Source: Hirudo medicinalis
Lineage: Eukaryota; Annelida; Clitellata; Hirudinida; Hirudinidae
Direction: 5' to 3'
DNA: 64,000 nucleotides
NCBI GenBank assembly: GCA_011800805.1
Contig: MPNW01000133.1
Coordinates: 11,002 to 75,001 of the forward strand
In this document: piece by piece, positions 1 to 64,000 of the stretch
Position numbering within the stretch: position 1 is the first letter of the stretch
How the letters are laid out: each line of letters begins with the position of its first letter
Position numbers and translations under genes: made by a program
The notes under the pieces: generated by a model
The model's database searches: none
The model's input: the letters and a program-made list of their open reading frames with translations, nothing else
What the model was told of the DNA's origin: nothing

Positions 1-1988
1 TAAATCTTGCACAAGAATGAAAACGCAAATTACTAACGTTGCAATAAAAGCGACAGATATTGTAAGAGCAACGCCACAAACGTTTATGTTGTTTAACATG
101 ATTTCTGTATTGAAGTTTTCCTAAAACTATGCAAGACTAAATCGCATATGACACCGCTGAAAATCAAATGTTTACAAAAGATTCCAGTGATATGTTAATC
201 ACAAATCATTGCGAATGAGCCGATATATTTCATCCTTTTTATTTAAATATACACAAATAAATAATTATAGGCGCAGCAACTCCAACTTAATGAGTACCGA
301 TTGATCTGCTAGCTCAATTGAGCTGACAAAAATCGCCCTTTTTGAACCCATCCCAACTTCGAGTCGGCCTCAGCACCAACAAATAACAAACATGTAAAAT
401 CACTCCCATCAAACAATTCGCACCATAACAAATTGCCGAACTTCTAAAGCTAAAACCTAAACCAAGCCCTCAACCCAAGTCGGTTCCAAGATGTTATGGC
501 CCAAACTTCAATCTAAATTGCTGGACTCACCGATCCTTACCCCAGGATCCGTTATCTTGTTCATGCGAAGCAGTTTCTTAAAAAAAATTACATAGAAAAT
601 TTAAATCCCCTTGCTTGATTTTATTTTTTCAAAATCACAAAATCAGTTTTTTATAACCAGTGAAACTCCAGCAATGAAAAAGCAATCATTCTGATGATGA
701 GAACTTTGAAACACAAAGTGCAACAAAGATCTAACAGAGATTTTGAACAATACCATAACAACGAAAAACTGATTGTACAGCAGGTAACAATAAAGTACTA
801 AAGGAAAAGAAGCTAAATCTAAAATCAAAACATCAAAGTACATGAACGTCAAACTCCACTAGAATCAAGTTACAGAGGTTGAAAAAGATAACATCAAACA
901 AATAAATTTTAAGTTGAAATAAAAAACTCCTAACTGGAAAAGAAAACCGATATCACTCTTTTTGCCGTGTTACCATGTTTTCTTACGGATGTGGCATCTC
1001 TCGAACCACCATTTTGTTTTGTTGAACAAGCCATTCCAAAAGGCACATATCAATTATAACAAACTATTAAGCAGGCATGTATAATATAAATCATTGCATG
1101 TCTTAGGACCTATATATGCAATATATTTTCAGTGCATCCTTACAATGTATATTTACAAGCTAGCTTTATTAACATCTGCAATGGGTTGCCTTAATTTGCT
1201 TTTGACAAGTAGCCTATGCTTAGGCCAATAATCTCGTACTGTTTGACCAATAGTGGATGCGACCTGTCAACCATCAAGAAAACATGAATAAAATAATCCA
1301 GAAGATTCCCTGATTTGTGGAAACAAATAAAAACAAAAGTGCTCCTCAAAAAAGTTGAGATTTACAACCCCATCTCTTGAATAACACAAACTGGCTCCAG
1401 CAAAGTCGGCGAGATTTTCGAGAAGAGACACGGCAAACAAAGGAGATGAAATTAATAATCGACGAGGCATAAACTAACTGCTAATTAATTAATTATAACA
1501 AGTGATGAGGAAGGAATTGAACATCATCATCATCGCTGTCATCATGAGTTCAAGCTTTGCATACTTTGCAGTAACAACGAGAGCTGTCCCAGGATAGGAA
1601 GAATAAATGGACACACGTTGTATCAAAACTTTACACTCTACAAAAGTTAGAATACTTAAAAGATGCTTCAAACATAGTTTTAATACTTCTTTTGCCACCA
1701 ATTCCTCCACTCCTTCTGCAGAAGTAAGAAAGATAGACAGTAGAAAAGAGAGAAGCTATCTGAAAATATAATGCAGAATAATTTATAATCAAAAACAATT
1801 TATTATGTTGGTGGTTTTACTGTTTTTTAAAGTATCATAACGTGCATTCCTAGAAGCATCGAATCCTTCTTAGAATCTCGAATGTAGCATTCATTCAAAG
1901 AAAATTCCACTGTTAGTCCTTCCATCTTACTGACAGGATCCAATCAACAAATTCTCACCTGGATGCCTTGCTCCTCTGAAGAAGATAA
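1..1988. other. 3' flank of the PTPN gene, no gene seen
   Basis: AT-rich sequence downstream of the stop codon of the minus-strand phosphatase gene. The open frames here are short, lack splice-consistent partners and resemble no family I know. The first part, next to the stop, is probably 3' untranslated region. I see no RNA gene or mobile element. Confidence 0.5.
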
Positions 1989-4900
1989 TCAGGTGCTATC
2001 ATACATGATCTTGTAAGTTGCAAAACCCAGGAAGGCAACTGCCAGAGAGAGTCCTCCATAGAAGAGGAAGCCAAACTGAGAGTTTTGTTTGGCTGATTCA
2101 CTTTCCTGCTGTTTCATCCTCATCCTTTCGAGGGTCTCTCTAGTCTTCTTTACTCTTTCATCATGTTTCCTCCTCTTAATCATTTCTTGAGAGTCGCTGT
2201 CCACTCTGGAAGACATTCACATTTAAATTTGTATGTGCAGTCATATGTTGGTTAACAAAGTGTGCTTTTATTTACATTAAGAAACTATGAGGTTAACTTT
2301 ATGGACAACAAAAGGTTATAAATATAATTAATTAAAACCGATAATTAATAAAATATTAAACATTCATCATTGGCATTCAAATTAGCCTAAAGCCATTAAT
2401 AATAAAAAACAATTAATAAATATCACATGTACAATAGTTTCGTGCAGCTGAAGCATGGATGTGACACACCACTCACCATCAGTCAAATATCTCATTTTCA
2501 TTGCGACAAACACATCAACATGCCTAGATATTGTGAAGACATCATTTAAAACTAGAAATAAATCAAAACATCAAAGCAACCCTTTCGTAGTATCATCCTT
2601 AGTAACAAGAGATTCTTGGTTGCTTGAGTTTGGCAGACTGCCATTTTGATGAGAGACCTGATCTTCCTGCTTGGCATTAGGTTGGGTTGATGGGGATGTG
2701 GGCACTGGATGAGTCTTGTCCGAGAGGGACTTGAAGCTTCTCGGAGGAACGGGAGGTAGGCGATCGTCGTTGTTGTGGTGCGAGTTGATGTTGACGTCAT
2801 CATCACCGCTCCCGCCATCGTCGTCGTCATCATCATAATTCTGGTCATCTGGTTCATAGTTTGCTTCATTACTCTGTTCAATGCAATCGAGATGTTGTAG
2901 GCAATTATCATTAAGATCTTACATTTCATTTATCAATATAATTATTAATTAATATTAGTAAATGAATATCTAATAACAAACACAGAAAACAGATTAGTAA
3001 AAGAATATTGAAATTATTTAATAATTTTCAAAACTATTTAAACAAATACTTTATTAATTCTTAAAATAGCAAAGTTCAACAATAATTGCTAACAAACACA
3101 TTTGACATTGTTAAAGGCAGTTCACTAATTAGTATTTGCCTTAAAAATGGCTTGAAAGCATCACTGATGTTAAATAATTTTAGAAATAGAATCTTGAGAT
3201 TCACTGGAAGAGGTTTGATCTTGCTATAAACATCATTATTCTGACAAGTAATTAGCAACAGAACTCATGATATAGAAATTATGAAGTGCAGTTCTAAGAA
3301 GTTATTATTATTAAATTAAACCTGTTTACAGCCTAAGAAAATATAATGTTCAACCATTTAAATGAACATCCATGTCAAGACAGAGGATATGAAATAACAT
3401 TGCTAAGGTAATGTTTTTGTTCAAGTTTTGTAATCTGTGTTAATTGTCATTAACAGGGCATTTCAGTTTGTGCATGAAATAAACAAATCATTAATCATAT
3501 TATCATTAATCACTAAAATGACATCAACGGAACAATTATTGATTAAATGTTGCTCATTTCAAATCCAAACTGGTTAAATAAAAATGCCTTTCCATTATTT
3601 GTCCATTTATATCTTAAGAAGCTGTCAATGAAAAGTCCAAAAAGAACAATATTTTGGATTGATAATACATATTTTTCCTTTAAAATCCGATATTCAATGA
3701 TATACATTTTCCCTAAAAATCCTATTTAAAAAACCAACATAAAAGACGTTCTTTACAAAGTTTACGTTCAGTACAAACTTCGCATCATCTCTGGTTGATC
3801 ACTTTTATAAAAAAATTTAATGAACTTCTATTTGAAAGCATATGGTATTTGTAGCAACTTTATATTATACAGTACTATACAACTTCAAAATAATGATCAT
3901 CTTTAATAATCAAGGAAGCCAAACCTGGCCAAGATGGTTGCGGAAATTCTCGGATAAGCCGGCATTGATCCTGGAAGCTCCTTCGATGACGGCCAGATAG
4001 GAGAACCTGAGTTGTTCGTGCGTCTGAATGAGACCCATCCTGTACTTCCTCATCTCCATCAGGACATCCAACACCTTCACGTTGTCTAAGTTTCCTTGCT
4101 TCTCAATCTAAAGAAGAAAATAAAAAGATTAATATAATAATAATAATAATACCAATAATTTGGGTGGTTCCCCAGTGTTTCATCTCAACTGTTAATGTTC
4201 CTCAACCTAACAACTGTTAATGTTCCTCAACCTAAACCAAGAACATTTAAATTTATAAATTTATAAACAACACACCTCTAATTTGTCTTAAGTAGTTTTA
4301 GTTGAGGAGGATACAAAACCCAAGCTACTCACAAGTATGAGACAGGTGTCGGCCAAGCAGAATGTGCCCGATCTTCCTATGCCAGCACTGCAGTGTATGA
4401 CTGGGGGCCTGCTAGGGTCGTCCAAGACTCCAAAACTCCTGACAGCAAACAGAAAGTCCAGGAAGGCTGAAGGAGATTCGGGCACTCCAAAGTCGGGCCA
4501 AGCAGTATAGTGGAACTGCATCACTCGAACTGATTCCAGAGTCTGCAGAGAGGACCAAAGACTTAATTTTATGAATTACATGATGATTTGATGAAATCAT
4601 AATAATTTCAGAAATAACAATATTTCCCAGATTCTTTTATTCCAATGACAACATGATCTTTCTAAGAAAGCAAAGTTCATTCGATGAAGGATATCATTCA
4701 AATCAGACTAACAAAAGCCTAGTTATTTAAAAATAGATTTTCAAAAAGACTTTTGTCATTTCATTAAACATTGAGATTCTTTTTATAGATTTTCATTTAC
4801 TTGCACTTAAAATGGATTTCAACTAAAAATCTCAAATGAAAATCAAATTTTGAATGAATTCCATGAACGCCTGATAAGAATTTTTATGTTTTAGCTAGAA

Positions 4901-7900
4901 AACCAAGAACATGCCTGGGTAAATGAAAATAGTTGAGTAGTAAAAATAATAATGCAAATTTGAATGAAAACTAATTGTAGTAAAAGACAAAAACACCAAA
5001 TTTGTAGCAATTTTTTCAACCTATTTTCAGCCAATCACAGTGCATAAATAAATGTGCATGAATATTAATGAGCTCCAGCATTAAAGTAAAATAACTTCAA
5101 AGTGGCTCAAGATTTTAAATGTTTTATGACCACCTCCAGGACCAAAAGCATCACCATACAAAGTCTAATCAAAATGGCACCAACATTGTAGATTCGTATG
5201 AGATACGACAGATATTCCTACATAGATATGTTAGATTTTGCATCTGGTCTTTTCTTCAAAAATTGATCTTTTGCGGCAAATTGAAGCACCAGAAAGGTTG
5301 GGATTCAAGTAGCCATGGAAAACAAATCCAACTCTCATTAACTGATAAACGCTTTCTTTAAGAGATGAGAAATATGTAAAACAAATTACAAGAATCCAGG
5401 GTAGAATTCTGTAAATAGCAGCAAGCATCTGGATTTTCCCATGAGCAACTGAATTTTTCCTCGAATAAGTCTGGTTTTTACTAACCAATGCAATTCCAGC
5501 ATCATAATCACATGTAATATCAGATGAGAGTGACTTAACAGAGCAATCTAAATTATAAAAACAGCAAAAATACTAAGTAAATCTACATCTGTGGCATTCA
5601 TTTCATTTGGGGAGTTTGAATTTTTAAACTTCCAACAAAAAAGTTGCATTGACATTTACATATGACAACGCAAAAAGCTAACTTAGGAGAAATAATAATA
5701 CACGAAAACTTGTCCGAGACGACGTTGTTTCAATAATAGTAAAAAATAAATTTCATTTATAGTAAAGATGAAAACTCAATCCAAATGCATTTGCTGTAAA
5801 AACCCAAAATACTCACGACCAGAGCAACGCATCAAATATCACGAAAGGAAATTGCTTAAACACAGGAAAAGCTGAAAAATGTAATCGAATGTAAATAATA
5901 AACAATCCCACCCACCATTCAATACAACAGAAGCAATCATCCACACATCACCTTAAAGATTATTGCACATGCAAGGGATGACAAATGAAACTATCAAAAG
6001 AATTTTAAGAACTCATTCACTTGACAGTGAAATGCATTTAGATTATTTCTAAGAACCTACTGACAACAACAATGAAACTTCTCCTTCATTTATGGAGAAA
6101 GTTTAAATGTGGTGGGGGATGTACTAAAAACAGCTGTTTCAAGAGAACTCCAATTCATAGGTCATGCTGATAATACACGAATAAATTAATGATCGATAGC
6201 ACCATGATCTTCAATAATTGTGATTGTAAATGCCTACTAAATGTGTTGTCTTTCAACTGCTCATTCAATTTTCCTTTAGCCTCGAAACAAATAACTCCTC
6301 ACCAAAGTCAACTAACTAAACAACAACATTTTCCACAGTGAATGACAAAGAACATGCACATCTGCACTCTGCCCTCAACAACTGCACTACTTCCTGAGTA
6401 CATAAAAATTATGAGCAGGAGATGAATGCCTAACAGTCTAATGTTTAATAAGAACCCATCCATCATAATGTCAACAAAATGTTCCCACTAAGAGTTCATT
6501 TTCAGGACCTAGAAGTAAATTGTGAATAGGCTTTAATTGTTATTATTCTCAAAAGCAATTGATTAGATCCTCTGATCAAAGCAAGTAATTAATTGCCTTC
6601 AACCCATGTGTAACGCAAGTTCCCTATCGAGTCCCCGACGCCTTACAAACAAACAAAAATTAACGGAATTGAAAGACTCTAAAAGAGTATAAGAAAAAGC
6701 TTTATTGAAAACAAGCGATCTGAAGGAACCACCTATCTTGCACGTGCTAAGAACATTATATTAGCTAACTCTGCATATCGACTTATATACACATCGAGTT
6801 AATTAGATTCATCAATATGCAGAAAGTCATCGAATCGTTCTATCACGCGTAAGAATACATCACCTCATGCAACCTCATCACGTACTTAATATAGACATCC
6901 GCGAACAAAAGTAGAATATAAAAATATTCAAAAGTCAGGTCACTGACAATATACAACAAAGATTGTTCTCGCCCGATGAAGACATCCGTGACACCATGTA
7001 TGACCTAACTGCAAATAATTACTTATCAAACCAATCTCATTTGTCATCATTCTTTTATTTCTTCCATTTCATCAGGAGAGACAAGTCAAAAATTATTCAT
7101 GACACCATAAAAGAAAATACTTGGAATCAAGTGCCAGCTACTTTTGTTTGGTTAAAATTTCAAAAATCACCTCATCAATCTATGAAAATGGATTTCCAAG
7201 GATTTTTGCATCTAAGACTTAATTGAAGTACAATTGAAACTTTCAAAGTGGTGTTAAAAATATCTGCACCTTAATGGCCTTTTATTGAAAACACACAGAG
7301 ATTAATAGATCCATGCTTATAAACCGCACAAGTTTGACCGATCAAAATAGTCTTAAAAAATTCTACAAAAATAATCTTGGAATAATCCTTCTAGAATACT
7401 CATCCAGAAAAGATAAAATAACATTCAAGATGTTATCAACAGTTGCAGATTCGATAATAGCTAGGAGGAGCTCTTAGACATTATATTACATTATGTTTAT
7501 CACAATAACTCTCATTTATCACTCGATGGATTTCAGTTTTTAAGACATAGTTTTTTTGGATGTTTGGGGCAATTTATGAATTGGACAGGTTTTTGTGGAT
7601 GGATTGGGTGAAGGCAAATGTAGGACACGTTACATCACCTGAATGAAACCATTAGGCCAAAAATAATTAAGGAATGAGTTCTCAGCTGTAACTATGCAAA
7701 CTAATCACATAACATAACATTGATTGATCCCACAATGTCCATAGAAACAATATTTGTAAATGCACTCAGTACACAAATGCCAGCTGAGCAAATATGATGA
7801 ACAGCAGACAATGAACTGTTTCTTTTTTTAAATAGTTTACTGCCAGAACCAGCAGACAGCACACTTAGAACGTATTAGTTAATAATTGAACTCCACAGAT

Positions 7901-10900
7901 AATCTCAGACTTTTTAAAAAGATCAGAATGGTGGACTGCAAACAGCAATCCTAGTTTACATTCAACCTGAGCCTGATTGGTGGTTTGAAATAAGAGGATG
8001 AAAACTGCGTTACATTTATTTCCACTTCATTTCACTTGATGTTAAAATGCAAACATTTCATCGTCAAAAATCATCCCAAAAAGGGATTTTAACAACCTAT
8101 TACTCACCCCTTGATGGCAGATGAACTTATTAATACATGTTGAACTTTTAACTTTGTGAACATGTTTTTTGGATATCAAGACGAAAAAGTTAAAGATCAA
8201 ACCTCCATATTCTGAAGATGGAAGACCCTGATGGTGAATTCGTAATTTGATATCAACTCCTCAATGAAGGTCACCTTCAATGCTACCTCCTCAAACACCA
8301 TTTCATCATCAGATCCAATAGGGTAGTACTGGTGGCATTTGATCTGTATGGATTAAAGGCAAGTACCATGAAAATCCATTAAATGCATAGCTGAGCCTTA
8401 AATAATTGAAATGCAATTTCAATCAGGTAGTAAATATCTCAGTGACAGAGGTATCTATGTCAGTATATTTGCATGCATTCTGCATGTTCAGAATGTTCTA
8501 AACTATTTAAGCAATATTTCATGATCAAAGCTGAATTATCCCCAGAAATACAAGCAATCCAACCAACACTAAGCTTTTAAAGACTTCAACTGCACTAGAA
8601 AATATCCTGAGGCAAGAATTATTCCAAAAGAAAATTGAGAGATTTAATAAATTGCATTTGAATATTCGCAGGTGCAGGGCATCCTACATATATTATGCCT
8701 CCATAAATTATTTTCCTCTTACGGGGAATAGCTCAAAAAGTCCAAAGGTGTTAAACATCAAAGCTGGTCTTATCTCAGGTGATGATTCTAAATGTCAAAT
8801 CGAGGAAAACAGGATACGGAAAGAAATTCAGTTTCAGTCTCACGAGTCAGTTTGGTTTGAGTTAATTGGTGGAATAAGTTCATTACTAGAACTTAATTAA
8901 TCCAATTAATAAATGTGCTTGAGGATAAAAGAAAACAGTGATAACCATTTAAACTATAAATAAACAATTGATTAACATAACAACAGCAATTAAACTGAAA
9001 TTTACAGCACTTCGCCATAACAATTCCTAACTCATCCATAACGAAATTGGGAGTTGAGAGTGGAAACTAACATGTCCCTTCTCAACAATCCTGTTCAGCA
9101 TCAGTATTGCCCTGCTTTTCTGCTCCCAAATCATGAGCCAGAAGTGCCCTGAAGTGCCAGGAAGAGGACCCTGTAAGGAAGCAAAAAATATTTTCAGCTC
9201 ATCTGCTTTTGTTGTCTGCCCCCATTAAGAGGTCAACAGAATAGAACACAAAATTGCAGTCAAATTATCAGAGTAACAACTTTCACTTGTGTGCATGCAT
9301 GTGTGGATGTTTGTTAATGTATGTGTCAGTAAAATTAATGTCAGGAGGGATGGATGAGTCAGTGGTTCAAATGCTGCTAGGGGAGGCATGCATATCAAGT
9401 TGCATTGAGGTCAGAAATATATTTCAAGGTCCAAGATGATGATGATGATAGTGATGATTTGGTTATGTAAAGGAAAGCTGTCCATAAAATTCAACCACGG
9501 AGTTGTTAAAAAATTCTGACCTGAGTCAGGATGTAGGCTCTTTTAGCTGCATCATACTTGACCAGACTTGCATTTATGTAGTCAATGTTGTTCTTAGTGA
9601 GGCATATTCTGCTGTAGTCATCTGCAAAACAGTTTCAGTAGCCTTATAAATTCCAATGGCAAGCAATTATCAGGCAGATAACAAAGTTTTCCACTGACAG
9701 AATGATTGAGTCAAAATTGATCACAATTTTGGCTCAAATAAAAAAAGAATTAGAGCAGGTCTTACATGGACTGACATCCCCATATCTGTTTCTGTTCTTG
9801 AACTCTGGCTTCTTTGAAACTTTCAAGCTGTAATCATGTTGCATCATGGCATCCATCCTGATTTTCTTGGAAAGAAATAAAAAATGACATTTCAATGGAT
9901 AATTCAACTTGGATTGAGTAAAAGTCAACTGAAGATGCTGATAATAATATGACAACAGATGCATATAAAAATATTTTTAAAATATCTAAAAAAGATTCTC
10001 AAAATAAAGGAATTAACTATTATCCTCAGCACACAATCATCTAAAACCATTTCAAACGACTTCTGTCTATTATCTCAATGGTGAGAATGCATGTTACAAA
10101 ATATTATCTTCGAAGCAATGGTGAACTGAAATTGTTAGAAATTGCAAGAAAGAATCCCAATATAAAATGTTGTGCCGGGAGACAGGGTTTTCTTCCATAA
10201 AATCTTTCCAGCTGAAAATGAAAGCCACTCCCCCAAGCAAACAAATGCATAAAATATCTGTCCATCATCCATCCACTCTGAGGCTCAAAGTAAATAGAGA
10301 TGATTTCCGTTATTGCATCAATCTCAATTCATCTTATAAATGCTACAAATTAAGTACCCACTACATACTCCAAATCCATTATATCCCTGCTGCTTCAGCA
10401 AATAAATCATCAATATGACAAATTACTTTACTTTACAGGTTTGTTAGTGATAATATTTACAGAAAGTTGTTTATCATCATAACATTAGTGAAAAGCTGTT
10501 GCCAAATTTGTGCTTGTAGAAGTTGCTTTAGAACTCAAGAGAAAGAAAATAAAATGTTAACAGGTATTATAAAATTACACAAAAAAAGTGTTAATTTTAT
10601 TACCTCACAAACTCAAACACAAGTTAATTTGGTCTATTACCTAAAAAATGCATAGGCTAAAAACAAAATCTGTAAATGAGCTTAGAAGGGCTAACCAAAA
10701 CATATGTGAAGGTCCAAATGATACTGAATACACGAATATTTAGGCAAGTAAACTTAAAAACACAACACTTAATAGAAAACAACTTATAGATCTCTTTATG
10801 TTCCGACAACTCTAGTTCAATAAAAATAAATATGCTTAGAAAATTCGTTGTACAAAATGTCATTGAATCACATACACCAACTACGTAAGTTAACAAACCA

Positions 10901-11050
10901 ATCAATTTGTCAAAAAACAATCGAATGTTCGAAGCCTCAAATCTTAGAAGATTCAAATTTCATTTCACCACAAAACAAATATTTTACCGTGAACACGTTT
11001 AGCCAGCTATTATTTTCGTCAAATAATAGAAGTTCTTCGATTGGTCCCAT
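1989..11050 (-). CDS. PTPN1: PTPN1/PTPN2-like non-receptor protein tyrosine phosphatase (nine exons)
   Basis: Removes phosphate from phosphotyrosine; the vertebrate relatives PTP1B and TC-PTP act on receptor and JAK kinases at the ER and nucleus. Coding exons in transcript order: 10988-11050, 9766-9865, 9521-9621, 9072-9170, 8203-8343, 4333-4542, 3925-4107, 2581-2873, 1989-2205. They join without a phase break into 1,407 nt, or 468 residues plus stop. Visible motifs: KNRNRY substrate loop (about 44-49), WPD loop (183-185), signature [10 protein letters not shown] with catalytic Cys219 and Arg225, and the Q-loop Gln near 266. The catalytic domain is followed by an acidic Asp-rich linker (about 300-396) with a PPVPPR proline motif at 339-344. 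A basic helix then leads to a hydrophobic tail anchor at about 441-461. This is the PTP1B layout, so ER membrane anchoring is expected. The sixth intron partner, 4543-8202 (3.66 kb), contains nothing recognisable. The start is the first ATG in frame, giving an N-terminus like that of PTP1B. Whether it is orthologous to PTPN1, PTPN2 or their common ancestor cannot be told here. Confidence 0.96.
4186..4235. repeat. 25-bp tandem duplication in a PTPN intron
   Basis: Two identical adjacent 25-bp units (4186-4210 and 4211-4235), each beginning CAACTGTTAATG, lie in the intron between the exons at 3925-4107 and 4333-4542. Confidence 0.9.
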
Positions 11051-11137
11051 GGTTCAAAATTTTGAGCCGATTTTAATTTAAGCGACCTCTTTCTCAGTCA
11101 AAAATTTCAAACTTTCCTTAAAAGGCTAAAAATTCAT

Positions 11138-11224
11138 CTAACGACCCTCATCAAAAACTGTCCTCACGAACAATGCAGAAACAAAAAGCATCAAGAAAGC
11201 TTCGCCCAAGACCGCCACACGCAT
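11138..11224 (-). other. Possible upstream ORF in the PTPN leader
   Basis: A 28-codon frame begins MRVAVLGEAF, has a hydrophobic middle and ends at TAG, about 90 bp upstream of the PTPN start codon on the same strand. If transcription starts near the TATA-like site further upstream, this would be a uORF in the 5' untranslated region. Chance is a serious alternative. Confidence 0.25.
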
Positions 11225-11257
11225 GGCTACCGAATGTTTTCAGTGTCGGGGACACGT

Positions 11258-11267
11258 TTATATAAAG
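11258..11267 (-). promoter_or_regulatory. TATA-like palindrome upstream of PTPN
   Basis: TTTATATAAA lies about 210 bp upstream of the phosphatase start codon and about 35 bp upstream of the possible uORF. The position suits a core promoter, but such strings are common in DNA this AT-rich. Confidence 0.3.
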
Positions 11268-11734
11268 TTTATTTAATTTAAAACTGCTCCTTACATTAAA
11301 TACAAATAAATTTTATTCAAAAAATATTAAAAATATGCAGTATTAGTATGTAATGTTAAAAGTTCTTCTGTTTCTGAATGTATGCTTATGTAAAATGATT
11401 CATTAACTCCACTTAAACCAAACATGCAAACTTTTGTGTAGATAAAAATGGTTATTCATAGGTTATTTAAATTGTATTACTTAATCTATAGAAATAATAA
11501 TAAGCAATTTCGCTTATTTCAAATAAAATTGATTGCTTTCAGTTTTATTCAAAATATTAGTTTCAATCAATCAAATTGAGGTTTTCATTAGAGAGACGTG
11601 GTAAGTGATTAATGGTAATTAGCTGAAGAGTGAAACACCGCGTTGGAAACCTTTTTCTTCAAGAAATGCTTCCCTTAGTCTTAAAATGGTTTTAAAAGCA
11701 CATTACCATGACATTAAGACTCATTATTATTATT

Positions 11735-12067
11735 AACTCGACTAGATTCACCTAGTGCTGGTTTGTTCCAGGTCTGCGGGCCAACAACGTCGATGGGTCT
11801 GTCATTCTCATTATCATCATCATCATTATCGGCACCAGCATCAGCGTCACCATCGTTCCTATTCCTATAGATATTAAAATTTGACGAGGGAGATTGCTGA
11901 TTTGAGCCCTCGCATTACCTTCTGAGAACGAGTGAGACATGCAGGATGGCGCACGACCCAGGAGAGACTTGGACATCAGCATACAGCATATACCACACAG
12001 TTCTATTAAGACTTTCAAAACGATTAAATCTGTGCTGCAGACGCAGCAAGATCTCGTTTCGCACAGA
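11735..12067 (-). other. Coding-like segment(s) of unknown origin
   Basis: This is a locally GC-richer stretch between two minus-strand genes. On the minus strand, 12067-11919 is open after an AG acceptor and ends at a good donor (CAGAAG then GTAATG). A second open stretch in the same frame, about 11900-11757, reads as an Asp/Asn-rich run followed by DVVGPQTWNKPAL and then a GTGAAT donor. The two are separated by one in-frame stop that a splice could remove. I recognise no family. They could be exons of a small gene, an alternative 3' end of the neighbouring gene, or a decayed element. Frames on the plus strand here are also open but look less protein-like. Confidence 0.25.
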
Positions 12068-12602
12068 CTGTCACGTTATTTACAAGAGCATCGCGCCAGA
12101 AGCCCTGGTGGTGGTTAATCAAAGTCCACTTCATTACTAGATGATTAGGACGGGCAAGAGGCCCTTTCTGTTAACCACTTATATGGCGCTTGTGACACTG
12201 CAAGTCAGGTTGTGAATTGAGACTGCTGCCCAATCATGGGTCAGCCCGCACTTTTCAAGCAAGACCCACTCTATTAATGCCCCTTTGGGACGTCGTTTGG
12301 AGGGCCAAATAAGCCACTGTTTCTCTTTTCCTGCTGTTCCATCCCCCAGCTATTCTTTCCATCCTCTTCTCACCGTTTCATCTAGTGACATGAGCCAAAT
12401 GGACCAAAACTAGATACACAACCTTCAATTCAAAATTCAATAAACGAACAAACGAACGGGTACTTCGAAATAAAAAGCCTTCAGAGATACTTCACTGGCA
12501 AAGAGTATGGATATCTACCAAAACAAAATCAAAATAAACTGAAAGGTTCAATTAAAGCAAAACAACAAAAAAAAAACGGCCACACTAATCAACAGGTATT
12601 CA
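12068..12602. other. Intergenic stretch, nothing recognised
   Basis: Moderately GC-rich sequence just 3' of the REDIC1-like stop codon on the minus strand; it may be that gene's 3' untranslated region. No domain, RNA gene or repeat was recognised. Confidence 0.4.
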
Positions 12603-15225
12603 TTATACGAAGCACTTGAGAGGTGATTCATACAGGCTCTCCTCTGAATCCACAGTTCCTCCCTCAAGGCACTGCTCACTCAGCTTTCGATATAATTTTA
12701 CATCGGTTGACAGGAAGTCTTGCACAATTGAAGATTTCAACTCAGGCGTTCGGTTGTTAATGGATGTTTCGAGAGCATTTCCTCCTCCCAATTCCACATT
12801 GGAGACTGCACAAAATTCGCATTATTTTCGTTATTTTAAAACGAATCACAATAAAATAAAAGAACGCCTTACTAACATCTGCTTAACTCATTCGAATATT
12901 CTAATACGTCAGTCGAGAAAACTGGTAGGAATGAACTCATAACGCAAGATTTTGGGCAATCCTCTGACGTACTTGCAGGTTGTTCACGACTTCGAATGTT
13001 TTCACGGTCGCCATCTCCATAGCAACCAAATTTCTGAGAATTCTTTTTGATGGACAAATCAAGTGCTTTCGAAGTATCATCTTCTTCATTAAGGGGTTCA
13101 TTAAGCACGTCTTCAACAACTTGTTTTAGAGGAGTTGTACATGTACATACATCCGCCGTTTGTTTTGGGGATGGTATGGTTTGACATGCAACATCTCTTA
13201 ATGAACAGTCGATCTTGTGGTGCGACATAATGTCGTTCATATCTGTTTGACTTTCAACATCGCAATTCCTCTTTAGAAGGAAGGCCTGACAAGCACTGGA
13301 TGTCTCACGTTCTTTCACGAAATTTATAAAAGAGTTAGTGTTTATTCCAGCTGGAAGTCCCAAACTTTTCAATTCTTTTCCCTCCAAGTTCTCCTCCCTG
13401 ATTTTAGAGTTACATTCACTATTTTGAGAAATGACGTTAGCACAAAACCTCTCAACTTTCATGAAGTCCTCATGCATTGCAGAGTCACCATTCTTCTGTA
13501 AATGGTAAATTTCAGCACTATTTGCTGCTCTTTTTTCATGACAGTGTGCCATAGACCATACATTTGAAACATTTGAAGTTTCTGTCAGTTTGTCTTCCCA
13601 GTTTGTCTTTAAGTATCTTGCATCAATTTCTGATTTGTCAATTTTTGAAGCAAAACTTGGAGAGTGAACATGTTCCTCCTCAAGGATATTTACAGCATAT
13701 TGATCCTTAAGCATCTCTTGTGAGTTCTTATTTAGAGAATTATCACTAACAACGTCTTCACCTTCACAAGATGATGAGGTATAGGAAAAACATGAACATT
13801 CCATAAAGCATTCCTTGTCACCTCTAATTTCCATCTATTAAATAACTATATTAAATTAAAGATTTAAAAAATCCATGTTTATTGGAAACATAAATGCTAT
13901 CTAACCTCTACATTAGTTTGAAAGCATTCACTTGACATATTAGGCTTTTTCCCCTTGTGATTCAGTTCAAATACATTCATAGCTATTGAACCATTCTTGA
14001 AAGTATCACACATATTTGTAATCTCCAATTTGTTTTTGACATCACTTGTTTCGTGGTCACTAAAACTGACTATTTTTGAACTCTTTGGGGGAAATAAAAG
14101 TGATGATTCAAAGTAATCATCAACTTGTTTCACTATTTTATCATCTTTCCAAGAACTTGAGGCTTGTGTGAAAATGCTTGACTGATGGGTGGATAAACAA
14201 TTAATTGTGTTAAAACCAATTTCCTTGTTGTGATATGCCGTACCAGCATCATTTGGCAGAATTGGATAAATATTATTTGGATTTCTTGAAGTAAAGTCAA
14301 TTGATCTCCTCAAGGATGCTATCTTCCCCAAGTCATTATGTTTAAGAAAAAATGGTTGATCCTTTTCATTGTGTGTTAATCTATGATGTTTGTCCACTTG
14401 TGAAGTCTCAAAAAAATTATAGATTTTGCGACAATGATTTTTTTCATATCTTCTTGGATTTATCTTGAAAATAATTCAATGTACTTATGTTCGCTGTTCT
14501 AAACATGCTTCAAAATCAATTTAAAACTACAAATTATTCTACAAACTTTTTCATTAGGTTTTGCTGGAGATGAAGTGGAGATGTAACTGTTAGTTGTGTT
14601 GCTATTGGTACAACCATTTATCTTCATCTTTGGTCTTCTAGGAACAAAACACATCGATAAATATTGTGTTTGAATAAATGCCATAATTTCAAAAATTGCC
14701 TGGATGATCTTGATAACTTATCCAAGTCAACTGAATGGTATTTAGGTGAGCTCCTGCGATCCAGATTAACTTTGTTGACAATTACTCTTCCTTGTATGCA
14801 AAAAAAGTTTAAATGCATAAATAGTTTGAAGAACAAGATTTTTATACCTTTTTTGCGGCTAGTCTCCTCAGTCAAATTAAGAATTCGTTGCAAGTCGAGA
14901 TTCTTGACAGGCTTGACATTTGTCTTAAGCTTTTCAATTGAAAAGATGACGAAAAGGGATTATCGCTTTTAGCCTCTTTATTAGCGAACCATTCCTGTGC
15001 GATAGATTATTCATAGGGTTAAACAATTTGAAGATACATGCTGAAACACCTAATTTTTCTAAAAAAAAAATATATAATAGCGTTTGCGATGGGAAAATAA
15101 CTTAAAAGCGAAATAACTTAAAACAAGGCGAAATTCGGATGATAAAAAACATCAATTGAAATGTAAACCTGTTCTCGTTTTCTGATAGCATCCCCTTTTT
15201 TGTTCGCATACCTCACCCAATTCAT
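12603..15225 (-). CDS. REDIC1: C12orf40/REDIC1-like protein, putative meiotic recombination factor
   Basis: Exons in transcript order: 15169-15225, 14848-14929 (or from 14994, see below), 14718-14790, 14547-14637, 13906-14463, 12973-13834, 12603-12805. Phases agree throughout and give about 641 residues. No folded domain is obvious; the protein is Ser/Asn/Glu-rich and probably disordered. The assignment rests on three short resemblances to the vertebrate protein as I remember it: the start MNWV followed by a basic stretch; the segment VKPVKNLDLQRILNL; and a C-terminal pair of motifs, ESQTD and VACQT, followed by a Cys cluster. In mammals REDIC1 promotes meiotic crossover. The QT motifs also look like dynein light chain (LC8) ligands. 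An acceptor at 14995-14996 would add a start reading EWFANKEAK, which resembles the vertebrate continuation. That reading is one base out of frame with the rest of the exon, so either the acceptor at 14930-14931 is used or there is an indel. Donor 12967-12972 (GTACGT) is strong and fixes the last junction. If the family call is wrong, the gene itself is still well supported. Confidence 0.6.
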
Positions 15226-16256
15226 CTCTTGTTGGCGCCTATCGAAAACAAACAAGCAGACAATTATTAAAATATTTCCACTTGGGCGGCACCCATCTAA
15301 TTCATGTTGATATTTATATTAGCTCAGAATGTATAGAATTTTAGATTACATTTTATTTAAACTTTCATTTAAGAAATATTCCAAATACGTGGTTTAAATT
15401 TAAATGAAGTAAAATAATTATTTTATCTGTGCAACATTTTAATACAATTTAATAGCTTTATCAGCTTTAAAAATATTTGCCAATATTTTGTATTTTAATT
15501 TGTTATGTGCATAGGTAATTTATTTTTAACTGATCAACTGGATTGCTGTTGTTGAGACTAAAAGTTGAAATGTTTAAACAGACAAATATTTAGTCTCAAG
15601 GAACACAGAGACAATAAACTGGGCTAATTTATAATAAAACATTACTGAGATATCTGACAAATTTTTTTTTACAGAACCGAAAAATAACTGGCTATTAGTT
15701 TCTCTGCTTTTATTTTGAGGGGAGGGAAAGTAGAGAAAGCCTTGTAGAAATCTTTACTATTTTTTTCGAAATTATGATAAGACTTTTTTCGTATGGCAGT
15801 CTCACAAATTAATGCCTTATGCTCACCTTCTCACACTTTTGTCTCCCGAAAGATGGAAATTTCTGAGGTTTGTGGGTCGGAAGGATTAAAAATCTGCCGA
15901 ATGTGATGTCATTTGTGGATGCTCGGTCCTTTAAGTTTTTAATTTTAAAATGAACTTGGAAAAAATTCCATAAGTTCTCCAAGAACTTAACATTAATTTG
16001 AAATCACGAATAACACATGTTTGAAGCAACGATAACACATGTTTGAAGGTCGTCGTTTATTAAACTTTCAGCAGCTGTTTCATACATAATTTTTTGCAGA
16101 ATAATTTGAATGAAGATTAAATTCCATGCAATGAATCTATAAAGTTTTAAAGAATTTTTCAATTGCATTCAATTTTGTTCAAATATCAGCTCTATAATGG
16201 CTAAATTGTGAATTAACAGGATTGAGGCACATTTCTTTAAAGTCATCGTGGCTCGA
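15226..16256. other. Intergenic, no gene seen
   Basis: AT-rich sequence between the REDIC1-like start and the first antistasin-like gene. A 21-bp near-repeat containing AACACATGTTTGAAG occurs twice around 16010-16050. Nothing else was recognised. Confidence 0.5.
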
Positions 16257-16753
16257 CTAAAACGTAGATATGTTTAATTTAAGACAAACATAAATTGAAA
16301 AAATTTGTAATTTAGAAATTGATGACCAACTTTCTTTCATTTCTTTACATAAGCAAGTGGGGCATCCGCGTTCATCAGTTTCAAATCCATAAGGACAAAA
16401 CACCTTGAGACACATCGTTATTTTGCAGTCAGGAAATACTGCAGTGCAATTGTTAAGCTCAAGTTTTAAGTTAGTTCTAAAAAATAGATAATTAATCCAA
16501 TAATCAAAATCATACAGCAAAGCAAGAATGATGAAAAAAACTTCAATTGATAATTTGATAACACTTGGTCAATTTATTATATAACTTAATTGAGTTTACA
16601 TAATTAAGCCCAATGTTATCACGATGTCAAGGAATTTAATTTACTCAAAATTAAATTTGTACATGTTTTTATAAAGCTTTTCTCACCTTTCAGTTGGACT
16701 TGTGGAAACATGACCAAGAAGAATATCATAAAAATAAGATGGAGATGTCTCAT
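16257..16753 (-). CDS. Secreted single-domain antistasin-like peptide A
   Basis: Two exons, 16687-16753 and 16257-16438, joined in phase 1, give 82 residues. Exon 1 is a signal peptide starting MRHLHLIFMIFFLVMF. Exon 2 carries the antistasin cysteine pattern: Cys...Cys...CPYG...DERGCPTCLC. Antistasin-type domains inhibit serine proteases such as factor Xa and trypsin-like enzymes; targets here are unknown. The tail after the last cysteine runs about 30 residues, longer than in the neighbouring paralogues. A GTAAAG inside exon 2 could act as a donor, but the paralogues all read through to a stop in exon 2. The signal exon is clearly homologous to those at 19229-19295 and 23103-23166. Confidence 0.8.
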
Positions 16754-18488
16754 TTTCAATATAGCTATTTAAAACAAACATGAAATTCAATGTTTTGTTG
16801 AATTCCGTAAATTCACAATATTCACTTCAAAGTGAACTTTAAAAACACTCTCGATTATTAAGTTAGCAATAAAAATAAATGAACGCAATCTGCTCGGCCT
16901 GAGAAACTGTTTTGAGAGATTGCTCATCGGCTACAACTTTAATATTTGCTCTTACCACGTTACAACATTATCAGAAATCACGAATTACATTCAACTACAA
17001 TCGAATAGCTCTTGTTTCATGAGACAACATAAATCCCTTAGATGTAACCTTGCAATGACACATTCATTTTGTGGCAATAGTTGATCGAAGTCAAAAATTG
17101 AGGACCTCTTAAACAACTTGAGTCTTAAAAATTTGTAAATTTCCAACAATTCTGCATAAACTCAATGGATTGCGATGAGTTTGAAGTTTTAAATCGCATA
17201 ATCACGGCCCATCCAAACATTTACTTTTACTCAGATATCTAACCGTTACTTTTAAAAAGTTGATTTACTAACGATATTTTTTAACATTCTAATGCAAAAG
17301 TTAATGATATAATCGAATGATGATGACGACGATGACGATGCTGGAAACTTGTCAGAAATGTATTTATTAGATGATAAATATATTTATGGAATATTCACAA
17401 AAGTTCACCTCTATTCTTAAGCGGCTAATGTAAGATTTGCGAATTTAAACTTTTTGAGTCCCTGTTGGATGGAGCTCTTGAACCCAAATTACCAACCTTT
17501 TAACCAATGTAAAGACACAACAGGCTGCTTTGAATTTAATTATAAATGAATAAAAGTTATTTAAGTTTACATGGAAAATTAAAGTTATCTAATAAATTTT
17601 GCAACCCCTTAAATATAATTTATTAAAGTAAAATATATGTTTTAAAGTGTACATTATATGTTATTATAAAGTACATATAAGCAAAGAAAGTAAGATTGCA
17701 ATATTATTATGTTGTTGAGAGGCTCCTTTATTTGTGCTCTCTTGTACGACAGTGACTCTCTTGGTAGTAAACAAGATAAGATACAAGGTAGCTTAAATTG
17801 ATTTGATTCAACCATAATTGCAAATATCATTAAATATCACCATTTAACAATCCAAAAATTGTTCTCGAAATTTCGAATTTTTCCAGGAATCCAGAATTCC
17901 AACCTACCAAAATAAACTTATATCAAAGTGGAAACATTGTCAAGATTCTAATATTTTTTCATTTGGTTAGGGGTATACAGTTCCATAGTCTAAAAATCAA
18001 AATCGTCTAAGCCCTGCGTTAATTTCAGAGCAACCCATTAAAAGATTTAAGTACCTCCGCTGACCCCACTAACAGAACGAGGTTTTATGACGGGCTTTTA
18101 TAAGGTGTTTGACATGCTTTAGACCCTCAAACCAACTGATTTTACCTTCTCTTCGAACTTTCTCAGGCCTTTGCGCCTTCGCAATGCTTGAAATACGATT
18201 TCAATAAGGAATAAATTGATATAAAGTAGTAAGTGTAAATTACGTAATATTGATAATAATCAATTTGGCCAATTCTATCAAAAGATTAAAATTTTTATAT
18301 CTCGATACTCAAGACGAGCAGGTCAGAGGTTTCGTTTTTCCGAATTCGTTGTTCAAAATAAAGATTTATTTTCACATTTAAATGTCGTCCAATGCACATA
18401 TTGTTGCGAATTCACATCATCACGCCTGAAACAAAAAAGAGTGATTATCATAGTTTTAAAGTTAGTGTTGAACTGACCAAATTGAATT
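16754..18488. other. Intergenic, no gene seen
   Basis: AT-rich spacer between antistasin-like genes A and B. A short GATGATGACGACGATGACGATG-type microsatellite lies near 17318-17340. No coding, RNA or element signature was recognised. Confidence 0.5.
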
Positions 18489-19295
18489 TTAAGACCAACC
18501 TCCTTTTTTGCAGCGGCAAGTTTTACATCCTCGTTCGTCATATACGCGGCCATATGGACACCATATAGCAGGACAAATTCGATTGTCACATCTATCAAGA
18601 AACCATCCTGTAGATAATCATTTGCAATTGCAAATTAAATTTATATTTATGTTAGAATTAAAAATGTATGCGATGTAGTCCAAATGTAAATACTTATAAT
18701 AAAACATCTTAATATGAGATGCGAAGTGATCACAAAATGCATTTTGTCCATAAATAAATATTTTCCCAGAAGCGTTAAATAAGTTTGTAAGTTCAGTATT
18801 TATTGCACTTGCTGGCACTCCTCTTCAAAGGCAATCGTCTCATTCATAAATGAAGACAATCATATTGAAATGACTAATTTTAATTGTTTAGGTAGTTAAA
18901 ATTTACATGAAGTAATCTGGAAGGAATGATTAACATGTAAGAAGTTACTCATAGAGTTGTAGCTTATCAAAATAAAAGACTGTCTAATTTTCAAACTGCA
19001 TTTACAATACATTCTGCATAGTTATTCATCCACTTCGAGGCTTTCTTTGCATTCTGCGTGACACATGCGTCACAAACTCATAACGGAATGACTATGTTTA
19101 AAGATATTAAATACAGTCCTTGTGTTAATATTTGAGGCAAACCATCAAATGACAGTTTATAACAAATATGCAGTGAATATTAAAGCTAAGTAATTTTCTT
19201 GAATGATGTGGTAAAATAATATCCTCACTTCTAAGGTGCACCTGAGGAAGCATGATCAAACATGATATCAACATGATCAGGTAGAGGTGCTTCAT
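18489..19295 (-). CDS. Secreted single-domain antistasin-like peptide B
   Basis: Two exons, 19229-19295 and 18489-18607, joined in phase 1, give 61 residues. The signal peptide begins MKHLYLIMLISCLIML. The mature part has the antistasin pattern: CDNRICPAIWCPYG, then DERGCKTCRC, with a short basic tail and an in-exon stop. Same orientation, signal sequence and intron phase as genes A and C, so the cluster arose by tandem duplication. A secreted protease inhibitor is the likely role from the family; the target is unknown. Confidence 0.85.
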
Positions 19296-20849
19296 TCTCT
19301 AGTGACAACTTTCAGCAACTGACGACGATTCGATACGTAAACGATAACAAATAAATACAATAATAAATGATTCTGCGATCCGTTTAAATCTACAAATTTC
19401 AAGGCCCAAAATTGTGCACAATTTTTAAACTTTTTACAATTTTACAAGAGCATTTTTATAGCGAAGGACGTGCATGAAGTGTGCGCTTGTCACGCGATTG
19501 CGATGATGACATTTTTTGATAAATAAATAGCTTTTACGACGTTTTCCTCGTAAATTTAATACAGTAAAACATTTAAAAATTACAAAGGTTGATTCAAGGT
19601 TGCAAAGGTTTATTAGGTTGCATTTTATATTAAAATAAGGGTAAAGATAAAATTGAATGAAAGATATGAAACGAAAGCTCACAAAATAATTAAATGAAAT
19701 AATACAATTAAATAAAATTAAAGCACAATATTCCATATTAATATTTAATATTCCATATTAAATGCCAAACTAAACCAAAACGAAGTTGGCTAAAAACCAT
19801 CGCCTTCAGAGCGTTAGACCAAGATTTAAGTCTGTTAGATGTAGAATTTGTGGCGCTTCAGGTTTCGTTGAAATCGCGTCAACTTTGCAAGAACGCAGCT
19901 CGGAAAGTAAAAGTGTCACCAGGAAGGCACCAACGGCATTGCAATGGCGTATTTATTAGCAAGAGAATGAGATGTCAATCGCTTGTGTAAGTATAGTACA
20001 TCATATTATTTTTCGCTTTGTTTGTGTGCGTCCGATAGCTTTCGCAGGCTTGTTGATCGGCGAAACCCTGTACATTGAGCGTCCGATATCTTCACCGCAG
20101 TCCTGTTTGTGCTCATCACTTTTTGTAGTTATTTATTGAAAACTATAAACTTTAGATTAGACAATTTACCCAATTGATCCAATAAATATCTATTTTTAGG
20201 ATTATTATTTATCTTATTTATTTTCCTATCATTGACGCAGAGGTACTCACAAAAAACCATTACATTTGCTATATACAATATATAACACTAATATTAATTT
20301 AATTATTTTAAGGATTAAAATAACCTGAGGAGTTTGTAAACTAGCAACGTATCGAGTAGCGAGTTTATTTATCAACAATTCAGTTGGCACCAGATGTCGT
20401 ATTAACTGGACGATTGGGTAATTATCCGGCGAACTGAATTGAGCTATGCTGAACTTAAAGAGGCTTTCGTATAACCACCGCCAGGCTATCTATCTTTGAG
20501 CATCCTTTGCTACTATGCTCCTGTTGCTGCAGTGGCGCACCCAAGGAGTAGGGGTTCTAACCCCAACATTTTTAAATAACAAAAAATAATTTGATTAATT
20601 GGTTTTAATTATCGATAATTAACAAATGTTATTAGCTCTAACAAAATAAAACGTATCAATAATATTTAAATACACGTCGTATTCCATAAATTTGGTTATT
20701 GGTCGTCCTAGAAGGGTCTTATTTTACAGTGTACTAAAGCAGTCCACTTGTTATTGGTTACTAAGTAAACCTTCAACTTGGGATGTTTTTCGACATTCCG
20801 AAGGACAAATGGGATTTTGAGCGCAATTCGCTTAACCCTACACTGTTGC

Positions 20850-20850
<1 letters not shown>
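19296..20850. other. Intergenic, with a possible hAT-type terminus
   Basis: No gene was found. At about 20530 the sequence CAGTGGCGCACCC begins a short GC-richer patch. It resembles the outer ends of many hAT elements and their MITEs. No matching inverted end was located, so this remains a suggestion. Confidence 0.3.
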
Positions 20851-20893
<43 letters not shown>

Positions 20894-20928
20894 GTAGTAG
20901 TAGTAGTAGTAGTATTGTTATTGTTATT

Positions 20929-20981
<53 letters not shown>
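20851..20981. repeat. Compound ATT/AGT trinucleotide microsatellite
   Basis: A run of ATT units passes into about seven AGT units and back to GTT/ATT units. It is read by ORF finders as a poly-Leu/Val protein but is simple repeat. Confidence 0.97.
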
Positions 20982-20982
<1 letters not shown>

Positions 20983-21278
20983 CTTGCAATTGTTTAATAA
21001 TTTTATTTAATATTTAAGCTATTAATTTTGAATATGTGATAAGATGATTGCCAGAGTATGCAAAAAAGTAAAGCCAAACAAATCATTTCTTTAACGCTAG
21101 TGTAAAATAATATCCTCAACTTGAGACAATTTGCGAAGATGGGGTTTGACGGAAGACTGTAAATGTGAGCTCTGCAGCGAATCCGAGACACTCCATCATG
21201 TGCTCTCAAATTGCAAATACGCCCCCTCGACAATGGTCGGTACACATGGCGGCACAACAAGGTCCTAAAGGAAGTGGT

Positions 21279-21379
21279 GGAAGCCACCAAAATGGCGGTA
21301 GCCAGAGCAAATTCTCGCAAGATTATATTGCAGCGGAAGGTATATTTCTTGCGAGAGGGCTTTTCACTACCCTGCAAGA
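21279..21379. repeat. Left copy of a 101-bp exact duplicate beside a gap
   Basis: Identical base for base to 21532-21632 on the other side of the run of Ns. Reading through one copy alone gives a continuous retrotransposon frame, so the second copy is probably an assembly artefact of two overlapping contig ends. Confidence 0.95.
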
Positions 21380-21531
21380 NNNNNNNNNNNNNNNNNNNNN
21401 NNNNNNNNNNNNNNNNNNNNNNNNNNNNNNNNNNNNNNNNNNNNNNNNNNNNNNNNNNNNNNNNNNNNNNNNNNNNNNNNNNNNNNNNNNNNNNNNNNNN
21501 NNNNNNNNNNNNNNNNNNNNNNNNNNNNNNN
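21380..21531. other. Assembly gap (152 N)
   Basis: Run of undetermined bases. The flanks are identical 101-bp sequences, so the true gap may be zero or negative in length. Confidence 0.99.
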
Positions 21532-21632
21532 GGAAGCCACCAAAATGGCGGTAGCCAGAGCAAATTCTCGCAAGATTATATTGCAGCGGAAGGTATATTT
21601 CTTGCGAGAGGGCTTTTCACTACCCTGCAAGA
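21532..21632. repeat. Right copy of a 101-bp exact duplicate beside a gap
   Basis: Same sequence as 21279-21379. This copy continues in frame into the rest of the retrotransposon segment. Confidence 0.95.
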
Positions 21633-21883
21633 AACACAAACTCCCTTCGAGGAGAGACTTTCTCGCAGAGGCCAATTATTGGGCCGTCGCAGCCGACCTC
21701 GAAGGATTGAGGCACTATCCCCAATTGCAGTTGACGGTACCGTGGGAGGATAGGATCGAAGCGAGTAATGTGCTGAAAACGGAGAACGTAAGGAGTTTGG
21801 GCCGAAACGTTCGGTGACGGGGGCAATCCTCTGACGATTCCCTGTCGGTACGCTCCGTGGTAGGAGTTTCTCATTACCTCAAC

Positions 21884-22000
21884 TCTCAGGTATATCTGAT
21901 GAGTCATGACCACACATGACATCAGAAGGATTAAATAAACAAGTTACAATATTTAATTTAAGTAGTTAATTGCGTCTACCTGAGGATAGAAATGCTTCAT
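21884..22000 (-). pseudogene. Broken signal-peptide exon of a fifth antistasin-like gene
   Basis: The minus strand begins MKHFY, as in the paralogues. About 50 bp of unrelated sequence follows, starting CCTCAGGTAGA, and then the remainder of the signal exon, ending SCVVMTHQIYLR. That remainder aligns well with the second half of the gene B signal exon. The insertion has no acceptor at its end, so it is not an intron. No matching antistasin exon follows downstream; the retrotransposon fragment is found there instead. Confidence 0.7.
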
Positions 22001-22159
22001 ATTACATATTGTTTTCATTTTACCTTGATTTTTGGCAGCCTAAATAACTTTCTCTCTAAAAGTAACCTCTCTTACTACTGAAGTAGTTCCGATGAACTGA
22101 CATTTTTCTCAAATATTGAAAAACTTCAAATTTTGAAAAATTAAGAAAGCTGTACCAGT

Positions 22160-22275
22160 GTAGATACCTGTATATACAGATGAATATATAGATTGGATAA
22201 ATGGACGCATAGACGGACTGACAGTTGGATGGATATATGGATTGATGGACGGATAGACAGATAAGTAGACAGAAG
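22160..22275. repeat. Degenerate GGAT/GATA/GACAG short-unit repeat
   Basis: A loose array of 4-mers such as GGAT, GATA and GACA forms an imperfect tandem region. Confidence 0.6.
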
Positions 22276-22389
22276 ATAATTAGATTCCTTTGTTTTTCAA
22301 ACACGTTTTTAGAGAAGTATTTCCAACTTTATTTTATTTTCCAAAATTGTATTTAATGCTTTGTAACGAAAACAATAAATAATGTTGCC

Positions 22390-22760
22390 AGGTTATGGAG
22401 TCATTTCAATAAGCGTTCTGTATCTCTACATGGCTGGAATTACATGACATGACACGTCTTTCACATGACTGCTTAAAAATCGAATGATTTTGTTAACTTC
22501 CTAACCATAGAGGCAATTCAATGAATTAATAATGAGCACAAATAACAATCAAAAAAGTGTAATTAGTCATAACAACATTAATAATGATGATGATGATTAA
22601 GACAATGATGACGATGATGAAAGGTTGTGGAGTCGTTTCAATAAGTATTGTGGATATCTTTAAGTGACAGTAACATGACATGACTTAAAAAAATATGAAT
22701 TTTGTTAACTTTCAAACAACGTAGACAATTCATTAAATTAATAACGAGCACAAACTTTCT
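22390..22760. repeat. Diverged direct duplication (two ~150-bp copies)
   Basis: About 22390-22546 and 22618-22760 share a common order of blocks: GGTT(A/G)TGGAGTC(A/G)TTTCAATAAG, then TGACATGAC, TTTTGTTAACTT, CAATTCA and TTAATAA(T/C)GAGCACAAA. The second copy runs into the end of the antistasin-like gene C coding exon. The first is probably the 3' remnant of another duplicated paralogue. Confidence 0.75.
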
Positions 22761-23166
22761 AGTTTTTGTCCGCCTCTGCATCCGCAAGAGGGACAGCCCC
22801 GTTTATCCATTGCAGGACCATTTGGGCAATATATCATAGGACAATAACCACAGCGAATTCCTATTAAGATATTTGTCAAGACTACTAATTAATTTATTAA
22901 GACCATGACAAGTCAGAGTAACAATTTTTACAATTACAATTAAGCACTTAATTTGGAACTGTTGGTGAATAAAATAAGACTGCAATGTTTATGCAAATTA
23001 ACATGCGTTTGACCTCAAGATATCGCTAAAGGACGCCATGCACCTAGAATTTGTCTTATTAAATTATTGCCAAAATAACTTAGGAATAACATATTCGAAT
23101 ACTTGGTTGGATCTGAGGAACCATAACCAAACAGGAAATCAGAAAGATCAAATAGAGATGCTTCAT
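22733..23166 (-). CDS. Secreted single-domain antistasin-like peptide C
   Basis: Two exons, 23103-23166 and 22733-22860, joined in phase 1, give 63 residues. The signal peptide begins MKHLYLIFLISCLVMV. The mature part has CGYCPMIYCPNGPAMDKRGC followed by CGC, the antistasin pattern, and an 11-residue or so Leu/Ser tail. Its spacing between cysteines differs slightly at the start from that of A and B. Same strand and structure as A and B. Confidence 0.82.
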
Positions 23167-24281
23167 TCTCAGCTACATTAACTCATCTGATTCACAGGAA
23201 ACAGCTTCCCATGCTTTTTAAAAAGTCAATATCTATTTTAGGAAAGCTTTCACATAGGTGCAATAAAGTAATGATTAATTGCTTTTTGTTGTTGAAGTAA
23301 CATCTGCCATAAAATAATTGCTCTTCTGCACGTATCATAATTTGACTTCTTGTCATTTTTTTTTATCTTTGTAGCATTGATTTTCACATTTAAAACGCTG
23401 AGAATTACATGATTTTGAACGGTAAATGCGAAAACTTGAACATTTGTGATTTTGGTGTGTGTTGGTATTGCTTATTTTATAAAAAATTGGCTTGAAATAC
23501 ATAAATAATACCCTTGAGCATAAAATTTTCCTACAGCTGAGAAGGACATAAAAGTTCATGAAAGGGTACACAGAGCATTACGGTGAATGTCACGGAATCG
23601 CCCTTGGACTGTACTCATTAAATTGAAGAAACTGTAACAAGTCACTAAAACCTGCAGCTAAACAAAACATTTTTATCCATCAATAAAATTATTCTAGGCG
23701 TATTTATAGGCCACACGTGATTAAAACATTTCCTAGAAATGTATCTTCTGAACTTTTGTTGATTCGATTTGAGGTGATCTTTATTCACGCTCTTAGAACT
23801 GTTTGTAGGAGTCCTCCATTTCTTAGAAATGGCTTTGGCTCGATTAAGAAGGTCATGTTACAAAGCTGTTAAAGTCCTCAGCGAGTTCACATAACGTTGA
23901 TTAAAGTTTTTGTTCCTCAAGCTTTGCATTTTAAAGAACACAATAACTAATTACATTCAATATTGACAATAAGAAAACATCCATAATGCTTTTAAATCGA
24001 GCAAATGAATGATGGTTTTAACAAATAATATTATTCCAATATTAAGGCGACGTGATCATTCTGCGAAGTGTGCTTGTACGGATGATTCGTTAATCATTCT
24101 GTTAGTCATTCATTCATGTAATTACATTAACGTCCCTAACAACGATTAATTAACGTCCGTTCATTACAGGATTGCGATAATACGGACGGAAGAACTCATG
24201 CTGTAGTATTAGTATTTTATGAATGTCCTCAGCATAACTTGATGAATAGGACTACAATTCTACAGCTGCTCAAGAGGCTTT
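23167..24281. other. Intergenic between divergent antistasin-like genes C and D
   Basis: No gene was recognised. It separates the minus-strand gene C from the plus-strand gene D, so promoters of both should lie here. Confidence 0.5.
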
Positions 24282-24324
24282 TATAAGCAGCTGCTCGACA
24301 GCATTCTTCAGCATCGACAACCAC
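24282..24324 (+). promoter_or_regulatory. TATA box and non-coding first exon of antistasin-like gene D
   Basis: TATAAG at 24282-24287 sits in a GC-richer block. A transcript starting some 25-30 bp later would soon meet the strong donor CCAC then GTAAGT at 24325, giving a short untranslated first exon. The coding signal exon follows less than 100 bp later. Confidence 0.5.
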
Positions 24325-24412
24325 GTAAGTTTGTTAGAGTTCTAGAGTGTAATTGGTACGGCTGAATTAAGTTTCTTGAAAATAAATATCGCTCAAAGTA
24401 CTCCGGTTTGAA

Positions 24413-24725
24413 ATGTATTTTCATATTTACTTGATGTTAATCCCATGTCTCGTGAAGACATTAGAAGGAAAAGGTGACGATTTACAGATAATAATGTCTT
24501 TGTAATTGGAAAATTAATAATAAGCTGATGCTAATCAAGTAATTAATATTTAAGCATAGGCTGTAAAATAACTAGTTTGAAAGTTTTACAACAAAATGCT
24601 TTGTTTTAGCTGCTTGCCCTAACAAATTTTGTCCTCTGGACATGTATTGTCCACATGGTGTAGAAGTGGATGAAATGGGTTGTGTCACATGTGTTTGCAA
24701 ACTCCCGCCTGGTAAACGATTGTAG
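24413..24725 (+). CDS. Secreted single-domain antistasin-like peptide D
   Basis: Two exons, 24413-24473 and 24610-24725, joined in phase 1, give 58 residues. The signal peptide begins MYFHIYLMLIPCLV. The mature domain reads CPNKFCPLDMYCPHG, then DEMGCVTCVC, and ends KRL at a TAG in the same exon. It is on the opposite strand to A-C and its signal peptide is more distant, so it is either an older or an inverted duplicate. A donor-like GTAAAC near the end is not needed to close the frame. Protease inhibition is the family role; the target is unknown. Confidence 0.82.
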
Positions 24726-24791
24726 AACATCGATTCATGAAATTTCATATTTAATTATAACATAACGTAACATAACGTAATATGTAGTAGG

Positions 24792-24932
24792 TATTGCTTC
24801 TTTGCTGCCAATCTTGGAGGGGGAAATAAATCCTTCGAGGAAATCAGTGTGACAGGGGTGGCAGAATTCCATGAATACCTGAAGGTATTGCTTCCTCGTC
24901 TCAAGGAGATCTACAAGAAAGAAAATAAATGA
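24792..24932 (+). other. Orphan terminal-exon-like reading frame
   Basis: An AG acceptor lies immediately upstream (TAGTAG then G). The frame runs 46 codons through FAANLGGGNKSFEEIS and VTGVAEFHEYLKVLLPRLKE to TGA. Composition and length look like real or recently real coding sequence. The phase does not fit gene D, whose exon 2 already has a stop. It may be a last exon of an unseen gene or part of the nearby transposon debris. Family unknown. Confidence 0.4.
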
Positions 24933-25201
24933 AGGAACTTGAAGAGAAAGCTTTCATTCATTTCATTTTTTTTCATTTTCATCTTTTTACTTTCTTTTGT
25001 GTTTGAAAAAAAATAACATAAAAATGTCTTTGCCGTGTTTCAATTTAACCTTTCGTAAAATCGGTTGTCAAAAAAACATAAAACTAAAAAAAATACGAAA
25101 AATCCAAATATTAATTAAACTGTCATTGAAAAAACAATTTTAATATATATATATATCTATTCGACCAAGATCAATGCCGTTGATCCAATATGTCCTGCAT
25201 C

Positions 25202-25352
25202 GCGAAAAAAGAAAAAGTCCCTCTTTATGCGAAGGAAGCGATGACTGTCAAAGTTGCTATGTGGGTTGTCTTAAATTATTGATCCCTCGGAATAGTTGAA
25301 GATAAGGGCCTTCAAGATTTTATTAGGAGATCCATGGTTGTTTGGGGACAAA
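25202..25352 (+). mobile_element. hAT/ZBED-type transposase remnant
   Basis: A plus-strand frame with one stop reads YAKEAMTVKVAMWVVLNY, then a stop, then SLGIVEDKGLQDFIR. The second part resembles the N-terminal region of hAT transposases, where a (P)FSxVEDxGFxxLI-like motif is typical. Only this block is recognisable, so it is a dead fragment. Confidence 0.45.
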
Positions 25353-25919
25353 TATGACTCGAATGTTGAGTTTGCCTTTTCACTTGGATGGCTGCACTGG
25401 AAAATAGAGTTCAATGCATTGTGAAATCCTTCACAACAGTTGGTTGTTTTGGAATATCTTTCAACATCAGCTTCATGATGATTCCAAATTCTGATAGAAA
25501 AATTGTGGAAAAGAAATTAGATGTAGAGGATAAGAATTACCAACTTTGGCATGCAGGTGCAAAGTTCCTACACAAGCTATTATTTATAGCTGCGCTAATA
25601 AACTACGAATTGATTGTTAAACTCGTCGCAAATTTTAATATTAACACATCAAAATGTAATTTTCAATAATTTGTGTTTAATTTGTTCTATTGTGTTCAAG
25701 GTGCGCAATTGTCATGGAACCCCTTTATCATCAACACGGCCCTTGTTTATTAGCAACAAAATTCTGAATATTTACCAACCAAATATATTTAAAATAGGCT
25801 TGTTTTTATAAAATTTTATAAAAATAAACATTCCCTTGATATGTTGTCTGTGTTCTTTGACGGCTATTTTAAACGTGTGTGGGACTTACATTTTTATAAA
25901 TTACATAATGTTATTAACT

Positions 25920-26066
25920 TTCAATCAGTTCCCAATCGGACAACTTTGAAATCACTTTCCATCAAATGCTCCTCGGATTTATCATAATATGCCCATCGAA
26001 ATTAAGTCGTCCACATCAGCCTCAATTTTTAAACGTCCATATAAATCACATTTACTCACCTCATAA
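25920..26066 (+). mobile_element. Reverse-transcriptase C-terminal remnant
   Basis: Two plus-strand frames one base apart read VPNRTTLKSLSIKCSSDLS and then MPIEIKSSTSASIFKRPYKS ending LLTS stop. The second resembles the tail of many non-LTR reverse transcriptases (…LPxxIKxSxSxxxFKxxLK…). The frameshift and the absence of the polymerase domain mark it as a decayed fragment. Confidence 0.5.
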
Positions 26067-26340
26067 TAATGATTTATTGATTTATTTCTGCAAATACCAC
26101 CACAACTTTTATATGTCCATATTTACTTGTGTAATAGTATATTAATAAGTTATGTAGCTTCTATATGAGAGGTCCAATTAGCTGGAGCAGTGCTCCATTC
26201 GGGCGGCCTTTGAGTGGCATTTGAGTATTTTTTTGTACAAACTAGAATTTTGGTTTATGTTTTCGTGTGTATAAGATGACCTCAAGAAATGAATAAATGA
26301 AAAATAAAAATAGATGAACCGGTACAGATGAGGATGGTGA

Positions 26341-26565
26341 ACGTGCGGTAGTGGAAAAATAAAGTTTGGGACATTTTTACAACCGCGCAGGGCTCCAGAC
26401 CAGAGGATCTCCAATGAAGCGAATGGAGAACCTTCAACGAAAGCGTCAAAAGACATGAGTCCAGTGGGACCTGCCGAAAACCCGCTCCTCGACGACAACG
26501 ACCTGCACACGAGAATCCAGGAGTACACAACGAAGTCGGACGCCATCTCGGAAACCAGCCAATAA
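26341..26565 (+). other. Coding-like terminal exon of an unidentified gene
   Basis: A 74-codon open frame, GC-rich for its surroundings, ends PLLDDNDLHTRIQEYTTKS then about ten residues and TAA. An acceptor AACCGCGCAG at about 26390 would start the exon in frame. The polar, acidic sequence with an acidic-dileucine-like ENPLLDD could be a cytoplasmic tail. No upstream exon could be matched. The minus-strand frames over the same bases look less natural. Confidence 0.4.
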
Positions 26566-27762
26566 TAATAATTTATCTTAAAATTTTAAAATGCTTTGCC
26601 TTTAGACACCATTTCGTTTGCATTTTAGTTACCTTAGAGTTTTTGTTTTTTTTTTATTTAGGTTTGATATTCATAATACGAAATCAATTAGTTAGTCAAT
26701 TATAATATAATTGTATAATTCATATTTTAATTAATTCTCCAGTATATGACCTTTTAAAATGTATATAATTTATAGACTCTACCTTTTTAGAATGGGTTTA
26801 AAATTATTTAAAAGATAAATTGCAAAAATTCGGCTAATCAAAAAATCTATTAAAATTAAAGGCACGCAAAATATTTTTAAAATATGAAAAATTTTGGCTA
26901 AAACAATTTATGTTACACTTTTATCGACATTTTAGTATTAAATGAATTGCATCAGTTCCACATGTTTTATTGACTGCAGCCTCAAAAATAAAAGTCACAT
27001 AAAACAAGCATAAAGATCTTTTTAAGATTTTTATTATGAAATTATCAAAAAATGTTCTTTATGTTACTTTGTTGTTAAATGCATAAACGTATGCCGAGTT
27101 ATAAGAGATTAAGAAAATATATATTGATAAATCTAGAAATAATGAGAAGAAGCAGAATCGGTATCATGGAAACACTCAAAATATTAAAAGAGAGTCAAGT
27201 TTCATCACCTGAACTTTTTTGAGGCCAACAAAAGTTGCACGAGGACTTAAGTTATACAGGAAGGCAACAGGTGCTCTCAAGAACAATTACTTCAGCACGG
27301 GAGTTCTAAGACTGCGGAGTTTGATGAAGAGGAGAAGATATGTTCAGATTTGGTGGAACCATTCAAAATAGGTCCGTCGAAATTCTGATGTTAAACCAAA
27401 AGTTAAACCAAAAGGATTGATTTACCGCATGGACTTGACTTTCCTTAAACTCCAACAGATAAATACATGCTAAGTTAAATTTTAAGATGCTTCTACTTTG
27501 CTCAAGAATGTTTACTTAGATTTATTGTCCAATTTGTAAAATATGAATATATAAATATTAATTGAATATTGTTTAAACGAAGATTGTGCAGTTCAAGCTA
27601 ATGTAATCAGCTGAACAATAAGAACCTCATTGAAGAGCTTCTTTGGTTCTCAATTTGTTGTGGAACGTGTTCTGAGATTTCATTTCTGATCTTTCTCAAA
27701 GACTTTCACTGACTCTCACTGACTTTTCGTCTTTTTCAATACGATTTTCGTAATTTCGCAAA
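26566..27762. other. Upstream region of the giant gene
   Basis: Mostly AT-rich. At 27260-27388 there is a 42-codon plus-strand frame after a TTATACAG acceptor, reading EGNRCSQEQLLQHG and later FDEEEKICSDLVEPF before a stop; it is unplaced. The stretch 27590-27762 just before the start codon is locally less AT-rich and is probably the 5' untranslated region of the giant gene. Confidence 0.35.
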
Positions 27763-30700
27763 ATGGTAAATTAAATTTAAGTTCTGAAAAATGATTATAA
27801 AATTTTAATAATAAACTATATTAAACTTTAATAGACAACATACTTTTCAATAAATATAAACTTTATTAGTTGACTATTAAAATGAAATTAATGAGATAAA
27901 ATAATTGCGAAATAGGCGGATGACCCTCTAAGGACAGCATGGTATCCTCCTGAACGATCAAGGATGATTCTCAACAGAAACAACTCCGTCGCCAGGTTAT
28001 TGCCATTTCATCAAGACTTAACTTGCAAAATAGCAACTTTTTATATTAGTAATAATAACAGTAATAATAATAATAATAAAATTTTGGTGGGATTTTTATT
28101 AGATGATCTTTTAAAGAATATTCTATCAAATAGTGTGCCTAATTAGGCGACCAATAACCTGCTGTAATATTTAATTATTGTTAACAATAAAACATTGTTA
28201 ATTGATGTCATTAGTTCATTTATAATAATTCATTTCAATCAGTTTGAAATCGATTTCAATCAATTAACATTCAACTTATTTAGAATCGGAAGTCGAGAGA
28301 TCGATAGATCTTTTCGCATTCCTATTTGCTAGCTTTTGTTTCTTACTGTGGATATTTTAATTCAATAAATATTCAATCAAATACGAGGTCAAGTTATCAG
28401 TAATGATAGCAGTAACATTTTTAGTCAACAATTAATAATATTAATTAATAATAAATAATATTGTTATCCTCTAAGAATTCTTTAATAATTCACAGCCACA
28501 TATAAATTGTCAGAACAATGTGGATAAAAACAATTTTATTATTGAAATTATTATCAATGTTTCAACTTTTGATTTGAAGAGGTCGTAATTAATGCCGATC
28601 CAAAAAGGTTTCACAACCTTTCAAAACTCTTTTGATTCGACTTTATTAACAATTTACCAATGTTTCAATATTAAAAATCCTATTAAAAGCCTAATGACGT
28701 CTGTGGCTTTCAAGAATACATTGTTATAGCGGACTTTCACAATCTCAATATTTATCAACTAAACATTGTCATTTGAAACGCCTCTTTTATGCTTCAGCCA
28801 ATTCGAACTCCCCTTACAGAGAAAACAAATCTTTCAAATCATTGAATAACAAATCATTTCTGACATCAATGAAACATAACAATGTTTTGAACTTTAAAAT
28901 AGCACATCTTTTATCGACCACATTGCTATATTTAATAACAATTATGTAGCACATTACCACATAAATAATTAATTATATTGGTACTTCTTGTCTTGAGCTG
29001 ATTAAAAATCTAAATAACAATTAAATTAATATCTAATATTTAATAAAGGTAAATTTAGTTAAAAGCTTATTTCATCATTATCATAATAAAAGATTTAAAT
29101 TATGTTATGATAGAATGTACATTGAAATTATGTAAAAAATCAAAATTATTTTTTGCAAGATCAATTAACTTCTTCCAAAACACCTCATCCTGATGTTGAC
29201 GAAGTCAGTGACATTAAAATGAGAGCTTATGCATCTGGTTATTAAGTTAAATCAATTAAATAAGGTCGATGATAATTTGGTAATTAATTGTAATAATGCT
29301 AATTATATCGATCCAAGCATAGTTTACATTTGGTTTGTTTCATTGATGTTCTATTCCGATTAGTTACTTGTTAGTTATTACGAAAATCAAATTCAAAGTT
29401 ACTTTGTTGATGCAACGTCGTTGAACCAAATCCATGAAATCTTGATTTATGTCTCCAACTGTGAGCGAACAATGAGACCTTTTGTCATCACGAAAAGCGA
29501 TGAAGTAGTGTAATTCAATTAATAATCATTCAGTAATATTGTTAGCTGAATAATATTATTAGTTAAATAACATTAACAATATCTGATAATAATCTTCAGA
29601 TGCAATAAATAATCGATGCATTAGATTACATTCAAATACTGTTGTCTCGTGCAGAAGTCGGCCTGGGTTGAACCAGTCTCAGAAGATTGCCATCGGAATT
29701 GGAACCACAACAGGCATTTTGGTCCTCATTGGCATCATACTTGGGGCAGTTCTTGGCACCCAGTTGAACAAACCCCATGAAAGTTGGTTATTATTTGTGT
29801 GGTCTCTATTCACAAGGTCCTACCCTTGAATAGATAGTTTGAGTTTGCTGCCAAGTTCAGTCATCATCATCATTGCTGCTTCTTATCGTCAATTCAGCGA
29901 ATAACCTACTTGTGCATGGTAATTGCCATACGTGGTACATTACATTATGCAGCTACGTAATAATTATATTTCTAAGTGCATGTACTTAATATAATGTTAT
30001 CACATTGTTAAACAAGGGATTGTTAAGAAATAACTGGTAACTGGATAAGTATATACGTGGTATTTGCAGGTAATACCATGCATTTGTTGCCTGAATATTT
30101 ACTGAATAAAAGAAAGTATAAATCCAGCATATATTTAGCCCCGTCCTTTATAACAACATTCAAGTAAACTTCGTTTTTAAGTATTTTCAAAACAATTTTC
30201 CTGCCAATAAAAGTCTATAGACCTATTTTACAATTTTTATTTTATTTTTATTCGCAAAAGTTAATGTTGAACTTTATATCAGTGGATAAAAGCAAAAAAT
30301 AGTTATCAAAAGCCCAAAAATAATTGGTGTTTTCAAAAAGAAAGTAACGGCTTAAGAGACAACAACAACAGTAATGATAAGAACAACAAGTATGTTGTGA
30401 TGATATGTAATTGTTATAATGTTATGATGGCAATATGCAATATTCTTTATTCTTGCAGCTACTTCGTCCAATTTAAGCATCACAACAGAAGGTGAGATTT
30501 TCTGACTTTAAATTATTCCATGGAACTCTTTCTCGTCTTTCTCGTTAAAATGTTGCAAATGAAGAGCAGAATTTGATAGAGTGTTATCATTTGGTAATGG
30601 TGTATTAAACAAGCTGCTTAGGTCGAGAAATATATTATTAATATATGGAAGTTACTAAATTACTTTGCAGGAAATAATTGGAATGGATAAGATGACTTTC

Positions 30701-31019
30701 AATTTATTTTTTCAAATTCTATTTTTCATGTTCTGTTTTTTTTTTTAGCACCAACCACGGTTATTCCAAGTAATTTTATTGCTTTCTGTTCACGAATGCA
30801 TTTTTGATCGAGAAAGACAATATTTTAAAGGCCATTAAAGGATCATTAAGTACATGTACACATGATCATCAGTAGGCAGACAACCTAAACGTTTGCACTT
30901 TGAGATCATGTTCTTCAAATTTCAATTTCTCGGATGCAAACTAAGAACTGAAATAGAATAATATTCTAGTGAACAACCTTTATTTGATTTTGTTTCCTTT
31001 GCAGCTCCAGCCGGCAATG
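27763..31019 (+). CDS. Giant gene, N-terminal part: cytoplasmic tail, signal anchor and STP micro-exons
   Basis: Exons: 27763-27765 (start codon only, donor ATG then GTAAAT), 27916-27995, 29655-29782, 30459-30491, 30749-30769, 31005-31019. The first 38 residues are polar and net basic (ADDPLRTAWYPPERSR...), with no signal peptide. Residues about 39-63 form a Gly/Ile/Leu/Val helix (IGIGTTTGILVLIGIILGAV). Basic residues on the N-terminal side predict N-inside, type II topology. Three tiny exons of 33, 21 and 15 nt, all phase 1, then encode TTSSNLSITTE, APTTVIP and TPAGN, a likely O-glycosylated stalk. The start exon is the least certain part: it rests on phase and donor fit, and another upstream exon could supply the ATG. 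Confidence 0.6.
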
Positions 31020-34000
31020 GTTAGTAAAAAATCTAAGAAGTAAATAGAACCATGCTTTAATAATTATTTAGTTACTTGATTATGTAAATGAAATTTACAA
31101 ATTTTTTTTAAAATTTGTAAATGGTAAATGCTGCTAATAAATCTTTATAACCAGATTATGTGATTGAAATAGAAATCCTGTTAACAATAATAGGTAATGT
31201 ATATGATAATGGTGATGGTGATGATGATGACGACGACGATGATGATGATGATAATATTAATAAAAAATATAATATTAAAAAAAAAAAAATAATAATAATA
31301 ATAACTGGTAATTAAAACCACGACTGCAAAGACTGTGTAGTTCTTATTAATCTTGAGGTGACGGATAACCTTCTATCAATGTCAGAATGAATGGAATTGC
31401 AATTGCATTTTCTTTTGTTTATATTGGGACAAATTTTGACAAGTGAATGAATAAGGGTTGTGTTTGTTTTTCATTATGCACATGAAATTCACTCCACAAC
31501 TGTGAAATCGTTTGAAATATCATCACATTCAGTACGTTCAAAGAAAGCGGGTGTTAAGGAGTAACATTGCATTACTTTTTGTACTGTTGTGTTATCGAGT
31601 AAAATTGGATTACCTTCACAACATTAATTTATCAAAAATTAAAAAAATTGTTGCATCTATGGAACTACTCAGTATGACATTCAAATGAGTGACAATGTAG
31701 ATTCTGTTTAAAAATTGGGCTATTTCTAAATTTAGAATAAAAACGTCTTAATCCTTGTTTTGGATTCACGGGATTGTTTCTAGCTAAGAACATTCAGTTG
31801 CTTTCGGTGAAATCCTGACTTCAGGGAATTGTTACTTCTTTGAATTGAGAGTTTGACACGATGGGTTCAAAAAAGTCTTAAAGTTGAGATTTTATGAATT
31901 GCGCCTGTTGAGAGTTTTTAATCGCAGAAAGGTTATCAGAATTGACTCGCATTTACTAAGACAGATTCTGATAAGTGACTCTTAAGATGACTCACCATCC
32001 GAAGAAGGATAAATTTGTTATCGAACAATGGCTCCAACCAATGACGTCATCTCAGTTGTTTTCGGGTTTGGTGAACAAATACTCGAATGGCATCTGATGT
32101 ATTCCGATGCATTAAATGTGCACGAATGCAGCTTTTCAATATCAACATTTCTAACAATAACAAGTTTCTCCCGTTGTTATTGTTCGCTTCACAGCATTCT
32201 TGAAACGAAACTATTGTGGAGGTGTTAAGAAATGATTATTTCATTAAGATGAGGCACTGGTTTGACACCTTGACATAACATTTGCCAATGTTGCTGGCTG
32301 GATGACATGCAGAATGTTTTGCTAAATTCTGCGATTGTATCGTTAAGTGATTTGTGTTATATTTGCAGGCAAATTGAGATCATTTCCTTGCTATTATATC
32401 ATCCAGTCCATGGAATTATAATAATTTTTAACATGACATGTAAATTTCGAAGGCTCATTTTTTTCATAATAGACTCAGCAGTCCGACTAGACACAGAAAT
32501 GACTTTGGACAATATCACCTTTACGAATGACCTCAAGGACCCAAATTCTGAGGCTTACAAAAAATTGGCAAACCAAGTCTGCGACGAAGTAAATTTCAAA
32601 CGACTTACAATTTTATGAATTAAATTCATGCAATTCAAAAACCTTTGCCGAAGTTTCTACACTGAAAATGAACAACGTATTCTTGTTTAGATGAAGAAAG
32701 CATTGCCACAGGATCAAGTAGATGAAATTGACTGCTCCGATATAGAATTCAGGTTTATTGATCTTCCATGTTGTAGCCTAATCAATATTTTGCTGTGATT
32801 TCTCTTGTGCGATAAAACGAAATTTTACATTTTCTTAAAGACATTTCCTTCACTCTTACTTCTTATAGCACTTTATGTTGATCATTGAACTTTTTAGCCC
32901 TGGAAGTGTGGTGGTCAGATTCGTCTTTAGAGTAGTCGTGAAGAAAACAGTCACGATCACAAAGGCCAGCTTTGGCAATTTGGTTCAGAGTTGGGTAAAA
33001 CTTAGGTTCACCAAAGGTGTTCTAAAGGCGAAGAAAGACTCCTTTAAGTTCAAAAATCTCGGAAGTAATTTCTTAAAAACATTACTTATTTGAATAATCA
33101 CTTTTAAAAAGTCACTTCAATAAGTTAATGTTTCTTCTTTACAAATGAATTATCTGCTGCGAATCAGATTCTTTTGGAAAATCTACATTTTACTAATTTT
33201 TATATCAGTTTGCAATCCAAATCCATGCAAATATTCTGGGAAATGCATGGACGTTGGAGGTGGTGAATTCAAATGCCAGTGCAAGCCTGGAAAATACGGG
33301 AAAACATGCGATGACGGTAAATTATGGAATTTCTTTACTATAAATTAGTTACTTTTTCCAAACTTGCCGTTTTCACAACCTTTCTACTTGGACTCAATAA
33401 GAGCTGTTTAAATGGCTCTTACGACATTATAAATTAAACTTTTATAAAAATTATTGCCATGTTTAATTCATTTCATTGAACTAATTCAGATCCAACATTC
33501 TGCACTTGTTCCGGAGATCCTCACTGCAAAACGTTCGATAAATTGGCCATGGACTACCAAGGAACATGCAAGTTCGTACTCAGCGAGGCCAGAGACAAAT
33601 CGTTCACAGTCTACTCTCGAAACATCAACATCAAAGGGGTCAAGAGAGTGTCTTGGGCCAGATATATAGAATTGAAATACAATAATCTTGTCGTGAGAAT
33701 GGGTAAACTTGACCCATACAACATTAAGAAACTTAACGCCGCTTGGGTGAGTAACGTTGAAAATGATCTGAATTATTATTATCTGCATATAACTCATATT
33801 TATCTAACCATATCTATTTTTAATTAAAAGGTAAATGGTGTACAAGTGAACCTACCATACCAGAATGCAGATGTAAACATTTATAAACAAGGGCAAACTC
33901 TGGTCTGCAGGACAAAATTTGGTTTGATGCTCACATATGGCAAATGGCAAGCCAGGGTTGGATTAACATCGAAATTCAAAAATAAAGTTTGGTTTTATTC

Positions 34001-37000
34001 AATTTTTATTTCGTCTTTAATTTTAGAATTTTATAACAAAAAATGAAACTTCACATTCTTACTTTTTAATGTTTATAGGATGCTTAAACTTCCAATGTGA
34101 GGACTTGTTGCTTATCAAACTAAATTTGCATAGACGCAATAAAGTGATAAGCTTAAATGACTTGCACACAAATGCATGACTGCATTGAAAAACAGTGCAA
34201 AGAAAATATTTAATAATGAGTTGCATTAATTTTATTGTTTAATTGATCGAGTTTAGAATCATTTGAGGATCTCAATAGCAAGTCGAATTAAATTCGATGT
34301 CATTCTTGACTGTTATAATTGTGCACGTTAACTAAAAATTAATTTTAATTTGCAATATAATCAATTATGCAAAATAAATTTCGTAATTAATGATTACGCA
34401 GATACAAATTGAGTCATTAACATAGGTGACAGGATTTTGTGGAAATTTTGATGGGAACAAGAAAAACGATGCATCCACCAGCTCAGGGGAGTACGTCTTC
34501 AAAAAGAAGAATTTTGGGAACATCATTGGAAACAGTTACATTGTTCAGGACACTGAGAAGCAACCTTACAGGTTTTATGTGGTTTGATTAAATTTAACAT
34601 TATTATCACGCAATAGTTATGATATTGCTGTAATAATATATAATAATAATAATAATATTATATGTAATAACATCTCAGGTTCCTTTTACGGCGAAAGTGT
34701 CAAAAATGTTATTGTAAGGTAACTTGTAATTAATAACTGTTTGTATTGTATAAAGACTGTACATTGTATGGAATAGCATTATGAGTAACATAAAGTCTAT
34801 TTTAATATAGCATGTTTCCTCAAAAGGAACATTTTAATATTAGATAATTTTTTAAAGGCAAATTTATATATATTATAATTCAAATATTATTACAATTATT
34901 CATTATAAAACAACTGATTCTGCAATCCCCTTTTACTCTGTATTCAAATTTGTACTTTATCAAGGAAATTATGAAATTGCTTATTAAATTATAAAATTGT
35001 TTTCCAGTTCTTCTTGCAAGCTGTCAGATGATGAAGTTGGCAGTTCTGCATGTCCAGGTGTGGACCTCGAGAAAGCGCTTTTCCTCTGCCAACAAATCAA
35101 GGATCCCAAGGGGAAGTTCAAAGATTGCGTCAAAGCCTTGAAATCCGACGATGTTTGTTTCATTAAAATTTATTTTAAAAAGTTATTTGCCAATTATTTG
35201 AATATTTAATAATTAAATAATTTTAGTAAACAAACAAATAAATAAATAAATACTTGCAAGAAAGAAATGATAATGTCCCAACGTCATATAAAAAAATACA
35301 TTCGGTTGAAATACCTCTTGCATTCGCATAATCACTCATTCCATGCCCAACAAATCAGCAGAACATGGATTTGGCAGAAAGTGATCCTTTCTCTATTCCT
35401 TTACTCAGCTAAAGCACTCGAACGCCTGCAAATTGTTCTTCTGTAGCATAAGTTTTTGTTGAATTAAACTTCAGCAACGCTGGCCTTGTTTGTTGCCATC
35501 CATCCAACTGTGACCAAAGTAAGTCTGGTGATCAAAAGGCCAAACATCGACTTCCAAGAGTCGCAGCGTCATAAACGTCACTTGGTCCCATTAGGGGTCG
35601 TTTACAGAAACTGTTGTCATTAACATTGTCACATTACTACATAATATTTCATAATGAGTGTAATGCAATAATATTACGTGATAAGTAAGAATTATGTTAC
35701 TTAAGATGATGCTGAAAATATATGCTTGGTATGCATCATACTTTAACAGCCAATTAATTCAATCTGAATAAGCAACCAATTAGGTTTATTCATAAGCAGT
35801 CTTACTCTTAATTTTAATTTCAACAATTCATTCTTTACACAGGTATCCGATTTCAGTAGCTGGTGTGATTTCGACGTGAAGCAGACGTGCGATGCGACAG
35901 TTGCAACTGCAGCTGTAACAACTTTCGTCGAGTCCTGTTTCGAAGTTGACTACACTCTCCTACAAAATGTTCTCGATTGGAAAAAAGAATTCAACATCAC
36001 TAAAGGTGCTCAAATATCACTGGCAGTATTTAATTCGATTGTTTTAAAAGTTTTACGTTTTTATTTTTGTCATATTTCTGCAATTTTTTTAGTTTTAAAT
36101 TCGATTATTTTGTTATCATATTTATTCTTCTTCTTAGGAAATTATATCGAATGTTGGCAATATGCTGAGATTTTTGTGTGAGATTTAAATAAGTAAGATT
36201 ATCTTGATTGATTGCTAAAATGAAATTTTTATTTTTACACCTAAAAAATAAAATAGGAAATATAATTTGGCAACTTTTTAATTTTCTATTTTAAAAATGG
36301 TTTATTAGGACACTGATTAAATCATTTGTCGTTTTTACAAGATGATGAATTTGACGACGAGGACAACTGCACTGGTAACACAATACCAAGCACCTCAGGG
36401 TGTCAAAACACTTGTGATAATCAAAATGCCACCCTGCTCTGTGACCTTCCTGATGTTGTTGGCTCCTGTTCATGTCCCTCCGGTACCCTTTCCTTTAAGG
36501 ACAGCTGTGTGACACAATCCATGTGCGGTTGCATTCACACGGATGGATCGGCTCATTTTGTGGGTACCTTGGATCTATAGATCTAAATAGGGCATGTGCA
36601 AATGATGTTGAATAATAACAACGCTGTTGATATTTGAAATATTAACGATTAATTATTAATTATTAACTATCAAATAACTCTTTTCATTGAAATAATTCAT
36701 AATTTAATAGTTATATTGAAAGTATCAAAAATGATAATCGATTGTAGCTGCAATTTGTTTCTATTTTCTTTCAAAGATCAATGAAACGTGGCTCAGTGAG
36801 GATTGTTCCAAGAAATTCACTTGTTCAGCTAGTGGAAAAATATCAACTTCTTTAAATTCATGTCAATTTGGAAAAACCTGTGTTCGTTCCAAGTGTTCTG
36901 GTACGAAGACTAAACTTTTTCGGTCTTATTGTTATGTTATAATATTAGTTTATTTTTATAATTGGTTCATTAATAATGTGATGAATTACATTTTAAATGC

Positions 37001-40000
37001 CATACTTCTTTCATTTCATTCAAAAAACATAGATAACACTGGTTGCTTATGATCAATTAATAAGTTATAAAATTATTAAATTAAAAATAACTCATAAAAT
37101 TATGTTAATGTGCAGCTTGTAACCCGTTGAATCCCTGTAAGAATGGAGGAACATGTATGGATGTTGACGTCAGTCCTGGTTACAAATGCCAATGTTCTCC
37201 TGGTTATTTAGGTGCCTCTTGTGCTTCCAGTAAGCTGTTTTGCTTACATATTTACATATTTTCTGATTGGTCTGTTAGAGAGCATTTCAATTCATTCCAA
37301 TTCTAAGGAATGTAATACTTTGAAAATATAATCTTTGGGAAATAGCCACGGAATATGATAATTAGTAATTGAATCATGAACTAAGAAAAGAAATTATGTA
37401 ATTTCCAGGCTGTATCCATTAAATTGTTTTTATTGTATTAAGTATTAACAAATGCTGTCTTTTAATAATAATAATAGTTAATTTATAATGCGCCATTTGC
37501 ATAGTCAGAGGCGTCTTTTTTAGTAAACTGTATCCTTCATTTTGAAGGTTATGCTGTCTGTCAATGTTTTGGAGATCCTCATTGCATCACCTTTGACGGG
37601 ATGATGCTAGACTACCAAGGAACCAGAAAACACAAGTTGGTGGAATGGATGGGAGACCAAATGAACCTTCCATTCACCATCTTTGGGAAAAACATCAACT
37701 TCAAGGTAAGAATTATATTATTTATTTTATTACAGTAATTCTCATGGAATTGTCAGAACTTTGCATAAATCTCAATAATCTTTGTCATTGTCAAAGTTAT
37801 CATTTCAAACCATGCAGGGCTTTCCAAAGGTTTCATTTGTGAACATGGTCGAGTTGTCTTACAACAATATGCTGATCAGAATGACCAAGGCCTTCAAATC
37901 CTCTTTCGCACCCATCATTGTTACTGTTAGTGATCTGTTGATGCACTAAATTTTTTCTAAAAAAAAATTATGAATAACAATTTCAAATAAAAACACATAC
38001 CTTATTATTTAGTATTAATTGCAATTACCTAGTAAGACCAACAAGATGGGCAATAGACAAACAAAATTTATTTACGACGAGCAGGTAAATTTCGAAGAGG
38101 TAGAAATCCCATACATGAAAAACAACCTCACCATCTTGAGAAGAGGAAGATTTGTTGAACTGCATAACAACCAGGGTCTCATTTTGACCTTCAGTAGCAA
38201 ATGGCAGTTCAAGGTCAAATTGTCAGCAGATTTCTTTGGAAAGAACCTGTCTGGACTTTGTGGTAATTTCGATGGAAGGATTGACAATGATAAAAAAAAA
38301 GCAGATGGAAACTTGGCCAATGGAAACACCTCATTCAGCTGGGGAAGAGATTTGGGAGATAGTTTCATCCTTCAGAACGACACCGAGGATGATGAGTAGG
38401 TATTTTCTGTATTAAAATTTTAATTGCAATTGAGTTGCATATTTTATTAATATTCGTAATGAGTATTATTAAAACAAACCAGGAAATTTCCAACTCCCAC
38501 TGACTCAACTCCTCCGCAATGTCCTCCGTCAGTCCTAGAAAGTGCCAAACAGACTTGTGCCTTCATCACCTCAACAACGGGCCCCTTTTCCAAATGCCTC
38601 AGCAAAATACCTTCAGATGTGGTAGGTATTCTGATAATAATGAACTCAATGGGTTTGCCAATGCCGATTACTGATGTTCGCATATTATCGTATGCATAAT
38701 ATGCATAATATCGCATTGTTATTATTATAATAGTTATATTAATAAGCATTCTATTGTAGTAATATGTTGTCAATACTATAAAAGTGGAAGAAGATCGACA
38801 TAAAAAAATTATTAACAGTTTTACTTTTACTATTTCATTTATGATAGTTGGAATATGTACAAATTCAAAAGATTGTTTAAGAAAATGTTTGTAAATTAGT
38901 GCTATTTAAACATATTATTAGTTGCTAATAATTTATTATTACAGATTATTATATAATTAATACATTATTTAATAGATATTGTCAATAATCAGTGACTAAT
39001 ACTGCTTAAATAGCTCCAGCAGAGATATGATTGGTGCTTGTTCGATGTGAGCCTGACATGCGATGCTTCTCTCTCATTGGACAGCCTCACTCTGCTATCA
39101 GACATATGTTCAGAGATGAACATCATTGTGGACTGGAGAGCAGTTCTTAAAATACGTAATATTTTTGATAATGTAAATATTAAGTTACAAGTTAATAATT
39201 AATACGTAATATTATCAATATTTCCTTGGGGCAACCTTTGAGCATCGTCAGTGTTTTCTACAAATTTCTGTTTATGTCTTCTGATAAATGATCTAAAGAA
39301 AAAATAAAATAACATGAAAGCATAATGTAAATGCTTAATAACATTAAACTTAAAAAGAGTTTTTAATACATAAATACACTCACCAAAGTAATTTCTAGAC
39401 TACTAACATCACAGCGACCTTTCTATTAAAACCATGTTGGCATTTATAACTATCAAATGTGATGATATTATGCATTGCAATTTTCATGACTGAAGTTTTG
39501 CTATGTAATATTAATAATGTAAATTTAATTATATAATTATTTTGCACAGCCTGCCAATGTCCCATTGAAGGAATGTCTTGTTCTGGTCTTACTCCGCCAT
39601 GCATTCCATCCTGCCAAGATCCTCTAGCAGCCGAGAACTGCTCTCTGCCTCAAGTTCAAGACGTCTGCACATGTCCACCCGGAAAAGTCTTGTTCCAGGA
39701 CAAGTGCGTGTTTGTGTCGGAGTGTGGCTGCATCGATGGAAGGGGGAAGTCAAGACAGGTTGGATGTTGTTGTTTTTTCATCAGAACCTTTTGGAATTAT
39801 TATTATTATTATTAACACATTATTATTTATAACATGCTAAATATCATTTGGTCGTCTCAATTATATCCCATATATTTGGTCTTCTAGTACTTTTAAACTT
39901 TATGCTATTTTGATAATTCGTAAGTTAAAATTAAATTTGTTTCGATATCCGAAACTAAAGAGCTAGAGCTAAAGTTTGAATTACTCAGTATTGTCTCAGT

Positions 40001-43000
40001 CTCTACATTTTTTTTCTCTCCGTTATTAAGATTGGGGAGACATGGTTAACCCCTGACTGCAGGGCATTTAAGTGTGTCAGGTCAAATGTCATTGAGTCAC
40101 GAACTCCCGCATGTCCTGCTAATGCAACATGTAAAGATGGCCACTGTGTAGCTCTGAGTTTGTAGAATTTGATTTCTTGTTTTTTAATATTATGATGCTC
40201 GTGATGATATTTATTAAGATGAAGAAGGAGGTGATGTCATCAGTGTGACTGTGATTAAATCTAATTTGGTATTTGTGTTATTGTGATCTTTGAAGTAGAC
40301 ATCCTCAGATTGTGGTACTAATGATAAAGATTTTAACCATCACTAGATTAAATATTTTTATTTAAACACTTTATATCTCGAACATTTAAACATTAGATTG
40401 TAACGTTATAATATATTATATATATATTATATAGATGCTCAATGTTCAAATAACACCTGTGATGCAACTGGTGGCAAATGTGTTCTCAATGGGGAAGGAT
40501 CCTTTTCATGCAGATGCAAACCTGGATTTGCAGGGAGCAGGTGCCAATATAGTGAGTATTGACTTTATTGCATTCAATTGATTGCATTTTATTGCATTGA
40601 TGTTTTCAGTAATTTGATATTATAAATGATTATACATTTGTAATATAATAATAATACTTTATGATTAATTATATGAACAAACATTTGCACAACCTCTATG
40701 CAAAACATATTCTAAAGAATGTTATTTGTTTTCCTAGCGTTTTATTATGAATGTACTATTTTATATGTTGTTGTTTTTAAGGAGAATCAACATGCAAGTG
40801 CAAAGGAGACATTCACTGTCAAACATTTGATGGCCTTTACCTCGACTATCAAGGACTGTGCAAATTTGTGCTCGTCAATTCAACCAATGCAGATTATCCA
40901 TTCACTGTTTATGGGAAAAATGTTGTCAGGTGAATAAAAATGTGCGATTATTATCGATAGTGATTGTTTCATGCTTTTGAAATTATTGAAAGCAAATTCT
41001 CTTTCGATCTTTGGGCTTAAAAATTCACAAAATAAAAAATAATTAATTAGTTGATAAACCTCTTCGTCATGTGATATAATTTAGGTTCCAAAAACCAAGG
41101 GTATCATGGATATTGTTTGGCGAGATACACTTCAATGGAAGCATCATCAGAATGGGTAGGAATTCAGCAGAAGATAAAGAAATTAAGATTCGGGTGGGTT
41201 TTTGTGATTAACTATTCTAACACAAAATTTATGCCTTTATGGATTAAAAAATAATTTCAAACACGTTTGATATTGTTACGTTATTAAAGTAATATTTTTC
41301 GGTAATAACTTAGGTGAACCTTTATGAATTTCATTACCTGTTACCATCACATCTAGGTTGATGGGGCACCTGTTACAGTCAGTCAGGCTTGGTTTCCAAG
41401 TTTCCAGGTGTACAAGACAGGCAAATACCACGTGTTCCAAAGTCGTGACAAGAAGCTGCAGGTGGTCCTGGGCAAGGATTGGACAATAAAAATAGCTCTG
41501 GCAGAAGGTGGTAGTGGAAAAGTGGAAGGCCTCTGTGGCAACAACAACAACGTGAGAAGTGATGACAACAAGTTGAGGAACGGAACCATGCTGGCAGAAG
41601 TTAATGTGAAGAAGTCAGGAAAGTTGATTGGAGACAGCTACGTGGTTGCTGATCCTGATGTCACCAATGTCTCGTGAGATTATGAAGTTTATTTTTAAAT
41701 ATTTTTATTATTTACTTTATTGATTAATTATTAATATTAATTATTTTAAATTAATAATGATACTAATTATTTTTTATTAATAACGTTATTAATTTTTAAC
41801 GTTATTAAGTGATTATTTTTTAGTGTTATTTTATACTATTTATTTGTAGTCATTAATAATCATCGAGTTGTTGCTGAAAATTAATTTAAATCATATTTAT
41901 ATATAATATAATAGCTAAAGATATTTGTATGATGTAACTAGGTTGTTTCATAATGGGACGGAAAAAAGAATTTGATGAATATGAATTTATAATTTTAGAT
42001 TGAATTAAACTAATTACAGCAATAATATGCTTATCATGTATGCACATCATAGAGCTTTCATGAAAATCTAGGTATAATTTAAGTATAAAACAAATAATAA
42101 GTACCACAAAAATCTAAATCCTTAAATGCTTCTTGCTTTATAGGGTCTGTGTACAGCCACCAACTCTACCTAACCCTCCTCCTTGCCCTGCGGCTCAAGT
42201 CAAGAGAGCGGCATCAACCTGTGGTGCCATTTCTGATCCAAATGGAGTCTTTGCCGCTTGTTTCCCACCAGGAAACCACTCGTCAAACGTCACAAATGTT
42301 TCTGAAGACTTCAACATCACTCAGTTCAAGGAGTGGTGTGATTTTGATTTTAGTGAAACTTGTCAATTTGAGGCGGTTGATATAGCAGTCTCAGTATTTG
42401 CCCAGGTATGTTGAAATCGATAACTGAATAGTTTCTTAAATAAGGAATCATTTTATGTGATCTTAAATTTACGACTTACAAAGTGAAATTGTACCTTAAT
42501 TGTAATGTTACTTAATTTATTTGTTATTTAATTTCGTAATCGCTAGTATATTAATATTAAATATTACAAAATTAATTAATTGAATACTATATTGAAGGTC
42601 ACTTTAACTGAGGAAACAAACTTGTAATTAGTTATGTTAATTAACTTTTAAATACTAAAAAGTTGCTATGATTTTATTTTCTACAGATGTGCATTGATGA
42701 GGCAATCACGAATAGCAACCTCACTGTCAGGAGAAATGTCACCATCAACTCAACTGTTGTAGAAAAAGAATTTGAAACTGAAGTGGTGGCCGATATTGAA
42801 GCTGTTGTCAACTTCAGATCTGCCCTCAATCTGAGTCAGTTTATATTATATGTTGAATCAAAAAAATTAATAGAAGATTATAAACCTAACTTAACTTTGT
42901 TATTCATAAATTTAAAATTAATTAGCTCACCTATAATTTTGTTCTCTTTCTGACAGCTGTGACATGCGATGATCCCAATTCCAAGTACACCCCTCGATCG

Positions 43001-45796
43001 ACTGGATGTCCTGCCACATGTGAAAACCCAAATGCGGCTTTGGATGACTGCCTTCTTCCAGATGTTTATGACGCCTGTGTCTGCCCTCTTGGATTCCTCC
43101 TTTTCCAGGACTTCTGCATTCTTCCAGCTGATTGTGGTTGTGTTCGAAACAACTCCGCCTATCTTGTATGTTTTTGGAAACTTTACATTTGATTGTAAAT
43201 TTTGATAAATTTTGATAAATAATTGTGGCTAATAAATGATTCGGATTCATAATATACTCAAATAAGATCAGCTAAATAAAAAAAAAAGTTCGTAATGTTC
43301 TATCACTTTGATCGTATTTGATTAAGTCAACTAATTATTCATAACTGATTGTTTCAATCAAAAGATTGTTCAATTGAGTTTCTTTCTCAGGTTGGTAACT
43401 CGTGGATGACGAACAACTGCACGGTGAACAACACTTGTATTAAAGATGACAACGGCACTTCGATCATCAACTCCACATCGGCCTCTTGTCCTGTAGGAAA
43501 ACAATGCACAGCAGATAATACTTGCTCTGGTTTGTTTTGATAATTTTTTAAGTAAATGGTTAACAATTGCAGATTTGCAATCAAGTTAAGGACTTAAATT
43601 GTCAATCTTTATAAAAAAAAAATCTCTGAGGATTCAGTGACATATTTGGAATTTACACTAAAAAAACATGCTGAGATTAATTAAATATTTATTATTATTG
43701 AATAATCTATAAATTGTTGACCAATCAATCTTTTAACTCATTTATTTTGTTCTATTCATTTATCTCAATCTGCCCATTTAGGGTCAATAAATAGCTTTGG
43801 TTCTGAAATTATTTGATGTCTGAATGTGTTTACAAATTCTTGCTTCTTCCTTTGGACTTGTGACTGAGTAAAGTTGACTTCACTGTTCACTCACTCAGCA
43901 TGCCAGCCTGTTTCACCGTGTAAGAATGGAGCCAAATGTGAAGGTGGAACAAATTCCTCTTCAGCTCTGTATATCTGCAAATGTCCCCCTGGTTTTGCTG
44001 GTGTTGACTGTGGACAAGTTCTGCGTGAGTTTCATTGCTTTGCATATTACGTTTTTAATTAAAGATTATTGAAATAAAATAATAAGTAAATAAAAACTTG
44101 ATTCGTGAGCTAAAAGATAAAAACCCATTCAGCTTTTAGATGATGTGAATTAAAAAAAAAATAAACTTAATTACATTAAAATTAGCCCTGCTGCCAACAT
44201 CATTATTTTTATCAATTCGTGTTGTTTTTAGCCATTAAATGTATTTTAATAAATCACATTCATCAGAAGCACTGAATTTACAATGATTACTTTTTCATCC
44301 CAAAGGTCCTTTTGGTTCCTGCTATTTCTTTGGCAATGGACATCTTATAACCTTTGATGGTTTGCCCCTTAACCTTAACACCACCTGCAAGGTCACCCTC
44401 TTACAAACTTCAGACTTCTCTGTAAGCCTTAAAGCTTCACCACTCAACGGATTAACCACCTTCTCCTACCTGGAGGTTGTCATGACAACTGTCAAAGTAA
44501 AACTTACCGTGGAACAAAATGCATCTTTGCTGGTCTATGTGAGTTGATGATTGGTTTATTGATTGAAGTGAATTATTTTGTTAAATGCTTTAGAATTTAA
44601 ATTGTAGTTTAATTATAAGTTTAAATTAAATTCCTAATTAAATTTTGAATTGTGGGATTGATGATTGATACAAATAATTAATTATTTGAACATTACACAA
44701 TTAAGTCAGGTAGCTTGTAATTATGGTTTATTTCATAAAAGCGAACACGTGTCACGAACATGTGTTATAATATTTTATTAAATTTTAATAAATTAATCTG
44801 GGTTAAGGTTAATTATTTTTGCCAAATTTAAATTTAGTTTTTTTATAATTTTAAAATAACTTTTTTTTTAAACTTTTAAATTTATAACTTTCAGTCCACG
44901 TAACATAATCAAATCACTCACTAATTTTGAAAATTTACATTTTTTGATGAAATCTCACCAGGTGAATAACAGCCTCTCCATAGAACCTCCGTACAACAGC
45001 ACATACTTTGAGTTGAAGTACATTGGAGAATTCATTGAATTCAGTATTCAGGATCTGAAGATTCTCTTCTCTGAAAGTGCATTCGAGATTAAGCTCTCGT
45101 CAAACTTAAAAGGGAAGGTTAGAACGAATACATTTGGTTTGAATGCTAAATTATTACGATATTTAAATAAATATTATAATAAATAAATTTAATAATAAAT
45201 AAATTTAATATCGCTATTAACTGCAACTTGTATTACTTATTATATGTAACGTAATATTAGTTATAGAAACTCTTGCGAGCGGATAGGATTTACCATATCA
45301 AATCGAAAGCTTTAAACACTTGACAACTATTATTGTTTGTTATATATAACATGTTCTATATAATATGTATAATATAATTAATATGTATAACATAATATAA
45401 ATAATAACATCACCCAATTCTCATTATTAAAATTAAATTAATATAACAATGTCATTGCAATAATTACCAGAATTTACAAAGAATAAATTCAAATACCAAA
45501 CCAATCATAATCTAATGACTGTAAGAAGTGAATTCTAAAAAATATTAACCAAATTAAAAACAATAACAAGTGAAAAATATTGTAAGTGGTTATTTATTTA
45601 TTATTGTTTTCATTGAAGACCAAAGGTGTTTGTGGAGATTACAATGACGTGATATCAGATGACCTTAAAACCTCATCAGGACAGCAAATACCCCTAACAA
45701 GAGATGGATGGGCAGGTGAAAATGAGACCAGAGCTTTTGTGGAGAGCTTCCAGGATGCCAATGATACCAAGTATTTGGAAATTAAAATTGTCTTGG

Positions 45797-45828
<32 letters not shown>

Positions 45829-48800
45829 TGAATATATAAAGTAATTATTATTTTACGAGCGACACCTTTCCAACAACCTTTTTGTCAATAAATTGTACAA
45901 AGTGCATGCATTTAATTAATTAAAACATTGATTTTCAAGGTCATGCAGTTCACCCAAAGCACCTTTGAGGTCACCGTGTTCTTTTGATGTTTTATCACTC
46001 GGAGACAAATGCAAAGTAGAAACATGGATTTGTATTTAATATTTTATTTTTAAATAAACCTTTGTTGAAATATCAATGAAATATAAATGTAACAAGTAAA
46101 TTTATCAGTTCTTAATTTATTAAAAATTACAAAACAACTTATTAATTATGGATTAACTTAGAATTTATAATAAACATTAAACCCACTAGGAAATTATGAA
46201 CCTACAAGGCCCCCTCAAGGACTGCCTGACAAACGTGAGCTCCTTGGTGCTGAACGTGACATTGAGTTGGTGTCTCAGTGACGTCAGAGAAACCTGTGAT
46301 GTCGGAGTGGCAGGTGTCAATATCAGGTTCATTTACGACAGGTGTTTCGAGGTTTCAACGAAATCTCCTCCTCCGCCGCTCTGTGATTTGCTGAAGCTCC
46401 GTACGTTTTCACAAATGCTGAAAAGATGGAGTAATAACGTTAATTAACAAAGATAATTTAAACAGTATTTCAACAATAATATATCTAAAATACTTATTAT
46501 TAATAATATTTAAAAATATTTGTGTCTTTATTATTTGTAGGAAATTCTAATATTTTCTTTATTATTGTTCCAGCAACTTGCCAATGTGCAAAACCAAACA
46601 CAACATTCATGCCTAAATCGTCTGCATGTCCTGCCAGTTGTAAAAATCCTGACCAAGCATCTCAGTGCCACCTGGCAGACCTTCTGAATGTTTGTGGATG
46701 TTCTGATGGTTTTCTTCTTTTCCAGGGAAGATGCATTCCAGCTGGAAGTTGTGGATGCTTCGATGAGAAAGGAGTTTCTCACGATGTCAGTTGACCACTT
46801 CGTAACGTGATATTATAACATTTTTCGCATAATAATAATAGGAATTAATATTTTATATTATTAATAATAATTGATATTATATTGCACTAACAATTAGTAT
46901 CTATTACATTAAATATTACACTAAATACTAAAGCCATTAGAATGTCGTTGAGTAATAGTAAACTTGTAAAAATAATTATATCTTTAATAACTTGTAAACT
47001 GTTATTGTAGATTGGAGAATTTTGGTTGAGTGCCACCTGTGCAATCAAATACACCTGCCCATCCAATGGTTCGATCAGCGAAGAACCTTATACTTGCAAT
47101 AAAACGTGTGTCAAAGGTGCATGCACAGGTGAGATGAGATTAATTATTACTGGAGAAAATCTAAATTTTCTTTATGAAATATTAATTACGAGTTAACTGA
47201 TTAAACTAAGTTACATAATCCCACTTAAATTGTCAGAAGCTTACAAGTTTACAAGTTTACAAATTTACATTTGTGAAAGCAGATATTTTAAAGTAATTTA
47301 TCATAATTTATTTCAACTTAAATTTTGAAAAACAACGACAATTGTTTTGAAATCTTCAGCGCATTTGGAAACATACTTAAAGATTCCTAATCATATTTTT
47401 GATGACTTTCACTTCAGCTTGCACAAATCCTTCACAATGTGTTGGTGGAAAGTGTTACGACACGAATAACGATCCTGGTTATTTCTGCAGATGCAACCCT
47501 GGTCTTGTTGGAAATGGACTATCCTGTAGAAGTTTGTTATTTTATTATTTTTTATTATTACTATTACTTATTATTATTTAATATCATTTGAAATTAAATT
47601 TACATATTACAATTAAGTTATAATTCATGAAAAGTATTTTGTTCACAAAAATATTTTTTCGATATTTTTTTAGTCAATCTGACTGTGACACAAAATGAAC
47701 CTGAATAACATAAAAGTTATCTTCATCTTATCTTGCCTTGAATCACTCCTTTGATTAATTTTTTTCGTCACTCATTTATTTGGAATGGATTGATGGAGTG
47801 ACACCAAGCAATCAATAATAATGAAACAATTTTAAGCCAAATGAAATTTGTTTGTTTCCATGGAATAATTTCAGGACGAGATGCTGGTGTCTGTTCAGTG
47901 TACGGTGATCCCCACTACATTTCCTTTGACAAGCAGTACTTCGACTACCAGGGAACGTCCAAATACGTCCTCCTCGATTCTCTCGACAAAACTCGACCAA
48001 TTAGGATCTTGTCCAAGAATGTTCCAGTGAAAAGAAAATCCAAGGTACATTGTAAAATTAAAAAGATCTAATGATATTATTATATAATATTAATATAGTA
48101 TTATTATTATTATCATTATTATTACATTACTATTATTATATTATTATTATTATATAATATTAATAACAATAATATTATTATAATATGTTTATAATAATTT
48201 ATAATATGTTGCTCTTAGCAAAAAAACTTTTAAGAATGTGAGCTTTCTTGAATTGAATCAATTTGAATTGCATTCCATTTACAAATCAACTGTTGGAATT
48301 AATGAATGTTGACAGACTCTTTATTGGTTTTCTGGATATTTAAAAATATTAAACTTTAAAATATTAAAGAAATTTGATAAAAGATGAATGCAAGATAACT
48401 GGGACAAATGCTAAAAAACATATGTATATATGTTAACATATGTATATAAAAAACATATGTATATATGTTTTTAAATATATGTGAACATAATGTTGACATT
48501 AATTAGTTCAATAATTTTTTTTAAATTACCAAGTTTTGGCAAATATATGAACATTATTTGATTTAAACATATTTTATTTCCAGGTGTCTGTGTTGGATTA
48601 CGCTGAAGTTTTGTTCAGGAACAAAACCTTCAAACTTCAGAGAGCTTACGATGGCATCTTTGCTCCCATTGTTGCTAAGGTTGGCAAACATACATTTAAG
48701 CAATCTACTAATAATAGAAATATCATTATTTCATTATCGTCGTCATCGTCATCACCACCATCAACGTCATCATCATCATCATCATCATCATCATCACTTA

Positions 48801-51800
48801 GGTCAACGATGATTTACTTGGCATCCCATTCAACTCCATTGATGGATCCTTCAATCTGAGCTACGATGGAGACACCCTAAGATTTTCTACCAACATCGGA
48901 GTCACTGTGGCCTTCATGCCGATGTATCGAGCCAATGTTGAGGCAGCATTCCACTTTAAAAATAACCTCACAGGTTTGTGTTAACCTATTCATTTTCCAA
49001 AGTCTTCATTTAAAATGAGATTTTAAAATATGAGAATTCTCGTAATAAACCAGCGACTAGCTGATACTTCAATAATTAATTAAGTTGTTATTAATCCAAC
49101 TGTTATCAACCACCAATAGACTACTGATACACCTTTATCATCAGGACTTTGTGGCAATTTTGATGGCTCTCCCTCAAACGATCTCCAGGTAAGCGGACGT
49201 GATGTGACCTTCCTCCCTGATCCTGGGAATGCTTTTGGAAACAGCTTCGTTTTGGAAAAGTGAGTTGGATTCTAGATATGACTTGTAGAATGTTATTTTT
49301 GAGCAGGGATGTCAATAGCTAAGCTGTAGGTTGTTGATTTTTAGTTCATTTGTTTGCTTTTGTTCTCCAATTTATCGGCTCATTAGTTTCATCATATTCA
49401 CGCTAATAAATCAATTATTTACTTCATAAGTGAGACTTCTTCAAGTGGACCTGTCCTTTCCCCTGACATAAATCTTCCCACTCCTTGCCTGATCGACATT
49501 TCAGCCTATCGGGTGAGATGTCAAGACATGGGGAGTCCCGATGGTCCCTTTGGGGATTGTGTGAAGGGCATGGACCCAATGGAGGTCCAAGTGGCAAAGG
49601 ACAACTGCCTCTTTGATCTGGAGCAGACATGTTCTGCAGATTCTGTTAAGATTGCTTTCCTAACATTTGCCAAGAAGTGTTTCCATGCATTTGGAGCCAA
49701 AGTTGAAAGGGTCAAAGGTGAATGGTTTCTTTTTACGACATTATTTTGTATATAAGGGATTTTTATGGGGAGCACCTGTTTGTGCGTGAATTGTTGAAAG
49801 CTTTTTCTTGGAACATGAAAATATTTTCTTAACTGGTATCTAACTAACTGGCAATTTGCAGTAGATGAATGTCTTTTTTTTGTAAAAATCTTTTTGGTTT
49901 TTTTTAAATTTTAAATCTTTTTCAAATTCCTATTGGATATCCATCAGCAGGAATTCTCCCTTAGGCCTTCCTTTCTGGTTTTCACTTCAGTATTTAGTTG
50001 CTTTATTTTGAATTGTGAATTGTGAGCGTACATTTGTATTTATTTGTTTTTTCAATTTATTTTTTTTATGCTCATTTTATTGAAATTTTTAATAAATGAA
50101 GTGCTACAGAAGTGCTGTCAGGAAAACAATTAAAGTAATTTGTAATCTATCCTGCATCACATATCTGACCTCTAATCAATCTATAGAACTGGAATGTGAA
50201 TGCACCGAACCTTATACCACCTGCATGGCCACATCTTCTGGGTGTCCTGCCACATGTGTGAACCCCTCCAGTCCAGACACCTGCCCCATGTCGGATTCCA
50301 TCTTTGTCTGTGCTTGTCAACCAGGAAGACTTCTCTTCAATGGAAAATGTGTCCTCCCTGGTGACTGTGGATGTGTCTTCACTGATGGAAGAGCCTTTAA
50401 GGCAATTATTATTACTATTATTATTATTATTAATATTGTTATTATTATTATTATTATTGTTGTTGTTATTTATTTATTTAATATTTTTTTTATTGATTTA
50501 AATTGAGTGGTAAAATGCGTTAGAATTGCAGACTTTTAATGTGTTATAATATGATGAATTTATGCATGTTTTTAAAATAAATTATTGAATTTAAGTTGTC
50601 TTAAATTTTTCAAAAATAATTCCAATTACAATATCTTACCATAATAATGTTTTTGCATTATTGCATACATTTTGAATTTATTTCACTTAATAATATTAAT
50701 ATTATCATAGATTGTCTGTAATTACTGAATAATAACTGAATTTCAGATAGGAGAAACATGGCTCAATGATGATTGTTCGTTGAGACTGACATGCACAAGT
50801 CCAAACCTCTACAACAGTGAACTTTACAACTGCAGTGGAAACAAAATTTGTGTCAGTGGAACTTGCAGAGGTTGCACGACAATATTTGTGTCTTGTTCCT
50901 AAGTACAGGCTTGTGAATCATTAACTGGGTCCCAAAACCTTTCTTTTTCTATGAAAAAATAAGGCTTGTGATGATTTTAATTGGTTAAATTTAATCGTTA
51001 AATAGTTGTTTATTTCATTTGAATTACATAAATAATATGAATTTAATTTGAACAAGTAACTTAATTATCACAATATTAATTATATATTTCAGCATGCACC
51101 AAAGATTCTTGTGGTTCGAATGGAGATTGCATTGAAACAACTTCTGCTGTTGGATACATCTGCAGATGCAAGCCTGGATTTTATGGACCAACATGCTCCG
51201 ATGGTGACTGCTTTTATTAATTACTAACTCATTATCTGGGAATTTCATTAGTAGTCTGTTTAAGTGATATCTCTCTAAAGCTTTTTGTGAGAGTGTAATC
51301 AATGATCACATGAATAGAGAATGAAGTAAATGAAGGTTCATTGCTCAACAACAAGATGTAAACAACATTATCATTGTTTGATATCACTTACTAGGCAATG
51401 AAATATTCAAATGAGATTATTCCATTGAAATGACTCAAATAGTCAATAATAAACAATTAAAAGTAAAATTGTTAAAGATAATTAGTTACAAATATTCAAT
51501 TGTTAATAATTATAATAATCATGAGAATTAAAAACATTCATAATTGCAAAGACTCATCCCAACGTGTTTTGTCTCTCCAGCACAAATCAGTGGCTCCTAC
51601 ATAAACAGCCATTGCATGACCTTTGACAAGGCAACATTCGACTTCAAGGGTTCAGGAGAGTTCAAACTTGTGGGGTCAACAAGGGTCAGCAGTTCACCTC
51701 TCCTCATTCCCTTTGAGATTCGTGTGACGAACGTTTTCTTGGGAGACTTGAAGAGGGTGTCCTACGTCGATAGGGTGATGATCATTAGCATGACTTACAG

Positions 51801-54800
51801 AATCACTTTCGGAAGAGAAGGTGAAGGTCTCAATGCCAGGCTGATTTTGAGGGTGAGTTTGAATAAACTTTTCAAGAAAAGTTTTATCTTCAATTGAGTG
51901 AATTAATTGAGTGATTAATTATATAATCATTTATTAAATCCATAATATTGATTGTTGAGGATCTCAGGACTGATTCAGTGTCTGAATTTAGTGGAATTCG
52001 TCCATTGAAAAATTTACGAATATGTAAACGTAATAGTCTATTTAAAATCATATTTAATAGTAATTTTAAGTTGTTTAATGTAATTATATTATGATTGTTG
52101 TCATCTCATTTCAGATGAACAACCTCACCACCATTGATCTACCATATAAAGCAGACGATTTTGACATCATTCTCAAAAGTCCCCTAAGTGTCACTTTCAT
52201 CTCTAAGACCGGCATCAGTTGCTCCTACGACGCTTTGGAATCTTCTGTAACTGTCAGCTTGCCAACAACTTACATGATATCTGGTGGCATATCTGGACTT
52301 CTTGGAAATTTTGATGGAAATCCTGGTGAGTGCATCAGTGGACATCTTTTCTATTGATTGATGAATGGATGAATAAAATGGTGATTTGTGATGGATGATG
52401 AATTTCAGAGATGATGATTGCAAGCACTGGGTGTTAGAGAGTGCATACGCTAGTACATGTATGTATGTAGTTGAAATTTTAGGAAAATCGTTTTGAGAAT
52501 ATTCCGTTAAACAAATTGTCAATAAATAATTAGATTTAATTTTAATTTGAAATGAATTCAACTATATATCCCGTTTTGGTTAATTTGTGAACATTTCACG
52601 CTTAAAATAAGAAGTACAAATGAATTAATTGAATGAATGAATTATTGAAATGTTGATATTAATCATTTTAAGAAAATGTTAAACAATTTCCAGATAATGA
52701 TCTGATAACAGCTGATGGAAGGAATGTTTCAAATAGCACTGATCCTGGTAATGATATCGGAATCAGCTACACCAACACATCATCACCTGAGTTTAGGTGA
52801 GTCACGATTATTATTGTCAATGTTTATGATTGTATGTTGCAAAACAATTATGCAACGAAACATAATTCGGTAATTAAAAAGTTTAATTTGCTTTCAATGC
52901 TTTCATCATTAACTTCATAAGGCTATAATGGTAATAATAATAATAATGTTAATGGTAATGGTAATAAATCCGAACTTGTTTACAATAGCTGAATATAATT
53001 GATGCATTTGTGAAAAAAAATTGTTGAATATAATTGATGTCTTCTTTAAGCATAATTGATTCCTGTGAACAAGCTCATGACTCAAGACTTAATTAAAACG
53101 TTTGATCCCTCATCAGAAACATCAGCAACCTGCCTCCGTTGCCAGCTTGTCAGGACAATCTCCAACCACTGCTGGACAAATGCAAGCAGCTGTCAAGTCT
53201 CTCTGGCCCACTGAAGCCACTTGTGATCAAGTTGGGGATCAGTATGTCGATGGTCCTTCAAAACAACTGCTTGTCCGATGTGAGAAGGTCGTGCAGTACG
53301 GATGCAGTTTGTGCGGCTGTCAAGAGGATGAGTGAAGCTGTTGGAGACGGTTTTGATTGGAGGACTCCATTTGCCTGTGGTGACTGTTTTGTGCTGCTTA
53401 TTATATATTATTAAATTTTATTAAAAATTATTATATTTTACTACAGATTATTGAACGATTTTTTTTTTAATTTAGAGAAGTTTTATTCAACGAAATACCT
53501 TAAACACAAACAATAAAGCCATAAAAGAAACTAAAATAAAATAACTCAAGGGTCATCCTTAAGGAAGCACATGCTTCCGCCATCAGACCGACCCTCGTTA
53601 ACAAATCACTTGTAGCACCATCCAACATAAGAAAACAAAATCAGATTAACACATTCAAGAATACCGTGTAATATGTACAATTTATAAGATTGTTTAAATA
53701 ATAGATAAATAATATTGAAGGTTCATGATTGCAATTGATTAGTCATTGATGAGGGAATTGAAGATTGAAGTTCTTGGACCATAACATTGAACGTAGAAGA
53801 GCTTGAAAGTAGATTTAGAAAAGAAGGACTATATTCATGTGTATTACATAGAAAATTAAGAGGGTTATTGTAATTATTACTATATTTATTTAATTAATTC
53901 CACATCAGAAGTGAAGTTCTGGCGTGCAGGTTGGTCGAATGCCCTGCATTCCCGCGCGCGGTTGTAATGGCAACAGTCGTAATGCGTCTTCGCAAACCAG
54001 CTTGCACCGCCATGGAGCGCCCTCGGGTAGGGGCGCTATATAAATGGTAGAACGATTAAAAAGTGCTTCATATACTATTCGGCATATAAGGCACTCAAAA
54101 GATCGGCTAAATACAAGATTCAAAACTAACACTGCGTTCGTAGAAAACATTAGCAGTCTTAAATAATATTTCGTCATACATCCCATTTACATTGATTAAA
54201 GTTGCTCTCTTTATGCGATTATTTTATTTCTGGTAATTAAGTGGTTCTAAAGTTTAATTTTTCATTTCACATATTTTTTTATTCACTAATTGAAAGCTGG
54301 AGAATCATTTTATAATAATATCCAAGACAGGATATTTAATTATTAAGTACTTATTAATTAATTATTAACTAATTAATTATTATTGAATTGCTTTTTATTA
54401 GCTAATTATTTATTTTTTAATTATTAATTATCGTCGTGAATATTTTCAAGAGGTCAAATGTCCTGATGGATTTGAACCCAGGCCAACCGCATCCGGGTGT
54501 CTTCCCTCTTGCAAGGACCCCACAGCTGATAGAACGTGCAGCTTGCCCGATGTCACGGATGGTTGCACATGTCCTGCCACCAGGTTGTTCTTCAAGGGCA
54601 GATGTGTGGATCGGTCCCAATGTGGATGTGTCGACAATTCAACCGGGATGTCTTATGAGGTGAACCATCAGTGTTGTTGCTGTTGTTTGTGTGTTGTTAA
54701 TTGAAAGGTTAATATTACATTTTAGTAAATGGTAAATCAACGTTAAACCTCGATCTACAACATTATATGCTTAATGCTGGTAATTAATTAATAATATTTA

Positions 54801-57800
54801 CAATTAACATTGGAGAATTACCTAATCACTTAACTTAGATTGGAAAGACATGGAGAAGTGATGGATGCAAAGTGAAACTGACATGCAGTATCGGAGGGAA
54901 TGTTACCAGTGAAGATGTAGGTGGCTGTGTGAAAGGTGTCTGTTGGAGAAATAGGTGCTCAGGTATGGCTGTATAAATGGTTAACAAAAAGCGCCTCTGA
55001 CATTATGCGTAAGGCGCTACATAAGTGCAGTACATTTACAATTAAACTTTTGGAATCATTAAATAAGCAGTTATCACTAACAACATCTTTACATTCCTCA
55101 TCTATTATGATTTCACCATTGCCTAGCACTGTCTACCATGCAAAATTGAAACACTCCGTTCCATGAATTAGAATTAATTCACTATAACTCAACCACCTTC
55201 TCAGGCTGTCAAGTGAATCCATGCACAAATAGTGGAACCTGCCTTGATGTTGGTGACGAGGGTGAATACGTATGCAAGTGCCCCACTGGATTTTATGGAA
55301 GGAGATGTGATGGTTAGTACATCTCGTGGAAGATTTCAAGTGAGACTAATACTGGGATAATATTGTTCCAAGTAGTGTTGTTAATTTGTTTAGTGGTAAA
55401 CTATAAACCACGTTAAACCAATGGGGATGTTAACCAGTGTTATAGCATCACCTGCATTATTTAATTGCATGGAAAATGCTTTCAATAAATGTTTTAAAAC
55501 CCTTTAATCCGTGGTTTGAATGTCAGGGTCTTATAAATAAAACAGTTGAAGAATAATTAGATTAAAATTTCTCGCATCAGGTATGAACAACCAGGCAGAC
55601 GTAACAGTTCTGATAGAAGATGGCATATCCAGTTGCCGGGGAATTACAGATGCCACCCAACTGTCGAGTTGCACCAAGAATTTCACAGACACGGTGAAAA
55701 ATTTCCTCAAAACTTTTGTTGATGGATTGATAATTGGACCAGAAGATGTGAGGGTTTCTCTGGTGACCTTCAGCTCAAAGGTTACTGTGGTATGGCCGCT
55801 AGCAGAGTTAGTTGCTTAATTCTTTTGCAAATACTTTTTCTATTAATAATTTTACTATTAACAATAATTCATTGCAAAATATAAAATTAAGGGTGGTACT
55901 CATTTGCATTACTTACAGTACAAACATTTTAATATTGGCATTTGCCATTGTTGGTGATTTCATACCGGCTTTTCGATGCCATCAGGTACTCAAATGTCAC
56001 AACTCTGAAAGGTGCAATTGACTTCAACCTGACCCTGACTTATAACAAAGATGAATCAGTTGACCTCACCAATGCTTTACAATCAATTACAAGCTTAATC
56101 AACTCTCCTGACCTTCAAAGCGTGCCAAAGCTTAAGGTACTCATCCTCTTGACCGATGGGGGTTCAGACTTTGATGCTGCTTCAGCTCCAACGTCGGCCA
56201 AGAATTTGGCAGATGCCAGGATCGGTGTTTGTGGTGTTGGACTCTCATCAAAAGTTAAAAGTGATGTCCTCAAGATCCTCTGCTCAGAGCCGAAAAGGGT
56301 GAATCTACGAAATTGCTTCTGAGATGTCTGAATGAATGCTAAAAATTATTACATGATTAGCGGTTGTTGGAGGTTTTTAAAATGAATAACGAACTATCTT
56401 TAAAACATGTAAATTTTAAACAACTTTCAATTTAAGTACTTGTTAATCCGTTTATATGTTTCTGCAAATTTAGAACTTTTCTTGAGCAGCTCTTTGGGTT
56501 AATGAAGAACTTTTCAATTTATTGTTGCAGATCAACTATAATTACTACTCATATGTTGGAAATGTCAATGTCAATGTTCTGAAGGAAGCCATCAAACTTA
56601 AGGGTACTTGAATGTATTTCTGAAATAATATTGAATAATAACGTAACAACAATTACACATCCGTGAAAATATTCTGCAATAACATTTAGTTATTGTGCTT
56701 GTCCTAAAATTTATTGTTTTAATTGAATATTCAGTAAACTTTAAATAATTAATCAATTGCTATTGTTAAATGTTAAAATGTTAAAATTTTTTCTCAAATG
56801 TCTTTTAATTGCTGATCGATCTCAGAGCCCACCAGAACCACACCAGTGAATGAATCGACATCAACATGCAGATGTTCTGGTGATCCACACTGCAAGTCCT
56901 TCGACGGGCAGGTTATCAACTACCAAGGAACCTGCAAGATACTCATGGCCTCCAACAGGATCGAAAATGCCACTCGAGATTTCCCACCCTTCTCTCTCTT
57001 TCTGAAGAGTTACCATCGTGGTGGCAACACCAGGGTATCTTGGGTCGACCATACAGAATTTGTGTACAATGGTAAAGTGGTGAAGTTTCAGAGGGCAGGG
57101 GAGTTCAGGGTATCAGAAGTGATTGTCACCGTGAGTGGCTGTAATTAATGTGATTTAATTAATTGTTTCATACCTCGTCGTCTTATATTGACTTAACAGC
57201 TGCTTGTGATCTCTAGAATGTCATTTAATGCCATATAAAGGTTATAGGAAATGGTTATACACTCCAGTTCAGTTACTGTTAATTTAAATGATAATATTTA
57301 TTTTGATTTTCATAGGTTGGTGGAAGAATGGTGAACGTACCTTACTCTGGTGGTGACTTCACCATCGATTACAAAGGAAACTTTGTTGAACTTCAAGTCA
57401 TTGGTTCACAAGTGAAAGTTGCTTACAGCAGTCGTGGAATCACATTCATAACATTACCCGACCAATTCTTTAAAAATGTTTGAGTTCCTGAAGTTCATTT
57501 TATTAATAGTTTATTAATTGACTAATTAATTATATTTGAGGTGGAAGAAAAAGACAAAATATAACTTATTCAAATTGACTGTTGTCATAAGTTTGTAATG
57601 CTGCTTTGAATGTGTTGTGGGAGGACTTTTGGTCACATCATGACATTGTATCATTCCTGAGAACACCTGCATAAAGAAGTAATGTTTATAAAAAATTAAG
57701 TACAACTTTTTTTAAAGAAGGTATTTGGACTCTGTGGTAACTATGATGGCAATCCAAGGAATGACTTAAAGACCAGGAATGGTACGGATGTCTCTGGAAA

Positions 57801-60800
57801 GATGGATCCAGGAAAGGAGATAGGAGACAGCTACATTGAATATTACGATGCTGACAATGCTGCTCTTTTGTTAGTTCTTGTGCTTGGATGTTTTCTAATT
57901 ATTTTTAAATTTTAAATAATTATTGATTAAGTGAAATTGATACTAGTAATTAATTATTCTTATTAATTAAAAAGGAAATACTTTGTTAAGATATAATTAT
58001 AGCCCTCAACAAGTGATCGTCCATTTTTAGGAATGTTATTAGGCCCTAATATCCTACTAATTAGGGTATTATAGTGTGACTATTATTTAACATGTGCGCA
58101 CTTATCAGGGCAAACTGCAAGCCACCGATGGTGAAAAACCAGACCTGCCCAGCTGATGCAAAGTCATGGGTGGACAAATGCAGACAACTGACAAACAGAT
58201 CTGGCATCTTCAAAGATTGCCTCCCCAGATTGTCCTCAGTAGCTCAAGATATGCAGGCTGATTGCTTGTTTGACTTGGAACAGACCTGTGATTATTCTTC
58301 TGTTGAACTTTCCATTGCTCAGTTTGCAGCAGCTTGTATGGATGCTGGAGTGTCTGTGGAGGGCTGGAGAGGATCCTTAGATTTGCGTTTGTAGTTTGGA
58401 ATATATTAATTATCATAATTATATACTTTGTTATTAATACATTTGGTTTTATTTAAATCACACAATTATTCTCCCTGCAGCCTGTGAATGTCCAAAGGAT
58501 AAGATATGTCTTCCAAAGGGCTCCCCTTGTTTACCCACTCTCTTTAACCCTGATAGGGGATCTCAGTGCCCCCAGCCAGATACCACTGATGTGTGCAGTT
58601 GTTCAATTGGGAAAGTGCTCTTCAATGGAATTTGTGTCAATCCAGAAGAGGCAGGATGTGTTGATGGAGAGGGCGGAGTGAGGAAGGTTTGTTGTTGCTG
58701 TTGTTGCTGTTGTTGTTGTTGTTTTTATTGTTGTTGCTTATGGTATTTAACAATGTAATGAAATGTAATTCAATCGTCTGCTATGTAATCGGTTATTTAA
58801 AACTTGTAAGTTGATTAAAACTTTTAAGGCCATATGTTAATAATAGTTAATTTCTAGAGTCTTTAGGATTAAGTAATTAAAAAATATAGTGATTGTGCTA
58901 ATTAATGCAATTACATTATTATCATTTTAAGATAAAATAATGCTTCTACAAATGGTGTATTTTATATTATATTTATTAAATATACAATTGTATTTATTAA
59001 ATTATATAAATATATTTATTAAATTACTTTTTAGCTGAAAGAGTCATGGCTGAGTAGTGACTGTCAACTTTTATACACCTGTACATCAAGCAACAACATA
59101 TCATCTGAGATTGTATCCTGTCCTGATCAAACTACCTGTATTAATGGAAAATGTTCAGGTGAGGTTTCACTTATGAGAAGGCGTCCTTGATATATCATAT
59201 AATTACACTTCTTCAGGTCATTATAATTAAATGATATTTCATGATTTAATCCTTGTTAATAGGTTAGTCTACATGCAAATCGAAATGCCTTTAATGTAGT
59301 TGGATCGTTATTATTGCTACTAGTAAATTTATTATAATTAAATTAATTAATTAACAGTTATTTTATGTCGATCACGCATACAGCTTGCCTTCAGTCCTTC
59401 CCATGTCAGAATGGTGGATTGTGTGTTGAGCAGTCAGAATGCCAGCCAAAATCTCTTCCAAATCCTGGTAATTCCTCATCCAGCCATATAATTATTATTA
59501 TATTACATATTCTGTCTTCACATATTATAATTCAATGTTTTCCAACCTTTAAAAAAAAATTCTATCTAAGGATGCTACTGGATGAAAGTTCCCAACACAG
59601 AGAATTCCATAACCATTCCTGCCCCTCTGAGCACCAACAGCCTCTCCTCATGTTTCCAGTCTTGCCTTTTCAGTAGCAGTCCTTGTGCAGGGATCAACTG
59701 GCTTCCATTAGCTCCTCTTGGTCAGCAGTGTCTCCTCGTATCAAGCCTTTCCACACCCACTGAGGAGAACTTGGACTCCACTCAGTACCTTTGGGTGTGT
59801 TCTGGTGAGTCACGTTTGCTGTTATTTGATTGGTTGATTGTTTGATGTTGATATGGTTTTTTTTAACAACAATGAAAGTTAATTGTTCCATAACAGAACT
59901 ACAATATGTATTTTAACTTTAAAATAGTTTATGTAATTAAAAAACTATTTGAAGAAAGGGGTCAAATATTTTAAAGATTTAGCTCATAAACTAATTTTAC
60001 ACCAGACAAACCCTGTGCTGCTTCTTCTGCATCCAAGTATAAATGTGCATGTAAGAGAGGATTCCAAGGCTCTAATTGTGAAACATGTGAGATGTTTTTT
60101 TCTACAAATATTAAGCAATTATTTAGTTACAGTTTATATTCGTTCAAAATTTTTGGTATTTATAAATTAAGATGTAATTTTACTTAACCTAAGCATTAAT
60201 ATGTAAGGTAAACATTTCAATTAATTAATTGCTGACTTGATTTTTAGCGTCAGGTACCTGCACATTGAGTGTCAGAGCAAGATTGGAGACTTTTGATGGA
60301 CAGAGCCTTCTCTTCAGGAGCAACTGCAACACAACCCTGGTCAAGAGCAAAATCACGACAACTCTTAACAAGTTCATCATCACTGTCAAGAACTCCCAAC
60401 GAAACTCAATGAATGAGAAGTTCAGTCAACCAAGGATTCTGAGAATCAACTTCAGAGGAAAAGACTTTAGAATTGAAATTCCAGATGTTGGTGTTCCCAG
60501 GATCTTGGTGAGATTTATTTTATAGTCACTTAAAACTTGACTGATATTAAAGAATGTTATAAGCATGACAATTTATGTTAGCCGCTATTGGATTGATAAG
60601 TTTATATAAATTAATTTTTGGCTATAATTATGTGATTATAATTATATTTTTATTTAATAATTAATTTTTCTTAAAAATTTTCCAGCCTTCCAATGGAGAC
60701 TCCATTCTTCCTCTCAGTCCTCCATTTGAAAGCTCTGATTTTAGCATCAATTTTGTTGGGGGTGACTTAGAACTTCAGACAGCCTTTGGTCTGACTATTA

Positions 60801-63751
60801 CCTGTGGTTCATCTGGATCAGTCAGAGTTGGTTTGCCCCCCGACTATGCAGGCCAAGTGGAAGGGCTATGTGGGGACTTTGATGGAGATAAGAACAATGA
60901 CGGAAATGTTAGCCTGTCTGATCCTGGAAATTTAATCAGCAAACAGTATTTTGTTCCTGATGTTGAGAATCCATCTGATGTGTGAGTTGATGAAAATTTC
61001 AAGTTATTTTAAGATTTATTTATTATTTATATTTAATTCCTTATTTACATTGGTTTATTAAATTTATTGGAATACATTTACATGAAGTTATATAGGAATG
61101 GATCTTAAAAGTTGAATCAAAACTATAATGAGTTCTGCATGATTATACAATTACGATCTATTGCTGCAAATGTGTTATAAATTTTACAAATTGAACTTCC
61201 ATTGCCTCAATGCACCAATTATCTAATGCATTTAAATTACAACAACAATTGAATAGCAACTGTTCAGTTGCTGACCTGAACAACACAACAATGACTTCAA
61301 CAACAAACAAGCAGAGATGTCAAGCCATTACAGACACAAATGGACCATTCAGAGAGTGTCTCTCCAAACTCGATGTGACGGGTCTCGCGAGATTGAAAAA
61401 ATCCTGCGAAATTGAAGTGGACATTTCTCTCAATGAGTTGGCTGCCTGTGCTTCCCTTGAGAAGCTCCTTGATTGGTGCAACAGAGATGCAAATGTGATC
61501 TTATCAACCAATTGGAAAGCAATATTAGGATGCAGTGAGCATTTTACTTTTTATTGTGTACAAATGAACTCAGTATATTTGATGTATATGTACTCACAAT
61601 ATCTGCATAACCTGGGTTACTGTTGTTCGGGCACTTCTGCCGCTTTAAAAGAATATATGCAAACTACTTATAAGATGTATTTGCAGTAGTTCCATCACTT
61701 AACTTCATTAACATCAAATAATATAAATTTTATTAAAGAACATAGAGTTATTCCACCAATTTTTATTAAAGAATGCAGCTGTGCAGATGGTTTCATCTGT
61801 GCCCCTCGAGCATCAGGGTGTCCAGACACCTGTTCCAATCCAAGTGCCTCCCTGAATTGCTTGAAACCGGACATCCAGGACACTTGCATCTGTCCACCTG
61901 GTAAAGTTCTGTCCGTTGATAGGTGTGTTGCACCTGAACAGTGTGGATGCATAGATAATGGTGGCCACCCCAGGCAGGTCGGTGAATTTGTGGGATGTTT
62001 CATTGAACAATACAATTTAGTGCTAAAGTGCTCATCATTTATTCAGTATCAAAATTATATGCAGGTGCTGATTGGATCATAAATTTACAAAGTTGATGTC
62101 AGAATAATTTGTTCTGTGTGGATATTCTTAATAACCTTTATTGTTTTCACACAAAAAAATGTTTATGTTATTTTTATCATTTTTATCATTATTAACCATA
62201 GGATGATTGTGGTTCATGTTTTATTGATTAGATGAATTACCTCAATTGATCCCAAATGATGATTTGTGAAAGATGATGTAGATATTGTTACCATTGTAAT
62301 CACAGATATCAGAGCAGTGGCTCAATGAGGATTGCACAATACTGAGTGAGTGTCAAAGAGATGGCCATATCTCAATAATTCCTAACAACTGCTCACAGGG
62401 AAGTGTCTGCAACAACTCAATGTGTTCAGGTAGGAGGCAGTTGCTGTTGTTGTTGGTGTTTAAAAAAGTAGCTACTTGTGTTGTTTACAAAACTGTGTAA
62501 ACCTTTAAAGTATTGAGAATATGTTGTCATTTTACCTATTTGTGTTGGATATTCAGAGAAATATATGAAACATTGTTGTAAAATTTTATCTTGACATTCA
62601 TTAAATCTTTTATTTTTGAAAAGTCTGCTCTGTCAACAACCCTTGCAAGAAAGGTGTCTGTAAAGATATAGAGGGAGGTGGTCCACCCATTTGCAGATGC
62701 CCACCAGGTTTTGTTGGAAAGAACTGCGAGATTGGTGGGGAATACTTTGGTGTTTGAAATATGTGCTATTTAATAAAGGAATTATACAATTATGATTAAG
62801 CATTCTGTTATTTAAAAATAATAGCTATTGCATGGAATACATTGACCTTTAAAGGACAATTATTTTGTGTAACTGAATAATTGGCATAATTTTTTAGATG
62901 TTATTTAAATAAGTATTATGTATTAAAATCTTTAGTATTTAAATATTTTTTGACATTTACTCCAATTGCAACTAAAAGTTTTCTGTAATGAACAACTAAA
63001 CAAATAATTAATTAAATATTTTTCAATTTAAAGAATTGTTCAACGAATGCTTTTTTTAACCAACAGACAGCAATAATATATGCCTAATATATGGGAATGG
63101 GCACTGTCATACATTTGACGGGATGCAGCTTGATTATGGTGGAGATTGCAAGATCACATTGGTGGAATCCATTCCACCACTTCCAACTTTTAAAGTTTTT
63201 GGGAAAAACTACAGATTGAAGAGGGATGTGTTTTTCATGAAATATGTTGAGATCATGCTAAATGAGGATATTGTGAGATTTGAACAGACAGGATCACAGC
63301 CAGCCTCTAACATCGATATCATGGTATAGGATTTGTTAAATCATCTTCATTCCATACCTAGAAATTTATTTTGTTATCATCAGCATTTTATAATTAATAA
63401 TAGTATAAAATTTCTGTCCTAAATTAATTTATAATATTTTCAACTTATTCAAAAATTTCAGCTCAACAATAAATATGTTGCACTACCACTAAAACTGATT
63501 GACTACACGATACAATACAAAGGACAAAAAGTGGAGCTGCAGACTAATTTTGGACTTACTGTCACCTTTCATAATGCCATATTATCCTTGGCAGTTCCCA
63601 GTCTCATGAGTGGCAATCTGAGAGGACTTTGTGGAAACTTTAATGGAGATAAAAGTGATGAGAAAATAACTGCAGGTGGAAAAAATGTTTCAAATGGTCA
63701 GGAAGTTGCTGACAGTTATATTGTACTTGATCCTGATTCCTTCCAGCCAAA
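27763..63751 (+). CDS. Giant membrane-tethered SEA/EGF/VWD/C8/TIL multidomain protein (3' end beyond window)
   Basis: Seventy-seven coding exons totalling 12,734 nt (4,244 residues plus two bases) join with consistent phase from a start ATG at 27763 to a donor at 63752. Order: basic cytoplasmic tail, transmembrane signal anchor, Ser/Thr/Pro micro-exon linker, SEA domain, then nine EGF-VWD-C8-TIL-Cys-rich modules, the ninth cut by the window edge after its VWD. VWA is added in module 7 and a PAN/apple-like exon in module 8. VWD-C8-TIL units are shared with gel-forming mucins, zonadhesin, FCGBP, tectorin, otogelin and SCO-spondin, where they drive disulfide-linked assembly. With a SEA cleavage site next to a membrane anchor, the likely product is a surface protein whose huge ectodomain can be held non-covalently or shed. 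All splice sites are GT-AG except one GC-AG (50402). Module boundaries are all phase 1. The exon-by-exon layout is given in the entries below. I know of no named gene with exactly this architecture. Confidence 0.93.
31205..31302. repeat. GAT/GAC and AAT microsatellites in an intron
   Basis: GATGATGACGACGAC-type triplets (about 31208-31252) are followed by an A-run and AAT units, in the long intron before the SEA exons (31020-32472). Confidence 0.9.
32473..33064 (+). CDS. Giant gene, SEA domain with GSVVV cleavage motif
   Basis: Three exons (32473-32588, 32691-32752, 32898-33064) encode residues about 94-208. The fold is signalled by SAVRLDTEMTLDNITFTNDL, the helix EAYKKLANQVCDE and DCSDIEFSPGSVVVRFVFRV. 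GSVVV at about 155-159 is the canonical SEA autoproteolysis site of MUC1-type mucins, cut between Gly and Ser in the ER. It sits roughly 90 residues outside the predicted membrane anchor, the expected spacing for a tethered and sheddable ectodomain. A strand of conserved alternating hydrophobics follows in the third exon. Confidence 0.85.
33209..36900 (+). CDS. Giant gene, module 1 (EGF-VWD-C8-TIL-Cys-rich)
   Basis: Exons: EGF 33209-33316 (CNPNPCKYSGKC ... GKYGKTC); VWD 33490-33746, 33831-33986, 34426-34571; C8 35008-35152 and 35843-36005; TIL 36342-36559; Cys-rich exon 36777-36900, starting INETWLSEDC. The VWD opens CTCSGDPHCKTFDKLAMDYQ and contains FCGNFDG, so it keeps both the GDPH motif and the calcium-loop region; the usual CGLCG is FCG here. 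C8 includes ACPGVDLEKALFLCQQI and WCDFDVKQTCDA. TIL includes TSGCQNTCDNQNATLLCDLP and CSCPSGT. A long stretch without sequence features lies in the intron 35153-35842. Confidence 0.95.
37116..40157 (+). CDS. Giant gene, module 2 (EGF-VWD-C8-TIL-Cys-rich)
   Basis: Exons: EGF 37116-37229; VWD 37548-37705, 37818-37925, 38085-38395; C8 38483-38621 and 39014-39155; TIL 39550-39758; Cys-rich 40031-40157, starting IGETWLTPDC. The VWD opens CQCFGDPHCITFDGMMLDYQ and has SGLCGNFDG, a fully canonical copy. TIL reads SGLTPPCIPSCQDPLAAENC and later CTCPPGKVLFQDKC, the textbook TIL cysteine spacing. The second C8 exon contains WCLFDVSLTCDAS. A frame through 38019-38084 upstream of the third VWD exon is intron read-through, not coding. 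Confidence 0.96.
40435..43529 (+). CDS. Giant gene, module 3 (EGF-VWD-C8-TIL-Cys-rich)
   Basis: Exons: EGF 40435-40551; VWD 40782-40929, 41085-41193, 41357-41673; C8 42144-42405 and 42687-42834; TIL 42957-43165; Cys-rich 43391-43529. The VWD opens CKCKGDIHCQTFDGLYLDYQ, so GDPH has become GDIH and Asp-Pro cleavage is not expected. The CGLCG region is GLCGNNNN. C8 contains an Asn-rich insert with several NxT/NxS sequons (NHS, NVT, NVS, NIT), and the second C8 exon adds more (NLT, NVT, NST). The Cys-rich exon is also sequon-rich (NCT, NNT, NGT, NST), so this is the most heavily N-glycosylated-looking module. Confidence 0.95.
43899..47128 (+). CDS. Giant gene, module 4 (EGF-VWD-C8-TIL-Cys-rich)
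   Basis: Exons: EGF 43899-44024; VWD 44306-44538, 44962-45117, 45619-45770; C8 45940-46015 and 46190-46400; TIL 46574-46785; Cys-rich 47011-47128. The VWD opens CYFFGNGHLITFDGLPLNLN. GDPH is replaced by GNGH, a Cys is lost and the usual LDYQG is now LNLN. The later motif is GVCGDYND. It is therefore a diverged copy that keeps the fold but has probably lost GDPH cleavage. TIL is canonical (SSACPASCKNPDQASQC, CGCSDGFLLFQGRC). An AAT microsatellite lies in the intron just after 45770. Confidence 0.94.
45798..45829. repeat. AAT microsatellite in an intron
   Basis: About ten AAT units lie between the last VWD exon and the first C8 exon of module 4. Confidence 0.9.
47418..50870 (+). CDS. Giant gene, module 5 (EGF-VWD-C8-TIL-Cys-rich), with GC-AG intron
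   Basis: Exons: EGF 47418-47531; VWD in four pieces 47875-48044, 48584-48679, 48802-48973, 49145-49259; C8 in one exon 49431-49717; TIL 50187-50401; Cys-rich 50747-50870, starting IGETWLNDDC. The VWD opens CSVYGDPHYISFDKQYFDYQ; GDPH is intact but the following Cys is Tyr. SGLCGNFDG-type residues appear as TGLCGNFDG split across exons. C8 lacks the internal intron of modules 1-4. The TIL exon ends GRAFK, and its donor is GC (AAG then GCAATT) rather than GT. Every other module splices at the homologous point with GT, and phase 0 is kept, so a GC-AG intron is the best reading. Confidence 0.93.
48735..48798. repeat. TCA/TCG microsatellite directly before an acceptor
   Basis: A TCGTCATCG... then (TCA)n tract ends a few bases before the CACTTAG acceptor of the VWD exon at 48802. 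It forms a pyrimidine-poor, repeat-derived branch region. Confidence 0.9.
50404..50470. repeat. ATT/GTT microsatellite beginning at the GC donor
   Basis: An ATT-unit tract starts two bases after the GC splice donor at 50402-50403. Confidence 0.9.
51093..54962 (+). CDS. Giant gene, module 6 (EGF-degenerate VWD-C8-TIL-Cys-rich)
   Basis: Exons: EGF 51093-51203; VWD 51581-51852, 52115-52325, 52694-52796; C8 53117-53379; TIL 54451-54659; Cys-rich 54839-54962. The VWD lacks the usual opening: it reads SGSYINSHCMTFDKATFDFK, with no CxCxGDPH, and later SGLLGNFDG where the CGLCG cysteine is Leu. It has thus lost cysteines at both diagnostic sites, though the length and introns are kept. C8 ends FACE with a donor at 53380; a donor three bases earlier would create a stop. 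The 1.07-kb intron 53380-54450 contains a GC-rich SINE-like patch. Confidence 0.92.
53925..54050 (-). mobile_element. SINE-like GC-rich fragment in an intron
   Basis: A sharply GC-rich block in an AT-rich intron ends, on the plus strand, GGGGCGCTATATAAATG. That resembles the 3' tails of several animal SINE families (GGCGCTATATAAAT-type). A related string, AAGGCGCTACATAAGTGC, occurs near 55007 in the next intron but one. No tRNA-like head could be proven, and the strand is uncertain. Confidence 0.35.
55205..59158 (+). CDS. Giant gene, module 7 (EGF-VWA-VWD-C8-TIL-Cys-rich)
   Basis: Exons: EGF 55205-55312; VWA 55581-55806, 55986-56298, 56531-56603; VWD 56826-57130, 57316-57477, 57721-57869; C8 58109-58386; TIL 58481-58686; Cys-rich 59035-59158. 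The VWA shows ADVTVLIEDGISSCRGI, VRVSLVTFSSKVTVVWPL, DLTNALQSI and KVLILLTDGGSD. The metal-site DxSxS is DGISS, so the first serine is lost, while the later Thr and Asp are present. The VWA block starts and ends in phase 1, the pattern of a shuffled insert between EGF and VWD. The VWD is canonical: CRCSGDPHCKSFDGQVINYQ and FGLCGNYDG. TIL is less regular than in other modules (LPKGSPCLPTLFNP). Confidence 0.94.
58687..58738. repeat. GTT/GCT microsatellite at an intron start
   Basis: Mixed TGTTGTTGCTG units begin directly after the TIL exon donor of module 7. Confidence 0.9.
59384..62429 (+). CDS. Giant gene, module 8 (EGF split by a PAN/apple-like exon, VWD-C8-TIL-Cys-rich)
   Basis: Exons: first EGF half 59384-59467 (ACLQSFPCQNGGLCVEQ); PAN-like 59571-59804; second EGF half 60006-60086 (KYKCACKRGFQGSNC); VWD 60248-60507, 60686-60981; C8 61257-61534; TIL 61772-61977; Cys-rich 62306-62429. 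The middle exon reads GCYWMKVPNTENS, then SCFQSCLFSSSPCAGINW and QQCLLVSS, a cysteine order like PAN/apple or WSC domains. It is phase 1-1 and sits between EGF cysteines 3 and 4. The VWD lacks GDPH entirely (TLSVRARLETFDGQ) but keeps EGLCGDFDGD. C8 is preceded by a Thr/Asn-rich stretch (NNTTMTSTTNK) and lacks several usual residues of the second half. TIL is canonical (ASGCPDTCSNPSASLNC). Confidence 0.9.
62624..63751 (+). CDS. Giant gene, module 9 (EGF-VWD), cut by window edge
   Basis: Exons: EGF 62624-62734 (VCSVNNPCKKGVC ... GFVGKNC); VWD 63067-63323 and 63462-63751. The VWD opens CLIYGNGHCHTFDGMQLDYG, so GDPH is GNGH as in module 4, and contains RGLCGNFNGD. The last exon ends in phase 2 at a GTAATG donor, as the VWD of every other module does, so a C8 exon is expected just past 64000. 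The remaining 250 bp is intron without features. Confidence 0.93.
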
Positions 63752-64000
63752 GTAATGACAAAGATGGTTCATTGTTGTTAATGTTTAACTCTTGAAGCAG
63801 TTTTAATATTACATAAGGTTATAAACATCAACATGATATAGATTATTATAACAAATTTTAATGCAGAAACATCAGCACAATGATAGAGCAAAGAAAACGC
63901 AGAAAAACAATTTTATCATGCTGAAATTAATGTTATTATAGTTTTTAAAATGACAAAAACTTTACTTTCCGAGTGCTCTGCAAACGCAGCCATTTTGAGC

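Follow-up and report, generated by a model that had tools for sequence, protein, structure and literature searches.

The window, by which we mean the whole 64,000-nucleotide stretch of DNA that was analysed (C133:11002-75001), carries a real giant gene on its + strand, in which a hydrophobic helix, a short Thr/Ser/Pro stub, a SEA domain, nine EGF-VWD-C8-TIL-E modules, and a soluble C-terminus follow one another in this order. Judged from the sequence, this is probably one gene that encodes a type II membrane protein, whose giant ectodomain would cut itself and form a sheddable surface coat.

The assembly comprises 133 Mb in 1,557 contigs, and the flanks of the window were examined to both contig ends. 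The window is intron-rich, with a GC content of 28-39% per 2-kb window. Exons were called using a home-made predictor, trained on the window contig and six other VWD-bearing regions, and were then corrected by hand; the first automatic model fused the whole contig into one gene and served for exon scores only. The predicted gene consists of 80 exons at 27763-65144 (window numbering) that form one open frame of 4,514 residues with no in-frame stop, and the predicted protein contains 298 Cys and 77 N-glycosylation sequons. All 79 introns (median length, 235 bases) have an AG acceptor, and the donor is GT in 78 and GC in one. The region given in the preliminary description ends at 63751, but the stop codon was found at 65144, after CTCSQT and 1,144 bases beyond the window end (L010:1144); a gene running off the contig was thereby ruled out because the stop falls inside the contig. 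AATAAA occurs downstream of the stop at 65297, 65318, and 65468. The model is strongest from the SEA domain to the stop, where it is strongly supported; the exons 5' of the SEA domain were placed manually, the automatic predictor having picked other small N-terminal exons. All nine modules open in phase 1; modules 1 to 8 also close in phase 1, and module 9 runs to the stop codon. The TIL exons are phase 1-0 in all nine. Part of this regularity is built in, as the phase template was in view during the manual choice of about a dozen boundaries and of the N-terminal exons. The N-terminal features are as follows.

27763..27765, + strand: candidate first coding exon, an ATG followed at once by a GT donor (from the sequence; weak, as the Met codon at 27964, in frame in the next exon, could be the start instead)
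27916..27995, + strand: putative basic cytoplasmic N-terminal exon (GC 0.51; coding score 7.1 in frame versus -8.4 and -8.2; weak acceptor, 1.5)
29655..29782, + strand: helix exon (TM exon), the proposed type II signal anchor (GC 0.49; coding score 5.5 versus -6.6 and -9.8)
30459-30491, 30749-30769, and 31005-31019, + strand: three phase 1-1 mini-exons for a Thr/Ser/Pro stub (phase and splice signals only; uncertain)
32479-32588, 32691-32752, and 32898-33064 (span 32479..33064), + strand: SEA domain (Pfam PF01390, 29.9 bits; cut-off 26.4)

The hydrophobic helix corresponds to residues 39-63, coded by 29686-29760. The best 19-residue hydrophobic window (residues 39-57) scored 2.38 and the runner-up, inside a Cys-rich TIL, 1.73; one stretch thus stands out, in agreement with the preliminary description, which had placed the only hydrophobic helix near the N-terminus. 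The GC content of the TM exon is 49% versus a mean of 29% for nearby model-free 128-base windows, none of which (0/912) reaches 49%. Only one frame of the exon looks coding, and its end phase, 1, is the one that the first SEA exon needs. The phase of exon 27916-27995 fits the TM exon, which joins the SEA exon in frame even without the three mini-exons. Among 15 phase-1 hydrophobic exon candidates at 24000-32470, versions of the TM exon held ranks 1 to 7 (scores 16.2 to 9.1), the best other candidate scoring 8.5, and the best of 13 ATG-led signal-peptide-like exons at 20000-32470 scored 4.3. In a whole-contig control, 13 hydrophobic exon-like stretches (seven on the + strand and six on the - strand) outscored the TM exon (16.2), 11 of them in or antisense to assigned exons and two unassigned. 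The hydrophobic score of the TM exon alone therefore proves nothing, and phase, GC content, and position carry the case. Basic residues lie ahead of the helix and near-neutral sequence behind it. A type II topology, with the helix uncleaved and the N-terminus inside, was the best of the readings tested, and we consider it reasonably likely; the topology proposed in the preliminary description is favored by the GC content, frame, and phase of the TM exon, although rival in-frame starts precede the SEA domain and EGF1.

The TM exon could instead belong to the gene with its helix acting as a cleaved signal peptide, which would give a secreted protein with the SEA domain foremost. The automatic predictor opened the TM exon at 29683 in phase 0, and the phases permit the join from 27763-27765 to this position, which yields M-K followed by the hydrophobic run. 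The cleavage rule for signal peptides would tolerate the small residue at -1 and V at -3 around residues 60-62. However, the helix run of approximately 23-25 residues is long for a signal peptide, as the hydrophobic stretch of signal peptides is usually shorter, and exon 27916-27995 looks coding (GC 0.51; 7.1 versus -8.4); we consider this reading improbable.

The rival starts would give a secreted D-assembly protein with a cleaved signal peptide and a role in matrix, mucus, or adhesion, initiated at ATG 33145 (EGF1) or 32433 (SEA exon 1), with the TM exon being a minor isoform or unrelated. Two of the 79 acceptors are preceded in frame by an ATG and a hydrophobic run, exactly those of SEA exon 1 and EGF1, the two 5'-most module starts; by our own reading, the Lingula protein P0002 has the layout signal peptide-EGF-VWD; and vWD-C8-TIL is described as common in secreted aquatic adhesives, of which sea star Sfp1 is autocatalytically cut (PMC8621496). 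On the other hand, a polypyrimidine tract ahead of an acceptor itself translates into hydrophobic residues, and such an upstream frame exists at 14 of 79 acceptors. A start at 33145 would also leave the SEA exons without a gene. Both alternative-start stretches are rich in AT, with GC contents of 0.31 and 0.26, and do not resemble coding sequence, but the same is true of the probable real signal peptide of the downstream TMED gene (74069), whose coding score of -4.6 is no better than theirs (-6.3 and -5.2); the score therefore cannot decide against the alternative starts. The probable signal peptide of C234, an own-genome paralog, scored +11.7, unlike that of TMED. On balance, we regard secretion from these starts as unlikely and retain the type II anchor as the working model.

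The link between the N-terminal exons and the modules hangs on splice phase and three tiny exons, so the TM and SEA exons might have been wrongly joined from another gene or by an assembly artefact. Against this, SEA exon 3 lies 144 bases from EGF1 and is joined to it in phase 1, and no other coding exon on the + strand takes up the SEA domain. Two separate genes are unlikely because the stop of the SEA frame and the alternative ATG of EGF1 are only about 50 bases apart, and we consider a wrong joining very improbable.

The SEA domain claimed after the helix was found by Pfam, and its self-cleavage motif, GSVVV, occupies residues 153-157 (coded by 32902-32916). A PDB search with the first half of the domain gave three weak matches (E 0.18-0.88), with a faint likeness to the MUC1 SEA up to the Gly of the cleavage site, and no solved structure matched the second half even at E 10. 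An exon-by-exon search of the rest of the genome with the TM-SEA part gave no match at E 10. An own-genome search with PF01390 was blank and missed even the three-exon SEA of the window, and it is therefore uninformative on other SEA genes. MUC1 is reported to be cut between G and S of GSVVV, after which the halves remain paired (PMC9564314), and matriptase, a type II TM-SEA protein, is reported to be cut at Gly149-Ser150, held non-covalently, and to stay tethered (PMC5567652). Cleaved SEA domains are said to remain intact until force is applied (PMC6954182).

Beyond the SEA domain, the ectodomain is composed of the following modules and inserted domains.

33209..36900, + strand: module 1, EGF-VWD-C8-TIL-E, with GDPH at 33513-33524 (Pfam, phases, Cys columns)
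37116..40157, + strand: module 2, with GDPH at 37571-37582 (Pfam, phases, Cys columns)
40435..43529, + strand: module 3, with GDIH in place of GDPH (Pfam, phases, Cys columns)
43899..47128, + strand: module 4, with GNGH (Pfam, phases, Cys columns)
47418..50870, + strand: module 5, with GDPH at 47904-47915 and the GC donor after 50401 (Pfam, phases)
51093..54962, + strand: module 6, motif lost (Pfam, phases, Cys columns)
55205..59158, + strand: module 7, with GDPH at 56879-56890 and a vWA inserted between EGF and VWD (Pfam, phases)
55581-55806, 55986-56298, and 56531-56603, + strand: von Willebrand A domain of module 7 (Pfam PF00092, 72.9 bits; cut-off 23.8)
59384..62429, + strand: module 8, motif lost, EGF split by an inserted exon (Pfam, phases, Cys columns)
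59571..59804, + strand: PAN-like exon, phase 1-1, within EGF8 (PAN_1, 19.5 bits; below the cut-off of 21.4)
62624..64000 (within the window), + strand: module 9, with GNGH, continuing beyond the window as far as the stop (65144; sequence, phases)

The preliminary description had counted at least nine EGF-led modules; there are exactly nine, in order. Pfam places the EGF above its cut-off in four (modules 1, 2, 4, and 7), below it in three (3, 6, and 9), and gives no match in two (5 and 8). The VWD exceeded the cut-off singly in modules 1-7, and modules 8 and 9, searched as one piece, gave 139 bits in two stretches. C8 was matched in module 7 only (23.3 bits; cut-off, 23.7), TIL exceeded its cut-off only in the piece holding modules 8 and 9 and fell below it in modules 4 and 6, and TILa scored 14.7-27 bits in six modules (cut-off, 27). 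The assignment of C8, TIL, and E therefore depends chiefly on 22 columns of the module alignment, each holding Cys in seven or more of the nine modules (pairwise identity between modules, 25-36%), and on a nine-module profile, which matched near-full-length VWD-C8-TIL-E assemblies at 110-235 bits in the homologs P0001, P0008, P0009, P0011, and P0012. FCGBP-like, zonadhesin-like, Lingula, and Dimorphilus proteins are represented among these matches. The vWA of module 7, the PAN-like exon of module 8, and the GDPH motifs were absent from the earlier account. The vWA reads DGISS (in 55581-55806) at the position of DxSxS, the metal motif usual in vWA domains, and its metal-dependent binding may have been lost. 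Pro/Thr/Ser-rich sequence is limited to the 23-residue stub (residues 71-93) and a short Pro/Thr stretch in module 9, with no long region, and the C-terminus has no hydrophobic stretch. The soluble C-terminus and the SEA domain with nine EGF-led D assemblies described earlier are thus supported, and the anchor stands as a proposal.

GDPH is present in four of the nine VWDs (1, 2, 5, and 7), each with a Gln at D+14 (4/4). Of the remaining VWDs, one has GDIH, two have GNGH, and two show no motif; the Gln is missing in four of these five. This Gln spacing is that of D4080 and Q4094 in domain D10 of FCGBP (PMC10880436). The same source reports that D10 is no longer cut once the Asp or His is lost, that cutting is weaker without the equally spaced Gln, that a disulfide retains the cut strand, and that human FCGBP has 11 GDPH motifs in its 13 VWDs (PMC10880436). 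The SEA and GDPH motifs themselves are seen in the window, and from them we infer cutting at both kinds of site.

Homologs were sought with queries of 1,562, 3,734, and 683 of the 4,514 residues among candidates within a length band and, in the last search, among the 7,992 sharing most words. The searches recovered 15 distinct homologs (7 of 5,438, 11 of 3,836, and 1 of 7,992 scored candidates, four being common to the first two). Most are FCGBP-like, zonadhesin-like, mucin-5B-like, or SCO-spondin; the remainder are two Lingula proteins, one from Dimorphilus, one cadherin-like crustacean protein, and one PKD-repeat protein. SEA (PF01390) appears in the Pfam lists of none of the 15, four of which were examined in full. 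Given the partial queries and length bands, the absence of a closer relative among the scored candidates is weak evidence. In its own genome, VWD matches lie on eight contigs. For the tree, matches that scored less than 60 bits or were not nearly full-length were left out, and one in three of the P0008 and P0009 domains was kept. The resulting 53 rows united the nine modules and one C234 domain in a clade (100/99); the nine are not a clade alone, as the C234 domain falls among them. This clade sits in a group with Lingula modules (98/94), and the C396, C8, and C914 domains group with the mucin-5B-like and SCO-spondin sequences. C234, the closest paralog, appears from its sequence to be secreted, with Thr/Glu-rich repeats and an ordinary signal peptide, and Lingula P0002, the closest homolog with the same module, begins with an apparent signal peptide before its first EGF. 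C396 carries a separate VWD gene, in which a long stretch is rich in Thr and Pro and the end resembles a cystine knot (Cys_knot 22.7 bits, below the cut-off of 24); this gene seems to encode a gel-forming mucin of the animal.

Repeated VWD-C8-TIL-E in this order is the mark of a D-assembly protein; nine copies are present here, and by their sequence, the modules are D assemblies of the FCGBP/zonadhesin type. FCGBP shares the long VWD-C8-TIL-E series and the many GDPH motifs, and its structure 8rde_A was the best PDB match of module 1 (E 9.1e-90). However, FCGBP is secreted, the sections consulted of its published account describe no TM, SEA, or EGF leaders, and Pfam scans of the whole model gave no match to the FCGBP-type N-terminal PF17517 that is listed for P0008 and P0009. 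Zonadhesin and the zonadhesin-like shark protein P0001 likewise combine VWD-C8-TIL-E repeats with EGFs in one membrane protein, but P0001 has a C-terminal anchor with the EGFs near it and no SEA in its Pfam list; its MAM (PF00629) had no match in scans of the whole model, and a zonadhesin orthologue was ruled out, as the model lacks a C-terminal anchor. EGF-VWD-C8-TIL-E units also form P0002 and P0011 of Lingula anatina, the latter also with a vWA, whereas their Pfam lists contain no SEA. The shaft is therefore of a known kind and the tether looks unusual: the preliminary description had found no familiar counterpart, which does not hold for the modules, with their Lingula and FCGBP/zonadhesin parallels, and may hold for the N-terminus (SEA in 0/15 homologs).

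The CGLC-type motif in VWD is linked to disulfide polymerisation. Its first Cys is missing in all nine modules; other D-assembly proteins are mixed (P0008 has three domains with it and 12 without). A gel-forming mucin was ruled out, there being no long PTS region and no CGLC Cys.

For the N-terminus, the layout of an uncleaved helix followed by a SEA domain is that of matriptase and fits the model, with the rival in-frame starts also present. The matriptase ectodomain consists of CUB, LDLa, and protease domains, whereas D assemblies form the present one, and no serine protease domain was matched by Pfam across the model, so the feature of a type II transmembrane serine protease was not found. 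The likeness would lie in an N-terminal helix and, directly after it, a self-cleaving SEA to which a large ectodomain is attached (PMC5567652). SEA-type membrane mucins (MUC1 and MUC3/12/17) share a SEA with a GSVVV-type motif and a shed surface layer, but they have a signal sequence, a long PTS region, and a C-terminal TM, and the present model has no C-terminal TM after its SEA. These mucins are said to have arisen in vertebrates (PMC9578598). The temporary-adhesion proteins Sfp1 and Mlig-ap1 also combine vWD-C8-TIL with EGFs, and Sfp1 is reported to cut itself into four parts; both are secreted glues, for which the part of the source consulted describes no SEA or helix anchor (PMC8621496). 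In the open-licence literature, we found no protein that combines an N-terminal TM-SEA with D assemblies.

In the model that we favor, the basic cytoplasmic start and the single helix (residues 39-63) would anchor the protein with its N-terminus inside, and the SEA beside the membrane would cut itself between G153 and S154, leaving halves paired non-covalently as in MUC1 and matriptase. The nine modules would form an FCGBP-like shaft, of which VWDs 1, 2, 5, and 7 would self-cut between Asp and Pro, the pieces being joined by an FCGBP-type disulfide; each chain could thus have up to five self-cut bonds and still be held together. The vWA and the PAN-like insert would be likely binding sites. 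A pull that parted the SEA halves would release approximately 4,360 residues and leave approximately 153, making the protein a tethered, sheddable coat that is adhesive or protective. Tentatively, and with more reserve than for the anchor itself, we suggest that this is the first D-assembly giant on an N-terminal TM-SEA tether, with two unrelated self-cleavage chemistries (G|S in the SEA and Asp|Pro in four VWDs), which arose apart from the vertebrate SEA mucins and whose coat parts at a set force. If true, a sheddable coat can be built in reverse, with an N-terminal anchor and D assemblies instead of mucin repeats, outside vertebrates. With up to five self-cleavage sites per chain, the protein would also lend itself well to testing why self-cutting occurs in GDPH and SEA proteins that nevertheless stay whole.

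Several other genes were observed around this locus. On the - strand at 1992-4570 of the window is a protein tyrosine phosphatase piece (73.4 bits) with a neighbouring exon that has a C-terminal hydrophobic tail, resembling PTPN1, and an antistasin-type exon lies at 16323-16466 on the same strand (33.8 bits; cut-off 21.2). Just upstream of the giant gene, 26341-26562 is a coding-like stretch (21.4 on the + strand and 16.1 on the - strand) with a single match in the genome and no Pfam match, and it may be the end of an upstream gene or a 5' exon. Just after the gene, a reading frame at window-equivalent 65905-66165 (L010:1905-2165) has zinc-ligand-like Cys and only sub-threshold Pfam matches and is possibly derived from a mobile element. 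The next downstream gene, on the + strand (window-equivalent 74069-75599), was identified through Pfam EMP24_GP25L (145 bits) as a p24/TMED cargo receptor, and its product probably begins with a signal peptide. It is followed on the - strand (window-equivalent 76039-79320) by a tyrosine-kinase-like receptor, possibly ROR-like, with a kinase (174.9 bits), an Ig I-set domain (27.3 bits), and a Frizzled-like piece (16.4 bits, below the cut-off of 32.1).
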